NCBI RefSeq assembly: GCF_000190735.1
Contig: NC_015177.1
Coordinates: 310,001-374,000 of the forward strand
Length of the DNA: 64,000 bases
Origin: Pseudopedobacter saltans DSM 12145
GTDB taxonomy: Bacteria > Bacteroidota > Bacteroidia > Sphingobacteriales > Sphingobacteriaceae
Direction: 5' to 3'
Below the pieces are notes generated by a model. That model saw only the letters and a list, made by a program, of their open reading frames with translations. It was not told the origin of the DNA and did no database searches. Below are positions 1-64,000 of the stretch, in pieces (position 1 is the stretch's first letter; every line of letters begins with the position of its first letter). A program made the position numbers and the translations under genes.

Positions 1-181
1 TTGTGAAAGCTTCACTTCTTTTTCCGTAAAGGTCTGTAGCTGCAAGATTTTCAGGCAAATCCGTTAACGACAAAATCTCGCTTTCATAGTTCTTTTCGGT
101 CAGTATTTTCTGATAATATTTGGAAACTTTTAACGTATTACTGTTGAGTCGGTTAGTTCCTGATACTATTAAAGTCTTCAT
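1..181 (-). CDS. NADPH-dependent FMN reductase family protein (N-terminal part)
   Basis: This gene is cut by the window edge, so only about 60 N-terminal residues are visible, starting from an ATG at 181. The protein begins MKTLIVSGTNR and continues with an SNT stretch. That is the flavodoxin-like opening strand and phosphate-binding loop of small NAD(P)H-dependent FMN/azo reductases, soluble enzymes that reduce flavin or quinones with NAD(P)H. It is divergent from parA, and the 153-bp gap must hold both promoters. A TAAATTTG that fits the Bacteroidota -7 motif TAnnTTTG lies at 225-232 on the plus strand. The catalytic and flavin-binding C-terminal part is outside the window, so the exact subfamily is open. 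Confidence 0.75.
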   Translation of the reverse strand, partial: MKTLIVSGTNRLNSNTLKVSKYYQKILTEKNYESEILSLTDLPENLAATDLYGKRSEAFT

Positions 182-334
182 TTATGTGTATAAATCGTAT
201 AAACCTGTTGAAATTGGTATTGTATAAATTTGTATCTTGTGCCCATCTGTAAATAGGGGTAGGATGCCCCGAAATTACGATTTTATATAATTGGGATTAC
301 AATAAAAACCGAAGAATATAGCTTTATTGTTTAG

Positions 335-1150
335 ATGAGTAAAATAATAGCAATTGCCAATCAGAAAGGCGGAGTAGGCAAAACTACTTCATCTATAAAT
401 TTAGCAGCTAGTTTGGCTGTTTTAGAATACAAAACTTTAATTGTTGATGCCGATCCTCAAGCCAATTCTACGTCAGGTATTGGGTTTGATCCAAGAACTA
501 TTAAAACCAGTATTTACGAATGTATTATTAATGATGTAGATCCAAGAGAGGCTATAAAGAAAACCGACACGCCAAATCTGGATTTATTGCCTGCACATAT
601 TGATTTAGTTGGTGCCGAGATCGAAATGATCAACCTTCATGAACGCGAATACAAAATGAAAGGCGTTTTGGAGAAAATAAAAAATGATTACGATTTCATC
701 ATTATAGATTGTTCGCCATCTTTAGGTTTGATTACGATTAACGCTTTAACAGCAGCAAATTCAGTTATTATTCCTGTACAATGTGAGTATTTTGCTTTGG
801 AAGGTCTTGGGAAGCTGTTAAACACTATCAAAATTGTACAAACAAGACTGAATCCTGAATTAGAGATAGAAGGGATTTTGTTAACGATGTACGATGTGCG
901 TTTAAGACTTTCTAATCAGGTTGTAGAGGAAGTGCGCTCGCATTTCGAAGACCTGGTTTTTGATACAATCATAGCAAGAAATACAAGATTAAGCGAAGCA
1001 CCAAGTTTCGGAATTTCTGTCATCATGCATGATGCAAATTCAAAGGGAGCTATCAACTACCTGAACTTAGCTCGCGAGATTATTCAGAAAAATAGTATGT
1101 CGAAAGACACAGTGGGATCTATTAAAGACGCAGAGGAGAATAAGAAATAA
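335..1150 (+). CDS. parA: ParA/Soj chromosome-partitioning ATPase
   Basis: This is a cytoplasmic deviant Walker-type ATPase that works with ParB to segregate replication origins. The 271-residue protein starts MSKIIAIANQKGGVGKTT, so the Walker A loop with its signature lysine lies at about residues 10-18. The Walker A' region (IIIDCSPSLG) and the typical switch region (PVQCEYFALEGL) follow. The length is normal for chromosomal Soj. The stop codon overlaps the parB start by one base (TAATG), which implies translational coupling. The downstream genes DUF5683, dapB and lepB continue on the same strand with almost no gaps, so this is probably the head of a five-gene operon. Confidence 0.97.
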   Translation: MSKIIAIANQKGGVGKTTSSINLAASLAVLEYKTLIVDADPQANSTSGIGFDPRTIKTSIYECIINDVDPREAIKKTDTPNLDLLPAHIDLVGAEIEMINLHEREYKMKGVLEKIKNDYDFIIIDCSPSLGLITINALTAANSVIIPVQCEYFALEGLGKLLNTIKIVQTRLNPELEIEGILLTMYDVRLRLSNQVVEEVRSHFEDLVFDTIIARNTRLSEAPSFGISVIMHDANSKGAINYLNLAREIIQKNSMSKDTVGSIKDAEENKK

Positions 1151-2070
1151 TGAGCAAAGACAGAAAATTTGGACTAGGAAAAGGCTTAGGTGCATTATTA
1201 AATGATACGCCGGAAGTACAGCGTAGTTCATATACGCAGCAACAGGTTACAGAAACTAATCCTGGCTCAGTTTCAGTGGGGTCTGTTAATAAAATTCTAA
1301 TCAATCAAATAGAAGTAAATCCTTATCAACCTCGTTTCGAGTTTGATGAAGAGGCATTACAGGAGTTGTCAGAGTCTATAAAATTACAAGGACTTATTCA
1401 GCCTATTACAGTTAGGAGAGTTGGAGATAACAGATATCAATTAATTTCTGGAGAGCGTAGGTTAAGAGCTACCAAAATGGCGGGAATAGAAGATATTCCG
1501 GCTTACGTTCGTACAGCCAATGACCAGCAAATGTTGGAAATGGCTTTAATTGAAAATATTCAGAGAGAAAACCTGAATGCAATAGAAGTTGCCTTGAGTT
1601 TCCAAAGAATGATTGATGAGTGTAGTTTGAAGCAGGAAGAACTTGGAGACAGGGTTTCTAAAAACAGATCTACAGTAACTAACTACCTTCGTTTGCTGAA
1701 ATTGCCTCCGGTAATTCAGGCATCTATCCGGGACAGCCAGCTATCTATGGGACATGCAAGAGCATTGATTAGCGTAGAGGATCCGGCAAATCAGTTATTT
1801 ATCTTTCAGGAAATTATAGATAAAGACCTTTCAGTTAGAAAAGTAGAAGAGCTAGTTCGGAATATCAAACAAAACGAACAGGTTAAGATAGAAAAAGGGA
1901 AGAAGGCAGAAGGTATTTCTTTTCAATATCAAAAGATTCAGGACGACCTTTCATCTAAATTCGCAACTAAAATCAAAATGAAAGTTGGAACTAATGGAAA
2001 AGGCGCTATTGAAATACCCTTTTTGTCAAATGACGATTTAAATAGAATTCTAGAGCTTCTAGATTGGTAG
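1150..2070 (+). CDS. parB: ParB/Spo0J family chromosome-partitioning protein
   Basis: ParB binds parS sites, spreads as a CTP-dependent clamp and stimulates ParA. The 306-residue protein opens with the usual KFGLGKGLGALL leader. It then shows the N-terminal ParB/Srx domain with the NPYQPR motif and the CTP-binding GERRLRA box, an ENIQREN segment, a central HTH region (residues about 150-200, with SKNRSTVTNYLRLLKLP and MGHARALI) and a short C-terminal dimerisation domain. It starts within the parA stop codon. A consensus parS-like palindrome was not noticed by eye in this window. Confidence 0.97.
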   Translation: MSKDRKFGLGKGLGALLNDTPEVQRSSYTQQQVTETNPGSVSVGSVNKILINQIEVNPYQPRFEFDEEALQELSESIKLQGLIQPITVRRVGDNRYQLISGERRLRATKMAGIEDIPAYVRTANDQQMLEMALIENIQRENLNAIEVALSFQRMIDECSLKQEELGDRVSKNRSTVTNYLRLLKLPPVIQASIRDSQLSMGHARALISVEDPANQLFIFQEIIDKDLSVRKVEELVRNIKQNEQVKIEKGKKAEGISFQYQKIQDDLSSKFATKIKMKVGTNGKGAIEIPFLSNDDLNRILELLDW

Positions 2071-2073
2071 CAG

Positions 2074-2694
2074 ATGATTAAGTATGCATTCTCTATTATT
2101 TTATTGCTGGGTCTTGTCTTAAATGTAAAAGGACAGGAGTTGGACTCGCTTTCTAAACAAATTATCAAGGAAGGAAGCGACGTTGGACCGGCCATAAAGG
2201 AAAGAGGTAATACACTTTTTAGAGATTCAAGTTCATTGCAATCTCCAAGAAAAGCTGTGTTGAGATCTGCTATAATACCGGGATGGGGGCAAATCAGAAA
2301 TAAAAAATGGTGGAAAGTACCCTTAGTTTATGGCGGTTATGTAGGAGTTGGTTTGTATTATGAGTTTAATCAACGCTATTATAAAGAATTTTTATCAGAA
2401 AGTCAGGCCAGAAAGCGAGGCGAATTTAAGTATGAAAAATACCAATTTGCTACAGATGAACAGATTTACAATACAAAAGATTTTTATCGAAGAAACAGAG
2501 ATTTGGCTATTATAGCCTTTTTTGCTTTTCACTCCTTACAAATGATAGATGCATATATAGATGCAAAATTGGCCACTTTTGATGTAAGTGATAATCTGTC
2601 TATAAATTTAAAACCTTCAATTTATACACCAATGTATGCGGGATCAGGTTTTCAGGCACCTGTTCCAATGCTTAAACTAAATATTAAATTATGA
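2074..2694 (+). CDS. DUF5683 domain protein, probable envelope protein
   Basis: A 206-residue protein with an N-terminal signal peptide (MIKYAFSIILLLGLVLNVKG, probable cleavage near residue 20). It carries the DUF5683 core, including a SAIIPGWGQIRNKKWWK segment followed by hydrophobic stretches. The family is typical of Bacteroidota and often sits between parB and dapB. Its function is unknown. Envelope location is inferred from the signal sequence and the hydrophobic core. It starts 3 bases after parB ends and its stop overlaps the dapB ATG (ATGA), so it is translationally linked to both neighbours. Confidence 0.85.
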   Translation: MIKYAFSIILLLGLVLNVKGQELDSLSKQIIKEGSDVGPAIKERGNTLFRDSSSLQSPRKAVLRSAIIPGWGQIRNKKWWKVPLVYGGYVGVGLYYEFNQRYYKEFLSESQARKRGEFKYEKYQFATDEQIYNTKDFYRRNRDLAIIAFFAFHSLQMIDAYIDAKLATFDVSDNLSINLKPSIYTPMYAGSGFQAPVPMLKLNIKL

Positions 2695-3440
2695 AAATAG
2701 CGTTACTCGGTTACGGAAAAATGGGGAAAATGATCGAAGGCATTGCCCTGGATCGTAATCATGAAATTGTATTAAAAATAGACGAAAACAATACACACGA
2801 ATTAACGATAGAAAATCTGCGAAAAGCCGATGTAGCTATCGAATTTAGTACTCCTCATACTGTTTTAGATAATATCTATAAATGTATCGAATCGAAGACA
2901 CCGCTGGTAGTTGGAACAACAGGATGGTACGGACATTTACAACAGGTAAAAGATGCCTGTGTAGAAGCTAACTCATCGGTAATGTATGGTTCTAATTTTA
3001 GCGTAGGTGTAAATATATTCTTCCAGATCAGTAAGATGGCGGCGAAAATGATGAATAATTTTTCCGACCAATATGATGTTTGTATGGAAGAAATTCATCA
3101 TATTCACAAACTGGATTCTCCAAGTGGTACAGCAATAACTATTGCAGAAGATATTTTAGAAGAGTTTAAAGAGAAAAGGCAATGGGTAGATGTTAACGCA
3201 GAAAATTCTGATGATGTAACATTGCATAAGCCAGAGAATCTAATTATAAATTCTTTCAGAGAGGGAGAGGTTCCGGGAACACATGTTGTTCTTTATGATT
3301 CTGATGTAGATAGAATCGAATTGAAGCATGTGGCACATGGTCGTCAGGGATTTGCATTGGGCGCAGTTTTAGCTGCCGAATGGCTGCCTGGCAAAGCTGG
3401 GTTCTACTCGGTGAAAGAAATGTACGATTTCAAGGTTTAA
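2691..3440 (+). CDS. dapB: 4-hydroxy-tetrahydrodipicolinate reductase DapB
   Basis: DapB reduces the dihydrodipicolinate-pathway intermediate with NAD(P)H, a step of the diaminopimelate/lysine route that feeds peptidoglycan. The 249-residue protein shows the N-terminal Rossmann start (MKIALLGYGKMGKMIE), the nucleotide-contacting EFSTPHTV and VVGTTGWYG segments, and the catalytic and substrate motif EIHHIHKLDSPSGTA with its histidines and lysine. HGRQGFALGA lies near the C-terminus. The length is slightly short compared with E. coli DapB but normal for Bacteroidota. It overlaps the upstream DUF5683 gene by 4 bases and is followed 12 bases later by lepB. Confidence 0.96.
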   Translation: MKIALLGYGKMGKMIEGIALDRNHEIVLKIDENNTHELTIENLRKADVAIEFSTPHTVLDNIYKCIESKTPLVVGTTGWYGHLQQVKDACVEANSSVMYGSNFSVGVNIFFQISKMAAKMMNNFSDQYDVCMEEIHHIHKLDSPSGTAITIAEDILEEFKEKRQWVDVNAENSDDVTLHKPENLIINSFREGEVPGTHVVLYDSDVDRIELKHVAHGRQGFALGAVLAAEWLPGKAGFYSVKEMYDFKV

Positions 3441-3452
3441 CATACGAAGCTA

Positions 3453-4565
3453 ATGAGTTTAAAATTTTGGCAAAAAGGCGATAAAAACAATAAAGCCAAA
3501 AAGAAAAAAAGTGCCGGAAGAGAATGGTTGGATGCAATCATTTTTGCCGTTATCGCCGCGACAATTATCCGAGGTTTATTTATAGAAGCTTATACAATCC
3601 CAACAGGATCAATGGAAAGATCATTGTTAGTTGGTGATTTCTTATTTGTGAGTAAGATTAATTACGGTGCCCGTACACCAATTACTCCAATTTCATTTCC
3701 TTTTGCACATCATACGATGCCAATTACCGGGACAAAAGCATATTGGGATGGCTGGCAATTACCTTATTACAGATTGCCAGGATTGCAAAAAGTGAAGAGG
3801 AATGATGTCGTGGTATTCAACTATCCCATGGATGCCGACGAACCTCTTAACAGACCTATAGATAAAAGGGAAAACTATATAAAAAGATGTCTAGCTATAG
3901 GTGGCGATACTTTGGTTATCAATGACGGAGTTGTATCTGTTAATGGAAAAGTAGCAGACATGCCAGAGAAAAGCCAGACAGAATATTATGTGAAAACGAA
4001 CGGAGTAGATTTTAATCCAATTGCAATGTCAGATTTGGATGTTGATCTTATACAAAGACCAAGCAGAGATGTTTATGTTTTTGCAATGCCTCATTCAGAA
4101 GTAGACAAAATTAAAGCTTTTTCTAATGTAGAAGCAGTTAAGGAAATCTACAGTGAAAAGGGAGAGTATAGAGATGAAATTTTTCCACATGATCCCAGAC
4201 ATCCATGGAATCAGGATAACTACGGACCTATCATTATCCCTGCACAGGGTTGGACTGTAAAATTAGATTCTAATAATTTCTCTATTTATGAAAGAGCAAT
4301 TAGAATCTACGAAAATAATAAGCTGGAAGAGAAAGATGGTAAATATTATATTAACGATAAACAGGCTGACTCTTATACCTTCAAACAAAATTATTATTGG
4401 ATGATGGGAGACAATCGCCATAATTCAGCAGATTCTAGATATTGGGGTTTTGTGCCAGAAGATCATATCGTTGGTAAAGCTTTATTTATATGGATGAGCT
4501 GGAATGATCAGGGGTCTTTCCTTTCCAAAATCAGATGGAACCGATTATTTAGAGGAATACATTAA
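3453..4565 (+). CDS. lepB: Signal peptidase I (housekeeping copy)
   Basis: This inner-membrane serine protease removes signal peptides of secreted proteins. It is 370 residues long. One N-terminal transmembrane helix lies at about residues 27-43, after a lysine-rich cytoplasmic start. Box B (PTGSMERS) places the catalytic serine at 53, and box D (YIKRCLAIGGD) places the catalytic lysine at 144. Box E (MGDNRHNSADSRYWG) lies near the C-terminus. A long insert of about 120 residues between boxes D and E is typical of Bacteroidota LepB. It ends the parA operon and is followed directly by a strong terminator. A second, shorter paralogue lies at 41949-42761. Confidence 0.96.
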   Translation: MSLKFWQKGDKNNKAKKKKSAGREWLDAIIFAVIAATIIRGLFIEAYTIPTGSMERSLLVGDFLFVSKINYGARTPITPISFPFAHHTMPITGTKAYWDGWQLPYYRLPGLQKVKRNDVVVFNYPMDADEPLNRPIDKRENYIKRCLAIGGDTLVINDGVVSVNGKVADMPEKSQTEYYVKTNGVDFNPIAMSDLDVDLIQRPSRDVYVFAMPHSEVDKIKAFSNVEAVKEIYSEKGEYRDEIFPHDPRHPWNQDNYGPIIIPAQGWTVKLDSNNFSIYERAIRIYENNKLEEKDGKYYINDKQADSYTFKQNYYWMMGDNRHNSADSRYWGFVPEDHIVGKALFIWMSWNDQGSFLSKIRWNRLFRGIH

Positions 4566-4570
4566 AAACA

Positions 4571-4606
4571 AAAAAGGAAACTAATCTTAGTTTCCTTTTT
4601 TGTTTT
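4571..4606 (+). terminator. Rho-independent terminator after lepB
   Basis: A perfect 14-bp stem (4571-4584 with 4587-4600) closes on a 2-base loop, and a T-rich run follows. It lies 6 bases after the lepB stop and ends the parA-lepB operon. Its A-rich left arm may also help stop the convergent Ldh transcript. Confidence 0.9.
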
Positions 4607-4752
4607 TAATAATCTTTCGTCCCATAAGAAATCTTCAATTTCTGATATCTTAACCTTTTTATTGTAATAGGAGTGATTGAAGATATATCGGTTAGAAATA
4701 AGATGTAGGTCGTTTCAACTTCTGTTAAGATACAAATACCGGGAAAAGTTAA

Positions 4753-5841
4753 TTAATTCAATTTCTCAATACCAAACTTCTCTGCAACCTCATTCAAATC
4801 ATTTACGACTACGTCTATCAAAGGAATTCCGTTTTTTCTTCTTTCTATTTCCGCTTCATATTCCGGTTCTCCGGGAATAACAACACGTTGATCGGGATTT
4901 ATTGGAGTAGCCTGTTTAAAGCGGTCTATCCAATTATCCATATGTGATTTGAATTCATCTACTGGTCTAAAGCCATCTACTCGCATAGCACCTAAAAAGT
5001 GTCCTAAACCTTGTCCGGGCTGATCTGGCAGAGGATTAATAAAAGCAACAAAAGGCGGAGCCCACGGCCCGTAGCTTGCACCAGATAAAACAGCAGATAA
5101 AATATCTACCGTTGCACTTAAACCAAAACCTTTATGACTGCCATGTTCCCGGTCCGAACCTAAAGGAAGTAAGGAGCCACCTTCTTTCAATCCATGAGGA
5201 TTGGTTGTAGTATTTCCATTTTTATCCTGAATCCATCCGGTAGGGACATCCGTACCTTTCCTTTGTGCAATTTCCAGTTTACCATTTGCTGCGGTAGAAG
5301 TAGCCATATCCGTTATAAATGGAGGATATTTTCCTGCAGGGAAGGCATAACAAATAGGGTTTGTCCCCAGCATTCTTTCGGTCGAAAAGGTTGGAGCTAC
5401 CAATGGACTGGCATTGGTTACTGCAAAACCAATCATATCTTGTTCCACAGCCATTAAAGCATGATAACCTGCTATCCCAAAATGGTTGGAGTTTTTAATA
5501 GCTATCCAGCCCGAACCAGCATTTTTTGCTTTTTCAATGGCAATTTTCATAGCGAAAGGAGCCACTACCAAACCTAAACCTGCATCTCCGTCTATTGTAG
5601 CAGTAGATGGTGTCTCATGCACTATTTTAATATCAGGCTTGGCATTTACCCGTCCTTTTTCCCAAAGTCGCACATAGCCCGTTAATCTGGCAACACCATG
5701 AGAATCTATACCTCTTAAATCGGCTTTTAAAAGAACATCAGCAGCTAAAGTTGAATGTTTGTCGGAGCAGCCCATACTTCTGAAAACATTTTCTGTGAAG
5801 TCTCGCAGGGCGCTCTCTTTTATGATATAATATTCATTCAT
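4753..5841 (-). CDS. Ldh family (malate/L-lactate/ureidoglycolate-type) dehydrogenase
   Basis: A 362-residue NAD(P)-dependent oxidoreductase of the Ldh_2 family, unrelated to classical Rossmann lactate dehydrogenases. Recognised motifs are ADLRGIDSHGVARL (residues about 40-55, with the conserved histidine), SNHFGIAGYHA, GTNPICYAFPA and the SHKGFGLSATVDILSAVLSG block near residue 240. Substrates in this family include malate, L-lactate, 2-oxoacids, sulfolactate and ureidoglycolate, and the sequence does not decide between them. The start overlaps the stop of bshC by one base, so the two genes are transcribed together, although no link to bacillithiol is known. Confidence 0.88.
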   Translation of the reverse strand: MNEYYIIKESALRDFTENVFRSMGCSDKHSTLAADVLLKADLRGIDSHGVARLTGYVRLWEKGRVNAKPDIKIVHETPSTATIDGDAGLGLVVAPFAMKIAIEKAKNAGSGWIAIKNSNHFGIAGYHALMAVEQDMIGFAVTNASPLVAPTFSTERMLGTNPICYAFPAGKYPPFITDMATSTAANGKLEIAQRKGTDVPTGWIQDKNGNTTTNPHGLKEGGSLLPLGSDREHGSHKGFGLSATVDILSAVLSGASYGPWAPPFVAFINPLPDQPGQGLGHFLGAMRVDGFRPVDEFKSHMDNWIDRFKQATPINPDQRVVIPGEPEYEAEIERRKNGIPLIDVVVNDLNEVAEKFGIEKLN

Positions 5842-7421
5842 TAGGAAAGAATTGTGTACTTAAAATCTAAAGGATGTAAGTTTTTAAGAAGCGAAGGAAT
5901 AAAGTCCTCGCCGTATTTTACGTAGAACATTCCAAAATTCTCTTTACGTTCCTGTAAAGTTCCTCCTGGAAATAATTCGTCTTTTATGTTTTCTATATTT
6001 TGTAAAGCTTCCGAGTGATTTTTCTTTTCGGCTTTTAAGAGTTTCTTTTCTAAACTGCGCATTGCTTTATGCAGGCGAATTTTTATAGCTTCGGTACTTG
6101 GAGCAAGAGTAGGATCTATTTTATGAGCCCTCAGCTTGAGTTTTTCAAAGATACAGTCAATTTCCCGCCACTCATTATCAATGCTTAAATCATGTTCTGT
6201 GGTCCTCAAAACCCATTTGTTTTTTAACTCTTCCTTATTTTTGAAAATATCACGATAGGAAAACCCTAAACGCTCCAGTTTGTCGTCAATTTTAGGATTA
6301 GCTATCGAGGCGCAATTCCTCAATATTAAAATAGGAAAGTCGATATGATAATGATTAAAATTTGACTTTAATTGCAGCCAGTAAACCAGTTCCGCCGGTC
6401 CGCCAATATATGCAAGATTAGGAAGTATAACTTCCTGATATAGCGGGCGCATTACAACGTTAGGACTAAACCTTTCGGGATGACTTGCAATTTCCTCTTT
6501 AAGCTCAGTTTCAGAAAATGAAATGTCAGAATGTAATATATTGTATTTTCCATTCTCGAAGACAATACGTTCTCTTAAGTTATCCAACATATAAAAGAAG
6601 TTGATTTCTCTGGCATTTACCTGTGGCGATACTCCAGCTTTGATCAATTCTTCATTCGTATGATTGATATTTTTGAAACTATTTTCAGATATGATGTCTT
6701 CTGCAATAATGGTAGAAAATAATGATTTTAATGCAGGTTCATCAGCATCTAAAATAACCAGCCCATACTTTCCAAAAAGGGAATTTACAAGATGTCTGGT
6801 TGCTTTTGATAGGTTTTCTTCTTTATAGGCAGTTTCGACAAGTTCTCCTAATTCCTGCGCATTTTCCGATATACCCAGAACGCTGATGTATTCTTCAATT
6901 GTTTTTTTTATTCCTTCGGTAGATATTCTGCCTGTAGCACCGTTCGTTTCTATTGGCCAGGCAACCTTTTTAGAATTGATGAATGTATGGTTAATTTCAT
7001 CAAAATCATGATCTTCGGTAGCCATCCAGTAAACGGGGACAAAATCTTTTTCGGGGAATCTTTTCTTTAGATCATTACACAGATTGATTGTGGAAACAAT
7101 TTTGAAAAGAAAATATAGTGGCCCCGTAAATAAATTCAGCTGATGACCAGTAGTAACAGTAAAACAGTTTTCGTTTTTTAGAAGAGTAATATTTTCTGCC
7201 AGTTGCTGGGAAATATTTAACCCTTCATATTGTTTTGTAAGTATTTCGCTTAAAAGCTTTCTGTTAGTAGTAATCTTTTTAGAAGATAGAATTTTTTCGA
7301 AGCCTTCGAGTGTAGCGTTTTGATTATAAAATGGTTTTAGGGATGTGTCTTTGTCCAGATACCTTATTACTGCTGGAGAAAAGGAGCCGGTTTCTTTATA
7401 ATCAATATATTGTGCTTTCAT
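5841..7421 (-). CDS. bshC: Bacillithiol biosynthesis cysteine-adding enzyme BshC
   Basis: BshC joins cysteine to glucosaminyl-malate in the last step of bacillithiol synthesis, the low-molecular-weight thiol used by Firmicutes and many Bacteroidota. The 526-residue length matches the family. Visible family segments are VTTGHQLNLFTGPLYFLFKI (residues about 90-110, the nucleotide-like site with its histidine), PVYWMATEDHDFDEINH, and YIGGPAELVYWLQLK near residue 340. A C-terminal coiled coil (KAMRSLEKKLLKAEKK) is also typical. The bshA and bshB genes are not in this window. The downstream gene is the Ldh-type dehydrogenase, with a one-base overlap. Confidence 0.93.
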   Translation of the reverse strand: MKAQYIDYKETGSFSPAVIRYLDKDTSLKPFYNQNATLEGFEKILSSKKITTNRKLLSEILTKQYEGLNISQQLAENITLLKNENCFTVTTGHQLNLFTGPLYFLFKIVSTINLCNDLKKRFPEKDFVPVYWMATEDHDFDEINHTFINSKKVAWPIETNGATGRISTEGIKKTIEEYISVLGISENAQELGELVETAYKEENLSKATRHLVNSLFGKYGLVILDADEPALKSLFSTIIAEDIISENSFKNINHTNEELIKAGVSPQVNAREINFFYMLDNLRERIVFENGKYNILHSDISFSETELKEEIASHPERFSPNVVMRPLYQEVILPNLAYIGGPAELVYWLQLKSNFNHYHIDFPILILRNCASIANPKIDDKLERLGFSYRDIFKNKEELKNKWVLRTTEHDLSIDNEWREIDCIFEKLKLRAHKIDPTLAPSTEAIKIRLHKAMRSLEKKLLKAEKKNHSEALQNIENIKDELFPGGTLQERKENFGMFYVKYGEDFIPSLLKNLHPLDFKYTILS

Positions 7422-7445
7422 AAAACCACGAAATTATAGAAATAG

Positions 7446-7475
7446 AAATAAACTCATCAATTGATGAGTTTATTT
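7446..7475 (-). terminator. 30-nt perfect palindrome at the rimO stop
   Basis: A perfect 30-base palindrome that includes the rimO stop codon, followed on the minus strand by a moderately T-rich stretch. It probably reduces transcription from rimO into bshC. The T run is weak, so it may be leaky or may act as an mRNA 3' stabiliser. Confidence 0.6.
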
Positions 7476-8804
7476 TACAATTCTTCCATAAAGATCGAAA
7501 TCTTCTGCTCGGTCTATTTTTATATTTACAAAAGAGCCTACAGTGGCATAATCTGTACTGGCGTTTAAAAGGACCTCGTTATCAACCTCCGGAGAGTCAA
7601 ATTCAGTTCGTCCAATAAAGTAATCGCCTTCTTTTTTGTCGATAAGTACTTTATAAGTATTTCCTACTTTTTCCTGATTCAGGTCGAAAGAAATACCCTG
7701 TTGGATATCCATAATCTCCTCTACACGTTGTTCTTTTACTTCTTGAGGAATATTATCTTCTAAATCGAATGCCTGTGTTTTTTCCTCGTGAGAATAAGTA
7801 AAACATCCTAATCTGTCGAAACGGGTTTCTTCCACCCATTCTTTCATTTCTTCGAAATCCCTTTCGGTTTCCCCAGGATATCCACAAATTAAAGTGGTAC
7901 GCATGGCAATATTTGGCACCTTATCCCTAATCTGATTTACCAGATCGATGGTCTTTTGTTTAGTCGTACCTCTGCGCATAGATTTCAGCATATTGTCCGA
8001 AATGTGTTGCAAAGGCATGTCTAAATATTTACAGATGTTATCTCTTTCATTCATGACATCCAGGATTTCCATCGGGAAACCAGATGGATAAGCATACTGA
8101 AGTCTGATCCATTCAATGCCATCGACATCTGAAAGGTTTCTTAAAAGATCTGCTAACTTTCTTTCGTTATATAAATCCAGCCCGTAATAAGTCAAATCCT
8201 GTGCAATCAGAACCAATTCTTTGGTTCCGTTCTTAGCGAGATTTTTGGCGTTTTTCACCAACTCTTCAATAGGGAAGGAAACATGTTTGCCTCTCATAAG
8301 AGGAATAGCACAGAAAGAACAAGGGCGATTACAGCCCTCGGCAATTTTGAAGTAAGCGAAGTGTGACGGTGTAGTCAACAAACGCTCACCTAAAAGTTCA
8401 TATTTGTAGTTGGCACCAACAGCGTGTAAAAGATTTTGCAAATCGTTTGTACCAAACCATGCATCAACATTCTGAATTTCGGCAGAAAGTTCCGGTGTAT
8501 ATCTTTGAGAAAGACATCCAGTAACAATAACTTTTCCAACCTTTCCCTGATCTTTCAGGTCACTGTATTGCAAAATAGTGTCTATAGACTCCTGTTTCGC
8601 ATTATCAATAAAGCCGCAAGTATTAATAACTACTATATCATTTTCGCGAACATTATTCGCTTCGTGAACCACATCAATATGATTGCCTTTCAACTGGCCC
8701 ATCAATATTTCAGAATCATAGGTGTTTTTAGAACATCCAAGCGTTACGACATTCACACGTGGCTGAACTTCAGGCTCAACCTTATTCTTTTTTCTAACTT
8801 CCAT
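7470..8804 (-). CDS. rimO: Ribosomal protein uS12 methylthiotransferase RimO
   Basis: A radical-SAM enzyme that adds a methylthio group to an aspartate of ribosomal protein uS12. The 444-residue protein has the N-terminal MTTase domain with its cluster-binding cysteines (NVVTLGCSKNTYDSE, INTCGFIDNAKQES and VTGCLSQRY). The radical-SAM motif is EGCNRPCSFCAIPLMRG, and a C-terminal TRAM-like domain ends in EDFDLYGRIVK. The methionine 8 residues before the PRVNVV block is not the only possible start, but the ATG at 8804 sits 2 bases after the ftsY stop and fits coupling. It is co-directional with ftsY. Confidence 0.95.
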   Translation of the reverse strand: MEVRKKNKVEPEVQPRVNVVTLGCSKNTYDSEILMGQLKGNHIDVVHEANNVRENDIVVINTCGFIDNAKQESIDTILQYSDLKDQGKVGKVIVTGCLSQRYTPELSAEIQNVDAWFGTNDLQNLLHAVGANYKYELLGERLLTTPSHFAYFKIAEGCNRPCSFCAIPLMRGKHVSFPIEELVKNAKNLAKNGTKELVLIAQDLTYYGLDLYNERKLADLLRNLSDVDGIEWIRLQYAYPSGFPMEILDVMNERDNICKYLDMPLQHISDNMLKSMRRGTTKQKTIDLVNQIRDKVPNIAMRTTLICGYPGETERDFEEMKEWVEETRFDRLGCFTYSHEEKTQAFDLEDNIPQEVKEQRVEEIMDIQQGISFDLNQEKVGNTYKVLIDKKEGDYFIGRTEFDSPEVDNEVLLNASTDYATVGSFVNIKIDRAEDFDLYGRIVK

Positions 8805-8806
8805 GA

Positions 8807-9772
8807 TTATTGTTTGAACAGACTGTCAACAAAATCTTTTTTGTTAAACAGCTGTAAGTCTGTCATCTTTTCCCCAACACCAATATATTTAACAGGAATT
8901 TTAAATTGGTCAGAAATACCAATTACCACACCTCCTTTGGCAGTTCCATCCAATTTAGTTAAAGCCAAAGCATTCACATCCGTAGCTTGTGTAAATTGTT
9001 TGCATTGCTCAATAGCATTTTGACCAGTAGAAGCATCTAAAACCAACAAAATCTCATGAGGAGCACCGGGAACTACTTTTTGCATTACGTTTTTGATTTT
9101 GGTTAATTCATTCATCAAACCAACTTTATTATGTAATCTTCCAGCGGTGTCAATAATGGCTATATCTTCGTCATTGGCAACAGCAGATTGTAGCGTGTCA
9201 AAAGCTACAGAGGCAGGGTCTGCATTCATCCCCTGAGAAACAACTCTAACATCAACCCGTTCGCCCCAAAGTTTAATCTGATCTACTGCGGCAGCCCTGA
9301 AGGTATCTGCAGCACCCAATACAACTTTGTTTCCAGCCTCTCTTAGTTGATAAGCCAATTTGCCTATTGTAGTTGTCTTTCCAACTCCATTTACCCCTAC
9401 AACCATTATAACATAAGGCTTTTTGCCACTATAGTTAAACTGCTCGAAGTCTGCGGAATTATTTTCTTCTAAAAGGGCTTGAATTTCTTCTCTTAAGATT
9501 TGATTCAGTTCTGACGTGTTCAGGTATTTATTCTTTGCAACCCTGTTTTCTATTCTTTCAATAATCTTCAGAGTAGTGGTTACACCAACATCAGAAGTGA
9601 CAAGAATTTCCTCCAGATCATCAAGAACCTCATCGTCAACGGTAGACTTTCCTATAACAGCTTTACTTATTTTAGAGAAAAAGCTGTCCTTGGTTTTTTC
9701 GAGACCTTTTTCAAGAGCCTCATGTTCTTCAACCGTTTTATCTTTCTTTTTAAAGAAATCAAATAATCCCAT
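8807..9772 (-). CDS. ftsY: Signal recognition particle receptor FtsY
   Basis: This SRP receptor GTPase docks ribosome-SRP complexes at the Sec translocon. I place the start at 9772 (MGLFDFFKKKDK), the family's usual N-terminus. An in-frame ATG 18 bases upstream lies close to the terminator and is less likely. The NG domain is complete: the P-loop GVNGVGKTTTIGKLAYQLR, the G3 motif DTAGRLHN, and TKLDGTAKGGVVIG near the C-terminus. The acidic A domain is short, as usual in Bacteroidota. A strong terminator lies only 16 bases upstream of the start codon (see findings). rimO follows 2 bases later. Confidence 0.95.
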   Translation of the reverse strand: MGLFDFFKKKDKTVEEHEALEKGLEKTKDSFFSKISKAVIGKSTVDDEVLDDLEEILVTSDVGVTTTLKIIERIENRVAKNKYLNTSELNQILREEIQALLEENNSADFEQFNYSGKKPYVIMVVGVNGVGKTTTIGKLAYQLREAGNKVVLGAADTFRAAAVDQIKLWGERVDVRVVSQGMNADPASVAFDTLQSAVANDEDIAIIDTAGRLHNKVGLMNELTKIKNVMQKVVPGAPHEILLVLDASTGQNAIEQCKQFTQATDVNALALTKLDGTAKGGVVIGISDQFKIPVKYIGVGEKMTDLQLFNKKDFVDSLFKQ

Positions 9773-9788
9773 AGTAGCAAAATTAAAC

Positions 9789-9818
9789 AAAAAAAGCCAT
9801 CCCGATTCTCGGGACGGC
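9789..9818 (-). terminator. Rho-independent terminator between the DUF4295 gene and ftsY
   Basis: On the minus strand a 10-bp GC-rich stem (9809-9818 with 9796-9805, one G:U pair) closes on a 3-base loop and is followed by seven T (A at 9789-9795 on the plus strand). It ends the rpmB-rpmG-DUF4295 transcript immediately before ftsY. Confidence 0.9.
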
Positions 9819-9839
9819 TCTAATATCAGTAATTTTTAA

Positions 9840-10010
9840 TTACAAAGCACCTTTTTGTGCAGATGCAATAGTGTCTTTTACGTTATCGTTATGAGCAATT
9901 GTTTCTTTGAAAGAGTAAGCTCCAGTTTTAGCTGATCTAACTGTAGTAATTACTTTTGAAAACTCTTTCCCAGTTCCTTTTTTTAAGGTAGCAACAACTT
10001 TCTTTGCCAT
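9840..10010 (-). CDS. DUF4295 family small ribosome-associated-locus protein
   Basis: A 56-residue basic protein (MAKKVVATLKKGTGKEFSKV at the N-terminus) with a GAYSFKE segment. DUF4295 proteins of Bacteroidota are about 50 residues long and lie directly after rpmG and rpmB, as here. The function is not established. The ribosomal neighbourhood, small size and high lysine content suggest a ribosome-associated role, which is inference. The gene lies 36 bases after rpmG and before the strong terminator, so the three form one operon. Confidence 0.85.
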   Translation of the reverse strand: MAKKVVATLKKGTGKEFSKVITTVRSAKTGAYSFKETIAHNDNVKDTIASAQKGAL

Positions 10011-10046
10011 GTTAATTATATTTTATTGCTAACAGGTAGCAGTGAA

Positions 10047-10235
10047 TTATTTAATTTCTTTGTGTAAAGTTACTTTTCTTAAGACAGGATTGAATTTCTT
10101 CATCTCTAATCTCTCAGGAGTATTTTTACGGTTTTTAGTAGTGATATATCTGGATGTTCCAGGCATACCGCTTTCTTTATGTTCAGTACATTCTAAGATT
10201 ACCTGAACTCTGTTTCCTTTACCTTTCTTAGCCAT
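10047..10235 (-). CDS. rpmG: Large-subunit ribosomal protein bL33
   Basis: A 62-residue component of the 50S subunit near the E site. It starts [19 protein letters not shown] and contains [17 protein letters not shown] and the C-terminal [14 protein letters not shown], all typical of bL33. The second half of the zinc-type CxxC pairs is missing (only one cysteine), so this is a C-minus, zinc-independent form. It lies 27 bases after rpmB. Confidence 0.97.
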
Positions 10236-10262
10236 TTCTATTGGGTGTTAAAAGTCTTTAAA

Positions 10263-10496
10263 TTAAATAGATCCTTTTTTAATGAATCTGTTAATAGCCT
10301 CGGTGATACCGATTTTATTGATTGTTTTAATCGCTGAAGTAGAAACTTTTAAAGTAATCCAACGATCCTCTTCAGGGATATAAAATTTCTTTAATTGAAG
10401 GTTAGGATAAAACTTACGGATTGTTTTCACGTTCGAGTGAGAAACGTGATGACCTTTCATTGCTGCTTTTCCTGTTAAATCACAAATTCTTGACAT
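10263..10496 (-). CDS. rpmB: Large-subunit ribosomal protein bL28
   Basis: A 77-residue 50S protein, the first gene of the rpmB-rpmG-DUF4295 operon. It starts MSRICDLTGKAAMKGHHVSHS, the usual opening of bL28, followed by TIRKFYPNLQLKKFYIPEE and a C-terminal basic helix. It has a single cysteine near the start, so it is a non-zinc form. Its promoter must lie in the 450-bp gap upstream (10497-10946). Confidence 0.97.
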   Translation of the reverse strand: MSRICDLTGKAAMKGHHVSHSNVKTIRKFYPNLQLKKFYIPEEDRWITLKVSTSAIKTINKIGITEAINRFIKKGSI

Positions 10497-10946
10497 GACT
10501 ATATTGTGTTTTTTCTAATAAAACTCAGTTCTCTTTTCACAAAGAGTTCGCAAATATCGTAAATAATAATCTAATAGACAATAGATGTTTTAAAATATTT
10601 TAAAGTATTTTTTATGCGAAGGAATTCGGATGCCAACTGATTTTGCTCGTATACATATGATCTCGTGTTTTGCAATCTCCTAAGCCTATGCTGAAAGATA
10701 AAAGAATGTAGTTTCTTTGGTGATAAGAATCCAATCTTTGTGCGACCTATCAAAACGAATCAAAATTATAAACTAAAATAGATAAACGTACATTAAGAAG
10801 AGAATAATACAATGGAATAGCGGTATCATTATTAAAATATTTAAAAAAAGTTTCTATATATAATTGATTTTTATTAATTATGAGACTTGATTAATAAACT
10901 GAAGTTGCTGTTTGTTTATACTAAGACTTATAACTGAATAATAATT
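10497..10946. other. 450-bp intergenic region between divergent rpmB and cstA
   Basis: AT-rich spacer between rpmB (minus) and the CstA-type gene (plus), so it holds promoters in both directions. A 60-codon minus-strand open frame at 10571-10753 has no recognisable family and was not called. No clear hairpin, RNA gene or repeat was seen. Confidence 0.5.
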
Positions 10947-12788
10947 ATGGAATTTTTAAATGGTATTAATGCGCTAACGCTGGTTTTTGTGTCTTTGTTG
11001 GTTTTTGCAATAGCCTATCGGTTTTATGGGATATTTATGGCGAATAAAGTATTGCGGCTAAATGCAAGCAATATTACACCAGCAATAGAATTTGCAGACG
11101 GGAAAGATTATGTGGCAACTAACAAGAATGTACTTTTTGGACACCACTTTGCGGCCATAGCCGCAGCAGGTCCGCTGGTAGGTCCGGTGCTTGCTGCTCA
11201 ATTCGGTTATTTGCCAGGAGCATTGTGGATTTTGATAGGTTGTGTTCTTGCAGGAGGGGTACATGATATGGTTGTGTTGTTTGCATCTATCAGACATAAA
11301 GGAGAGAGTTTGGCTACTATTGCTGGTAAAGAAATAGGTAAGGAAACAGGGTTGATTGCAGGATTCGCAATACTTTTTATCCTCATTTTGACATTGGCAG
11401 GCCTTTCATTAGCATGTATAAGTGCAATGCATGAAGCGTCATGGTCTTTATTTACAGTAATCGCTACGATGCCTATCGCTATCATCATGGGGTTGATTAT
11501 GCGATATCGTAAGGACAGTGTTACGATCGCAAGTATTCTTGGGGGAATTATGTTAATTGCTGCGATTGTGGGGGGACATGAGCTGATGCAGTTTAAGGAA
11601 ATCAGTAATCTGTTCCACTGGAAGATAGAAACCATATCTATAGCAATTACTGTATATGGTTTTTTCGCTTCTGTACTACCTGTTTGGTTGCTATTGGTTC
11701 CCAGAGATTATCTGTCGACTTACTTAAAAATAGGAACAATACTCATGTTGGCTATTGGAGTTGTTTTTGTACATCCTACGTTGCAGATGCCTGCGATAAC
11801 AGACTTTATACACGGAGGAGGCCCAATAATAGGAGGGCCGGTTTTACCATTTATTTTTATAGTAATTGCCTGTGGAGCTATCTCAGGATTTCATGCAGTA
11901 ATAGCTACCGGAACCACGCCAAAAATGTTGACAAATGAAAAGGAAATTCTATTTGTAGGTTATGGTGCGATGCTTGTTGAGGGTTTTGTTGCCCTGATGG
12001 CATTGATAGCAGCTTGTACGCTGGTACCCGGGGACTATTTTGCTATCAACACACCTAAAGAAATGTACGAATCTTTCATCGCCCAGAACCCGGGCTTAAA
12101 GCCGGTTGAGCTGGCCTATTTCAGTGAAAAGATAGGTGTTGACCTCCAAGGTAGGACCGGGGGAGCAGTTTCTTTGGCAGTTGGCATGGCGCATATATTC
12201 AATAAGATTCCTTTTATGGATGATGTTATGGCTTACTGGTATAATTTCGCTATTATGTTTGAAGCCGTGTTCATCCTAACAGCAATAGATGCCGGGACAA
12301 GGGTAGGTCGGTTCTTTTTGCAGGAAATGCTGGGTACCGTAGTGCCAAGGTTTAATGATAAGAACTGGATGCCGGGTATCATCATCAGTAGTCTGCTATT
12401 TACCTTTTCGTGGGGTTATCTTGTTTATACCGGAAATGTAAGTAGCATATGGCCATTATTTGGTATCAGTAACCAGTTGTTGGCTGCCTGTGGGTTGATT
12501 GTTTGTACAACCATGCTCATAAGAATGAATAGGAAGAAGTATGCTTTATGTGCGGCTATACCGGGAATATTTATGGCGTTAATAACTTTTTGGGCAGGTT
12601 ATGAGCAGATTATGAATGTCTATTTGCCAAAAGAGCAATACCTATTATCGTCTTTAGCGCTGCTAGCAATGGTTTTAATGTTAATTGTCTTTATCAATAC
12701 TTTTAAAAGGTGGTATAGATTGTTAAGTATGAGAGCCGATAAAATAGATTATTATGGAGATACTGTGAAAGAATTAGTCGAGAGGTAA
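10947..12788 (+). CDS. cstA: CstA-family carbon-starvation peptide/pyruvate transporter
   Basis: A 613-residue polytopic inner-membrane protein of the CstA family. E. coli CstA and its paralogue BtsT import peptides or pyruvate when carbon is scarce. Family segments are VFAIAYRFYGIFMANKVL, the ATNKNVLFGHHFAAIAAAGP block near residue 60, VLAAQFGYLPGALWILIGC, and GAISGFHAVIATGTTPKML near residue 310. Many hydrophobic helices are evident. The start at 10947 is preceded by an A/T-rich leader. It lies at the head of a region rich in monocarboxylate genes (MHS transporter, symporter-kinase, acetyl-CoA synthetase), which suggests pyruvate or a related acid as the substrate. That specificity is inferred. 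Confidence 0.92.
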   Translation: MEFLNGINALTLVFVSLLVFAIAYRFYGIFMANKVLRLNASNITPAIEFADGKDYVATNKNVLFGHHFAAIAAAGPLVGPVLAAQFGYLPGALWILIGCVLAGGVHDMVVLFASIRHKGESLATIAGKEIGKETGLIAGFAILFILILTLAGLSLACISAMHEASWSLFTVIATMPIAIIMGLIMRYRKDSVTIASILGGIMLIAAIVGGHELMQFKEISNLFHWKIETISIAITVYGFFASVLPVWLLLVPRDYLSTYLKIGTILMLAIGVVFVHPTLQMPAITDFIHGGGPIIGGPVLPFIFIVIACGAISGFHAVIATGTTPKMLTNEKEILFVGYGAMLVEGFVALMALIAACTLVPGDYFAINTPKEMYESFIAQNPGLKPVELAYFSEKIGVDLQGRTGGAVSLAVGMAHIFNKIPFMDDVMAYWYNFAIMFEAVFILTAIDAGTRVGRFFLQEMLGTVVPRFNDKNWMPGIIISSLLFTFSWGYLVYTGNVSSIWPLFGISNQLLAACGLIVCTTMLIRMNRKKYALCAAIPGIFMALITFWAGYEQIMNVYLPKEQYLLSSLALLAMVLMLIVFINTFKRWYRLLSMRADKIDYYGDTVKELVER

Positions 12789-12887
12789 GCAGGATCTTAT
12801 GTCTAAAAAATCAGGAATTTAGTTATAACTCTTTGCTGGTAATTTATTTATCTACAATATTAATTGAAATATCTTGTGATAAGGTTT

Positions 12888-12921
12888 ATTGATTTATTAT
12901 TGCCAAATTAATATATATTTG
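12888..12921 (+). promoter_or_regulatory. Candidate Bacteroidota promoter upstream of the zinc-ribbon/HTH gene
   Basis: TATATTTG at 12914-12921 fits the -7 consensus TAnnTTTG, and an ATTG at 12888-12891 could be the -33 TTG element with a 22-base spacer. The gene starts 21 bases later. It is a pattern match by eye only. Confidence 0.4.
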
Positions 12922-12941
12922 CTAAAATAATATATCTAATT

Positions 12942-13376
12942 ATGAGCCTTCAGGAAGAATATCCTTCAAAATGTCCCAAGTGCCTTTCGGAAAGTGTGGT
13001 GAAAAGTGGTTTGATCAATAATAAGCAAAGATTTAAATGTAAAGATTGCAATTACTTTTTTACGGTAGGGAAATTGGGTAAAAGCGTAGATAACTATTAC
13101 GTTATAAAGGCTTTGCAGTTATATTTGGAAGGTATATCCTATAGGGAAATCGAAAGGATTTTGGGGATTAGTCACGTTACAGTTATGAATATTGTGAAAA
13201 GACATCTTGGAGAAAAACCTGTGGTAAATAAATATAAACCCAGTTATAAAATTATGCGTTATCAGGAATTGGTTGATTTTTTTGTTAACAAAGAAAGTTT
13301 GAAAGGTCAGGGATTGGTGGTTACCGAGTTGGGTGATAAATATATGGTTATCACCTGGGATAGATTTAAGCGATAG
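12942..13376 (+). CDS. Transposase-like zinc-ribbon/HTH protein (IS1 InsA-like), probable regulator
   Basis: A 144-residue protein with an N-terminal zinc ribbon (cysteines at 11, 14, 33 and 36) of the type found in IS1 InsA and related transposase helper proteins. A helix-turn-helix follows at about residues 60-90 (GISYREIERILGISHVTVMN). No DDE catalytic partner, terminal inverted repeats or second ORF is seen beside it. The C-terminal 50 residues (ending VITWDRFKR) are not recognisable. It sits alone, with its own promoter-like element, just upstream of an MHS transporter. A domesticated DNA-binding regulator of the adjacent transport genes is my preferred reading. A solo IS remnant is the alternative. 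Confidence 0.75.
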   Translation: MSLQEEYPSKCPKCLSESVVKSGLINNKQRFKCKDCNYFFTVGKLGKSVDNYYVIKALQLYLEGISYREIERILGISHVTVMNIVKRHLGEKPVVNKYKPSYKIMRYQELVDFFVNKESLKGQGLVVTELGDKYMVITWDRFKR

Positions 13377-13502
13377 TTTGTGTATATATAATTACCATTT
13401 GTGTATATTCATTTTGCTTTTGAATTTTCTTATTATAAAATTTAGTCAAGATTTCGGGCAGCCAATTAGCTCAAAATCAAAACCAAACCTAAATTTTATA
13501 AT

Positions 13503-15062
13503 ATGGCAGAAACACTTCCTAAAGAGAAGGTTGAAAATAAAAACCTTTGGAAAGTTATAGGCGTCTCTTCAGCAGGGACATTAATTGAATGGTACGATTT
13601 TTACATTTTTGGTAGCCTGGCTGTTGTTATAGCAACCAAATTTTTTCCACAGGATAATCCCACGGCGGCATTTTTATCTACATTGGCAACGTTTGCAGCT
13701 GGTTTCGTGGTGAGGCCGTTTGGAGCTCTTTTCTTTGGGCGTCTGGGCGATCTGATAGGTAGAAAATACACTTTTATGGTAACGTTGTTGCTGATGGGCT
13801 TGTCTACATTTGCTATCGGACTTATACCAGGGTATGAAACAATAGGTTTCGCTGCACCTGTATTGGTATTGGTTTTACGCCTTTTGCAGGGACTTGCTTT
13901 AGGAGGAGAGTATGGTGGAGCCGCAACTTATGTAGCAGAGCATTCTGAACCGAATAAAAGAGGTTTACGCACTTCATGGATTCAAACGACCGCAACTATA
14001 GGCCTTTTTATCTCTCTTTTTGTTATCCTGATAACCAGAAACTCTATGGATAAAGCGTCTTTTGAAGACTGGGGATGGCGTGTACCTTTCCTATTATCGA
14101 TTGTAATGGTGGTTGTTTCTTATTTCATCAGAAGGAATATGGACGAATCTCCACTTTTCAAAAAAGCAAAAGCTGAAGGCAAGACCGTAGCCAATCCTCT
14201 AAAGGAATCTTTCGGTAAAAAATACAACTTCAAGTTTGTGCTGCTTGCTTTATTTGGAGCAGCTATGGGACAGGGAGTAATCTGGTACACGGGCCAATTT
14301 TATGCATTATCATTTTTACAAACCGTTTGTCATGTAGAGTTTGAACAAACAAACTATATTATTGCCACAGCTCTAATGATGGGAACCGGTTTTTTTGTGT
14401 TTTTTGGATGGCTTTCAGATAAAATTGGCAGAAAGGGAATTATGCTTGCAGGTATGTTAATTGCAATCTTTACCTACAGACCCATTTATGATAAAATTTA
14501 TAAAACATCCAGTTTAGAAGGTAAAGTGGAAATGATAGACAGGGCGACAACCGATATTAGCTATTCTACAATTCATGATGGAGCAGATTCAGTTAAGATT
14601 ACAACTGTGCAAAAATTGTATGAGGATGGTACTACTTATCAGGAAATCACTACTTTAAATCTTACCACAAACCAGACCACGGTGAAAAAGATTACCGATT
14701 TGTCGGATGGAGCATTTTGGACCATTGTACTTTTGGTTTTTGTACAAGTTATTTATGTGGCCATGGTGTACGGCCCAATAGCTGCGTTTCTGGTAGAAAT
14801 GTTCCCAACTAATATTCGCTATACTTCTATGTCTTTACCTTATCATATTGGTAATGGTGTTTTCGGAGGGCTCTTACCTGCAATTGCAACTTATCTGGCA
14901 ACTAAGGCTGAGACAGCAAATACTGTTGCCGCTGCGGCTGGTGAAGTATTACCTTTTGATAAGCCTTATTTAGAGGGGTTGTGGTATCCGATAATAATTG
15001 CCGGTATTTCTTTTGTGATAGGCATACTATATATCGATACCAAACAAAAAGCAAAGGATTAA
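13503..15062 (+). CDS. MHS-family MFS transporter (metabolite:H+ symporter)
   Basis: A 519-residue inner-membrane symporter of the major facilitator superfamily, MHS branch, related to ProP, KgtP and ShiA. The start MAETLPKE precedes the MHS signature GTLIEWYDFYIFG at about residues 23-35, FVVRPFGALFFGRLGD and DLIGRKYTF (loop 2-3 motif), then LRLLQGLALGGEYGGA. An unusual hydrophilic insert of roughly 80 residues (about 325-400, with YDKIYKTSS and KITTVQKLYEDG) interrupts the C-terminal half before the last helices. The substrate is probably a mono- or dicarboxylate given the acetate-linked neighbours, but the sequence does not decide it. Two tiny membrane proteins follow within 22 and 9 bases. 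Confidence 0.9.
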   Translation: MAETLPKEKVENKNLWKVIGVSSAGTLIEWYDFYIFGSLAVVIATKFFPQDNPTAAFLSTLATFAAGFVVRPFGALFFGRLGDLIGRKYTFMVTLLLMGLSTFAIGLIPGYETIGFAAPVLVLVLRLLQGLALGGEYGGAATYVAEHSEPNKRGLRTSWIQTTATIGLFISLFVILITRNSMDKASFEDWGWRVPFLLSIVMVVVSYFIRRNMDESPLFKKAKAEGKTVANPLKESFGKKYNFKFVLLALFGAAMGQGVIWYTGQFYALSFLQTVCHVEFEQTNYIIATALMMGTGFFVFFGWLSDKIGRKGIMLAGMLIAIFTYRPIYDKIYKTSSLEGKVEMIDRATTDISYSTIHDGADSVKITTVQKLYEDGTTYQEITTLNLTTNQTTVKKITDLSDGAFWTIVLLVFVQVIYVAMVYGPIAAFLVEMFPTNIRYTSMSLPYHIGNGVFGGLLPAIATYLATKAETANTVAAAAGEVLPFDKPYLEGLWYPIIIAGISFVIGILYIDTKQKAKD

Positions 15063-15083
15063 TAACCAATAAAAAACTAAACA

Positions 15084-15308
15084 ATGAATGCAATCAGAAG
15101 ATTTTTGGGAATTGTATGGATGATAGTTGGCATTGTTGCAGGCTATTATCTTTTAGTAAGTCAGGCCATACCAAAATTTGGAACCGGCACTACAGAAGAT
15201 CTCGTACCGGCTATAATATATAGCTTCATATTAGCTCCGATTATAACGGGAGGGATGTTTGTTTTTGGATTGTATTGCCTTCAGGGAGAGTATGATTTCA
15301 AAGATTGA
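15084..15308 (+). CDS. Small two-helix membrane protein (DUF6814-like)
   Basis: A 74-residue protein with two transmembrane helices (about 7-27 and 44-66) and a short charged tail ending in EYDFKD. It resembles small Bacteroidota proteins found directly after MHS transporters, and I believe DUF6814 is the matching family, though this is from memory. It is 21 bases after the transporter stop, so probably co-transcribed. A role as an accessory subunit is inference only. Confidence 0.7.
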   Translation: MNAIRRFLGIVWMIVGIVAGYYLLVSQAIPKFGTGTTEDLVPAIIYSFILAPIITGGMFVFGLYCLQGEYDFKD

Positions 15309-15317
15309 GATTAATTG

Positions 15318-15509
15318 ATGAAAGAACGGTTGAATAAAGAGCGTCTGGTATTTGTTAGTATTATCTTTTCGGTTTTACTTACCTTTCCTGTACTCTCCAT
15401 TTCCAACCGTTCAATTTTTATTGGCGGCATCCCTTTATTGTACATTTATCTGTTTGGTGTATGGTTGCTGTTGATTATTGCACTTTTTTTATTTTCAAAA
15501 AGGTATTGA
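15318..15509 (+). CDS. Small two-helix membrane protein before the symporter-kinase
   Basis: A 63-residue protein with two hydrophobic helices (about 10-28 and 35-58) joined by a short loop and ending in a basic FSKRY tail. I chose the ATG at 15318; a TTG directly before it is also in frame. It ends 3 bases before the symporter-linked kinase. Its size and topology are like the small subunits that accompany some sodium:solute symporters, so it may be a partner of the kinase's symporter domain. No sequence motif proves this. Confidence 0.65.
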   Translation: MKERLNKERLVFVSIIFSVLLTFPVLSISNRSIFIGGIPLLYIYLFGVWLLLIIALFLFSKRY

Positions 15510-15512
15510 TAG

Positions 15513-18221
15513 ATGGGAATAGGAGTACTCATATCAATTTCTTTTGGATACCTGCTGGCACTTTTTATGCTGGCTTACGGAGCTGAACGGAACCCGAAGC
15601 AGCTGAGTAGATTTAAACCCGTAATTTATTCTTTTTCAATAGCAGTTTATTGTTCTGCATGGGCTTTTTATGGTAGTATAGGAAAGGCCACTCAGGACGG
15701 CTTGGAGTTTTTGGCAGTGTACATTGGCCCAACGATTACAGCTCCGGTATGGTTTTTATTACTTAGAAAAATTATACGTATTTCTAAAGCGCAACGGATA
15801 ACTTCGATAGCGGACTTCATATCTGCAAGGTATGGTAAAAAAGCTGGCCTAGGTACATTAGTGACGATAGTTTGTGTAATAGGATTGGTGCCTTACATCG
15901 CATTACAGATAAAAGCGATAGCAATCACTTTTGGTTTTTTGTTGGAAAACGTATCGCAGCGAAAAATATATACTCTTCCAAACACACAAATACTTCAGAA
16001 TATTTCATTTTGGATTACAGTTTCACTGGCGGTATTTATGATGTTTTTTGGCACCAGGAAAATTGATTCTGCTGAAAAACATGAAGGTATGGTTGCAGCT
16101 GTAGCATTTGAATCGATAGTCAAATTGCTGGCTTTTTTAGTAGGCGGAATATTTATAGTTTATTTTATATTTAACGGGGTTGCTGATGTTTTTCAGCAAA
16201 CCGCAAAAAATGAAGTTTTCCAGCAAGCTTTTCTTATTAAAGAACAGCGGGGGTATGTAGACTGGTTGGTTATTTGTTTATTATCTGCATTGGCAGTAAT
16301 ACTTTTGCCCAGACAATTTCAGGTCTCCGTGGTGGAAAATACAAACGAAAAGCATTTGAATAAGTCGCTATGGCTTTTTCCTTTATATATGCTTATTATT
16401 AATTTGTTTGTGTTGCCGGTTGCTTTGGCGGGGATTATGCTTTTTGGAAATTCACTTCAGGCAGATTATGCCATCTTATCTATCCCTTTTTCAAATAATC
16501 AGCAATTTTTGGCTTTATTAGTTTATCTGGGAGGATTTTCTGCTGCTACGGGGATGATTATCGTAGAGACAATCGCACTAAGTACAATGTTGAGCAATAA
16601 TCTGCTTTTACCCATTATTTTAAAAGTCAATCCTTTAAAAGAAGCTTTTTTAGGAAATGCAGAGCGTTCCGTTAAAATAATCAGAAGGTTTTCTATAGTT
16701 TTAATCCTCTTGCTGGCATATCTCTATTTTGCCAAAGTTGCCGAAAGTTACTCTTTAGTTTCCACCGGACTTATTTCCTTTGCTGCAGTTGCTCAGTTTG
16801 CTCCTGCGGTTATTGGTGGCCTGTTTTGGAAAGGAGGAAATCATAAAGGAGCACTGTTGGGAATCATCATAGGTGTTGTTATTTGGTTTTATACCCTGAT
16901 TATTCCAGACATGATAGGAGTTGGCTTGCTTCCTGCTCACATACTTGAACAAGGTTTATTCGGAATAACTTTTCTGAAACCACATGCACTGTTTGGTCTA
17001 ACCGCACTATCGCCTTTAACGCATGCTTTCTTTTGGAGTATGTTTGCTAATATAAGTGTTTATATTTTTTGTTCTTTGTTTCTTGAAACTGAACAGTCGG
17101 AAAGCGTACAGTCTAGATTGTTTGTGGATGTTTTTAAATATCAGACACCCTATGAGCTTTCGGTGCAACGGAGTGGAAAAGCAAAACTATCACAAATTCT
17201 GTTTTTTCTTCATCAGTTTCTTGGAGAAGAAAAAACAGAGCGTTTGATTCAGGAATTTCAGGAGAAGTATAATGTAAAAGCGTTGGGGGCAAATGAGTTT
17301 GCCGATCAGCGACTACTCAGCTTTACTGAAAAAGTACTTTCAGGTGTTATCGGTACCGCGTCTTCAAGAATCCTGATTGACTCGATACTTAAAGAAGAGG
17401 AAATAAGTTTGAGCGAGGTAGTAGAGTTGATAAAGGAATCTCAACAGCTTTTGTCCTTAAATAAGGAGCTAGAACAAACATCTTTAGAGCTTAAGAAAGT
17501 TTCAGATTCCTTATCCCAGGCAAATCAGAAAATGAAGGATGCAGAGGTGTTAAAAGACGAATTTTTATATAGTATTACGCATGAGCTCCGAACTCCTCTG
17601 ACTTCTATAAGGGCTTTTTCGGAGATTTTATACGATAATCCAGATATAGACGAGCATCAAAGAAGAACCTTTTTAGCTACTATGATTAAGGAAATCGAGC
17701 GGTTAAGCAGTTTGATTACCCGAGTTTTGGATTTAGAACGCTTGGAATCTGGAAAAGAGGAAATAAACAAAACCGCCGTTAATTTAAAAAGTTTGATTGA
17801 AGAAGAGCTGAACGCACTTTCGAAATTATTTAATGACAGAAATTTTAGGATAGTTAAAGAAATCGGTTTTGAAAGAGATATCATAGCTGATAAATCATTA
17901 TTGTCACGGCTATTACAAAACCTATTTTCAAACGCAATTAAATATGTAGATGTGGAAGATCCATTGCTTAAAGTTGTGGTAGTAGAAGATAGAGATATGA
18001 TAAAGATAGAGATTAGTGATAATGGAAAGGGAATAGACGAAAAGCACAGACAGCATATTTTTAGCAAATTCTATCAGATCCAATCTGCAAATCATCAGGG
18101 AAGCGGTTTGGGGTTGGCTATCTGTAAGCGTATAACAGATTTACACGAGGGAGAAATATGGGTTGAGAATGCTAAAGAAGGAGGCGCGGGTTTTTTCTTC
18201 ATTTTACCAAAAGGAGTATAA
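15513..18221 (+). CDS. Sodium:solute symporter-fused sensor histidine kinase (CrbS/CbrA-like)
   Basis: A 902-residue protein. The N-terminal part, to about residue 510, is a PutP-type sodium:solute symporter with about 13 helices (AWAFYGSIGKATQDGLEFLAV, TSIADFISARYGKKAGLG). A cytoplasmic STAC-like helical bundle follows (about 545-630, with FLGEEKTERLIQEF and LLSFTEKVLSGVIG), then a short coiled coil. The kinase core has the H-box SITHELRTPLTS with phospho-acceptor His at 690. The ATPase domain has an N-box near LLQNLFSNAIKYV, a G1 box DNGKGI and a G2 box GSGLGLAICK. CrbS in Vibrio and Pseudomonas controls acs, and acs lies two genes downstream here. A receiver protein follows after 2 bases. 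Confidence 0.93.
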   Translation: MGIGVLISISFGYLLALFMLAYGAERNPKQLSRFKPVIYSFSIAVYCSAWAFYGSIGKATQDGLEFLAVYIGPTITAPVWFLLLRKIIRISKAQRITSIADFISARYGKKAGLGTLVTIVCVIGLVPYIALQIKAIAITFGFLLENVSQRKIYTLPNTQILQNISFWITVSLAVFMMFFGTRKIDSAEKHEGMVAAVAFESIVKLLAFLVGGIFIVYFIFNGVADVFQQTAKNEVFQQAFLIKEQRGYVDWLVICLLSALAVILLPRQFQVSVVENTNEKHLNKSLWLFPLYMLIINLFVLPVALAGIMLFGNSLQADYAILSIPFSNNQQFLALLVYLGGFSAATGMIIVETIALSTMLSNNLLLPIILKVNPLKEAFLGNAERSVKIIRRFSIVLILLLAYLYFAKVAESYSLVSTGLISFAAVAQFAPAVIGGLFWKGGNHKGALLGIIIGVVIWFYTLIIPDMIGVGLLPAHILEQGLFGITFLKPHALFGLTALSPLTHAFFWSMFANISVYIFCSLFLETEQSESVQSRLFVDVFKYQTPYELSVQRSGKAKLSQILFFLHQFLGEEKTERLIQEFQEKYNVKALGANEFADQRLLSFTEKVLSGVIGTASSRILIDSILKEEEISLSEVVELIKESQQLLSLNKELEQTSLELKKVSDSLSQANQKMKDAEVLKDEFLYSITHELRTPLTSIRAFSEILYDNPDIDEHQRRTFLATMIKEIERLSSLITRVLDLERLESGKEEINKTAVNLKSLIEEELNALSKLFNDRNFRIVKEIGFERDIIADKSLLSRLLQNLFSNAIKYVDVEDPLLKVVVVEDRDMIKIEISDNGKGIDEKHRQHIFSKFYQIQSANHQGSGLGLAICKRITDLHEGEIWVENAKEGGAGFFFILPKGV

Positions 18222-18223
18222 TT

Positions 18224-18628
18224 ATGAGCGGTGTAGATTTAAAAAATAAGAAAATATTAATTGTTGATGATGACCCTTCTATTGTAATGTCTTTGGAGTT
18301 CTTGCTACAGAAATCTGGAAGCAAAGTTTTTATAGCTTCAAACGGTCGGGAAGCTATGGAGAAAATAGATGCACATCAACCTGATTTGGTGCTTTTGGAT
18401 ATCATGATGCCGGAAGTTGACGGCTATGAAGTATGCGAGTATGTCAAAAAAAATTACGCTATCCCAGCTATAAAGGTTATTTTTATATCTGCAAAGAGCA
18501 AAGACGAGGACATTAAGAAAGCCTATACTAAGGGAGCTGACTTATTTGTTATAAAGCCATTTTCTACCCGTAGACTATTGGAGAAAATAGCAAGCCTATT
18601 AAAAGCAAAAAATAAACACACTAAATAA
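18224..18628 (+). CDS. Stand-alone response-regulator receiver protein
   Basis: A 134-residue CheY-like receiver. The acidic pocket is ILIVDDDPS, the phospho-acceptor aspartate is D59 (LVLLDIMMPEVDGYEV), the conserved Ser/Thr region is VIFISAKS, and the lysine lies in FVIKPFSTRRLLEKI. There is no DNA-binding output domain, unlike CrbR, which has a LuxR-type HTH. It starts 2 bases after the symporter-kinase, so it is its likely cognate partner. Signalling to acs would need another step, for example a protein target or a phosphorelay. acs starts 17 bases downstream. Confidence 0.93.
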   Translation: MSGVDLKNKKILIVDDDPSIVMSLEFLLQKSGSKVFIASNGREAMEKIDAHQPDLVLLDIMMPEVDGYEVCEYVKKNYAIPAIKVIFISAKSKDEDIKKAYTKGADLFVIKPFSTRRLLEKIASLLKAKNKHTK

Positions 18629-18645
18629 TACTAAATTAAACAAAG

Positions 18646-20553
18646 ATGGATTTGAGAATTAGATCGTTTGAAGAATACGAGAAAGCGTACAAACATAGTG
18701 TAGAACAACCAGAAGAGTTTTGGGCTGGTGTTGCCGATAACTTTTTATGGAGAAAAAAGTGGGACAAAGTTCTTAACTGGAACTTTAAGGAGCCTAATAT
18801 CAAGTGGTTCGAAGGGGGAAAGCTTAATATCACAGAAAACTGTCTGGATAGACATTTGGAAGAAAGAGGAGATGAGCCAGCCATTATTTGGGAATCGAAT
18901 GACCCGGAAGAACATCACAGAATTTTAACCTATAAAAACCTTCATGATAAAGTTTCGCTTTTTGCGAATGTATTGAAAAACAATGGCGCGAAAAAAGGTG
19001 ATAGAATCTGTATTTATATGCCAATGGTGCCGGAATTGGCAATTGCCGTCTTGGCATGTGCCAGAATTGGTGCTGTTCATTCGGTAATTTTTGGAGGATT
19101 TTCTGCCCAATCTATTGCCGACAGAATCCAGGATGCACAGTGTAATATTGTAGTAACTGCAGATGGCTCTTTCAGGGGGACTAAAGATGTAAGCTTAAAA
19201 AGCGTTATGGATGACGCATTAGTTGTATGTCCGTCGGTTCAAAAAGTAATTGTACTAACCAGAAGCCGTACTCCGGTTTCGATGATAAAAGGCCGTGACG
19301 TTTGGTGGCAGGATGAAATCAATAAAGTAGAGACTTTGGGGTTGACAGAATGCCCTGCGGAAGAAATGGATGCAGAAGATCCATTGTTTATACTTTATAC
19401 TTCGGGCTCTACAGGAAAGCCCAAAGGTGTAGTGCATACCTGCGGTGGATATATGGTTTACACCGGATACACTTTCCGAAATGTTTTTCAATATAATCCT
19501 GGAGAGGTTTATTTCTGTACTGCAGATATTGGTTGGATTACGGGGCATTCTTACATTGTATACGGACCATTGTCTCAAGGGGCAACTTCTTTAATGTTTG
19601 AAGGTATTCCTACGTGGCCGGATGCCGGTAGATTTTGGGACATCGTAGAAAAATTCAAAGTTAATATATTATATACAGCACCTACGGCAATCAGATCGTT
19701 GATGCAATATGGAACCAGTTTCGTAGAGGGAAAAGATTTAAGTTCTTTACGCGTTCTGGGTTCGGTTGGCGAACCAATTAACGAGGAGGCCTGGAATTGG
19801 TTTAACGAAGAAATCGGGAAGAAAAAATGTCCAATTGTAGATACCTGGTGGCAGACGGAAAATGGCGGGATTTTAATTTCTCCTTTGGCAGGAATAACGC
19901 CAACTAAACCATGTTTTGCTACTTTACCTTTACCTGGGGTTCAGCCTGTTATAGTTAACGAGAAGGGAGATATATTAGAGGGGAATGGTGTAGAAGGTAA
20001 TTTGTGCATAAAATTCCCTTGGCCGGGTATGTTAAGAACTACATATGGAGATCATGAGCGTTGCAGAACAACTTATTTTGCGACTTATGACAATATGTAT
20101 TTTACGGGAGATGGTTGTTTAAGAGATGAGGATGGTTACTATAGAATTACGGGAAGGGTAGATGATGTAATTAACGTTTCTGGACACCGAATTGGAACGG
20201 CCGAAGTAGAAAACGCGATTAACATGTTTTCTGATGTGATTGAATCTGCGGTAGTAGGTTATCCACATGATATTAAAGGGCAGGGATTGTATGCTTATGT
20301 TATTTTAGCTAAAGAACCAACCGACGTAGAGCTGACGAAAAAAGATATTTCGGCAACAGTCAGCAGATTAATTGGCCCAATAGCTAAACCGGATAAAATT
20401 CAATTCGTGTATGGTTTGCCAAAAACCAGATCGGGGAAGATTATGCGTAGAATTTTGAGGAAAATAGCGGAAGGGGACTTGTCTAATTTAGGAGACACTT
20501 CCACTTTACTGGATCCGGCCGTAGTAGATGATATAAAGGATAATCGTTTATAA
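18646..20553 (+). CDS. acs: Acetyl-CoA synthetase
   Basis: This enzyme converts acetate, ATP and CoA to acetyl-CoA through acetyl-AMP. The 635-residue length is normal. Motifs in order are the phosphate loop LYTSGSTGKPKGVVHT (about 252-267), the substrate-binding YFCTADIGWITGHSYIVYGP, TWWQTENGG (adenine and acetate pocket with Trp), the hinge TGRVDDVINVSGHRIGT, and the C-terminal catalytic and regulatory lysine in RSGKIMRRILRKI. That lysine is acetylated in homologues. It is the last gene of the transporter-kinase-receiver cluster and is probably controlled by it. Confidence 0.96.
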   Translation: MDLRIRSFEEYEKAYKHSVEQPEEFWAGVADNFLWRKKWDKVLNWNFKEPNIKWFEGGKLNITENCLDRHLEERGDEPAIIWESNDPEEHHRILTYKNLHDKVSLFANVLKNNGAKKGDRICIYMPMVPELAIAVLACARIGAVHSVIFGGFSAQSIADRIQDAQCNIVVTADGSFRGTKDVSLKSVMDDALVVCPSVQKVIVLTRSRTPVSMIKGRDVWWQDEINKVETLGLTECPAEEMDAEDPLFILYTSGSTGKPKGVVHTCGGYMVYTGYTFRNVFQYNPGEVYFCTADIGWITGHSYIVYGPLSQGATSLMFEGIPTWPDAGRFWDIVEKFKVNILYTAPTAIRSLMQYGTSFVEGKDLSSLRVLGSVGEPINEEAWNWFNEEIGKKKCPIVDTWWQTENGGILISPLAGITPTKPCFATLPLPGVQPVIVNEKGDILEGNGVEGNLCIKFPWPGMLRTTYGDHERCRTTYFATYDNMYFTGDGCLRDEDGYYRITGRVDDVINVSGHRIGTAEVENAINMFSDVIESAVVGYPHDIKGQGLYAYVILAKEPTDVELTKKDISATVSRLIGPIAKPDKIQFVYGLPKTRSGKIMRRILRKIAEGDLSNLGDTSTLLDPAVVDDIKDNRL

Positions 20554-20629
20554 TTTCCAGAGAATAATTCTAGTGGCATGGTATTAGTACATGTTTGTAC
20601 GAAAATATGAACATCTAAAAAGAAAAACT

Positions 20630-20815
20630 ATGGACAAATTAGAATTGAAAGGAAAGTGGAACGAATTAAAAGGAAAAGTTAAACAAGCATATGCAGACTT
20701 AACAGATGATGATTTAAAGTATGAAGAAGGGAAAGATGACGAATTGTTAGGTAAATTGCAACAAAAAACGGGTAAAACCCGAGACCAGGTTGTAGACTGG
20801 TTAAAAAGTTTGTAA
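20630..20815 (+). CDS. CsbD-like stress protein
   Basis: A 61-residue hydrophilic, highly charged protein that starts [20 protein letters not shown], the CsbD/YjbJ signature, and continues with [18 protein letters not shown] and TRDQVVDWL. CsbD-family proteins are small helical proteins of unknown biochemical role, induced by general stress. I chose the ATG at 20630, because an upstream in-frame methionine adds residues not seen in the family. It has its own 76-bp leader after acs and a strong terminator right after the stop. Confidence 0.92.
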
Positions 20816-20852
20816 CAAAGGGGAGATAAATATTTATCTCCCCTTTGTTTTG
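20815..20852 (+). terminator. Rho-independent terminator after the csbD-like gene
   Basis: A perfect 34-base palindrome at 20815-20848 (16-bp stem, 2-base loop), beginning at the last base of the stop codon and followed by a T-rich run. Confidence 0.92.
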
Positions 20853-20927
20853 GCACAGTACTTGATGTTGTTTTAACATAAGATTTTAGACAGTCTTATT
20901 CATACGTTTAGGTTTAGGTTTAGTAAA

Positions 20928-20961
20928 GAAAGGAAGCAGCGATTGCTTCCTTTTCTTTTTT
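20928..20961. terminator. Bidirectional terminator-like hairpin
   Basis: A 7-bp core stem (20932-20938 with 20944-20950) with a 5-base loop, flanked by A-rich sequence on the left and T-rich sequence on the right, so it can stop transcripts from either side. On the minus strand it follows the two coupled micro-ORFs at 20972-21240. Confidence 0.7.
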
Positions 20962-20971
20962 AGCCTTACTA

Positions 20972-21103
20972 CTAACTAGCCTCAATTGGTATTCTGGGAT
21001 CAAGTAAAAAAGTTGGGGCTAGGAATAAAATATTAGTTTTGCTGTTATTCATCAAGACATCGGAACAGGAACCTCTATTATTGTTATTGTCTTCAGGGCT
21101 CAT
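20972..21103 (-). CDS. Micro-ORF of 43 residues, unknown (second of a coupled pair)
   Basis: An open frame starting MSPEDNNNNRGSCSDVLMN and ending in IPIEAS. Its ATG overlaps the TGA of the preceding micro-ORF (ATGA), the usual mark of translational coupling, and a terminator-like hairpin follows the stop. I do not recognise a family. It has a polar asparagine-rich start and a more hydrophobic middle (NILFLAPTFLL). It may be a real peptide gene, a remnant of mobile DNA, or chance. Confidence 0.3.
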   Translation of the reverse strand: MSPEDNNNNRGSCSDVLMNNSKTNILFLAPTFLLDPRIPIEAS

Positions 21104-21240
21104 AGAATTTCAAACTCATTCACGTTGAAAAGATGGCGGATGGCCATCATCTCTATAATCCCAGCACAATATCCATCGCTTAAAGACATACTATAAAGGT
21201 TAAGTTTTTTTAAGAGGTGCTGCCTATATAAACTTTTCAT
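21100..21240 (-). CDS. Micro-ORF of 46 residues, unknown (first of a coupled pair)
   Basis: An open frame starting MKSLYRQHLLKKLNLYSMSL and ending in NVNEFEIL, with an in-frame ATG at 21240 and a second at 21189. Its TGA overlaps the next ATG. No family is recognised. A 15-base element that recurs 139 bases away lies just upstream of its start (21257-21271), where a promoter would be expected. Confidence 0.3.
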   Translation of the reverse strand: MKSLYRQHLLKKLNLYSMSLSDGYCAGIIEMMAIRHLFNVNEFEIL

Positions 21241-21749
21241 AATCCATTATGTACAGAAAAATACACTAAGCCCTCTTAGGTGTAACCACACTATAGCTAT
21301 ATTGGAGCTATACTATAGCTAAGCACCGGAAATAAAAAATAAAAAAATTCGTTTACAGCCAATAGGGAGGGGCGCAAAATGGCTTTTTTGAAATAAAAAT
21401 ACACTAAGCACTGCAAACGACCAACCGCCAGCCGATTCTGTGCTTATAGGCTCTTTACCAAAGAGTTATTCTCTTCTCGGGGTAAAATTTTTATAGTTCG
21501 ACTTATTCAGAAACGTGTGAGTAGGGGGGTATTTTGTATTGAATAGTATGAATTCGGTTTAAGGGAGAGGTATGAGTATGAACAAATTTAAGCGAATAGA
21601 AGTTAACAGCCTTAAACTATTGTTTAGTTCTTCTATCTTTTTATTTTTCGGATGAAAACTCATATGATGAATTTCTAGGAGAGACATTATTTGATAATGC
21701 CGGACATAGATTTTCTATTCTTACTTCTGATATTTCCTATATTTGTTCA
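21241..21749. other. Gene-poor region upstream of surE with short repeats
   Basis: This stretch holds a direct repeat (AAAATACACTAAGC at 21258-21271 and 21396-21409) and nested repeats of AGCTATAGT near 21290-21320. A 27-codon frame at about 21574-21654 and an in-frame open stretch directly before the surE ATG have no recognisable family. The SurE family starts MKK.PTILVVNDDG, so the surE start is not moved. A TATATTTG at 21738-21745 is too close to the surE ATG for a normal leader. The region may be debris of mobile DNA, but no complete element is visible. Confidence 0.4.
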
Positions 21750-22523
21750 ATGAAAAAACATCAACCGACCATCCTTGTCGTCAATGACGATGGTATTATT
21801 GCGCCTGGTATAAAAGCATTAATCGAAGTTGTTAAGGGAATAGGAAAAGTTGTAGTAGTAGCTCCCGATAGTCCTCAATCTGGAACTGGACATGCCATAA
21901 CCATCAGCAAACCACTACGACTGGATAAAGTTGAAATGTACGAAGGCATAGAGATGTACAAATGTTCCGGAACTCCTGTAGATTGTGTGAAATTGGCGGT
22001 GAATAAGATTTTTAAAGGGCATAAGCCTGATATTTGTGTTTCCGGAATTAATCATGGGCTAAACAGTTCTATCAATGTAATTTATTCGGGAACTATGTCT
22101 GCTGCGGTTGAAGGAGCTATTGAAAGTATACCGTCTATAGGTTTTTCTCTGGATGATTTTACATGGACAGCAAATTTTGAACACTGCAAGAAATTTGTTG
22201 AAAAGCTTGTGCTGCAGGTTTTGGAGCATGGACTTCCACAGGGAGTTCTTTTAAATGTGAATTTTCCGGCCGGAGAAGATATTAAAGGTTTAAAGATATG
22301 CCGCCAGGCCAATGCTAAATGGAAAGAAGAGTTTGACGAGCGAATAGATCCATACCATAGAAATTATTACTGGTTAACAGGTGTTTTTCAGAATTTTGAT
22401 AAAGGTGAAGATTCAGATGTATGGGCTTTGGAGAACGGATACGCATCAGTAGTTCCTGTACAGTTTGACCTTACTGCACATCATGCGATGTCAATTTTAA
22501 ATACTTGGGATTTAAATGTTTAA
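21750..22523 (+). CDS. surE: 5'/3'-nucleotidase SurE
   Basis: SurE is a metal-dependent phosphatase that removes phosphate from nucleoside 5'- and 3'-monophosphates and helps stationary-phase survival. The 257-residue protein has the N-terminal motif ILVVNDDGIIAPGIKAL with the metal-binding aspartate pair. It also has VVAPDSPQSGTGHAITISKP (metal-binding Ser/Asn region), SGTPVDCVKLAVN, and SGINHGLNSSINVIYSGTMSAA. The length is normal. The downstream membrane protein overlaps its end by 8 bases. Confidence 0.96.
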   Translation: MKKHQPTILVVNDDGIIAPGIKALIEVVKGIGKVVVVAPDSPQSGTGHAITISKPLRLDKVEMYEGIEMYKCSGTPVDCVKLAVNKIFKGHKPDICVSGINHGLNSSINVIYSGTMSAAVEGAIESIPSIGFSLDDFTWTANFEHCKKFVEKLVLQVLEHGLPQGVLLNVNFPAGEDIKGLKICRQANAKWKEEFDERIDPYHRNYYWLTGVFQNFDKGEDSDVWALENGYASVVPVQFDLTAHHAMSILNTWDLNV

Positions 22524-22776
22524 GAACGATTCTGTTTGGTTAGGCATACTGTATGGTTTAGGTTTACCATCTTTGGCTTTCTTAATTGTAGAGTATTTAA
22601 AAAATAATGTCGAACTCTTGAGAAAAGCTGATCTTTTATATATTGGTTGTGTGGCTTTGAACTTTATTATATTCAATCAGGCGTCTAAGTATTACAAGGA
22701 ACGTACTGCTAGAGGTATTCTTGTATCGACTTTTATCTGTGCGCTTATATTCGCTTATTATAAGTTTGTTAGTTAG
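22516..22776 (+). CDS. Small membrane protein coupled to surE
   Basis: An 86-residue protein with about three hydrophobic segments (about 8-25, 41-55 and 68-84). It overlaps the surE end by 8 bases and precedes lpxB by 147 bases. I do not know a characterised family. Conserved small membrane proteins between surE and lpxB occur in Bacteroidota, so it is likely real, with no function assigned. Confidence 0.7.
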   Translation: MFKNDSVWLGILYGLGLPSLAFLIVEYLKNNVELLRKADLLYIGCVALNFIIFNQASKYYKERTARGILVSTFICALIFAYYKFVS

Positions 22777-22923
22777 TAAGTAATCATTAGTTGAATTGGT
22801 TCGGTAAGTTTATTTAGTATGGCAGGTGCTTTAAGTATTTCTTTCATTTTGTTTTTTAGTCTCTCCAAAAGAATACCTTTAGTAGTTGTCTCAAATCTCA
22901 TATCTAAATCTTGTATCTAAAAA

Positions 22924-24027
22924 ATGAAATATTACTTAATAGCAGGAGAAGCTTCTGGTGATTTACATGGAGCAAACCTAATGAAGGCGTTAAAAAAACA
23001 GGATAATGATACTCAATTTAGATTCTTTGGTGGTGATTTGATGCAGGAACAAGGAGGCACTTTAGTAAAGCACTATAAAGACATGGCATTTATGGGATTT
23101 GTAGAAGTATTGCTAAACCTGTCTACGGTACTAAAAAATATTTCTTTTTGTAAACAAGATGTTTTTTCCTATAAACCTGATGTATTAATTTTAATAGATT
23201 TTCCTGGTTTTAATCTTAAGATTGCTGACTTTGCAAAAAAAAATAATATAAAGGTATTCTACTATATCTCACCAAAAGTTTGGGCATGGAACCAAAAAAG
23301 GGTACTGAAGATTAAGAAAGTTGTCGATCGTATGTTCTGCATTTTTCCGTTCGAAGTAGATTTTTATAAGAAATGGGGAATGGATGTTGATTATGTAGGA
23401 AACCCTTTATTGGATGCCATTCATGATTTTAAAGAGAATCCGGATTTTAGGGCTTCACATCAACTGGAAGGAAAGAAAATAGTAGCACTATTGCCCGGAA
23501 GCCGAAAACAGGAACTAAACTATTTGCTGCCAACGATGATTTCGGTGGTAGACCAATTTCCGAAATATCAATTCGTTATTGCAGGAGCACCGAATTTTTC
23601 AAAGGATGATTACGAAACTTATATGCAGGGGAGAAATTTGCCTGTAGTATTTGGTGAGACTTATGATCTGTTGAGTAATTCCGAGGCGGCAATTGTAACT
23701 TCGGGAACAGCAACCTTAGAAACCGCTTTATTTAAAATTCCAGAAGTCGTTGTTTATAAAGGAAACCCAATTTCTATAGGCATAGCTAAATTATTGGTTA
23801 AAATCGGTTTTATTTCTTTGGTGAATTTAATTGTCAATCGGGAGATTGTTAAAGAGCTGATTCAGGAAGATTGTAATACCCAAAAACTAGGAGAAGAATT
23901 ATCCAAAATATTGTCTGGCACCGGACGGGAGCAGATGTTGGCGGATTATGAGGAGTTGATGGAGAAGATGGGAAAACCCGGTGCTTCGGAGAAAACAGCA
24001 CAATTGATGATTAAGTATTTGAGTTAA
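22924..24027 (+). CDS. lpxB: Lipid-A-disaccharide synthase LpxB
   Basis: LpxB is a membrane-associated GT19 glycosyltransferase that condenses UDP-2,3-diacylglucosamine with lipid X to make the lipid A disaccharide. The 367-residue protein shows the start MKYYLIAGEASGDLHGANLM, FRFFGGDLMQEQGG, LILIDFPGFNLKIA, the YYISPKVWAWNQKRV block, the LPGSRKQELNYLLPTM motif and TSGTATLETALFKIPEVVVY. The length is typical. It marks the organism as a lipopolysaccharide producer. tRNA-Ala follows 34 bases later. Confidence 0.96.
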   Translation: MKYYLIAGEASGDLHGANLMKALKKQDNDTQFRFFGGDLMQEQGGTLVKHYKDMAFMGFVEVLLNLSTVLKNISFCKQDVFSYKPDVLILIDFPGFNLKIADFAKKNNIKVFYYISPKVWAWNQKRVLKIKKVVDRMFCIFPFEVDFYKKWGMDVDYVGNPLLDAIHDFKENPDFRASHQLEGKKIVALLPGSRKQELNYLLPTMISVVDQFPKYQFVIAGAPNFSKDDYETYMQGRNLPVVFGETYDLLSNSEAAIVTSGTATLETALFKIPEVVVYKGNPISIGIAKLLVKIGFISLVNLIVNREIVKELIQEDCNTQKLGEELSKILSGTGREQMLADYEELMEKMGKPGASEKTAQLMIKYLS

Positions 24028-24061
24028 TCAAAAAAATTACAATATTTGCACCATATAAAAA

Positions 24062-24138
24062 GGGGGTTTAGCTCATTTGGCTAGAGCGCTTGCCTGGCAG
24101 GCAAGAGGCGACCGGTTCGAATCCGGTAATCTCCACCA
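24062..24138 (+). tRNA. tRNA-Ala (anticodon GGC)
   Basis: A complete cloverleaf of 77 bases with an encoded CCA end. The acceptor stem has the alanine identity pair G3:U70, the anticodon loop CTGGCAG gives GGC, and the T arm contains GGTTCGAATCC. A hairpin terminator follows 4 bases later. Confidence 0.97.
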
Positions 24139-24142
24139 TAGC

Positions 24143-24171
24143 AGAGTCTCCTTTTAAAGAGACTCTTTTAT
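24143..24171 (+). terminator. Rho-independent terminator after tRNA-Ala
   Basis: An 8-bp stem (24143-24150 with 24159-24166) closes on an 8-base loop and is followed by TTTATT. Confidence 0.85.
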
Positions 24172-24848
24172 TATAATCCAATTTACATATCTATTGGCCA
24201 TTTATTACTTACAATAAAGGCACATCATAAGTGTTATTAGTTAACTTCATCGTTAAACTTTGAATTGGTGTTTTACCTCTTTTTTAGATATTAAGCTTTT
24301 ATTTTACAGACAGTTTAGGATTAAAGAGTATTGTTTTTAGATAAAACCCTCCAAATTAATAATTCTGTCAAGTAAACTGGTTTCACGAAGTTCTTCTTCC
24401 GAAGGAATTTTGCTGACGGTAGAACAAAAAATCAGTTAATAGCAGATGTCCTTATTTTACATCCATTATTACCTCCTGAATTTTAATTACAAGTTTCTAT
24501 CTATTGTTTGAATATGTGAATATAGTTTGTTTTGAATATAATAATGTATGTGTTCGAAAAAAACAGTTTATAATTAAAGTTAATAAATGGCAATTTTATT
24601 GAATGATTTGCCAAAAAAATACAATAAAAAAAAGACGAAAAGGTCTAATCTTGTTAATAACTAATTATAAAACCAAATGAAAGAAAAAATCATCCCTTTT
24701 GGTGATAATAGAAAGTTGTTAGGATTTCTATTTTTAAATTTAGGTATCAATAAGAGAATCACAGGGAAAATTACTTTCAAGAACCTGTCGGGCTAATAGG
24801 TGTCAATAAGTTTTATTTATCATGTCATGAGATCAAAATTTATTGTTT
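24172..24848. other. AT-rich spacer between tRNA-Ala and the peptide/efflux island
   Basis: About 680 bases without a recognisable gene. A minus-strand stretch at about 24338-24436 is open for about 33 codons and reads protein-like (it includes SKIPSEEELRETSLLDRI), but it has no start codon and may be the tail of a lost gene. A strong AGGAGG-like sequence with an ATG on the minus strand near 24466 opens only four codons. A possible peptide ORF at 24677-24796 is listed separately. Confidence 0.4.
24677..24796 (+). CDS. Possible 39-residue peptide ORF, unknown
   Basis: A short open frame starting MKEKIIPFGDNRKLLGFLFL and ending in KNLSG, with an A-rich leader (ATAAAACCAA) directly before the ATG, as is usual for Bacteroidota. 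It is basic, with a hydrophobic centre. It lies 52 bases upstream of the HTH gene, so it could be a leader peptide or a small secreted peptide. No family is recognised and chance is possible. Confidence 0.3.
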   Translation: MKEKIIPFGDNRKLLGFLFLNLGINKRITGKITFKNLSG

Positions 24849-25136
24849 ATGCCAAAATATTACTTCGATAGACTTGAATATCTAGATGAATTGATACGAC
24901 ATAGAAGAACAGGAAGTCCATCCCAATTAGCCGAAAAATTTAATGTGTCTAAACGTACTGTTTTTGAATATATAGAGATTTTAAAATCTCTGGGAGCTGA
25001 GGTTGAATATTGTAGATATAGGGAGACATATTATTATAAACGACAGGGGCGATTTGATTTCCATTTTAAGTTAATCAATACGCTAGTGATTTTGTTAATG
25101 CAATTTGTTATCTCGTTGGAAAGCTATTTGTTTTAA
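24849..25136 (+). CDS. Small HTH DNA-binding protein
   Basis: A 95-residue protein starting at the ATG at 24849 (MPKYYFDRLEYLDELIRHRR); an in-frame TTG lies 6 bases before. Residues about 20-60 form a DeoR/HTH_11-type winged helix (GSPSQLAEKFNVSKRTVFEYIEILKSLG). The rest turns hydrophobic (LINTLVILLMQFVISLESYLF), so the C-terminus may contact the membrane. It lies 48 bases upstream of the RND adaptor on the same strand and is the only visible transcription factor of this island, so it is the likely local regulator. Confidence 0.75.
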   Translation: MPKYYFDRLEYLDELIRHRRTGSPSQLAEKFNVSKRTVFEYIEILKSLGAEVEYCRYRETYYYKRQGRFDFHFKLINTLVILLMQFVISLESYLF

Positions 25137-25184
25137 TTGTTTTTTTGTAAAAAATAAAACATCCTTTTTCATAAACTTCTTCTT

Positions 25185-26276
25185 ATGCATTTATTCATGA
25201 TATTAAGAATTCCTATACCACTTTTTGTTTTGGCAGTTATCGTATCCTGTAATAATACCGAAACGACAGATTCAGATAATGTTATCCAAAAAAGCCCTTT
25301 TCAAAAAACAGAAGTCGTAGTGCAAACCGTACCTGTAAAAACAGGTGTCTTCAATCAGGAAATTATTAGTAATGGAAAAGTTTTTGCTGAAAATAACGCA
25401 GAAATAAAGTTTCCGGTATATGGTGCCATCCAACAAATTTTTGTTAAAAACGGACAAAGAATATCAAAAGGACAACTCCTTGCTACTCTCGATGACACAG
25501 ACTTAAGAAACAAATTTAATCGTATTAAGGAAGCTCTGGAAAAAGCTCAGGTCGATCTGGATGATCGGCTTATAGATTATGGTTATCGTCTAAAAGATTC
25601 GACAAAAGTTCCTGCCGATATTATGAAAATGGCTCGTATTAAAAGCGGATATGCAAGTGTCCGGTTTGATTACGCAGAAGCTTTGGCAAGTTTAGGAAAG
25701 ACTCGGATTATTGCACCCTTTTCGGGGAAAATTGCCAATATGGAAGCACGAGAATTCAATACGAGCGATAACTTTAGGAAATTATGTACCTTAATAGATG
25801 ATTCTCGCTTGAATGTAGAATTTAATGTACTGGAAACCGAATATCACTCTATTTCAAAAGGTTCCGCAATTGAGGTATCTCCTTATGGAAGTAATATCTC
25901 GGTAAAAGGAATCGTATCTGATATTAACCCTTTGATAGATGATAACGGAATGATTAAGATTACCGGAGTAATAAATAATATCGGTGAAAATTTGTTAAAT
26001 GGAATGAGTGTTAAAGTTATTATAAAAAAAGGTATTCCGGAACAAATGTTTATTCCTAAACAGGCAGTATTGCAAAGACAAGATAGGCAAGTTGTTTTTA
26101 CTTACGAAAATGGTCGGTCGAAATGGAATTATGTAGAAACCGAACTCCAGAATACTCATTTAGTAACTATTAAATCGGGATTAAAAAATGGTCAGCAAGT
26201 TATTATAAGTAATAATTTTAATTTGGCGCATGATGCCGAAGTGATTCTGGATGATAGCAAATCAGAACCCCAATAA
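25185..26276 (+). CDS. RND efflux periplasmic adaptor (membrane fusion protein)
   Basis: A 363-residue lipoprotein-type adaptor that bridges an RND pump and a TolC channel in the periplasm. The N-terminus has a hydrophobic leader with a lipobox-like VIVSC ending near residue 22; a second ATG 12 bases in gives the same mature protein. The biotinyl-lipoyl half-motifs (VYGAIQQIFVKNGQRISKGQLLATL and IIAPFSGKIANMEAREF) flank a helical hairpin of normal length, followed by a beta-barrel and a membrane-proximal domain. Its end overlaps the first RND permease by 26 bases. The matching outer-membrane channel is probably the TolC-like gene at 38580-40061. Confidence 0.9.
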   Translation: MHLFMILRIPIPLFVLAVIVSCNNTETTDSDNVIQKSPFQKTEVVVQTVPVKTGVFNQEIISNGKVFAENNAEIKFPVYGAIQQIFVKNGQRISKGQLLATLDDTDLRNKFNRIKEALEKAQVDLDDRLIDYGYRLKDSTKVPADIMKMARIKSGYASVRFDYAEALASLGKTRIIAPFSGKIANMEAREFNTSDNFRKLCTLIDDSRLNVEFNVLETEYHSISKGSAIEVSPYGSNISVKGIVSDINPLIDDNGMIKITGVINNIGENLLNGMSVKVIIKKGIPEQMFIPKQAVLQRQDRQVVFTYENGRSKWNYVETELQNTHLVTIKSGLKNGQQVIISNNFNLAHDAEVILDDSKSEPQ

Positions 26277-29200
26277 CTCTTGTGATAAAGGAATAAAGCT
26301 GGGATTCCCGGCCTTTAGTGTAATTATCGCTTTTACAATTTTTATGATTGTAGGAATAGCGATTACGCCTTTAATTTCACTTAGATTGGAACCATCGGGT
26401 TTCCTTAACTCTATTACTATAAATTTTAATTGGCAAAAAGCTTCTGCCGAAATGGTAGAACATGAGGTAACAGCTCGTTTGGAAGGTGCTTTAGCAACGT
26501 TAAAAGGTGTTAAAAAAATCAGTTCAAGTTCCTATACAGGAGGAGGATATGTCCGTGTAGATTTGGATGAGCATAGCAGCGTAAACCAAATCAGGTATGA
26601 AGCAGCGATACTTATCAGACAAATTTACTCAAAATTACCTATAGGTGTTACATACCCGGTAATTAGGGTAAATCAGCCTTTGGGGCAGGGGAATAAATCA
26701 GTTTTGTCTTATACAATAAATGGTAGGGGAAACTTGTCTGAAATACAACGATATGCTGAAAGAAATATTGTTCCAACATTAGCTCAGCTGAATGGGGTAT
26801 ACGACATTCGTATTTACGGTGGAAATCAATATAACTGGGAGCTTCAGTATAACTCCTCTGACCTTGTACGATATCGTATTTTTCCAGATGAAATGGTATC
26901 AGCGATAGATAAGTACTTTAAAGAGTACGAGCTGGGCAGGGTGCATGTAGATAATTACTTATCGGGAGATAGCGAATATCGTTATCTAAAATTGAGGGCA
27001 AGAAGAACAGATTCTATCCCGTGGGGAAGTATTCCGGTAAAAAAGATAGGTGGTGGGATTGTTTACCTGGGGGATATAGCTAAAGCAAAATATGTGGAAC
27101 AGAAACCCGGATCTTATTATCGTATAAATGGTTTAAATGCGATTAATCTGATCGTATATGCGGCAGAGGGGACAAATTATATTTCATTGGCAGGAGAAAT
27201 TAAAAGGCAAATGGAGCAGTTGAAAAAAAGTCTTCCTGGTGATTATTCTATCGTTCTCTCTTATGATTCTTCCGAACATCTCAAAAAAGAGCTGGATAAA
27301 ATAATTTGGCGTTCACTTTGTACATTGGCAATTCTGCTGCTATTTGTATTTATAGTGAGTCGGCAGTTAAACTATTTACTCCTTATTCTAATTTCGCTTG
27401 TAGCTAATTTATTATTAGCATTTATTCTTTACTACTGTCTGAAGCTGGAAATTAACCTTTACTCTCTGGCAGCTATTACTGTATCTATGGGGATGATCAC
27501 AGATAACAGTATAGTGGTTATCGATCATGTCCGACATAAAAATAATTTAAAGGTTTTCTTAGCAGTAACAGGCTCGACCCTAACAACAATAGGTGCAGTT
27601 TGTATTATTTTTTTTCTGGACGAGCAGCAAAAAGTTAATCTACTGGATTTCGCATGGGTAATGATTGTTAATCTGGGGATTTCCTTATTGGTAGCCTTAT
27701 TTCTTATTCCGGCTTTACTGGAAAAAATACCTCTGCCACAGCAGCGCTTGTCTTTAATGATCCGAAGGAAAAGGAAGGTAGTGAAGTGGAACCGATTTTA
27801 TTCACTTTTTATAAGTTTTAATTGCCGTTTCAGGATATATTATATTATAGTTCTGATTCTCATCTTTGGCCTTCCGTTTTTTATGCTTCCTGCAAAAATC
27901 GAACAAAAAGATTTCTGGGGAGCAAAGATGTATAATGCAACCTTTGGTAGTAGTTTTTATAACGAAAATATAAGGTTCGGGGCTGAAAAATGGTTGGGTG
28001 GGACATTGCGGTTATTTATATCGCAGCCCGGCAGATTTGACTATGGTAATAATTCTCATGAGCGTACCCGGTTAACCGTAAATATCAGTATGCCAAAGGG
28101 AGCAAGTTTGGCCCAAATGAATCGGATAGCAGTGGATTTCGAGAATTATCTGAGTCAATTCAAAGAAATAGAAAAATTTCAATGTAAGGTTAATAGTGGA
28201 CAGAGCGCTTCTATTGATATTCTGTTTCATGAGGAATATGATGAAGGAGTTTTTCCTGATTTTTTAAAAAGTGAACTGGAAACAAAGGCGATTTATACGG
28301 GGCTGGCAGATTTTACGATAAGTGGTGTAGGGCAGGGATTTAATAACCAGGTTAATACACAGAATGCTAATTACAGCATCGTTTTACAGGGGTTTAATTA
28401 TCAGGAATTGCGCAATTGGGCAGAACAGGTTAAAGATATACTCTCCGAAAATCCCAGGGTTGATAAGATTTCAATTGGAACTGAAAGAGACTGGTCGGGA
28501 AGAAAGCTGGATGATGAATTTGTTTTTCGTATTGATGACAACGATCAATTACTGGTTAATAATGTATCCCCAAGAAATATGCAAGCTGCATTTAATGATT
28601 TTTCTGCCGATAAACGTCCCGCAGGATCAATATTTTATCGAGGAAATTACATTCCGGTAGTATTAGTCCCGACTAAACCTACTTCCACTATATGGCAGGT
28701 GATGAACGAACCTGTACAGGCCGACTCGGGAGCCTACATTCGATTAAATGGCTTCGCTTCGGTTGATAAGGAAAAAGTGGAAGATAAAATATTTAGGGAA
28801 AATCAGCAGTATCAGCTTGTGGTAAATTATAATTTTATTGGAGATCATTTTTTTGCTACGATGCTGTCCGATAGAGTCATAAACCGTATAAAAGTCAATT
28901 TGCCTTTTGGATATACTATAGAAAGTGCCACAGTAAACTTTTGGAGAGGTTCAGAAAAAAAACTGGCGTGGACTATCTTTCTTACCATAGCCATTGTATT
29001 TATGGTCTGTGCTGTTTTACTAAACTCTATAAGTCAGCCATTAGCTGTAATCGCCATGATTCCGATCTCTTTCATTGGGGTATTTATCACTTCTTATTTT
29101 TTCGACTATCGTTTTGATGAAGGCGGATATGCAGCTTTTATTATTTTATGTGGTGTTGTCGTGAATGCCGCGCTCTTTATTCTTAATGATTATAACAATC

Positions 29201-29478
29201 TTTTAAAAGATCAGGGACATAAAGATAAATTGACATTATTTGTAAAATCATATAACTCTAAAATAATACCTGTTATTCTCAGTACGGTTTCAATGATTAT
29301 TGGGTTAATCCCCTTTATTATTTACTCTAAAAATGATGTTTTCTGGTATGCGCTTGCTATAAGTACAATCGGAGGACTGGTTTTTTCCATGATAGCAGTA
29401 CTGGTTTTCTTACCTATGTTTTTAAAAGGAATAGGAAAGAAAAGCAGAAAATTTAAATTGATTAAGAACAGGTTATAA
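26251..29478 (+). CDS. RND permease, first of a pair
   Basis: A 1075-residue inner-membrane RND transporter with about 12 helices and two large periplasmic loops. It starts inside the end of the adaptor gene. The TM4 proton-relay motif is MGMITDNSIVVIDH, with one Asp where AcrB has two. The TM10 lysine region reads VVVNAALFILND, lacking the AcrB lysine, a pattern common in other RND subgroups. It differs strongly from the next gene, so the pair looks like a heteromeric pump similar to MdtBC. The substrate is unknown. The gene context points to an endogenous product rather than a drug (inference). Confidence 0.9.
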   Translation: MIANQNPNNSCDKGIKLGFPAFSVIIAFTIFMIVGIAITPLISLRLEPSGFLNSITINFNWQKASAEMVEHEVTARLEGALATLKGVKKISSSSYTGGGYVRVDLDEHSSVNQIRYEAAILIRQIYSKLPIGVTYPVIRVNQPLGQGNKSVLSYTINGRGNLSEIQRYAERNIVPTLAQLNGVYDIRIYGGNQYNWELQYNSSDLVRYRIFPDEMVSAIDKYFKEYELGRVHVDNYLSGDSEYRYLKLRARRTDSIPWGSIPVKKIGGGIVYLGDIAKAKYVEQKPGSYYRINGLNAINLIVYAAEGTNYISLAGEIKRQMEQLKKSLPGDYSIVLSYDSSEHLKKELDKIIWRSLCTLAILLLFVFIVSRQLNYLLLILISLVANLLLAFILYYCLKLEINLYSLAAITVSMGMITDNSIVVIDHVRHKNNLKVFLAVTGSTLTTIGAVCIIFFLDEQQKVNLLDFAWVMIVNLGISLLVALFLIPALLEKIPLPQQRLSLMIRRKRKVVKWNRFYSLFISFNCRFRIYYIIVLILIFGLPFFMLPAKIEQKDFWGAKMYNATFGSSFYNENIRFGAEKWLGGTLRLFISQPGRFDYGNNSHERTRLTVNISMPKGASLAQMNRIAVDFENYLSQFKEIEKFQCKVNSGQSASIDILFHEEYDEGVFPDFLKSELETKAIYTGLADFTISGVGQGFNNQVNTQNANYSIVLQGFNYQELRNWAEQVKDILSENPRVDKISIGTERDWSGRKLDDEFVFRIDDNDQLLVNNVSPRNMQAAFNDFSADKRPAGSIFYRGNYIPVVLVPTKPTSTIWQVMNEPVQADSGAYIRLNGFASVDKEKVEDKIFRENQQYQLVVNYNFIGDHFFATMLSDRVINRIKVNLPFGYTIESATVNFWRGSEKKLAWTIFLTIAIVFMVCAVLLNSISQPLAVIAMIPISFIGVFITSYFFDYRFDEGGYAAFIILCGVVVNAALFILNDYNNLLKDQGHKDKLTLFVKSYNSKIIPVILSTVSMIIGLIPFIIYSKNDVFWYALAISTIGGLVFSMIAVLVFLPMFLKGIGKKSRKFKLIKNRL

Positions 29479-29489
29479 AAGATTAGCGT

Positions 29490-32400
29490 ATGGTCAAGTT
29501 TCTTATACATAAGCCGGTAGCTGTAATTGTTGTTTTTGTTGCACTAATGCTTTTAGGTATTCTTGCTATAAAAAAAATACCTATTTCTTCCTTGCCTGAT
29601 ATCGATATTCCAGAGATTACTGTTCATGTAAATAATAGAAATTTTTCGGCTTATGAATTGGAAAATACTGTGATTAAACGTCTGCAGGCTTTATTATTTC
29701 AGGTGCCGGATATTGCCGACATACATACAGAAACAAAAGATGGCTACTCTATTATTCGCCTGCGGTTTAATTATGGGTCGGATATTAACCATGCATTTCT
29801 TGAAGTAAATGAAAAGATTGATCTTTCCATGAATAGTTTGCCTCGAGATATGGAACGGCCAATCGTAATTAAATCGAGTATAACAGACTTGCCTGTATTT
29901 TATATTAATCTTCGCTTGAAAAAAAATGATGCATTTAAAGATGCTTCCTTCAGATTTATTGAATTGAGCAATTTTGCTGAAAAAGTTATTAAACGCAGGT
30001 TGGAACAGTTGCCAGAGATCGCTTTTGTAGATATTACCGGCATGGTACATTCAGAGGTTTGTATTATCCCGGATAAAGCAATTATGCAGGCATTAAACTT
30101 TAAAGATGACGATTTTAAGCGAATTATCGAAAGCAATAACCTGATTTTGGGTAATGTAAGAGCTACAGATAGCGATTTACAATATAACATACGGTTCTCA
30201 TCGGCGAATATATCCTCAGTTGAAGATATTCGTAATATTCCATTTATCCTTAGGGGAAGAATATTCAAATTAAAGGATATAGCCAAAATTGAAATCAGAA
30301 GCCAGGAACCATCAGGAGCATTTATAGCGCATAATGAGCCTGCATTAAGCCTGGCTGTTATCAAGCAACCTGCTTCCAGAATGGAAGACCTGCATGAAAA
30401 TGTTAAAAAATTGCTCGAAAAGCTCGAGAAGACATATCCGGATATACAATTTGAGCAAACGCAGGACCAAACGGAGCTTCTCGATTACTCAATCAGCAAT
30501 TTAAAGCAGGATTTACTGGCAGGAAGTTTTTTTGCTTTTATACTCATGTTTTTCTTTTTGAAAAATTTACGGAGTCCTATTTTAATTGGTATATCTATTC
30601 CCGTTTCGCTGATACTAAGTATACTGTTTTTTAAGCTGTTTAATATAACTATCAATATTATTTCTTTGGCCGGTTTGGTTCTTGGCGTAGGACTGATGAT
30701 AGATAATTCAATCATAGTAATAGACAATATTACCCAGTATCGCGAACGTAAATTTGAACTGTCTGATGCTTGTGTAAAAGGAACTAACGAAATTATTCGG
30801 CCATTAATTTCTTCGGTACTTACTACCTGTTCGGTATTTCTACCTTTGATATTCTTAAGTGGGATATCAGGTGCTTTGTTTTACGACCAGGCAATGGCTA
30901 TAACTATTGGTTTGACAGTTTCCCTGTTTGTATCTATTACGCTTCTTCCCGTATTGTATAGATTGTTCCATTTAAAAAAAGTACGATTGATGGAAACCGC
31001 CTTTTTTGATAAATATGGGATTACTTTTTTTGAAAGCCTTTATGAGTCTGGTTTCCATTGGATCTTTAAGAATAAACTTGCTTCCCTGTGCATTGTTTTA
31101 GCGCTCATTGTTTCAAATATTTTCTTTTTTAATATTTTAAAAAGAGAAAAATTACCCGCTTTTGAAGAAACGGAGATCGTATTGCATGCCGATTGGAACC
31201 AAAATATCCATCCTGATGAGAGTGTAAAAAGATTGAAAACGTTAATTAATCTTTTTAAAAAAGAGGATATTTCACAGTCGAACGCGGCAGTAGGGGGGCA
31301 ACAATATTTGCTAAATAAAGACAAACAACTTTCATTATCAGAAATTGAACTTTATATAAAAGCTAAAGATGTCCAAACTTTAAAAAATATTAAGGAGAAA
31401 ATACAAAGCTTTATGGCCCTAAATTTTCCTGCTGCCTCTTTTGAATTAAGGCCTCCAAAAAGCCTTTTCGAACGAATATTTGAGAATGGTGAGACCGATC
31501 TTGTGGTCCAATTATCACAATCGGGAGATAAATTATTACCCTCTAAAGAAGTGGTAGACCAGGTTGTTAAAAAATTGAATGCCCGATTCCCTGAAATTCA
31601 TATTAATCAGATTCCTTTACAGCAAACACTTATTTTAAATATCGATCAGGAGAAATTACTATTGTACGATCTTTCTATGGATAAGGTTTATGCCAGATTA
31701 AGGAGCTTGTTAAATGTCAGCGAGATTAGTAAACTGGGCAATGGCCCGCAACAGGTCCCTATCGTGGTTAGTTATCCCCCGAGTAATCTTGCGGAAGTTA
31801 TACATACTGTAACGGTAAGTAATAATAAAGGAATATCTATTCCTGTTTCAGGTTTTTTAAATATGAATGAAGAGGCTTACTATAAGACTATAGAAGGCGG
31901 AAGAAATGGTAATTTTATTTCCCTGCCTATTGAAACCTCCAATCCCGAAAAAGTAATTCATTATTTGAATACAGAAATACAGGGAAAGGATAATCTGAAA
32001 ATTACCTACGAAGGAAGCTATTTCTCGAATAAAAAGCTGGTTAATGAAATGACTATTGTATTACTGGTATCTGTACTTTTACTGTATTTCATTCTGGCTG
32101 CGCAGTTCGAATCGCTTATACAACCTTTAATAGTCTTGTTTGAGTTGCCTATCAGTATGAGCGGAGCGTTGATTTTACTGTATGTTTTTAATTCCTCTTT
32201 AAATCTTATTTCACTGATAGGTCTGGTGGTTATGTGCGGGATTATTATAAACGATTCGATTTTAAAAATCGATACCATAAACGACTTATGTAAGAATTAT
32301 GGCTATAATTTAATGGATGCCATTCATACAGCAGGTACCAGGCGGTTAAAATCTATTATCATGACCAGTATGACAACTGTTCTTTCGGTAATTCCTTTTT

Positions 32401-32552
32401 TATTCGGAAATGATATCGGGTCTGTGTTGCAAAGGCCATTATCATTAGCGCTGATAGGTGGAATGCTGATTGGTACACCAATTAGTCTGTATTTTATTCC
32501 TTTGGTTTATTGGTTTTATTACCGAAATTCCGAGTCTCCAAAGAAATTATAA
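29490..32552 (+). CDS. RND permease, second of a pair
   Basis: A 1020-residue RND transporter that begins MVKFLIHKPVAVIVVFVALM, the usual first helix. The TM4 motif is LGVGLMIDNSIIVIDN and the TM10 region is MCGIIINDSILKID. The porter-domain segments SSLPDIDIPEITV and EVNEKIDLSMNSLPRDMERP are normal. It starts 11 bases after the first permease. It ends 221 bases before the NVEALA-like peptide gene, and the AT-rich spacer between them shows no clear terminator. HAE1- or HME-type specificity cannot be settled by eye. Confidence 0.9.
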   Translation: MVKFLIHKPVAVIVVFVALMLLGILAIKKIPISSLPDIDIPEITVHVNNRNFSAYELENTVIKRLQALLFQVPDIADIHTETKDGYSIIRLRFNYGSDINHAFLEVNEKIDLSMNSLPRDMERPIVIKSSITDLPVFYINLRLKKNDAFKDASFRFIELSNFAEKVIKRRLEQLPEIAFVDITGMVHSEVCIIPDKAIMQALNFKDDDFKRIIESNNLILGNVRATDSDLQYNIRFSSANISSVEDIRNIPFILRGRIFKLKDIAKIEIRSQEPSGAFIAHNEPALSLAVIKQPASRMEDLHENVKKLLEKLEKTYPDIQFEQTQDQTELLDYSISNLKQDLLAGSFFAFILMFFFLKNLRSPILIGISIPVSLILSILFFKLFNITINIISLAGLVLGVGLMIDNSIIVIDNITQYRERKFELSDACVKGTNEIIRPLISSVLTTCSVFLPLIFLSGISGALFYDQAMAITIGLTVSLFVSITLLPVLYRLFHLKKVRLMETAFFDKYGITFFESLYESGFHWIFKNKLASLCIVLALIVSNIFFFNILKREKLPAFEETEIVLHADWNQNIHPDESVKRLKTLINLFKKEDISQSNAAVGGQQYLLNKDKQLSLSEIELYIKAKDVQTLKNIKEKIQSFMALNFPAASFELRPPKSLFERIFENGETDLVVQLSQSGDKLLPSKEVVDQVVKKLNARFPEIHINQIPLQQTLILNIDQEKLLLYDLSMDKVYARLRSLLNVSEISKLGNGPQQVPIVVSYPPSNLAEVIHTVTVSNNKGISIPVSGFLNMNEEAYYKTIEGGRNGNFISLPIETSNPEKVIHYLNTEIQGKDNLKITYEGSYFSNKKLVNEMTIVLLVSVLLLYFILAAQFESLIQPLIVLFELPISMSGALILLYVFNSSLNLISLIGLVVMCGIIINDSILKIDTINDLCKNYGYNLMDAIHTAGTRRLKSIIMTSMTTVLSVIPFLFGNDIGSVLQRPLSLALIGGMLIGTPISLYFIPLVYWFYYRNSESPKKL

Positions 32553-32773
32553 TCTATTAAGTATTATAGTATCTCATTTTCCAATTTACCGCCTGTTAGG
32601 TTGGAAGAATAATATTACAAGGATTTATACACATTAATGGATTTGGGAGTCCTTTATATTGATTATTGAGATATTTCAACTGATTGCCTATCTGGAGAAA
32701 AAATCTGAGTGCAGATTTTCTGCATTGTAGATTGGTAACTTTATAACAATATAAACCTTTTAATTTTTTTTAT

Positions 32774-33181
32774 ATGAAAAAACAAAAAAAAGCAATTCCC
32801 TTAGTAGCTAAGGTAATTGGAAGTGCTGTATTTCTTTTTGTATTTATTTTTAACATCATGATGTTCGTCCAAAAGAATAGCAACACCAGCAATTTATCTC
32901 TTGAAAGCCTGAAAGCTTATGCGCAGACGGGAGGAGAAAATGGGGAAGGGGGAGAAGGAGGGGGAGAGAACAGTACTTGTCCGGAAGGGCTTTCTAAAGG
33001 AGATTATTCTAGTGTTCAATTGGGGGAACCTTATCAATGGTGGAATCCAAGTGAAGGAAAATATTATACTTGTTATAATTATGAGAAAACTTTTATATGT
33101 AATGAGGATGGCTCAGCATGTGATGATTGTGATAGAGTTGATCAGAACTATAACTGTACTCCAACTTCACCGTCTATTTAA
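32774..33181 (+). CDS. NVEALA-like cysteine-rich peptide precursor
   Basis: A 135-residue protein with a lysine-rich start and one membrane-spanning signal segment (about 12-33), then LSLESLKAYA at 41-50. That matches the NVEALA-type signature in position and in pattern: a leader helix followed by a conserved segment ending in Ala. Cleavage after AYA (residue 50) would release an 85-residue product with a Gly/Glu-rich linker (QTGGENGEGGEGGGEN) and six cysteines at 69, 100, 109, 116, 119 and 128. NVEALA proteins are short exported peptides of unknown function, often found beside beta-propeller lipoproteins, as here. Confidence 0.7.
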   Translation: MKKQKKAIPLVAKVIGSAVFLFVFIFNIMMFVQKNSNTSNLSLESLKAYAQTGGENGEGGEGGGENSTCPEGLSKGDYSSVQLGEPYQWWNPSEGKYYTCYNYEKTFICNEDGSACDDCDRVDQNYNCTPTSPSI

Positions 33182-33215
33182 GTGAATGAGTTATAGCTTT
33201 TGAAAGAGTGAGTAG

Positions 33216-33256
33216 TTCCAAGACTTGTGAACTTTTTTAGCTCACAAGTCTTGGAA
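33216..33256 (+). promoter_or_regulatory. 15-bp perfect hairpin between the peptide gene and the first propeller
   Basis: Arms at 33216-33230 and 33242-33256 pair perfectly around an 11-base, T-rich loop. The hairpin begins 35 bases after the peptide stop and ends 15 bases before the propeller ATG. There is no T run after it, so it may be an mRNA 3' barrier or processing site that makes the peptide transcript more abundant than the propeller transcripts, rather than a standard terminator. Confidence 0.7.
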
Positions 33257-33271
33257 TATAATAATTATTGT

Positions 33272-34411
33272 ATGAAAAGAATAGTAGACTATTTTTTAGG
33301 AACCAGCCTGCTAATTTGCAGTATAGCCTGTGGTGACCGTAATGGAAACAGACCTGTTAAATCTACTCCCATTACTTTTGAACCTTACCGGCAGGAAGTT
33401 TTTTTGGAAGACATAGCAGATGATTTTTATTATCTACCGTTAGGTTCCACCAACCATTTTTTTATAAGGAATGTTAATCGACTTTTTTTAACAGATAGTA
33501 CAATTATAGTTGCTGATTTTAGTCAAAAAGCGGTTTTTGTGTTCGATCAACATGGAGTTGCTAAAACTAAAATCAACCGCTATGGACAGGGCCCGGGCGA
33601 GTACCCTCAGATGACTGATGTGCTTTTTGACGAAGAGAACGGCTGGATAGAAGTGTTTAGTCCACAAGTAAAAAAAGTGTTTTCTTATGACCAGGAAGGA
33701 GGACTGGTGAAAGAAAAAAAGATTTTGGATGGTAAAAGGTCCGGGTTACGCTTTGCCAAACATAAAGATTTTTATGTTTTTGACCGTTGCTGTTATCCCC
33801 GGGATAAAAACAGGATGGGGATCTTCTACAGCGATGGAAGCGATATAAAATTTATAAATTCGTATCTGGCAATACCTCCGGCAATCACCGGAATAGGATA
33901 CTGTGGGGGGAATACGTTGGATACGAACAGGGATTCTTTGTATTTTCTTCCTACGCTTGGTGATACGATTTATTCTGTTAGCAAAGAAGGTGTAAACGCA
34001 GCCTACCATTTAGATGTTCCCAAAGAAAACCAAATCCCCAGAACTTTGTTTCAGGAAAAAGCTTTTAAGAACTTTGACGAATATTCGGTCCAAATAGATA
34101 GTAAGTGGGTATCTGATCCTACTTGGTTGCTTGTTAACGATAAATATATCTATCTTAATTATTCCTATTCTTCAAGTATGATTAGTCTTTTTTATTCGAA
34201 ACGGAGCGGAAAAGTGAAACAGATGACATTGTATAAAAGCAGGTTAAACCCAGAACAGAGGCTGTTACATGTAATGAAAGCAAAAAAAGCAGATTATTTT
34301 GTCACGACAATTCATCCTACCCAATATGTCAATCTTCCGAAAAAGATAAGGAATAAATTAAATGACAAGAGCAATCCGGTTTTGCTTCTTTTTAAGTTAA
34401 AAGACTTTTAG
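33272..34411 (+). CDS. 6-bladed beta-propeller lipoprotein (copy 1)
   Basis: A 379-residue lipoprotein. I chose the ATG at 33272 (MKRIVDYFLGTSLLICSIAC), which gives a signal peptide ending in a lipobox cysteine at residue 20; the longer frame starts inside the hairpin. The body matches the 6-bladed beta-propeller (BF3164/DUF6-bladed type) proteins, with repeats such as IIVADFSQKAVFVFDQHG, INRYGQGPGEYPQMTD and FLPTLGDTIYSV. Such proteins sit on the cell surface or periplasmic face and probably bind ligands. The next gene is a near copy. Confidence 0.88.
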   Translation: MKRIVDYFLGTSLLICSIACGDRNGNRPVKSTPITFEPYRQEVFLEDIADDFYYLPLGSTNHFFIRNVNRLFLTDSTIIVADFSQKAVFVFDQHGVAKTKINRYGQGPGEYPQMTDVLFDEENGWIEVFSPQVKKVFSYDQEGGLVKEKKILDGKRSGLRFAKHKDFYVFDRCCYPRDKNRMGIFYSDGSDIKFINSYLAIPPAITGIGYCGGNTLDTNRDSLYFLPTLGDTIYSVSKEGVNAAYHLDVPKENQIPRTLFQEKAFKNFDEYSVQIDSKWVSDPTWLLVNDKYIYLNYSYSSSMISLFYSKRSGKVKQMTLYKSRLNPEQRLLHVMKAKKADYFVTTIHPTQYVNLPKKIRNKLNDKSNPVLLLFKLKDF

Positions 34412-34440
34412 AAGAAAAGTTTATATGGCCATAGCGTAAA

Positions 34441-35583
34441 ATGAAAAGAATAGTAAACTATTTTTTAGGAATCAGCTTGCTAATTAGCAATATAGCCTGT
34501 GGTGACCGTAATGGAAACAGAACGGTTAAATCTACTCCTATAACTTTTGAACCTTATAGGCAGGAAGTTTTTTTGGAAGATATAGCAGATGATTTCTATT
34601 ATCTTCCGTTAGGTACTACATCCAATTTTTTTATACAGGATATCAATAAACTGTTTTTTAGCGATAGTACAATTATTGTGGCGGATTTTCGTCAGCAAAC
34701 AATTTTTGTATTTGATCAGGATGGAGTTCCAAAGTCCCGGATCAACCGTTTAGGGCAGGGACCGGGCGAGTACCCCCAAATGGCTGATGCGCTTTTTGAT
34801 GAAGAGAATGGTTGGGTAGAGGTGTTAAGTCCAAAGTTGAAAAAGATATTTTCTTATGATATGGAAGGGAAGCTGATGAGGGAAAGGAAAATCCTGGATG
34901 GAAAGAAATCTGGGTTGAGGTTTGCCAAACAAAATGATTTTTATGTTTTTGATCGAGGAACCTTTCCCAGAGGTAAGGATAAAAACCGGCTTGCCATTTA
35001 TAGTAATGAAGAAAATATGAAGTTTATAAATTCCTATCTGGCCATACCACCGGCAATTATCGGTATGGGATATGCCGGAGGGCGTGCTTTCGATACGAAT
35101 GGGGATTCACTGTATTATCTTCCTACGCTTGGTGATACGATTTATTCTGTTAGTAAAGAAGGTGTAAACGCAGCCTACCATTTAGATGTTCCCAAAGAAA
35201 ACCAAATCTCCAGAACTTTGTTCGGGGGAAAAGCTTTTAAGGACTTTGCCGAATATTCGTCCCAGATAGACAGTAAGTGGGTAGATGACCCTACCTGGTT
35301 GCTTGTTAACAATCAATATGTATACTTCCGCTATTCCTATTCTTCAAGCATGATTAACCTTTTTTATTCCAAACAGAGCGGAAAGGTGAAACAGTTTGAC
35401 TTATATAAAAGTAGGTTAAACCCTGAACAAAGACTGATGAATGCGTTAAAGGCGAAAAGAGGCGACTACTTTGTTACAACAATTCACCCTACCCAATATG
35501 TCAACCTGCCGGAAAAGATCAGAAATAAATTAAACGACAAGAGCAATCCTGTCTTGCTTCTTTTTAAGTTAAAAGATTTTTAG
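34441..35583 (+). CDS. 6-bladed beta-propeller lipoprotein (copy 2)
   Basis: A 380-residue lipoprotein with the same start, length and C-terminus as the preceding gene (MKRIVNYFLGISLLISNIAC). The two share long nucleotide-identical stretches in the region that encodes DTIYSVSKEGVNAAYHLDV. Differences cluster in the middle, where this copy has RGTFPRGKDKNRLA in place of CCYPRDKNRMG. The 29-base gap between the genes indicates tandem duplication. The propeller signatures are INRLGQGPGEYPQMAD and YLPTLGDTIYSV. Confidence 0.88.
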   Translation: MKRIVNYFLGISLLISNIACGDRNGNRTVKSTPITFEPYRQEVFLEDIADDFYYLPLGTTSNFFIQDINKLFFSDSTIIVADFRQQTIFVFDQDGVPKSRINRLGQGPGEYPQMADALFDEENGWVEVLSPKLKKIFSYDMEGKLMRERKILDGKKSGLRFAKQNDFYVFDRGTFPRGKDKNRLAIYSNEENMKFINSYLAIPPAIIGMGYAGGRAFDTNGDSLYYLPTLGDTIYSVSKEGVNAAYHLDVPKENQISRTLFGGKAFKDFAEYSSQIDSKWVDDPTWLLVNNQYVYFRYSYSSSMINLFYSKQSGKVKQFDLYKSRLNPEQRLMNALKAKRGDYFVTTIHPTQYVNLPEKIRNKLNDKSNPVLLLFKLKDF

Positions 35584-35707
35584 GGGGAAGCGTGTATAAT
35601 AACAAAGTGAAATGAAAAGAAAAGGAATTATTCGGGAATTTGCCACGTCATATGTTTCCCAGGTTAATGTAATCTCTTTTATTTATAGTGATAAAACTAT
35701 TCAAAAA

Positions 35708-36874
35708 ATGAAAATTGTGTCGTTGTTTTGTTCTATAATTTTAGTCGCAGTTTCTTGCAATAAGCTGGAAAAAAAACATATTGCAATCAGTTCTGAATAC
35801 CAAAATATTAAAGTTAATTTAGAAAATGATTCTATAATCAAGTTTTCCGATATAATTAAATCTTCCTTTTTTTTGAAACTAGAAACAAAAAATGATGCAT
35901 TAATCGGTAATATCGATAAATTGGTTTTTGACAGTGGAAAGATATTTATAGCAGATAAAGATATTGCAGAAGCAATTTTTATATATAGTGATAGCGGCAA
36001 ATTTCTTAAAAAAATAGATGGAAAAGGGCAGGCTCCAGGAGAGTTTTTAGAAATTCGAGATTTTACCTTAGATACGGTTAATAAATATTTATATGTCTTA
36101 GATTTACAAGGCAGGAAGGTTAATGTATATAATTATGAAGGTGAATTTTTACGTTCCAATCCTATGCCTTTCCTTTTTTCGGCGTTTGCTTATATCAATT
36201 CTAATATTTTCGCAATGTCTACTGCTACTGCCTATAATAAGCAAAATCCGAAAATAAATAATCACTATTTAGTGACGGCAGAGTTGAGTGGTAAGATAGT
36301 GAGCGCAGAATTTCCTTTTAATAATAAAGAAAGAGATTTTACTTATTTTAATGCAGCTCCCCTTAGAACCTTTGGTTCAAAGGTGTTATTCTACCCACGC
36401 TATAGCAATACAATTTATGAGGTAGGTAATAATAGTACAAAACTTTTATATTCCTTGGATTTTAACGGAAAAGGCATTCCTTCAGAAGAGAGGGAGACTT
36501 TAAATGATGTTAATTTTTTGAAATTACAAGATTCTTATAGTTATTTCTCAGGAGATTATGCGGATCTTGACCGGTTCGCATATTTTATTGTAAATACTCC
36601 TAAGGGAAATCGGAAATTGTTTTTTTCGAAAAAATCAAAGAAAACTCTTATTACAAGTCGCTATCTAATATCTGATCCTATGCATAACTTCATAACGACT
36701 CCTATTGCAACAAAAGGCGGAGATACCTTGGTTACATTTGCTAAGTCAATGGAAGTTTTAAATTTGAAGGCATTAGCTGTAGGGAAAGATACTGTCGTAG
36801 CTAATCGATTGGCTAATAACTTAAGCTTGAATAGTAATCCTATACTTTTTTTCTATAACCTTAAGGAGTTTTGA
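35708..36874 (+). CDS. 6-bladed beta-propeller lipoprotein (divergent third copy)
   Basis: A 388-residue lipoprotein starting at the ATG at 35708 (MKIVSLFCSIILVAVSC; lipobox cysteine at residue 17). An upstream in-frame ATG at 35612 adds a non-signal stretch and is less likely. The core has DSGKIFIADKDIAEAIFIYS, KIDGKGQAPGEFLEIRDF and YLYVLDLQGRKVNVYNYEG, so it is a propeller of the same family but not a recent duplicate. Its sequence is more AT-rich than copies 1 and 2. The thioredoxin-like gene follows 3 bases later. Confidence 0.83.
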   Translation: MKIVSLFCSIILVAVSCNKLEKKHIAISSEYQNIKVNLENDSIIKFSDIIKSSFFLKLETKNDALIGNIDKLVFDSGKIFIADKDIAEAIFIYSDSGKFLKKIDGKGQAPGEFLEIRDFTLDTVNKYLYVLDLQGRKVNVYNYEGEFLRSNPMPFLFSAFAYINSNIFAMSTATAYNKQNPKINNHYLVTAELSGKIVSAEFPFNNKERDFTYFNAAPLRTFGSKVLFYPRYSNTIYEVGNNSTKLLYSLDFNGKGIPSEERETLNDVNFLKLQDSYSYFSGDYADLDRFAYFIVNTPKGNRKLFFSKKSKKTLITSRYLISDPMHNFITTPIATKGGDTLVTFAKSMEVLNLKALAVGKDTVVANRLANNLSLNSNPILFFYNLKEF

Positions 36875-36877
36875 TAT

Positions 36878-37465
36878 ATGAAGAAATATTATTTGATAAT
36901 ACTATTTAGTATCTTTTTTTTATTAAATGTATGTTTGATTACTAAATTTATGCTTTTTAGTAAGGCAAGTAAACAAAAAGAGTCTCTTTTAGAAATGGAA
37001 AAGAAGTTTCTTACAGATTTTATTATTAAATATTCATTTAGTTTTCCATCCTTTCCATTATCAAATTCTATCGTTCTTGAAGGAGAAAATGGTCAGAAAG
37101 AGTCATTAAAGTCAGTTGTTGGGGAAAGTCAAATAACTATATTAAAAATTTCTCAAAACAATTGCTTCTCATGTATTGAAAGTGAATTTAATGTTCTTAA
37201 AAATTTGAAAGGAAATCGTTCCAATATCATAATTATCGCACAATATGACTCTATTAGAGAATTGGCGTTATTAAAGAACAAAAATAATTTGGAATATAAG
37301 ATATTTAATACTGTTGATCAATTACCGATGGATAAATTAGAGAAGCTAAATGTACCCTACTACTTTACTGTAAATGAAACGTTAAATATGTCTTCGTTTT
37401 TTATTCCAGATAAAAATTATCCTTTTTTATCCGAAAACTATCTTATTAATAGAGCTTATAATTAA
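36878..37465 (+). CDS. Membrane-anchored thioredoxin-like protein with a CFSC motif
   Basis: A 195-residue protein with an N-terminal membrane anchor (about 4-27) and a periplasmic domain. The region about 85-130 reads like a thioredoxin fold: ITILKISQNNCFSCIESEFN carries a CxxC (Cys96, Cys99) at the end of the first strand, then NIIIIAQYD. The cis-proline region appears as NVPYYFTVN. The domain resembles TlpA/redoxin-type proteins found beside beta-propeller genes. The six-cysteine peptide precursor lies upstream in the same strand run, so an oxidase or isomerase role for that peptide is possible but inferred. Confidence 0.7.
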   Translation: MKKYYLIILFSIFFLLNVCLITKFMLFSKASKQKESLLEMEKKFLTDFIIKYSFSFPSFPLSNSIVLEGENGQKESLKSVVGESQITILKISQNNCFSCIESEFNVLKNLKGNRSNIIIIAQYDSIRELALLKNKNNLEYKIFNTVDQLPMDKLEKLNVPYYFTVNETLNMSSFFIPDKNYPFLSENYLINRAYN

Positions 37466-37629
37466 AAAGTTTGTTTCTAGACTAAATAAAAATTAAATTT
37501 ATATAAAAGAGAGTAGTTAATATCGTTTTTTGTAGCCTTACTTCAAGTGTTATTTCCCAGGTTTGGTATCTTATAACAGCTTTGTTGAAATACAGCAAAG
37601 GGTAGCTGTACCTATGATGCTTTTTCTGA

Positions 37630-38229
37630 AAGCCAACTGTCTTGGACGCTCACGGAATTAATTTTATAAACTCAACCCACATTAAGGTATGCCATAACAG
37701 AGGGATTCATAACCATAAGGTATTTGCTGCTGTAGCCGAACGGGAACAGTGTTCACTGGGCTGGTTTTATGGCTTTAAACTGCATCTGATTATCAATAAC
37801 AGAGGTGAAATTCTATCTTTCTACTAAACAAAAGGCAATGTTGATGACAGAAATGTGAAGCTGATGAGCTCCATGACAGAATATATATTTGGTAAACTAT
37901 TCGATGATAAATGCTATATATCAAAGGCACTAGCAGATTTATTTGGGGGGAAACGGCATACAGATGATTACCAAACCACGGAAAAATATGGAAAGAATTC
38001 AATATCTCCCAAGCAGATAAAATCATGCTCAGAAAGAGAGCTATTATTGAATGTGTAAACGATGAATTACAAAATATTTGTAAGCTGCCGCATACCAGAA
38101 TCGCTCTATAAACAACTTTTTAAATGAATAGAATGGGAGTACTTTGTGCTTATCATTTCTTCCCTAAAAAAACCTTCTCTGAATATCGGTTTTGAAACAA
38201 ATGATAAGCAATTACTTTTAGCCGCTTAA
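37630..38229 (+). pseudogene. Broken IS982-type transposase
   Basis: Fragments of an IS982 transposase in several frames. HIKVCHNRGIHNHKVFAAVAEREQCSLGWFYGFKLHLI is recognisable at about 37675-37790, then a stop, then TKGNVDDRNV and LFDDKCYISKALADLFG. A frameshift follows, and then RKRAIIECVNDELQNICKLPHTR at about 38030-38100 before more stops. The frame breaks show that it is inactive. The N-terminal third is missing. Confidence 0.85.
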
Positions 38230-38370
38230 ACCGACATTTCTCAAAATAGAAGACGGATAAAACTCCCACTCAGATACATGTATCGGAAATACCAGAGCGA
38301 AAGATTGAGGTTGTAAGGCAAGACAAGAGAAATAACAGGTTTTCTTCAGAAGGCAACTCTCAGATCTGCT

Positions 38371-38562
38371 TTGGTAAACATTGAATGTGTCAATGATGAA
38401 CTAAAAAATATCTGCAAGCTCCAGCACACCCGTCACCGTTCGATCAATAACTCCCTAATGAATACAATGGGGCGTACTTTGTGCTTATCTTTCTTCCCTA
38501 AAAAAACTTCTCTGAATATCGCTTTTGAAACAAATGATAAGCAATTATTATTAGCTGCTTAA
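38371..38562 (+). pseudogene. 3' fragment of a second IS982-type transposase copy
   Basis: This fragment encodes VNIECVNDELKNICKLQHTR and FPKKTSLNIAFETNDKQLLL, the same C-terminal segment as the preceding pseudogene and about 330 bases further on. The two differ by substitutions, so they are not a recent duplicate. The 3' end TTAACCCGAACTCAGGTTAA at 38560-38579 is an imperfect inverted pair that may be the right end of the element. Confidence 0.8.
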
Positions 38563-38579
38563 CCCGAACTCAGGTTAAA

Positions 38580-40061
38580 CTAATTAAAATCCAAATCAGA
38601 AAACTCAATATTTTTATTTTTTTCAAAATCATAGAGCGTTAATCTTCGCATAAGATAATATAGCGACCAATAATTTTTGAGGTTGTTGATATGGTCGGTT
38701 ACTGCCCTGTCTTTATCAAGTTGGGCGTTATTAAAATCTGTAAAACTAATGCTGCCTAAAGCGTATTTTTGTTTAGCGATATCATAGCGTTGTTCTGCCA
38801 GCTTGCGTGTTTCGAGTGCAATAGCAATCTGTTCATTTTGCATCTTCCATTTCAATACCTGATAGTATATTTCCTGTTCGGCGGAAAGTTCTAGTTGACT
38901 AATATTATTATTTTCAAGTTCAAGATTAGCCTCGGCCTTTTTACGGTTTGATTTGTTTACGCCCCAATCCACCAAAGGAATGCTGAAACCAATAGTTACT
39001 GATTGATTACGTAACAGGTTTTCATAAGCATACTGTAATTCACTTCCACGTTGCGTCACTCCAATATTTGCTCGGAGAGTAACAGATGGTCCGGTTTCTG
39101 ATCGGGTTCGCGCTACAGCTCTTTCGGCTTCGAGCCTTCGACGCTGAATTTCTATTATAAATTTCCTGTTAGTTTTTGCCTTTTCCAATGCCACGTCTGG
39201 GTCGATCTCAAAAGAACTAACTTTGTCTGGCAACTCAAGTGCTGTTTTATCATCTTTTTTCAAATTGAGGAAACGGACAAGATTCTGTTTTGCGGTTTCT
39301 AATCTTAATAAAGAATTTGCTGCCGCTTTTTTTGCATTTAGTAAACTTACTTTAGATTGTAAAACTTCATTAAGCAGTACTGTGCCGATTTCAAAGCGAG
39401 ATTGTGTTATTTTAACTAAAGTGTCAATATTTCTTAAGTTTTGATCATCCAGTTTTTGTTGAATATCAGCTGATAATAACTCAAAATATTTTTCAATTGT
39501 ATTATAGGAAATAGCTTCCAGATTTTCCAGATAAGCTCGTTGTGCCTCCTGTAATCGCAAGGGTTCAATTAACTTTTGCCATTTATAATCATTATAGAAT
39601 AAGTTGTTTTGAAAGTAACTTAAGGAAAAAGGAACCGATGTATATGCTGAATTTTTTTGAGTTCCAAAATTATCGATTCTACGCAGAGAGGAAGATGCCG
39701 ATATTCGCCCTCCTGTTAAGCCAATGTTTTGCGAAAGGTCTGCACTGAGTCCGGAATTAGCTACATTTTGGCTGACAAAGCTATTCTCTCCTGATGGTAG
39801 CGTAATAGTATTTATAGTTCTGTAATAGTCTGGTAGTGTTCCGTTTAAAGAAAGTTTTGGTAGAAAACCAGCTTTGTATGATTGATAATTCCAATGTGAA
39901 GATTTAGCGGTATTCAGAGCAATTTTATAATCGAGAGAGTTTTTTTGTGCGAGTTGAATAGCTTTATTAAGAGAAAGACTGTCCATGGATTGCGAATACG
40001 CCTTAAATAAAGCAGTAAAAAAGATATAGAGTGTAAAAATAAGTTTAAGATAATTCATCAT
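38580..40061 (-). CDS. TolC-family outer-membrane efflux protein
   Basis: A 493-residue OEP/TolC protein with a signal peptide (ending near FKAYSQS at residue 24). Two repeats of long helices and beta segments are visible (SLNKAIQLAQKNSLDYKIALN; then LEKAKTNRKFIIEIQRRRLEAERAVARTRSETGPSVTLRANIG). It is the only outer-membrane channel in the island and is the natural partner of the RND adaptor and permeases, although it is on the other strand. It is the last gene of the transglutaminase-signal peptidase-ligase operon, 25 bases after the ligase gene. The region downstream, toward the IS relics, is free of other genes. Confidence 0.9.
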   Translation of the reverse strand: MMNYLKLIFTLYIFFTALFKAYSQSMDSLSLNKAIQLAQKNSLDYKIALNTAKSSHWNYQSYKAGFLPKLSLNGTLPDYYRTINTITLPSGENSFVSQNVANSGLSADLSQNIGLTGGRISASSSLRRIDNFGTQKNSAYTSVPFSLSYFQNNLFYNDYKWQKLIEPLRLQEAQRAYLENLEAISYNTIEKYFELLSADIQQKLDDQNLRNIDTLVKITQSRFEIGTVLLNEVLQSKVSLLNAKKAAANSLLRLETAKQNLVRFLNLKKDDKTALELPDKVSSFEIDPDVALEKAKTNRKFIIEIQRRRLEAERAVARTRSETGPSVTLRANIGVTQRGSELQYAYENLLRNQSVTIGFSIPLVDWGVNKSNRKKAEANLELENNNISQLELSAEQEIYYQVLKWKMQNEQIAIALETRKLAEQRYDIAKQKYALGSISFTDFNNAQLDKDRAVTDHINNLKNYWSLYYLMRRLTLYDFEKNKNIEFSDLDFN

Positions 40062-40086
40062 TCATTTTTTTGTTAAAAATATGATT

Positions 40087-41946
40087 CTAATTACTTGAAT
40101 GCGCTATAAGTCTCCTTATATCATCTTTCATTTCTTTTATTGCCGGTGATGGTATTTTAGGATTTGTAGATAAAATATTCTGAGAAACTTCTTTGGCTTT
40201 ATCTATCTGCTTTGTGTTAAAATAAAGTTTAGCTAATAAATATTTACTATACAATCGATTGGGGATCATATTTGATGCAAGTATTAGAAAATATTCAGCT
40301 TTGTTGTATTCTTTTATAGCTATATAAGCCTCTGCAAGATTGATGCAAATAAAAGGATCTGACATATATCGATTCGCTTCCCCAAGTATGGAAATTGCCT
40401 CTTTATATTTTTTTTCATCTAATAAAAGTTTACCATATTTTGCTCTGAAATTTGCATCTGTTTTTAAACTCGGATACAATTCGGAGAATTTAGCGGAAGA
40501 CTGATTCTCATTCGTATATATTTTCCATGTGGTGTAAGCATTGAATTTATTTTTTGCCTTAAGAAATAAGGTAATTGATCCGGAAAAAAGCAAAATACCG
40601 ATTATTAGAGAGAAATTTTTAGAGAATTTTTTTAGATGTATTTGATTTGCTTCAATATCATTAAAAGCTGATAATAAGGCTAAATTGATAAAAAAAACAA
40701 TATGTACCGCAAGAACATCAAACGGGTAGGAAAATTGTCCGCAAATAATTATCGCAATTATTGATGCTGCAACACCTACGCCGAAATAGGCGTTAGATTG
40801 AACTTTGAATGTGTTTTTATAAAATTGTTTAAAAATAGAATAAAGTATTGCAATGAACAGAGCCAACCCTATAATACCTTGCTCCGTAAAAATCTGGATG
40901 AAAATATTATATGGATAATAAACTTTATCTGCTAATTCGATCTTTTGAGGATCCCGATTGTCGGCCGCAAAGTATGTCGCCTGATAGGTATTGTAGCGAC
41001 TTTCAAAATTGCCATAACCTATTCCTGTAAGTGTATTCTGTTTTATGATGTCTGTACTAATTTCCCAAACTAATAAACGCCCGTCTGCTGATTTAGGTTT
41101 CAGATGATATAATGCAAGTAAAAAGAGAAAACCTGTAAACAGAAGACCTCCAAGTGCAAAAACTGTTTTTCGAATAGTAAAGAAACGAAATACCTGGTAT
41201 TTATAGAAAATAATAAATAAAGCGGCAGCTACAGTACCGAACCATGCAGCTCTTGTATAAGTAATGGGTAAAATAAGTGTCCCTGCAAGTGTTGCGGAAA
41301 GGGAAATAAATTTTATGATAGTGGCATGAGGCGATCCTTGAGGATATAAAAGATATGTAGCAAAAGTAAGTGGTAATAAGGCAGTCAGATAATTTGCATA
41401 AGGCGCAGGGCTTTTAAATTGACCCGTTACTTTGAAGAACATATCATTGGGGTTTACTAAATCATATAATTGAAACAAACCATATAAAGAACTTGATAAT
41501 AGAATGACAGCTGTTAGCAATATTTGATAATATACAAATTGTTGTAGTTGTTTAGGATTGAGAGTAGTGACGTATGTTTTGAGAATCAAATAGAGTATCG
41601 TCAGACAAATATAGTTAGAAAGCTTATCTGAAAAAAAGTCGTCTTGACTAAGTCCTTGTTTGATCAATATATACAGTAAAGTAACAACAATTAAGATGTC
41701 TGTTAAATTGATTTTCGCGGCTTTGATGTATATCATATTAGTTATTAAACCAACCGAAGTAACCAGTAAAAGAATACTCATTTGTAAGTAGAATACAATT
41801 TTAGGACCTGTTACAAACGCATTAACCATTATGCTTTGTGGAACTATGAAAGAGATTGTTAGAAATGTGCTGGTTAACAATACCATAAGCCACATATAGA
41901 TATGTTTCCTTTTAGAAGATTGTTTGGGATTTGCGGTGATATTCAT
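40087..41946 (-). CDS. O-antigen-ligase-like membrane protein with C-terminal TPRs
   Basis: A 619-residue protein. About 10-12 hydrophobic helices fill residues 1-440, and the periplasmic loop (residues about 300-350, with ITGIGYGNFESRYNTYQATY and NIFIQIFTEQGIIGLALF) matches the Wzy_C/O-antigen ligase core. Residues about 490-615 are TPR-like helical repeats (YKEAISILGEANRY, NKAEYFLILASNMI, IDKAKEVSQNIL). WaaL ligases and PglL/PglO O-oligosaccharyltransferases share this fold, and TPR tails are common in the latter. The glycan and acceptor are not known. It lies 2 bases after the second signal peptidase. Confidence 0.85.
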   Translation of the reverse strand: MNITANPKQSSKRKHIYMWLMVLLTSTFLTISFIVPQSIMVNAFVTGPKIVFYLQMSILLLVTSVGLITNMIYIKAAKINLTDILIVVTLLYILIKQGLSQDDFFSDKLSNYICLTILYLILKTYVTTLNPKQLQQFVYYQILLTAVILLSSSLYGLFQLYDLVNPNDMFFKVTGQFKSPAPYANYLTALLPLTFATYLLYPQGSPHATIIKFISLSATLAGTLILPITYTRAAWFGTVAAALFIIFYKYQVFRFFTIRKTVFALGGLLFTGFLFLLALYHLKPKSADGRLLVWEISTDIIKQNTLTGIGYGNFESRYNTYQATYFAADNRDPQKIELADKVYYPYNIFIQIFTEQGIIGLALFIAILYSIFKQFYKNTFKVQSNAYFGVGVAASIIAIIICGQFSYPFDVLAVHIVFFINLALLSAFNDIEANQIHLKKFSKNFSLIIGILLFSGSITLFLKAKNKFNAYTTWKIYTNENQSSAKFSELYPSLKTDANFRAKYGKLLLDEKKYKEAISILGEANRYMSDPFICINLAEAYIAIKEYNKAEYFLILASNMIPNRLYSKYLLAKLYFNTKQIDKAKEVSQNILSTNPKIPSPAIKEMKDDIRRLIAHSSN

Positions 41947-41948
41947 TT

Positions 41949-42761
41949 TTAATAAATCTTTTTAAATAAATCATAGAAGCGTACGGAAGATGAATTTTTA
42001 TTCTGTCTTGATGAGAAGACTTTTAATATAGCTTTACCGATAATATCTTCTTCAGGAAGAAATCCCCAAAATCTGGAATCCGTAGAATGCCACCTATTAT
42101 CGCCTAATGTGAAATAATAGTTACGTTTAAATCGGTAAGAGGAAGCTATTTTTCCATTGATTAATATATGATCATTGAAAATTTTTATGTTATTTCCTTC
42201 ATGTTTTTCAATGACGGTTTTGTACGCTCTGATATTTATGGGAGAGATACCTATCTCCATGTTTCTTTTAGGAATAATTACCGGGCCATAATTTGCTTTG
42301 TCTTTTGACCTGAAATATTGCGGAAGATTTTTGGGGAATTTCAGATGATATATTATTGGAACGTTAGAGGAAGGTTTTTTTGCTTTTTCTAATAGGCCTG
42401 ATATATAAGGGGTGTTGTTTACGATTAAAAGAGTATCTCCCGGCAGGCCTATACATCTTTTTATCCAGATTTCTGAGTTTGCCTGAGGATGATTAAAAAC
42501 AATGATATCATTTCTTTTTACTGGAGAAATTCCGGGGACTTTCAGATTGAAGAATCTAGTTCCATAATGTATCTTACTAACTACGATACCATCACCGGGA
42601 TATAAGGTTTTTTGCATAGATATAGAGGGTATCATATAAAACTGAAAAATGAAAGTTTTGCAAAACAGGGAAGTAAGTATTGCTGCAAAAATTATTAATG
42701 CCAGATTTTTTATAAAAAAAAAGGATTTGTTTCCATTAAAAAATGCTTTTACTACCACCAT
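41949..42761 (-). CDS. Second signal peptidase I, shorter paralogue
   Basis: A 270-residue membrane serine protease. A transmembrane helix at about residues 19-37 is followed by box B (MIPSISMQKTLYPGDGI) with catalytic Ser48 and box D (IWIKRCIGLPGDT) with catalytic Lys101. Box E (TLGDNRWHSTDSRFWGFLP) is near the C-terminus. It is 100 residues shorter than the housekeeping LepB at 3453-4565. It overlaps the transglutaminase gene by 10 bases and is clearly operonic. Placement in the peptide/efflux island suggests a dedicated substrate, possibly the NVEALA-like precursor, which has an Ala-X-Ala-type site (AYA). Confidence 0.93.
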   Translation of the reverse strand: MVVVKAFFNGNKSFFFIKNLALIIFAAILTSLFCKTFIFQFYMIPSISMQKTLYPGDGIVVSKIHYGTRFFNLKVPGISPVKRNDIIVFNHPQANSEIWIKRCIGLPGDTLLIVNNTPYISGLLEKAKKPSSNVPIIYHLKFPKNLPQYFRSKDKANYGPVIIPKRNMEIGISPINIRAYKTVIEKHEGNNIKIFNDHILINGKIASSYRFKRNYYFTLGDNRWHSTDSRFWGFLPEEDIIGKAILKVFSSRQNKNSSSVRFYDLFKKIY

Positions 42762-44704
42762 ATTTGTTTTCCATTTTCGAATGTGAAAGTACGTTCTTCT
42801 TTGCCACCAGATAAATTGCGGAGAATATAAAGGCCTTTTGAAGGAACTTCTTTAAATACAATTTTTTGATCTGTAGCTATCTGTTTTCCCATAGACGCCC
42901 AATGATCCTTATTCCAGTAAAAAAGCTCATATAGATTACCTATAATGATGAAGTTTGTGTCACTTCGGGGAGCATATTTAATTCTATTTATTTTTTTAGG
43001 CTTCCCAAAATCAAGCCCCGCCCAGGAGTAAGATAAGCTATCCTTGTTTCCTAAAAAGAAGGTTTCTAGTTTGCCATCAAAAGCATCCTGATAAGAATCA
43101 CCTATTTCAGCCGGTATTTCGGGAAAACCGATAGCTTTTCCTTTTACTTTAGTTGAGCTGGAATTGGTATAAAACTCTAGTTCAGCAAGATTAGCAGCAG
43201 CTTTGGGAGGAACATATCTCACGTAACGAAATGGCTTGGTGTTTTTCAGAGAAACTTCTTCAAATTTAATAGGAACAGATTTGATAGTATATAGTGTTAT
43301 CGCATCACTGAAATCAGGTCTATTTGAACCCTGAATCTTTCCATCAAGCAAACTTTTTGCATTATTGTCGTTCGATGGGTAACTGGGATTCTTACGTAAC
43401 AAAAGCATTTCCTGTTTTTTATCCTTCAATAGAGATATATAAGTTATTTTTCCATTTTTATGAAGAATAAAAGGATCTGTAGCAGGATAATAGTTTCCCG
43501 AGTCATAATACATGACCAGATAAACCAGGTTGGCTCCCATATTGTTGAAATAAGCCTTGTTGTTTTCTATTTCGCCATAATATTGAGCTGCCCATTTTTT
43601 GCGATCAAATGTGCATATAACAGCATACTTTTTTTGTTTGTTAAAAGAATAAGTTAAAGGGATACTCAAATTAAAAGTTTGAGTATATTCTTTGGTTACG
43701 TCAATTCTCTGACTAAGATAGTTAAGTAAATTATTAGGTAAATCACTCTGATTGACTTCAAGAGGTTGGATGGCGAATGTTTTTCTGTAAACTTTGCAGA
43801 AACGATAGGGATATTTATTTAACCCTCCAAAATTAGAGGCAGCGGCATCGAAGGGGAAATTTTTCCCGTTTTCCATGAGCACAGTATTCCAATGATGTCC
43901 TCGGTCGAGATCTCCCCATAAAGGAGATTCATCTATTCCGACAGGGATGCCATTGGCTCTCATTACCATTGCTGTATAATAAACGAGATGCCTGCAAGCA
44001 CCTCTTCCAGCTTTTTCCATTTGATAAACATCCATGTCATAAGGATAGGCCCTTACAATACGATTGAGAGATATACTGTCTTTAAGTACAAAATTGAGTT
44101 TGGAGGCAAGTTCATGACGATTTTTAAACTTTACAGTGTCTCTGAAAGGTTGAAATTTTTTATATAAAAAGTCACGCCAGGGTTGGAGATTTTCAGAACC
44201 AATTCGATAAGGCAAGAGGTATTCACAGAACTGTTCAAATCTCAAATCCTTATTCCAGAAAGAGGTCTTCCAAAGTTTATATGACAGGTCGATATTGTTA
44301 ATAAGATATTGGGCACTAATATTCTTATAGTCAGTTTTAATATCTGATTTTAATTTTGAATTCCAGTTATATGCTTTGCTTAACGAATCCCATTTTTGCT
44401 TAACGATTGGAGCTAGAGTGGGAATTACTTTATATTCCTTTTTTAACGAATCGAGTATATTAAAAAGAGGATCATATTTTTTTACATCAGGTCCGTCCAG
44501 GCTGAATCTGTAGGCCATATTCTCTATTAAGAAATATGCAGCTTTTAGTTTCTCATCATTTTTTTCCCGTTTGTAATGTTCTATCACTTTTTCGAGTTCA
44601 CTGCGATTCTTTTCGGATGCTTCTAAAATGATATCAATATTTTTTGGAGTTTGTGAGCATGAAAAGCAAAAAACGGGTAGAACAAAAAATAAGATTTTTT
44701 TCAT
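42752..44704 (-). CDS. Transglutaminase-like lipoprotein with C-terminal discoidin-like domain
   Basis: A 650-residue lipoprotein (MKKILFFVLPVFCFSC, lipobox cysteine at residue 16). Residues about 190-290 form a transglutaminase-like cysteine protease fold. The likely triad is Cys237 (GRGACRHL), His270 or His271 (RGHHWNTV) and Asp286 (FPFDAAA). The C-terminal ~150 residues have a galactose-binding/discoidin-like pattern (GKLETFFLGNKDSLSYSWAG, INRIKYAPRSDTNF). Proteins of this kind may act as peptidases or cross-linking enzymes. It is the first gene of the minus-strand operon and has its own 380-bp upstream region. The identity is fold-level only. Confidence 0.75.
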   Translation of the reverse strand: MKKILFFVLPVFCFSCSQTPKNIDIILEASEKNRSELEKVIEHYKREKNDEKLKAAYFLIENMAYRFSLDGPDVKKYDPLFNILDSLKKEYKVIPTLAPIVKQKWDSLSKAYNWNSKLKSDIKTDYKNISAQYLINNIDLSYKLWKTSFWNKDLRFEQFCEYLLPYRIGSENLQPWRDFLYKKFQPFRDTVKFKNRHELASKLNFVLKDSISLNRIVRAYPYDMDVYQMEKAGRGACRHLVYYTAMVMRANGIPVGIDESPLWGDLDRGHHWNTVLMENGKNFPFDAAASNFGGLNKYPYRFCKVYRKTFAIQPLEVNQSDLPNNLLNYLSQRIDVTKEYTQTFNLSIPLTYSFNKQKKYAVICTFDRKKWAAQYYGEIENNKAYFNNMGANLVYLVMYYDSGNYYPATDPFILHKNGKITYISLLKDKKQEMLLLRKNPSYPSNDNNAKSLLDGKIQGSNRPDFSDAITLYTIKSVPIKFEEVSLKNTKPFRYVRYVPPKAAANLAELEFYTNSSSTKVKGKAIGFPEIPAEIGDSYQDAFDGKLETFFLGNKDSLSYSWAGLDFGKPKKINRIKYAPRSDTNFIIIGNLYELFYWNKDHWASMGKQIATDQKIVFKEVPSKGLYILRNLSGGKEERTFTFENGKQIWW

Positions 44705-45085
44705 TATTAATCAGTTTATAACCTTACGCCATTGAAACTTCCTGTTAAATAGGATTGAAAGTTTTTCTAAAGATAAATTTATTCAATGCGAAAATTCTGC
44801 ACTCATATTAGGTGATTTGTCTCCATTCTTTAAACATCTAGAATATATCACTAAACGAAAGAAGAACGAAGGATGAAATTATCTTAAGGATTCTCTAAAA
44901 ATGAAAATATGTTGTTGAAAATAGAGCCCCAAACAACACCTGTAGATACTGGGGGAACTAAGATTTGAAAGTAAGATAAAAAGTATAAAACTAATCGCTT
45001 TTTCAGTTTATAGCACTTAGCTTTTTTTACAAGTAGATATTTACTATTTTTAGTAAATGGTGTATCGTTAAATCACCAATAAGAC
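44705..45085. other. Divergent intergenic region with an 8-bp inverted repeat
   Basis: 381 bases between the transglutaminase-like gene (minus) and the DUF2007 gene (plus), so it holds both promoters. A perfect ATTTACTA/TAGTAAAT pair with a 4-T loop lies at 45039-45058, 27 bases before the plus-strand start. It could be an operator or a small hairpin. Nothing else was recognised. Confidence 0.5.
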
Positions 45086-45499
45086 ATGGAATTAATAACA
45101 GTAAAAGTATTTGATAATTCAATTGAAGCCCATATTCTGAAATCAAGGCTAGAAAGTGAAGGGATAGATTGTTTTATCTTTGATGATCATATGGTGTCTT
45201 TAAATCCATTGTATAACGTTACTCTCGGCGGAATTAAATTGAAAGTTGGAGGAAGTGATGTTGAACGGGCAAATACTATTATTGAGCAAGTTGATAATGT
45301 GAAATCCTTAGATGACAATGGCAAAATCATCAAATGTCCAAATTGTGATTCTACAGATTTGTATACTGGATATAAATCCATGAGAGGTACAAAAGGAGTA
45401 CTTTCTGCAATTGTTTCATTCCTGTTTATGGTATTTCCGATTTATTATAAAACGGTATATAAATGTAAAACATGTGGTGAAGAGTTTAAAAGAGAATAA
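45086..45499 (+). CDS. DUF2007 domain protein with C-terminal zinc ribbon
   Basis: A 137-residue protein. The N-terminal DUF2007 domain (about 1-75; ELITVKVFDNSIEAHILKS, then GIDCFIFDDHMVSLNP) is a putative signal-transducing, ACT-like fold. The C-terminal zinc ribbon has two CxxC pairs (IIKCPNCDS and YKCKTCGEEF), with a hydrophobic segment between them (about 112-128). The family is common in Bacteroidota and of unknown role. It lies apart from the sugar transporter that follows by 130 bases, so it is probably a single-gene unit. Confidence 0.82.
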   Translation: MELITVKVFDNSIEAHILKSRLESEGIDCFIFDDHMVSLNPLYNVTLGGIKLKVGGSDVERANTIIEQVDNVKSLDDNGKIIKCPNCDSTDLYTGYKSMRGTKGVLSAIVSFLFMVFPIYYKTVYKCKTCGEEFKRE

Positions 45500-45629
45500 G
45501 ATTAAGAATAGCTTTTTTCTTCTTTCAAGCTAATATGCTATAGTAGAATGTAAATATAAGATAATAAAAAGATGGGCCGTTCAGATATTTTTGTTTATAG
45601 TATATTTGGTGATCCAATTATTAAAACGT

Positions 45630-46937
45630 ATGTCAATTATTACAGAATCTCAGAATTCCCCAATAGTGAACGAAACAGGAGCAGCTTCGAAGACTAAATA
45701 TTTAATACCGTTTATTTTAGTAACAACTTTATTTTTCCTTTGGGGGATGGCCCATAATCTGGATTCCATTCTTATTCCCCATTTGAAAAAAGCTTGTCAA
45801 TTGAATAATCGTCAGTCTACTTTAATAGATACAGCGGTTTTTATGGCTTATTTTCTAATGGCCTTACCGGCAGGTATGATCTTGAAGAAATGGGGATATA
45901 AAAACAGTTTACTTTTAGGTTTATTGATATTTTCCGCTGGCGCTTTCTTGTTTGTACCTGCAGCAAATACCAGAGCTTATGAGTTGTTTTTGATTGCTCT
46001 ATTTATTATAGGTTGTGGTTTAACCCTATTAGAAACAGCAGCAAATCCGTATGCTGCGGTTTTGGGGCCAAAGGAAACTTCGACTTTCCGATTGAATCTG
46101 GCAGCGTCTTTTAATGGTTTAGCTGCAATGGTAGCTCCTATTGTTGGCGCCTTATTCATTCTCTCAGGACAAGAACATACTGCTGATGAATTGGCCGCTA
46201 TGTCAGAGGTAGATAGATTGGCTTATCTGAATTTTGAAGCTGGTTCAGTAAAAATGCCGTATATAATATTGGGGACATTTTTGTTAGTAGTTGCTTTGTT
46301 ATTCTATTTTATCAAATTCCCGGAGGTAAAAGTAGAAGACGACAACCAGGGAGAAAAAAGAAGCCTGTGGGCGGCCCTAAAGCACAAACATTTAAGCTGG
46401 GCAGTAGTATCTCAGTTTTTTTATGTGGGCGCTCAGGTTTGTGTAACCAGTTTCTTTATCAGAATGGCACAGCAAGGAGCAAATTTTGATGAAAGAACTG
46501 CGGGCTATTGGTTAGGGGTTTACGGACTATTGTTTATGGGAGGCAGATTTGTTGGAACTTTCCTGATGAGAATCTTTAAACCAAATGTGTTACTCGCCAT
46601 TTTTGCTGTTTGCGCAGCTTTACTAAGTATAGTTGCTATAACAGGTGAAGGTGTAATTGTGATTTACGCTTTAGGCGGATTAGGGTTCTTTATGTCTATT
46701 ATGTTTCCTACAATTTTTGCTTTGGGGATTACAGATTTAGGAGAAGAAACTAAAGCAGGCTCATCCTGGTTAATTATGTCTATCGTAGGTGGCGCAATTC
46801 TACCTTATATTATGGGAACTATAATCGATTTAAATCATGATAATATTCAAATCGGTTATTTTATTCCGTTTGTATGTTATTTAATCATCCTGTACTTTGC
46901 GCTGATAGGGCATAAAGTAAGAAATAAAGTCGCTTAG
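45630..46937 (+). CDS. FucP-like sugar:H+ symporter (MFS)
   Basis: A 435-residue, 12-helix inner-membrane transporter of the FucP family, which imports L-fucose, glucose/galactose or related sugars with protons. I start it at the ATG at 45630 (MSIITESQNSPIV); the longer frame adds a segment not seen in homologues. Family segments are FFLWGMAHNLDSILIPHL near residue 40, LPAGMILKKWGYKNSLLLG, LLETAANPYAAVLGP, and GAILPYIMGTIIDL near the end. It heads the glycosidase run, so it probably imports a monosaccharide released by those enzymes. The precise sugar is not decided by sequence. Confidence 0.9.
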   Translation: MSIITESQNSPIVNETGAASKTKYLIPFILVTTLFFLWGMAHNLDSILIPHLKKACQLNNRQSTLIDTAVFMAYFLMALPAGMILKKWGYKNSLLLGLLIFSAGAFLFVPAANTRAYELFLIALFIIGCGLTLLETAANPYAAVLGPKETSTFRLNLAASFNGLAAMVAPIVGALFILSGQEHTADELAAMSEVDRLAYLNFEAGSVKMPYIILGTFLLVVALLFYFIKFPEVKVEDDNQGEKRSLWAALKHKHLSWAVVSQFFYVGAQVCVTSFFIRMAQQGANFDERTAGYWLGVYGLLFMGGRFVGTFLMRIFKPNVLLAIFAVCAALLSIVAITGEGVIVIYALGGLGFFMSIMFPTIFALGITDLGEETKAGSSWLIMSIVGGAILPYIMGTIIDLNHDNIQIGYFIPFVCYLIILYFALIGHKVRNKVA

Positions 46938-47020
46938 TTTTATTTAACAGGAACGGCAACATCGTATAATCCTTAGAAAACTTCTTATAACATTTAAGCG
47001 TGTCAAAATATTAGCTTTGG

Positions 47021-47069
47021 GTTATTTTAGATTATCATCTTTGTAAATGGATGATAATCTAAGAATAAC
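47021..47069 (+). promoter_or_regulatory. 19-bp inverted repeat in the leader of the glycosidase run
   Basis: The left arm at 47021-47039 pairs with 47050-47069, with one unpaired base on the right arm, around a 10-base loop. The arms include GATTATCATC/GATGATAATC. A CATCTTTG at 47036-47043 is close to the -7 motif TAnnTTTG, with TTTG at 47016-47019 upstream, so the repeat may overlap a promoter and serve as an operator. The gene starts 17 bases later. Confidence 0.65.
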
Positions 47070-47086
47070 TCGAAACTATTAGAAAG

Positions 47087-49849
47087 ATGCGTATCCTTAG
47101 CTATTTGTTATTTTTGTTTTTATTATCAATTTTTAGCATAAACTCTTCCTTTGCTAAAAACGAGAATAAAGTCAATATCATTGTAGAATCAAAAGAACCC
47201 AGAATACTTTTTGGTGCCGAAAAAGTAATTGCTGCATTAAAAGGTGTTGGTATAGAAGCAAGTCTGGCTTCCAATAATAAAATCAGCGCTAAGCAAAAAA
47301 ATATAGTAGTAGCAACACAAGCTACTTTATCTTCCGCTATAAAAAAGCAAATTCAAATAGAAAAATATCCTACAGCAAAAGAAAGCTTTGCAATAGCTTC
47401 ATTCGGTAAAAACAATAGCTTATTACTAGGGGCAGATGCATCAGGTGCTTTATATGCTTGTTTGGAATTAGCTGATAAGATAAAAGAAACTAAGAAAATT
47501 CCAGCATCGTTCCAGCTATATGATGCTCCGGAAATGGTATTGCGGGGTACGGCAATTGGTATTCAAAAACCTGAATATTTGCCAGGTAGGGATGTTTATG
47601 AATATCCCTATACTCCTGAATCTTTTCCGTGGTTTTATGATAAACAACATTGGATAGATTATTTGGATATGTTGGTGGAGAACAGGTATAATTCATTGTA
47701 TCTGTGGAATGGACATCCATTTTCGTCATTGGTAAAGCTGAAAGATTATCCTTATGCTTTAGAAGTTGACGAAGCCACATTTAGAAAAAACGAAGAGGTT
47801 TTTAAATTTCTAACTGAGGAAGCGGACAAACGTGGAATCTGGGTAATCCAGATGTTTTACAATATCCTAATTCCTAAACCTTTTGCAGAAAAGCATGGAT
47901 TGAAAACTCAGGATAGAAATCGTCCAATAATTCCTTTAATTGCAGATTATACCCAAAAATCTATCGCTGCTTTTGTAGAAAAATATCCAAATGTAGGATT
48001 ATTAATTACGTTGGGTGAAGCGATGGAAGGAGTTGGGCAAGATGATATTGATTGGTTTACAAAAACCATTATTCCCGGGGTGAAAAATGGTTTAAAAGCT
48101 TTAGGCACTCAAACCGAACCGCCAATTGTGTTAAGGGCTCATGATACTGATGCTCCTGCGGTAATGAAGGCTGCATTGCCATTGTATAAAAACCTATATA
48201 CTATGGCTAAGTTTAATGGCGAAGCCTTAACGGTTCCGGAACCGAGAGGGAAATGGGCAGACCTACATCGTACGTTGAGTAGAATTGGAACAGTGCACAT
48301 AGAAAACGTACATATTCTAGCTAATCTTGAGCCATTTAGATACAGTTCTCCGGACTTTATACAAAGATCTGTTAAAGGAATGCACCATGTTTTGGAAGCA
48401 AATGGTCTGCATCTGTATCCGCAAGCATCTTACTGGGACTGGCCCTATACTGCAGATAAAGCCCCTAAACGTTTGATGCAAATAGATAGAGATTGGATGT
48501 GGTACAAGGCTTGGGCAAGATATGCCTGGAAAGCAGATAGGAACTCTACAGAGGATTTTAACTTCTGGTCTAAGGAGCTTTCGGATAAATTTGGAACAAA
48601 TGCAGATGCTAATAAATATTTTGTAGAAGCTTATAATCAGGCGGGAGAAATCTCACCGAAGATTTTGAGAAGATTCGGCATTACTGATGGAAATCGCCAA
48701 ACTTCGACTTTAGGAATGTTGATGACCCAATTTATCAATCCGTTCCGGTATGGCTTGTTTACTTTGATGTATGAATCAGAAGCGCCCGAAGGGGAGATGA
48801 TCATCGATTATGCTGAGAAGGAATGGAAAGGTGAGAAACATGTGGGTGAAACTCCAATGCAAATCGCAGAGGAAATTGTTGCACATGGAAAAAAGGCCGT
48901 TGCAGCAATTGAAAAAGTAGCACCTTATGTAACCAAAAATCAGGAAGAATTTAATCGTATTAAAAACGATATGTATATCCATTTGGCAATGGCTCAGCAT
49001 TATTCTGATAAGGTGAAAGCCGCCATTCAGGTATTGAGATTTAAATATTCGAATGATGTTACTGATTTGGAAAAAGCCTTGCCTCTGTTGAAAAGCAGTG
49101 TAGCATATTATAAAAATCTGACTTCTTTGACTGAGAACACTTATTTGTATGCGAACAGTATGCAAACCAAACAGCGGAAAATTCCGATGAGGGGAGTAGA
49201 TAAAACATTTATCCATTGGAAAGAGGTGCTGCCTGTATTTAAAGTGGAATTAGCTAACTTTAAGCATAGTATTGATTCTTTGAAAAATACAAAAAACACA
49301 AAGGCTCCTACAGTCAAAGCTTATGACAATGCCAATGTAAAATTGTTGGGTAACTATCAAACTTATATCGTACAACAGAATGCAAAGCCGTTTTCAGATA
49401 AGGACGAAAAGATAGAAGCGCTGGCTCCAGAATTAAAAGGTTTAAAAGGAATTGCTTTAAATACGTCAGAACAGCAAAAAAATGGGACTAAACTGGAGTT
49501 CAGCAATACAAAACCAGTAACTGTTTTAGTCGGATTTTTTACAGAAAAATCACTGGCATATTCTCCTGCACCTGTTTTAGAGATCGATGCCAGTGCAAAT
49601 AACTATGGACAGGCAGAAAGCAAAATTTCCAAGGCAGTAATTCTGAAAGGGATGCCAAATGTTAATGTACATGCTTATACTTTTCCAACTGGAAAAAATA
49701 CCTTAACACTAGCAAAAGGGAAGGCTTTGGTTTTAGGATTTGTTGATGGAAATCAGAATATTAAAATCTATGATGCAGCGTTAGATGGTAGTGGTAAAGA
49801 TATCGATTGGTTGTTTGGCGAATATAAGCCAACAGATGTTAAATTGTAG
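47087..49849 (+). CDS. Large secreted protein, probable glycoside hydrolase (GH20/GH67-like layout)
   Basis: A 920-residue protein with a signal peptide (ending near NSSFAK, residue 24). Residues about 28-150 form an alpha/beta domain like the N-terminal GH20b/GH67N domains that precede TIM barrels. The central barrel-like part (about 150-520) includes LRGTAIGIQKPEYLPGRDV, WIDYLDMLVENRYNSLYLWN, LLITLGEAMEGVGQDD and YPQASYWDWPY. Candidate acids are in LGEAMEG and YWDWP. The C-terminal ~300 residues are helical and then beta. It is not a match I can name to a CAZy family. A role in breaking plant polysaccharide is inferred from its neighbours. Confidence 0.72.
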   Translation: MRILSYLLFLFLLSIFSINSSFAKNENKVNIIVESKEPRILFGAEKVIAALKGVGIEASLASNNKISAKQKNIVVATQATLSSAIKKQIQIEKYPTAKESFAIASFGKNNSLLLGADASGALYACLELADKIKETKKIPASFQLYDAPEMVLRGTAIGIQKPEYLPGRDVYEYPYTPESFPWFYDKQHWIDYLDMLVENRYNSLYLWNGHPFSSLVKLKDYPYALEVDEATFRKNEEVFKFLTEEADKRGIWVIQMFYNILIPKPFAEKHGLKTQDRNRPIIPLIADYTQKSIAAFVEKYPNVGLLITLGEAMEGVGQDDIDWFTKTIIPGVKNGLKALGTQTEPPIVLRAHDTDAPAVMKAALPLYKNLYTMAKFNGEALTVPEPRGKWADLHRTLSRIGTVHIENVHILANLEPFRYSSPDFIQRSVKGMHHVLEANGLHLYPQASYWDWPYTADKAPKRLMQIDRDWMWYKAWARYAWKADRNSTEDFNFWSKELSDKFGTNADANKYFVEAYNQAGEISPKILRRFGITDGNRQTSTLGMLMTQFINPFRYGLFTLMYESEAPEGEMIIDYAEKEWKGEKHVGETPMQIAEEIVAHGKKAVAAIEKVAPYVTKNQEEFNRIKNDMYIHLAMAQHYSDKVKAAIQVLRFKYSNDVTDLEKALPLLKSSVAYYKNLTSLTENTYLYANSMQTKQRKIPMRGVDKTFIHWKEVLPVFKVELANFKHSIDSLKNTKNTKAPTVKAYDNANVKLLGNYQTYIVQQNAKPFSDKDEKIEALAPELKGLKGIALNTSEQQKNGTKLEFSNTKPVTVLVGFFTEKSLAYSPAPVLEIDASANNYGQAESKISKAVILKGMPNVNVHAYTFPTGKNTLTLAKGKALVLGFVDGNQNIKIYDAALDGSGKDIDWLFGEYKPTDVKL

Positions 49850-49857
49850 GAAGATTG

Positions 49858-49910
49858 AGGTCAGAGGTCCGAAGTCGGTAGAAGTATTAAGTAGTTAGTA
49901 TCAGGTATAA
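49858..49910. repeat. Intergenic repeat-like segment after the first glycosidase
   Basis: The segment contains GGTCCGAAGTCGG and TAGTTAGTAT motifs that recur at about 60045-60083 after the GH2 gene. It probably belongs to a scattered intergenic repeat family. Confidence 0.4.
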
Positions 49911-49993
49911 AGATTTTAAATATAAGGAAAAGAACGTTTTGGACAGTCGATAGCTTCGGACACCGGTCTTTTGACTTATTAAACATTAAAAAA

Positions 49994-51612
<1,619 letters not shown>

Positions 51613-51639
51613 GTCATCCCGAGCGCAGTCGAGGGATCT
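51613..51639. repeat. Bacteroidota intergenic palindromic repeat unit
   Basis: The unit GTCATCCCGAGCGCAGTCG then AGGGATCT has an internal inverted pair (ATCCC/GGGAT). It resembles short dispersed repeats seen between genes in Bacteroidota. Only one copy was seen here; it is followed by non-repetitive sequence. Confidence 0.6.
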
Positions 51640-51739
51640 GTTACATCAATAGTTTACAAACTTCTCCACTTTTTTCAATTAGTCGAAATAGCGGGAGTTT
51701 TTAAATATAATATCGAATATAAAATCTAACCTTAATCTT

Positions 51740-53320
51740 ATGAAGGTATCTAAACTTAAGTCTCTTTTATTACTGATCGCGCTCTTTTTTAGCACAAGTA
51801 CTTTTGCGCAGCAATATTTTAACGTTACTAAATACGGAGCTAAAAATGACAGCTCCAGGCTGGCAACAGACGCTATAAAAAAAGCCATTGATGCGGCAGC
51901 GAAAGTTGGTGGCGGGACGGTTTATTTTCCTGCCGGAAAATATCTGACTGGTCCTATACATTTAAAAAGCAATATCACTATTTTTATAGATGCTGGTGCA
52001 GAACTGCATTTCAGCGATAATTTCGATCATTACTTGCCAATGGTTCCGTCTAGATGGGAAGGTACAGAAGTAATCAATTTTTCACCGTTGTTTTATGCAA
52101 AAGACGTAGAAAACATCGCGATTGTTGGTCGTGGTTTAATTGATGGTCATGGTAAAAACTGGTGGAGATTTTCTGAAGTAGAAGTAAAGAAATTAACAGA
52201 AGACAGCAAATGGCAAAAAGAATTTAAACGCTTGAATCCGAATGTGTTGGCTCCGGATCTGCCGGGCTGGATTGAAAGAGGTTTTCTACGCCCGCCTTTT
52301 ATCCAGTTTATGAACTGTAAAAATGTACAGATTAAGGATATCAAGATTCAAAATTCGCCATTCTGGACAATCAACCCGCAATATTGTGATAATGTAACAG
52401 TGGATGGAATTACAATAGACAATCCACCTTCTCCAAATACAGACGGTATTAACCCGGAATCATGTCGAAATGTAAGAATTGCAAACTGTCATATTTCAGT
52501 TGGAGATGATTGTATTACCATTAAGTCCGGAAAAGACCGTTCTGGAAGAAAAGTAAATATCCCGGCAGAAAATTATACCATTACCAATTGTACCATGTTA
52601 CGCGGACATGGAGGTGTGGTAATAGGTAGTGAAATGTCTGGAGGCGTTAAAAATATAGCGATTACTAACTGTATTTTTGATGGTACAGATCGTGGAATTA
52701 GAATTAAATCAGCAAGAGGTAGAGGTGGTGTTGTGGAAGATATCCGCGTAAGCAATATCATTATGAGAAATATCAGAGATCAGGCGATTGTATTGGACTT
52801 ACAGTATGCAAAAACCAATCCTGAGCCTATTTCCGAACGAACACCAATTTTCAGAAACATTCACATTAGTGATATTACAGCTTCTACAAACAGAGCTGGT
52901 TATCTGAACGGTTTAGAGGAATTACCTATTTCAAATATCAGTTTTAACAATGTCAACATGACTGCGAATACTGGCTTTCTGATTAAGAATTCCAAAGATA
53001 TCAGCTTCAACAATGTTCAGCTGAATGCTAAAAGCGGAAATATCATCACCACCGAAAATGTATCGAATGTAAATGTAAACGGTGTCAGGACTTTTGAGCC
53101 GAAAGCCGGAGCTGCCTTGGTAGAGCTAACTAATACTCAGGGTGTTTATATCCATAATTCTTTTCCTATTGCAGGTACAGACACTTTTGTTTCTGTAAAA
53201 GGCGAGCAATCTAAAGATATTGTGATCACAAACAATAATCTGAAAAATGTAGCTAAGGTTTTAGATAAAGCTGCAGATGTGAAAAATGAAATTCAGGTAA
53301 CCGGAAATATCCAAAAATAA
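51740..53320 (+). CDS. Glycoside hydrolase family 28 (polygalacturonase-like)
   Basis: A 526-residue secreted enzyme with a signal peptide ending near TFAQQ (residue 24). It has the right-handed parallel beta-helix of GH28, which hydrolyses alpha-1,4-galacturonosyl or related pectic linkages. The four GH28 active-site blocks are present in order: NTDGINPES (about 234-242), VGDDCITIKSG (about 253-263, catalytic aspartates), RGHGGVVIGSEMSGG (about 285-299, catalytic His) and RIKSARGRGG (about 315-324). The N-terminal start (YFNVTKYGAKNDS) is typical. Whether it is exo- or endo-acting, or specific for rhamnogalacturonan, is not decided. Confidence 0.93.
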   Translation: MKVSKLKSLLLLIALFFSTSTFAQQYFNVTKYGAKNDSSRLATDAIKKAIDAAAKVGGGTVYFPAGKYLTGPIHLKSNITIFIDAGAELHFSDNFDHYLPMVPSRWEGTEVINFSPLFYAKDVENIAIVGRGLIDGHGKNWWRFSEVEVKKLTEDSKWQKEFKRLNPNVLAPDLPGWIERGFLRPPFIQFMNCKNVQIKDIKIQNSPFWTINPQYCDNVTVDGITIDNPPSPNTDGINPESCRNVRIANCHISVGDDCITIKSGKDRSGRKVNIPAENYTITNCTMLRGHGGVVIGSEMSGGVKNIAITNCIFDGTDRGIRIKSARGRGGVVEDIRVSNIIMRNIRDQAIVLDLQYAKTNPEPISERTPIFRNIHISDITASTNRAGYLNGLEELPISNISFNNVNMTANTGFLIKNSKDISFNNVQLNAKSGNIITTENVSNVNVNGVRTFEPKAGAALVELTNTQGVYIHNSFPIAGTDTFVSVKGEQSKDIVITNNNLKNVAKVLDKAADVKNEIQVTGNIQK

Positions 53321-53321
53321 G

Positions 53322-56138
53322 ATGAATAAAACTGCGTTAAAGGCGATTCTAATATGTTTGGGTTTGGGAAGTACTTTCGTCTCTCAAGCTCAGCAATCAA
53401 AAAATGTCTTGTGGTATAAACAACCTGCAAAAGAATGGACAGAAGCTTTGCCTATTGGAAATGGTAAAATCGGAGCCATGATTTTTGGAGGTGTGGCACA
53501 AGACAGAATCCAGTTTAACGAAGAAACCTTATGGACCGGAAGTCCGCGAAACTATAATAAACCAGATGCTTATAAATATCTCCCGCAGATTAGAACACTT
53601 TTGCAGCAAGGTAAGCAGCGCGAAGCTGAAGCTTTGGCTATGCAGGAGTTTATGGGATTGAAAAGCGAAGCAGGAGATAAGGAAGCATGGTTGAAAGAAA
53701 TAGAGAAAACGAGGCTGAACCCGAAAGGGCCGGCCGCTGCTAGTTTTAATGATAAAGCATGGAAAGGCTTTTACGTACCGACTTATGAAGGCTGGGAAAC
53801 TTTGGGTTTAGAAGGTCTGGATGGTGCGTTATGGTTTAGAACGCAGTTTACTCTGCCTGCTAATTGGAAAGGTCAGGATTTAATACTGGACTTAAATAAA
53901 ATCAGACAGGTAGATTATACCTATATAAACGGGCATTTGGTTGGTCATTCAGAAGGGGACGACGTAAAAAGAAATTACACTATTCCGGCTAAATATCTAA
54001 AGCCTGGAAAAAATATGGTTGCTGTTCAGGTAATCAATTTTATTGATAAAGGTGGTATTTCAGGATATAAAGATACCACCCAACATATAGGAGTGTTTCC
54101 AAAAGGGAAATCTGTAAAAGAAGGAATTTCTTTAAACGGAAACTGGAAGTACTGGGTTCAGGATGATAATCCTCCGGCTCCTGCGGTTTATCAGGCAAGT
54201 TATCAGCCTTTTGGTGATATTTATCTGAACTTTAAACATCAGGAATATACAAACTATAAACGCGAACTGGATTTGAATTCCGCTCTGGCTAAAACATCTT
54301 ATAGCCATAAAGGAACAAATTATACAAGAACGTATTTTGTAAATGCTCCTCAAAATACTTTGGTGATTCATCTGGAAGCTAATCAGCCGAAAAATGTAAC
54401 TTTTACAGCATCTTTTGATTCTCCGCATTCACAAAAAAGCATTCGTAAAATAGATGATCGCACTATTGCTTTGGATGTAAAAGTTAAATACGGAGCACTG
54501 TTTGGCGAAAGTATTCTGCATTTAAAAAATAAGAATGGAAAGATAAGTGTTAAAAATAATCAGCTGGTTGTAGAAGGTGCAGATGAAGCGACTTTAATGC
54601 TATTTGCCGCAACTAATTTTGTGAATTTTCACGACGTTTCCGGAAAGCCATCTGTTAAAAATCAACAGACTTTAGCATCTGCTAAAAATCTGGATTATCA
54701 GACTTTAAAACAAAACCATCTACAGGATTATACAAGTTTATACAATCGTTTCAGTTTAAGTTTTGGAGGAAATTCCAGAGAGGATTTACCGACAGATGAA
54801 CGCATTCGGGAATTTTCAAAAACAGCTAATGATCCCGCTTTATTGGCTTTGTATGCTCAATACGGACGCTATTTATTGATCTCATCATCCAGAGCCAATA
54901 CACAGCCAGCTAATTTGCAGGGTATCTGGAATCATCTGTTGGCGCCTTCATGGGGAAGTAAATACACCACAAATATTAATGTGGAAATGAATTACTGGCT
55001 GTCGGAAATGCTGAACCTTTCCGATTTACACCAGCCACTCTTTGGGATGATAGAAGATTTATCCAAAAGTGGAGCCGAAACAGCTAAAAACTATTATAAT
55101 CTTCCGGGCTGGGTTCTACACCACAATACGGATATCTGGCGCGGAGCTGCACCAATAAATAATTCCAATCATGGAATTTGGCCAACGGGAGGTGCATGGT
55201 TAACAACACATCTTTTAGAACATTATGCTTTTACAAAAGACCAAGCTTTTCTGAAAAAGTATTATCCGATTATCAAAAATTCGGTACTATTCTATAAAGA
55301 CTTTTTAGTTGTAGATCCAATAAGCGGATGTTTGATTAGCACTCCGTCGAACTCGCCTGAGCATGGCGGTTTGGTTGCAGGTCCAACCATGGATCATCAA
55401 ATCATCAGGGCTTTATTTGATGGTTTTGTAAATGTGAGTGCGGCTTTAGGTTTAGATGAGGATTTGAGAAAGGAAATCCAAACTAAAAAACAACAAATTT
55501 TACCAAATAAAATTGGTAAGTATGGGCAGTTACAGGAGTGGATGGTTGATGTAGATGATAGAAACGATAAGCATCGTCACGTTTCTCATTTGTGGGCATT
55601 GCATCCTGGAAATGAGATCAATTGGGAAACGACTCCTGATTTATTGGAAGCTACCAAACAAACTTTAAAGTTTAGAGGTGATGATGGAACCGGATGGAGC
55701 CTGGCGTGGAAAATCAATTTCTGGGCGAGGTTGAGAGACGGTGAGCATACTTACAAAATGATGCAGATGTTGTTGGCACCGGCTGGAAAAAGTGGTGGAT
55801 CTTATCCAAATCTGTTTGACGCACATCCGCCTTTTCAAATAGACGGTAACTTTGGTGGAGCGGCGGGCATTGCAGAAATGTTGGTGCAAAGTCATACTTC
55901 TTTTATAGAAATTTTACCCGCTTTGCCTCGAGCTTTACAAACTGGCGAAGTTAAAGGGCTGAAAGCAAGAGGTGGTTTTGAGCTGGATTTCTCGTGGTCA
56001 AAAGGCAAGTTGCAAAAGTTAACGGTTAAATCTTTGGCAGGAGGAAATTGCCGTTTGAAAGTTGGAACTTTAGAGAAGGACTTTAAAACTGAAAAAGGAA
56101 AAGTTTATACTTTTGACGGTGGTTTGCAGAAGTTGTAA
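53322..56138 (+). CDS. Glycoside hydrolase family 95 with an inserted jelly-roll domain
   Basis: A 938-residue secreted enzyme (signal peptide ending near SQAQQ, residue 25) one base after the GH28 stop. GH95 enzymes are alpha-L-fucosidases or alpha-L-galactosidases. The N-terminal domain (WTEALPIGNGKIGAMIFGG, FNEETLWTGSPRNY) is split at about residue 112 by about 180 residues with a beta-sandwich pattern (AWKGFYVPTYEGWETL, TYINGHLVGHSEGDD) and resumes at YQPFGDIYLNFKHQEYTNY. The catalytic half is intact: NINVEMNYWLSEML, HHNTDIWRGAAP, STPSNSPEHGG and DGNFGGAAGIAEMLVQSH. The substrate is probably a fucose- or L-galactose-bearing pectin side chain (inference). Confidence 0.9.
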   Translation: MNKTALKAILICLGLGSTFVSQAQQSKNVLWYKQPAKEWTEALPIGNGKIGAMIFGGVAQDRIQFNEETLWTGSPRNYNKPDAYKYLPQIRTLLQQGKQREAEALAMQEFMGLKSEAGDKEAWLKEIEKTRLNPKGPAAASFNDKAWKGFYVPTYEGWETLGLEGLDGALWFRTQFTLPANWKGQDLILDLNKIRQVDYTYINGHLVGHSEGDDVKRNYTIPAKYLKPGKNMVAVQVINFIDKGGISGYKDTTQHIGVFPKGKSVKEGISLNGNWKYWVQDDNPPAPAVYQASYQPFGDIYLNFKHQEYTNYKRELDLNSALAKTSYSHKGTNYTRTYFVNAPQNTLVIHLEANQPKNVTFTASFDSPHSQKSIRKIDDRTIALDVKVKYGALFGESILHLKNKNGKISVKNNQLVVEGADEATLMLFAATNFVNFHDVSGKPSVKNQQTLASAKNLDYQTLKQNHLQDYTSLYNRFSLSFGGNSREDLPTDERIREFSKTANDPALLALYAQYGRYLLISSSRANTQPANLQGIWNHLLAPSWGSKYTTNINVEMNYWLSEMLNLSDLHQPLFGMIEDLSKSGAETAKNYYNLPGWVLHHNTDIWRGAAPINNSNHGIWPTGGAWLTTHLLEHYAFTKDQAFLKKYYPIIKNSVLFYKDFLVVDPISGCLISTPSNSPEHGGLVAGPTMDHQIIRALFDGFVNVSAALGLDEDLRKEIQTKKQQILPNKIGKYGQLQEWMVDVDDRNDKHRHVSHLWALHPGNEINWETTPDLLEATKQTLKFRGDDGTGWSLAWKINFWARLRDGEHTYKMMQMLLAPAGKSGGSYPNLFDAHPPFQIDGNFGGAAGIAEMLVQSHTSFIEILPALPRALQTGEVKGLKARGGFELDFSWSKGKLQKLTVKSLAGGNCRLKVGTLEKDFKTEKGKVYTFDGGLQKL

Positions 56139-56513
56139 TATCAAATGAGGGGTAAAGTCTATTCATCGAGAAATTAATATGGACGACGTTACAGTTAGAG
56201 ATTGCTTCGTTCCTCGCAATGACTTTCGATTTTTGTCATTGCGAGGAACGAAGTAATCTTATTATTAGTGCTTTAATTAAAATATTAATGGTAGTCCCCA
56301 ATGCTTTCGGGAAATGATTATTGCAAAAGATTTGATATGAAACTTTCCAGGTATCGCCTGGTAAATTGAGTTATAGTCGTTACACTGAATATTATTCGTT
56401 TGTTTCTTGATTTAATAGACATATCATATTAAGCCTCGTAACAAACCAGAACAATTAAAAGCGAAGACAATTTAAAGAACATAAGGTTTTTGAATTTTTA
56501 CTTTATATAGAAA
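56139..56513. other. Intergenic region between GH95 and GH2 holding an inverted repeat pair
   Basis: 375 bases. The only clear structure is the 25-bp inverted repeat pair at 56199-56259, listed separately. The rest is AT-rich and should include the promoter of the GH2 gene. No clear -7/-33 pair was chosen. Confidence 0.5.
56199..56259. repeat. 25-bp inverted repeat pair (REP-like, GTCATTGCGAGGAACGAAG family)
   Basis: Arms at 56199-56223 and 56235-56259 are complementary except for one G:U pair, around an 11-base loop. GTCATTGCGAGGAACGAAGC-type units are common between genes in Bacteroidota genomes. In RNA it would form a strong hairpin after the GH95 transcript. Confidence 0.85.
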
Positions 56514-59500
56514 ATGAATTTATTGAGAAGCGGATTAACAAGCATATTTTTATTAATTTCTTTTTACTTATCTAATGCAACAGAGATAAGGAAATCCATT
56601 TCCTTAAATAATGAGTGGAGAACTGTTGCTGATGATTTTGATAAAGAAAAATACAACGACTTTAATCAGGCATCATTTAATGACAAAGATTGGAAGAAAG
56701 TAAACGTTCCGCATAATTGGGATAAATACGCAGGATACAGAAGGCTTTTGCATGGTAACAGACATGGTTATGCCTGGTATAGGAAAACGTTCAAAATAGA
56801 AGATCAACCAAACACCAATAAAAAATATTTCCTGTTTTTTGAGGGAGTAGGATCTTACGCCACGGTATGGTTAAACGGTAAACAGGTAGGTTATCATGCC
56901 GGTGGCAGAACAACTTTTACTTTGGATATTTCAAAGGAAATTTTGTTGAATAATCAGGAGAATATTTTGGCTGTAAGGGCCGATCATCCGGCCGAGATCA
57001 GAGATTTGCCTTGGGTAGATGGTGGATGTTCATCGGAAAGAGGTTTTTCTGAAGGATCACAACCAATGGGTATTTTTCGTCCTGTCCAATTAATCGTAAC
57101 CAACGATGTAAAGGTTGAGCCTTTTGGTGTGCATATCTGGAACGATGACCAGATTTCTGAAAAAGAAGCCACCTTACATCTGACTACGGAAATTAAAAAT
57201 TATGGATCGAAATCGAAAAAAGTAACGATCAGGCAGAGCTTTTTAGATGCCAAAGGAAATTCGGTATTTCAACTAAATCATGCACAGAATTTAAAAGGAT
57301 TACAGCAACTTGTCGTTAAACAACAGTCTCCTAAAATAGCGAATCCTATTTTATGGGATTTGGAAAATCCATATCTGTATACCTTAAAAACCCAGATTTT
57401 GGAAAATAATCAGGTGATAGATGAGATAAAAACACCTTACGGAATTAGATGGGTAAGCTGGCCTCTAGGATTGACTCCGAATGGAGGAAAAACCTTTATG
57501 CTGAATGGGAAAACTGTATTCCTGAACGGAATTGCAGAGTACGAACATTTAATAGGAAATTCTCACGCATTTTCTGACGAACAGGTTTATTCGAGAGCTT
57601 CTCAAATGAAATCAGCAGGTTTTAATTCTTTTAGAGAAGGGCACCAGCCACATAATTTGCGCTACCAGGAATTTTGGGATGCCAATGGCGTTTTATTATG
57701 GACCCAGTTATCGGCACATATATGGTTCGATAATCCAGCGTTTAAAAAGAATTTTAAAAGTCTTTTAATAGATTGGGTGAAGGAAAGAAGAAACAGTCCA
57801 TCAGTTATTTTATGGGGATTACAGAATGAAAGCACTATTCCGGAAGATTTTGCCAGAGAATGTACCGAACTGATCAGAAGTCTGGATCCAACGGCTTCTA
57901 AACAGCGTTTAGTAACTACCTGTAACGGTGGAAAAGGAACAGACTGGGACGTTCCGCAAAACTGGACGGGAACTTACGGAGGTTTGCCTGCTGCCTATGG
58001 CGAAGATTTGAAACGTCAGGTTTTAGTGGGAGAATATGGTGCGTGGAGAACTTTAGATTTACATTCCGAAGGTCCGCATTTACCAAATGTACAGGATTAT
58101 AACGAAGACCGTTTTACACATATCATGGAAACCAAGGTGCGTTTGGCTGATTCGGTGAAAAATGAAGTAGCCGGCCATTATTTCTGGTTGTGGACATCTC
58201 ACGATAATCCGGGACGTGTACAAGGCGGCGAGGGTTTACGCGAGTTGGATAGAGTTGGTCCTGTAAACTATAAAGGTTTATTAACACCCTGGGAAGAACC
58301 GACTGATGCATTGTATATGTTTAAAGCAAACTTTGCATCCAAACAAAAGGAACCCATGCTTTATATAGCATCACATACCTGGCCAGAGCGTTGGAACAGT
58401 GCCGGGGTAAAGAATAATATCAATATTTATTCAAATTGTGATGAAGTAGCATTGATGAATGATATTGACGGACCGGTTTTAGCCAGACAAAAAAATCCGG
58501 GTTTGGGAAAGCATTTCGTATTTAATAACGTGTTTATAAAATACAATGTACTTTATGCGGTTGGCTATGTTGAAGGGAAAGCTGTAGCCAAAGATGTGCT
58601 TGTATTAAACAATCTGACGCGATCTCCGAATTTCGAAGCGCTTTATGCTTTTGAGGACAGCGGACTGATTAAACCCACAACAGGTTTGAATTATATCTAT
58701 AGATATAATTGCGGTGGCGGAGATTATACCGATCAGTTCGGAAATGTATGGCTGGCCGATAGAAGAAAAACAACTTCTAATGCCTATGGATTTTCTTCCT
58801 GGACAAATGCTTTTCCGGGAATTCCAACTTTCTTTGCCAGTCAGCGAAGAACTTTCGACCCAATTTCGAATACCAGAGATTGGGGATTATTTCAGGAATT
58901 CCGATATGGAAGAGACGAATTGAAATTTGAATTTGAGGTTCCTGATGGAGAATATCAGGTTGAATTGTTTTTTATAGAACCCTGGTTGGGAACAGGTGGT
59001 GGTACAGATGCCTCTAAATGGAGACTGTTTGACATTGCTGTAAACGATGAAATAAAAATAAAAAATCTGGATATATGGAAAGAAGCTCGCCATGATCAGG
59101 TTTTAAAGAAAGTTATTTCAGCAAAATCGAAAGATGGAAAACTTATGATTCATTTTCCAAATGTCAAAGCCGGACAAGCATTGATTTCGGCTATTGCTAT
59201 TGCTACCAAAGATCAATCTGTTATTAAGGCAAGATCTGTTTTTAGCGAGTTTGTGGAAGAGAACAATCAGATTGTACTGAAAAAATGGGCAGACATAGGG
59301 AACAAGTACAGTGTAGATAGAAGCTTCTCTACGTTAACTCCGGCATTATTTGGAAGTGAATATTTAGTAAATACAGCTATAAAAGAAAATGTCAGCCTAA
59401 AACTGAAAGAAAAAACAACGGTTTATCTGGCGATTAAAAAGACTCCTTTTAAGGCTTATGTTCCTCAAGGTTTTGATGACACCAAAGAATCGTTTAAAAA

Positions 59501-60026
59501 CAATATAGGAGAACAGTTTAATGTTTATGTAAAACGGGCAGAAAAAGGTGAAGTACTGAATTTTGAAAAACTTGATTTTCCAAATTATATACTTTTCTTT
59601 AATGAAATAAACGGGTTACAACCAGCATACGATTTAAAAACGGCAACCACCTATAAGGCCAATACTTTAAAGCAAGGGGATGGAATTGAAAAAATAGATT
59701 TTTTAAAACAAGACAGGCTGATTTTTAGAAAAGATAATGCTGTTATAGAATTTGAGATAAAAGTTGGTGTGGCAGACGTTTATTCGCTGACTTTTAAATA
59801 TCATAATCCATTTAAAGAAGTTAAAACCGCCAGTGTTGAAGTAGTGACTTTGGACGGAATGGTTTTAATGCCGGCGGAACTCATTCAGTTGGATCCAACG
59901 AGAGAAGGAAAGTGGAATTATTTCAATACCAATACCGGAACTATGATCAATGCAGGGACTTACAAAGTTCGTTTAAAAGCTATTGATGCAAAGGATGTTT
60001 ATGTGGATGGTTTGGATGTTCAGTAG
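56514..60026 (+). CDS. Glycoside hydrolase family 2 with malectin-like domain
   Basis: A 1170-residue secreted GH2 enzyme (signal peptide ending near YLSNATE, residue 23) of the beta-galactosidase/beta-glucuronidase type. The order is a sugar-binding jelly roll (about 30-190), an immunoglobulin-like domain (about 190-310) and a TIM barrel (about 310-600). The acid/base is Glu439 (WGLQNES) and the nucleophile is Glu507 (VGEYGAW). A malectin-like region (YNCGGGDYTDQFGNVWLADR) begins at about residue 725. The C-terminal ~230 residues are beta-rich and unassigned. The combination is typical of polysaccharide-use loci. The exact sugar is not decided. Confidence 0.92.
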   Translation: MNLLRSGLTSIFLLISFYLSNATEIRKSISLNNEWRTVADDFDKEKYNDFNQASFNDKDWKKVNVPHNWDKYAGYRRLLHGNRHGYAWYRKTFKIEDQPNTNKKYFLFFEGVGSYATVWLNGKQVGYHAGGRTTFTLDISKEILLNNQENILAVRADHPAEIRDLPWVDGGCSSERGFSEGSQPMGIFRPVQLIVTNDVKVEPFGVHIWNDDQISEKEATLHLTTEIKNYGSKSKKVTIRQSFLDAKGNSVFQLNHAQNLKGLQQLVVKQQSPKIANPILWDLENPYLYTLKTQILENNQVIDEIKTPYGIRWVSWPLGLTPNGGKTFMLNGKTVFLNGIAEYEHLIGNSHAFSDEQVYSRASQMKSAGFNSFREGHQPHNLRYQEFWDANGVLLWTQLSAHIWFDNPAFKKNFKSLLIDWVKERRNSPSVILWGLQNESTIPEDFARECTELIRSLDPTASKQRLVTTCNGGKGTDWDVPQNWTGTYGGLPAAYGEDLKRQVLVGEYGAWRTLDLHSEGPHLPNVQDYNEDRFTHIMETKVRLADSVKNEVAGHYFWLWTSHDNPGRVQGGEGLRELDRVGPVNYKGLLTPWEEPTDALYMFKANFASKQKEPMLYIASHTWPERWNSAGVKNNINIYSNCDEVALMNDIDGPVLARQKNPGLGKHFVFNNVFIKYNVLYAVGYVEGKAVAKDVLVLNNLTRSPNFEALYAFEDSGLIKPTTGLNYIYRYNCGGGDYTDQFGNVWLADRRKTTSNAYGFSSWTNAFPGIPTFFASQRRTFDPISNTRDWGLFQEFRYGRDELKFEFEVPDGEYQVELFFIEPWLGTGGGTDASKWRLFDIAVNDEIKIKNLDIWKEARHDQVLKKVISAKSKDGKLMIHFPNVKAGQALISAIAIATKDQSVIKARSVFSEFVEENNQIVLKKWADIGNKYSVDRSFSTLTPALFGSEYLVNTAIKENVSLKLKEKTTVYLAIKKTPFKAYVPQGFDDTKESFKNNIGEQFNVYVKRAEKGEVLNFEKLDFPNYILFFNEINGLQPAYDLKTATTYKANTLKQGDGIEKIDFLKQDRLIFRKDNAVIEFEIKVGVADVYSLTFKYHNPFKEVKTASVEVVTLDGMVLMPAELIQLDPTREGKWNYFNTNTGTMINAGTYKVRLKAIDAKDVYVDGLDVQ

Positions 60027-60094
60027 TTTTCGTAGTATCTGGTAGTTAGTATGAAGTAGATGTCCGAAGTCGGGAGACCGAAGTTTAGTTGAAT

Positions 60095-60180
60095 AACCAC
60101 AAAGTGCGCAAAGTGTACAAAGTGCAGAGTAAAAGAACTTCGTGTACTTTGTGAAAATTTTAGTGTTCTTTGCGGTTTTT
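60095..60180. repeat. Intergenic repeat with 9-bp tandem units
   Basis: The units CACAAAGTG, CGCAAAGTG and TACAAAGTG follow each other at 60098-60124. Complementary segments (TGTACTTTGTG, TTCTTTGCGG) at about 60143-60175 allow a weak hairpin. It lies between the convergent GH2 and AraC genes and could end both transcripts. Confidence 0.6.
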
Positions 60181-60211
60181 CAACATTAGAAACTAAACAT
60201 TTAAAATTCCA

Positions 60212-61087
60212 TCAGTTTCTATTCAGGTATTTCTTTTTATAATCTAACGGAGTCATTCCGGTAACCTTTTTAAAATGTCTGTAGAAATTAGATACATTGT
60301 TGAAACCACATTCGAAACAAATAACTTCCGTAGGGAGTTTATTTTCAACCAATAAGCGACAAGCGTGACTTATGCGTATTTCGATTAAGAAATCGTAATA
60401 AGTCTTTTTAGTCATCATTTTAAAATAACGGCAAAAAGATGTAACGCTAAGGTTAGATATATTGGCGATCTCTTCTAATGATATATCCTTTTTGTAATGA
60501 GTATGAGTGTAGTTGAATACATTATTAAGACGAATAGTATCCGCTTCGTTGGATTGATGAAAGGCACTTTGGGTTTTTACGATCGTGTCACATTCTTCAC
60601 TTTTGGCCAACACCTTTAATATTTTTAGTAATACAATTACTCTATCTAAACCATCAGCCTCAACACATTCTCGCATTAGAGTCGCTATTTCCCGGTGAGT
60701 TTCACCGTTAATCTTTAAGCCATTTTTAGCTTTCTCATACAGTTTCGGTATAAGATATGCTTCGGGTAAGCTTAAAAATGCTTTACCTAAACAATCTGGT
60801 AGGAACTGAATGACTATTGCCTCAATTTCATAATCAGGATTGTTTTGATAATACTCTTCTTTACATCGCCATGCATGAGAAAGATTCTCACCAACTAAAA
60901 TAATTTCGCCAGGGTAAAAATTGCTGATATTATCACCTATGAATCTTACTCCTTCTCCGCGGATCGTATAGTGTAATTCCAATTCGGCATGATAGTGCCA
61001 TATGTTTCCGAAGTTCGGCATGATGTCGTGTCTTACAGAAAATGAGCTTTCTAGTTTGACAGGGACTTTTCGGAATAAAGGTTTCAT
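60212..61087 (-). CDS. AraC-family transcriptional regulator with cupin sensor domain
   Basis: A 291-residue regulator. The N-terminal cupin (about 1-120, with WHYHAELELHYTIRGEGVRF and NFYPGEIILVGENLSHAW) senses a small ligand. The C-terminal two-HTH DNA-binding domain (about 185-288) has ISLEEIANISNLSVTSFCRYF and EVICFECGFNNVSNFYRHFKKV, with TPLDYKKKYL at the end. It is divergent from the DUF3826-SusC pair (156-bp gap) and convergent with GH2, so it is the likely activator of the SusC part and perhaps of the glycosidase genes. Confidence 0.93.
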   Translation of the reverse strand: MKPLFRKVPVKLESSFSVRHDIMPNFGNIWHYHAELELHYTIRGEGVRFIGDNISNFYPGEIILVGENLSHAWRCKEEYYQNNPDYEIEAIVIQFLPDCLGKAFLSLPEAYLIPKLYEKAKNGLKINGETHREIATLMRECVEADGLDRVIVLLKILKVLAKSEECDTIVKTQSAFHQSNEADTIRLNNVFNYTHTHYKKDISLEEIANISNLSVTSFCRYFKMMTKKTYYDFLIEIRISHACRLLVENKLPTEVICFECGFNNVSNFYRHFKKVTGMTPLDYKKKYLNRN

Positions 61088-61242
61088 ATAAGATTTTTAT
61101 TAACTGTCTGAATCCAATATAAGATAAGCGACTAATATACAAAAAATATATAATGATAATATAGTATAAATAAAGGGTAATAACTAATAAAAATTCTCTC
61201 ATTCATTTCAGGAGCTTTGATATAACATATTATTTAAATATT

Positions 61243-61920
61243 ATGAGCCTGTTAATAAAAAGAATATTAAGTGTTATCGTTCTGATTTTTTCTTTACAAG
61301 TTGCTTCTGCACAAAAAACAAAAGATCAACAAAATGAAGATTACACAAAAGTTATCACTCAAAGAGCCGGTAAAATTATCGACGATTTAAATATTACAGA
61401 CTCAGCTAAATACTATAAAGTTAGAACTATCGTTGTTCAGCAATACCGGGATTTAAATACTCACCACGAAGTTAAGGCTCAGAATATTAAACTTATTAAA
61501 GAGAAGTACAGTTCGCAAAAAGAGTTAAGAGATTCTAAAGTCAAAGAGTACGAGGATAAGGAGAATAAGAAGCTAAGAAAAATTCATAAACACTACATTG
61601 CTAAATTGTCCAGACAAGTTAATGATGGACAGTTAGAGAAAGTGAAAAATGGTATGACCTATGGCGTTTTACCTATTACTATCAAAGCCTACAATGAAAT
61701 GTTACCCCAACTAACCGAAGAGCAAAAGGCAACAATATTAAAGTATTTGACAGAAGCGAGAGAGCTGGCTATGGATGAACCAGGATCAAAAGAAAAACAC
61801 CATATGTTTGGAAAATATAAGGGCAAAATTAATAACTATTTATCCGGACAGGGAATTGATATGAATAAGGCGGGTAAAGAGTGGCAAGAGAGGATTAGGG
61901 CCAATGCCGGGAAAAAATAA
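61243..61920 (+). CDS. DUF3826 domain secreted protein
   Basis: A 225-residue protein with a signal peptide (ending near VASAQKT, residue 24). The mature part is helical and strongly charged (KVRTIVVQQYRDLNTHHEVK, EYEDKENKKLRKIHKHY, PQLTEEQKATILKYLTEAREL), the DUF3826 pattern. This family is restricted to polysaccharide-degradation loci of Bacteroidota and related groups and has no known biochemical function. A terminator follows before the SusC gene. Confidence 0.87.
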   Translation: MSLLIKRILSVIVLIFSLQVASAQKTKDQQNEDYTKVITQRAGKIIDDLNITDSAKYYKVRTIVVQQYRDLNTHHEVKAQNIKLIKEKYSSQKELRDSKVKEYEDKENKKLRKIHKHYIAKLSRQVNDGQLEKVKNGMTYGVLPITIKAYNEMLPQLTEEQKATILKYLTEARELAMDEPGSKEKHHMFGKYKGKINNYLSGQGIDMNKAGKEWQERIRANAGKK

Positions 61921-61977
61921 ATAAACGATTTCTGTAGCTCTATTCACATATATAGGAGAGTTACAGGAATGTTCTTC

Positions 61978-62001
61978 AGTCAATTTAAATTGACTTTTTA
62001 T
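61978..62001 (+). terminator. Rho-independent terminator after the DUF3826 gene
   Basis: A perfect AGTCAATTTAAATTGACT palindrome (61978-61995) is followed by a T run. It lies 58 bases after the stop and separates this gene from the SusC gene. Confidence 0.8.
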
Positions 62002-62177
62002 AGATCAAACGGGGAAGGGAGCTACATAGTCCTGGCGCATAAGGCTATGTGATATCTGTTGGATTGATCTTTTTATTATAAGAATAAGCTAATGCAGTTT
62101 CAGATTACTACCTGTTTGGGCAGCTTTTGAACTGTTTGTTATATATAAACAAAACACCAATTGAATTAGAAAGGGTT

Positions 62178-64000
62178 ATGAGGACTTTATTACAAAAATC
62201 ACGGTTGAAAACGATGCCATTGCTAATGGCGGTTTTTTTGCCAGGTTTGGCCTATGCAGACGGGTCTGCATATGGGTCTGCTAATCTCCGAACGTCTGTT
62301 AAAGCTATAAACGGAGTTAAATTTGCAAAAATTACAGGAACAGTTAAGGATAATGCAGGAGTTCCCTTGCCGGGAGTTTTAGTTAAAGTGAAAGGAGGCA
62401 CACTGTCTGCAGTAACTAATGTAAATGGTGTTTACACTTTAAATCTTCCCGTTGGGAATGAAACATTAGTTTTTAGTTATTTAGGATTTAAAACCAAAGA
62501 AGTTTCTGCGTCCGGTCAAACTAATATGACTGTCGTGTTGGAAGAGGAAATTTCAAAATTAGACGAGGTAGTGGTTATTGGTTATGGAACAGTTAAGAAA
62601 AAAGATTTAACAGGAGCGGTAGCTTCTGTTAAAGCCGAAGAAATTATGCGTACGCCAACGTCTAACGTTATGGATGCTATGCAAAGTAAGGTTTCTGGTA
62701 TGGAAGTGATGAAGTCTTCTGGTAGAGCTGGTTCGGGCGTGAATGTTACTGTTAGGGGGCAAAGAAGTCTTTCTGGTAATAGTACACCTTTATATATTAT
62801 TGATGGTATTCCTGGCGATTTTTCTCAATTGAACCCTAGCGATATAGAAACTATAGATGTGGCTAAAGATGCTTCTGCAACAGCAATTTATGGTTCTGCG
62901 GGGGCTAATGGGGTAGTGTTTATTACTACTAAAAAAGGTAAAGAAGGAAAAACTACGGTAGCCTTCGATTCTTATTTTGGATACAATGGTTTTCCTAAAT
63001 ATCCACATGGCTTACAAGGAGATGCTTATATCAATCTAAAACGTGAAGCTTACCGTACTCAAAAAGGCAATTACCCTGAATTTATGAGCGAAATTTTTAC
63101 CAATCCAGATCATTTAGCAGCTTATGAAGCAGGTAAATGGGTAGATTGGGTAGATTTGGCTTTAAAAGATGGTCTTCAGCAAAATTATAGCTTATCTATA
63201 AATGGAGGTACCGAAAAAACTACAGCTTATTTATCTGTAAACTACAATAAGGAAGAAGGATTAGTTGCTAAAGATGATTTTTCTAAATATGCTGTAAGAG
63301 GAAATATAGATCATACTATTTCTAAGGCAGTAAAAGTAGGTTCTAATTTACAGTTTACTCATTCTATAAATAACCAAGGAGCACAAAATATTTTTGGTAA
63401 TGCCTTAACTTATTTGCCTTTAGGAGATGCTTTTAACGAAGATGGAACTGTAAAATACATTCCTGTAAATAGTGTGGTTAACCCATTGTCAGATCAGATT
63501 GCCAATCAATACGTAAATAATACATTAAATAATTATTTTGCGGGTAATGGTTTTGTAGATATTAAACCTATAAAAGGCTTATCCTTTAGATCTATTCTAG
63601 GGGCTACTTTAGGGTCAGGTAGAACTGGTAAATTTTTTGGTCCACAATCTATCGCTAACGTGGAGGCAGGCTTTTCAGTTCCTGCAGCGGTAATAGACAA
63701 TAGCAGATATGTGAACTACCGTTGGGAAAATATTTTAGGTTACGAGTTTGATATCAATAACGATCATAAATTTAACATTACAGGAGTAACTTCTTGGGCT
63801 AAAAACCAAGCAGAAAGCTCTTTTGCAGGTGGTTCGGGTTTCGATTTAGATTCTTATTCTTTTTATAATTTAAGTGCAGCAACATCTAGACAAACAATCA
63901 GATCTTCTTATGTTGGTAGTCAATCTTTATCTTATGTAGCTAGATTAAATTATAATTATAAAGGAAAATATTTAGCTACATTCTCTAACCGTTGGGATGG
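62178..64000 (+). CDS. SusC/RagA-type TonB-linked outer-membrane receptor (N-terminal part)
   Basis: The first 607 residues are visible and the gene runs off the window. The start MRTLLQKSRLKTMPLLMAVF gives a signal peptide cleaved near AYADG. A carboxypeptidase-D-like regulatory domain follows (ITGTVKDNAGVPLPGVLVKV), then the SusC signature LDEVVVIGYGTVKKKDLTGAV and a plug domain (TPLYIIDGIPGDF, DIETIDVAKDASATAIYGSA). SusC barrels import oligosaccharides together with a SusD lipoprotein, which should lie downstream outside the window. Its placement next to the AraC regulator suggests that it takes up the products of the GH28/GH95/GH2 enzymes. Confidence 0.95.
   Translation, partial: MRTLLQKSRLKTMPLLMAVFLPGLAYADGSAYGSANLRTSVKAINGVKFAKITGTVKDNAGVPLPGVLVKVKGGTLSAVTNVNGVYTLNLPVGNETLVFSYLGFKTKEVSASGQTNMTVVLEEEISKLDEVVVIGYGTVKKKDLTGAVASVKAEEIMRTPTSNVMDAMQSKVSGMEVMKSSGRAGSGVNVTVRGQRSLSGNSTPLYIIDGIPGDFSQLNPSDIETIDVAKDASATAIYGSAGANGVVFITTKKGKEGKTTVAFDSYFGYNGFPKYPHGLQGDAYINLKREAYRTQKGNYPEFMSEIFTNPDHLAAYEAGKWVDWVDLALKDGLQQNYSLSINGGTEKTTAYLSVNYNKEEGLVAKDDFSKYAVRGNIDHTISKAVKVGSNLQFTHSINNQGAQNIFGNALTYLPLGDAFNEDGTVKYIPVNSVVNPLSDQIANQYVNNTLNNYFAGNGFVDIKPIKGLSFRSILGATLGSGRTGKFFGPQSIANVEAGFSVPAAVIDNSRYVNYRWENILGYEFDINNDHKFNITGVTSWAKNQAESSFAGGSGFDLDSYSFYNLSAATSRQTIRSSYVGSQSLSYVARLNYNYKGKYLATFSNRWD

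Follow-up and report, generated by a model that had tools for sequence, protein, structure and literature searches.

On the gene content described below, we incline, if only slightly, towards the reading of a Bacteroidota secretion system for a whole set of ribosomal peptides rich in disulfides. Their export would fall to a single dedicated RND/TolC pump with two permeases, which in many cases has a signal peptidase of its own, and the gene for each peptide would share a cassette with that of a propeller lipoprotein and, in most cases, that of a thioredoxin-like protein. The locus from which this reading was drawn probably encodes a dedicated system that matures small disulfide-rich peptides and exports them by RND/TolC, with one pump serving several cassettes. 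No description of such a system was found in the open-access papers searched, which include no preprints and few subscription papers.

The locus lies in a window of 64,000 nt (the whole stretch of DNA analysed) from Pseudopedobacter saltans DSM 12145 (GCF_000190735.1, NC_015177.1, positions 310,001-374,000 of the forward strand), to which all coordinates refer. The gene inventory of the original prediction was borne out, with all 13 named genes recovered in 24677..44704 from the window's open reading frames (ORFs) and Pfam matches.

The pump and its outer membrane channel

The forward-strand operon begins with a small HTH_11 regulator (24849..25136, +; Pfam HTH_11, 36.2 bits), followed by an RND periplasmic adaptor (25185..26276, +; Pfam HlyD_D23/HlyD_3 and RND_mfp above cut-off), RND permease 1 (26251..29478, +), which serves as the marker of the system, and RND permease 2 (29490..32552, +). 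The two permeases score 320 and 563 bits against Pfam ACR_tran (cut-off 28), and their best scores against the NCBIfam multidrug RND subfamilies, 254.6 and 496.8 bits, fall far below the 1250 cut-off. Orthologues of permease 1 were found in six of 150 family relatives (36-41% identity) and in 17 of 395 genomes of the class, the genome of P. saltans included, and permease 2 partners it in 58 of 74 permease-1 loci (window counted). The adaptor shares 60% identity with that of a Niastella locus (L126), the best AcrB-type control reaching 25%.

On the facing strand, a TolC-type outer membrane channel (38580..40061, -; Pfam OEP) is 41-42% identical to TolCs encoded within the RND operons of two other loci (L066 and L069), and all 44 RND-locus matches scored above the best AcrB-type control. 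By these sequence affinities, it is of the RND-locus kind and would belong to the same system; with it, the window contains the ACR_tran permeases, adaptor and TolC of a tripartite RND pump. The pump may take the freed peptide from the periplasm and pass it out via the adaptor and TolC, as the co-occurrence of their genes suggests, and a single pump could serve several cassettes of a genome. Counting against export is the presence of Asn in permease 1 at aligned positions where an AcrB-type pump has Asp and Lys, which act as relay residues; this puts the energising of permease 1 in question.

Since a scripted profile for permease 1 (RND1) drifted to RND permeases generally (control RNDs scored 464-494 bits), it was rejected as a locus definition, and permease-1 loci were defined instead by A1 retrieval and a comparison of P0003 and P0004 scores.

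Precursors, cassettes and proposed maturation

The putative precursor (32774..33181, +) has 135 residues, with six cysteines following an AYA motif. The original prediction describes it as NVEALA-like. Pfam NVEALA (PF14055, cut-off 27 bits) matches neither this protein nor any other in its genome, whereas a leader profile built without it, from the precursors of other loci, ranks it first of 157 window ORFs (E 6.5e-6; next 0.029), so that it fits the NVEALA-like leader group defined here. The group shares its leader plan with Pfam NVEALA proteins encoded beside DUF5128, namely a basic start, then a helix and a spacer, with an NVEALA-like end preceding the cut, and one RND operon (G039) holds a true Pfam NVEALA precursor (35.9 bits). 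No exporter or peptidase assigned to the NVEALA family was found in the open-access literature. The leader profile gave no match among 713 control ORFs and was used in place of a regular-expression finder, which hit 33 of 74 loci but also six of 40 controls and was too loose; tandem small ORFs beside the ligase of locus L095, lacking a leader, were rejected as precursors.

After removal of one copy cut at a stretch end, two repeats and one 48-residue fragment, 53 of 57 leader matches were analysed. An A-x-A motif is present in 48 of the 53 leaders at a median of 21 residues past the hydrophobic core, and the number of cysteines is even in 50 of the 53 mature parts. Among ORFs with at least two cysteines, 50 of 52 precursors and 44 of 58 control small ORFs have even numbers (Fisher p 0.002), a contrast that is weaker than one against a coin toss because the controls are already mostly even.

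A propeller gene stands next after all 39 precursors used in training and after 15 of 18 non-training leader matches, or 14 of 15 distinct genes once three repeats from other stretches are discounted. The first other gene downstream of the precursor-propeller pair encodes a thioredoxin-like protein in 37 of 54 cases. The precursors thus stand in a recurring cassette of precursor, propeller and, usually, thioredoxin-like protein.

In the window, the precursor is followed by three six-bladed DUF5128 propeller lipoproteins, all exceeding the PF17170 cut-off of 22.9 bits: propeller 1 (33227..34411, +; 129 bits), which is 78% identical to propeller 2 (34441..35583, +; 137 bits), and propeller 3 (35612..36874, +; 152 bits), whose structure model (pLDDT 82.9) has B. 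fragilis 4raa as its closest solved structure. They are the only DUF5128 matches in the genome. The propeller lipoprotein just downstream of a precursor would be the most likely cognate binder of its peptide, whether as immunity protein, receptor or presenter.

The first of these roles belongs to a less likely alternative, in which the same machinery exports bacteriocins toxic to related bacteria, with the propellers as cognate immunity proteins. The position of the propeller after the precursor, the even cysteine numbers, the repetition of cassettes in L131, L140, L141 and L183, and the five tandem precursors with similar leaders in L145 all accord with it; the propellers, however, can reach high numbers (genome G255 has 48 first-look DUF5128 candidates, five of them scored), and the window has three for a single detected peptide. 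A rather doubtful proposal is surface signalling without antagonism, in which the peptide is a ligand sensed by way of the propeller lipoproteins and the small HTH protein forms part of the circuit. Small HTH genes directly precede precursors in L131, L140, L145, L163 and L179, a gene that we read as LytTR-like precedes the precursor of G093, and HTH_11 relatives occur in eight of 74 RND loci (window counted) versus none of 40 controls; this is nonetheless a minority of loci, and the HTH gene of the window stands ahead of the adaptor, some 7.6 kb away from the precursor.

Under the export system favoured here, the precursor would be inserted in the inner membrane via its N-terminal helix and stay anchored, as its leader suggests, while a membrane-bound ResA/TlpA-like protein may keep or set the state of its cysteines. 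The candidate for the latter is the membrane-anchored CxxC protein that closes the forward operon (36878..37465, +), which has no Pfam match above cut-off; its AlphaFold model (mean pLDDT 89.7) matches the thioredoxin fold of ResA/TlpA structures (best E 1.1e-6, TM by target 0.59), and M1 and both cysteines of the CxxC are the sole invariant residues across 16 aligned sequences. ResA-type proteins are reductants, so that disulfide removal fits as well as disulfide making.

Release of the peptide would fall to a second type I signal peptidase (S26; 41949..42761, -; Peptidase_S26, 128 bits), read as dedicated, and cleavage is predicted at the conserved A-x-A. This motif lies about 20 residues beyond the leader helix, farther than the cut site of ordinary signal peptides, and the freed peptide would start with an acidic, Gly-rich stretch. 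The enzyme carries SISM, IKR and GDNR motifs, in keeping with the Ser and Lys motifs of type I S26 peptidases. The only other S26 peptidase of the genome is LepB-like (window 3453-4565). In a first tree, which took from the loci only ORFs 240-460 residues long plus an ORF from seven of 18 other S26 loci, eight LepB-like rows formed one clade (100/99). In a larger tree, 10 such rows did so (100/98), and that clade held none of 35 system peptidases; of the ORFs added there from 12 of the 18 other S26 loci, nine joined the window's LepB and three fell outside (L281, L292 and L301, on long branches, two of them lacking the GD motif and possibly not the right ORFs). The window peptidase itself sits outside the LepB clade on a long branch, and by this placement is not the housekeeping enzyme. 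As to a single clade of system peptidases, no starred set of either tree contains it. No S26 gene was found in 45 of the 73 stretches, where the housekeeping peptidase may serve instead.

Co-occurrence across the Bacteroidota

The Pfam DUF5128 model matches 15 of the 17 permease-1 genomes and three of 378 others (Fisher p 2e-22, or 4e-21 without the P. saltans genome). In both permease-1 genomes that lack DUF5128, DUF4221 propellers lie nearby, at most about 10 kb away. A check of exceptions covered six genomes, with G151, G161 and G196 included as RND-negative comparisons: in G344, one of the three others, a permease-1 match split in two segments lies 9-10 kb from the propellers, whereas G477 and G498 have DUF5128 but no permease-1 orthologue and count against the system reading. 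The genomes fall in eight families, and kinship makes them non-independent samples.

At the level of loci, 73 RND loci at least 12 kb long, the window left out, were compared with 40 controls. Propellers were found in 57 versus none, CxxC thioredoxin-like proteins in 35 versus none, and S26 signal peptidases in 28 versus none; at least one of propeller, precursor, thioredoxin-like protein, peptidase or transglutaminase occurs in 61 of the 73 but in no control, and any partner, the ligase included, in 62 versus two. Partner genes are wholly absent from 11 of the 73 stretches, which counts against the system reading. These loci descend from 104 permease-1 loci, reduced to 91 by removing 13 whose permease exceeded 85% identity to another one, then to 74 of at least 12 kb, the window among them; the 80-locus retrieval set was the best 80 of 395 candidates and so leans to close relatives. 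The controls comprised 20 AcrB-type RND stretches, all from the family of P. saltans and for the most part from genomes that lack permease 1, together with 20 arbitrarily placed stretches, of which 19 belong to permease-1 genomes and one to G025. The in-house profiles were trained on part of the loci in which they were then counted; only the Pfam and leave-out tests escape this.

With 61 of 73 RND loci against none of 40 controls, and 15 of 17 against three of 378 genomes, the claim that the core parts make up a single recurring system was upheld. The original prediction had also staked itself on the RND pair not occurring as a rule without the peptide and propellers; the propellers do accompany it, but a strict precursor match was obtained in only 24 of the 73 loci. 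In the class sample, with P. saltans left out, leaders at E<=1e-4 occur in three permease-1 genomes, 13-23 kb from permease 1, and in one other genome. In the whole class sample at E<=1e-3, the counts of five of 17 permease-1 genomes and seven of 378 others speak against the system reading.

Two unrelated adjoining operons with a hitch-hiking peptide cassette, joined by chance or by transposon remnants, would be a very improbable explanation. The spacer between the facing operons (37466..38579), itself no working part, does hold broken transposase-like remnants, with stops in all six frames, and the transglutaminase often accompanies the ligase where permease 1 is lacking (18 of 27 such ligase loci). 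Cassette order and the RND-locus kind of the facing operon's TolC oppose it, and it is already disfavoured by the genome-level and locus-level counts: the propeller figures (15/17 versus 3/378, and 57/73 versus 0/40) show that the gene linkage is not due to chance.

The remaining facing-strand genes encode a Wzy_C (O-antigen-ligase-like) protein with C-terminal TPR (40087..41946, -; Pfam Wzy_C and TPR) and a transglutaminase-like lipoprotein with an F5/8 type C-like domain (42752..44704, -; Transglut_core, 27.8 bits, cut-off 23), in which Cys, His and Asp motifs, those of the usual transglutaminase triad, are seen. Although the ligase lies about 10 kb or less from permease 1 in five of the six permease-1-bearing family relatives, it occurs in only 13 of the 73 other RND loci (versus two of 40 controls), and of 27 ligase loci that lack permease 1, 20 are also without a propeller. 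The ligase was therefore rejected as a core part, and it and the transglutaminase, which do not accompany the system as a rule, are better regarded as an optional module, mostly located elsewhere, that might modify the product in some lineages. An unlikely possibility is that the pump exports a non-peptide, such as a ligase-made glycan or lipid, which the peptide and propellers sense or scaffold. Small molecules are the usual cargo of RND pumps, and in several loci the ligase gene lies directly beside that of the adaptor or the peptidase; its scarcity beside the propellers (57) and peptidase (28) argues otherwise.

Much of the gene set recurs across the Bacteroidota, by annotation apparently also in Bacteroides thetaiotaomicron, for which a table in PMC10434189 gives, under neighbouring locus tags, an O-antigen ligase (BT0662), a 6-bladed beta-propeller (BT0664), signal peptidase I (BT0667) and an RND adaptor (BT0669). 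As far as this table goes, its apparent presence in a genetically tractable gut species makes the proposed system look testable.

Relation to known systems and significance

Class II microcins and double-glycine bacteriocins are secreted by a C39 peptidase ABC exporter, an adaptor and TolC. The proposed system resembles class II microcin secretion in its leader-bearing small peptide, leader peptidase, tripartite TolC exporter and partner gene beside the precursor, and differs in having an RND pair rather than an ABC protein, S26 rather than C39, and a membrane-helix A-x-A leader rather than a double-glycine one; no C39 ABC exporter or double-glycine leader domain was found in the 13 proteins of the locus. 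With two-permease RND multidrug pumps of the MdtBC type, it shares two ACR_tran permeases, an adaptor and TolC, but its permeases (255 and 497 bits against the NCBIfam multidrug 1250) accompany peptide genes and a signal peptidase. The Wzy_C-type membrane protein recalls the exosortase-associated O-ligase (TIGR03097), yet it reaches 30 bits where the cut-off is 188, and profile scans of the 13 proteins of the locus revealed no exosortase family.

RND pumps are known for the transport of drugs, metals and lipids, and NVEALA peptides and the three propeller families are, to our knowledge, known only as domains. If the proposal is true, an RND route reserved for peptides encoded by genes would constitute a new kind of secretion system, and NVEALA, DUF5128, DUF4221 and TolB_like proteins would share a job in inter-bacterial peptide signalling or antagonism.

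Linkage of the RND permease to propellers and precursors

Permease 1, the first of two RND permeases on the plus strand of the window (26251..29478, followed by permease 2 at 29490..32552), was used as the marker of the system. A total of 104 permease-1 loci were gathered (80 named loci, 17 class loci, 6 family loci and the window), of which 91 remained without near-copies and 74 spanned at least 12 kb; counts were made on 73, excluding the window. The 40 controls comprised 20 AcrB-type RND loci of the same family and 20 arbitrary 20 kb stretches, 19 of the latter from genomes carrying permease 1. Using profiles trained partly on the counted loci, a beta-propeller lipoprotein (DUF5128, DUF4221 or TolB_like) was detected in 57/73 loci and in none of the controls. 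CxxC thioredoxin-like proteins (35/73), S26 signal peptidases (28/73) and precursors recognised by their leader profile (24/73) were likewise absent from all 40 controls, as were HTH regulators (7/73), DUF1573 proteins (6/73) and transglutaminases (4/73). Permease 2 was present in 57/73 loci, the adaptor in 58/73 and TolC in 38/73, the latter two also being found in 19 and 20 controls, respectively, all AcrB-type loci; the Wzy_C/TPR ligase occurred in 13/73 loci and, by the ligase profile, in two controls. Eleven of the 73 loci contained no partner gene within the stretch examined. The DUF1573 proteins, which occur in 6/74 loci when the window is counted, lie near some precursor cassettes (L148 at 1724, L173 at 8005 and L195 at 4905), one being confirmed by Pfam.

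Orthologues of permease 1 are rare, being found in 6/150 family relatives and, at E<=1e-200, in 16/394 class genomes besides that of P. saltans. The permease of G090, a genome of the same family, is identical to that of Sphingobacterium haloxyli (L186), which points to the Sphingobacteriaceae. A Wzy_C/TPR relative lay within about 10 kb of permease 1 in five of the six family relatives, and a precursor with leader was present in the fetched stretches of five; none was found in the sixth, G057, on its 14.7 kb contig, where the stretch stops. The genome-level test with the Pfam DUF5128 model (E<=1e-10), which is free of such training, matched 18/395 class genomes, and 15 of these belong to the 17 genomes that carry permease 1 (Fisher p 2e-22, treating genomes as independent, which those of one family are not; permease 1 occurs in eight families). 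The two permease-1 genomes lacking DUF5128 (G359 and G481) encode DUF4221 propellers no more than about 10 kb from permease 1. Three genomes have DUF5128 but gave no permease-1 hit: in G344, permease 1 is matched in two segments (414 and 350 bits) 9-10 kb away from the propellers, and G498 and G477 gave weak, general RND matches only. The leader profile is a less sensitive genome-level test than Pfam DUF5128: at E<=1e-3, it matched 5/17 permease-1 genomes, including that of P. saltans, whose sequence is part of the profile alignment, versus 7/378 others, all seven weakly; at E<=1e-4, excluding P. saltans, it matched 3/16 versus 1/378. Two further observations concern individual genomes. Genome G255 has 48 first-look DUF5128 candidates, five of which were scored, each from a separate contig, against one permease-1 match (one pump, many propellers), and permease 1 of G007 appears as two adjoining ORFs (L069, 8132-11337).

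Two facing operons in the window

The domain assignments of the original prediction agree with the domain scans. On the plus strand, the HTH regulator, the adaptor and permeases 1 and 2 are followed by the precursor, the three propellers and the CxxC protein, in that order; intergenic distances are -26 to 48 bases, apart from 221 upstream of the precursor. Pfam gives no match over its cut-off for the CxxC protein, which is predicted to be a membrane-anchored ResA/TlpA-like thioredoxin fold. The minus strand carries the transglutaminase, signal peptidase, ligase and TolC (gaps -10 to 25), and the two convergent sets are separated by 1,114 bases of disrupted transposase-like DNA. This interval (37466-38579) holds two partly repeated remnants, full of stops and probably of family IS982.

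The 4.64 Mb genome of P. saltans encodes two S26 peptidases, the second of which is not LepB. In maximum-likelihood trees, the LepB-like rows formed one clade (8 rows, 100/99; 10 rows, 100/98), and all 35 locus peptidases, including that of the window, fell outside it, as did three other S26 rows. The window peptidase, whose branch is long, had no firm placement among the locus peptidases. The peptidase gene immediately precedes permease 1 in several loci of Flavobacteriaceae and Prolixibacteraceae. TolC on the facing strand shares 41-42% identity with the RND-operon TolCs of two relatives versus 24% with the best control, and in the TolC search 44/44 RND-locus matches outranked every control. 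The facing operons are therefore best interpreted as the halves of a single system whose order has been rearranged.

The original prediction had integrated the ligase and transglutaminase fully into the system, a picture that the ligase loci argue against. Of 27 ligase loci lacking permease 1, 18 contained a transglutaminase (L072, L073 and 16 more), with a propeller in seven, a peptidase in three and a precursor in two. The ligase and transglutaminase are a separate, wider pair and an optional module.

The precursor cassette

With a leader profile built from 39 precursors of other loci, the window precursor ranked first among 157 window ORFs, and none of 713 control ORFs matched. A propeller followed 54/57 leader hits at E below 1e-3 (39/39 training, 15/18 others), and in 37 of these 54 cassettes the first different gene thereafter encodes a thioredoxin-like protein, counts that are biased because the training precursors were picked partly for nearness to such genes. 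Two of the three exceptions are truncated by the stretch end and duplicate genes whole elsewhere; the third is followed by a gene for a 194-residue protein. The propeller was DUF5128 in 39 cassettes, TolB_like in nine and DUF4221 in six, families being checked on example proteins. The window has the same order of precursor, three propellers and thioredoxin-like protein.

An A-x-A motif occurs in 48/53 leaders, at a median of 21 residues past the hydrophobic core (quartiles 18 and 22). The first residue thereafter is mostly Q, D or E, the third is E in 22/48, and glycine is frequent from the fifth onwards. Cysteine numbers are even in 50/53 mature parts, counted from 12 residues past the core, which suggests disulfides. 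Locus L145 has five precursors in tandem. More than 10 tandem small ORFs (100-121 aa), mostly alike at the end, lie upstream of a Wzy_C ligase gene in G137 (L095, 148-7490); lacking a precursor leader, they were ruled out as precursors. Two Flavobacteriaceae loci, L163 (6377-8692) and L167, encode an additional protein of about 770 aa between the cassette and the peptidase; in L163 it gives a sub-threshold MG2 match.

Precedent, predicted structures and proposed route

We regard the system as new in its combination of parts; no description of it was found in the open-access literature, and the word "NVEALA" occurs in no paper of that literature searched. One table of PMC10434189 lists the B. 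thetaiotaomicron genes BT0662, BT0664, BT0667 and BT0669 under names that match parts of the system; the second value printed with the expression change of each is at least 0.11. An open-access search with six locus tags of the BT0662 stretch gave no other paper.

The nearest solved structure to the propeller model is B. fragilis BF0058 (4raa; TM 0.81 by target), followed by the DUF4221 protein 3s9j, with the surface lipoproteins BtuG1 and BtuG2 among further matches; this would be compatible with a ligand-binding surface lipoprotein. When permease 1 is aligned with the AcrB-type pump 8f3e, Asp-Asn and Asn replace Asp-Asp and Lys, residues with relay roles in such pumps; Asp418, Asn419 and Asn972 are invariant in six aligned orthologues.

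Alongside the demonstrated gene linkage, leader and cysteine pattern, predicted folds and second, non-LepB peptidase, a route can be proposed in which the precursor would be anchored in the membrane, its cysteines handled within the system and the chain cleaved, each peptide being paired with a propeller. We somewhat favour the view that the system would also export the peptide.
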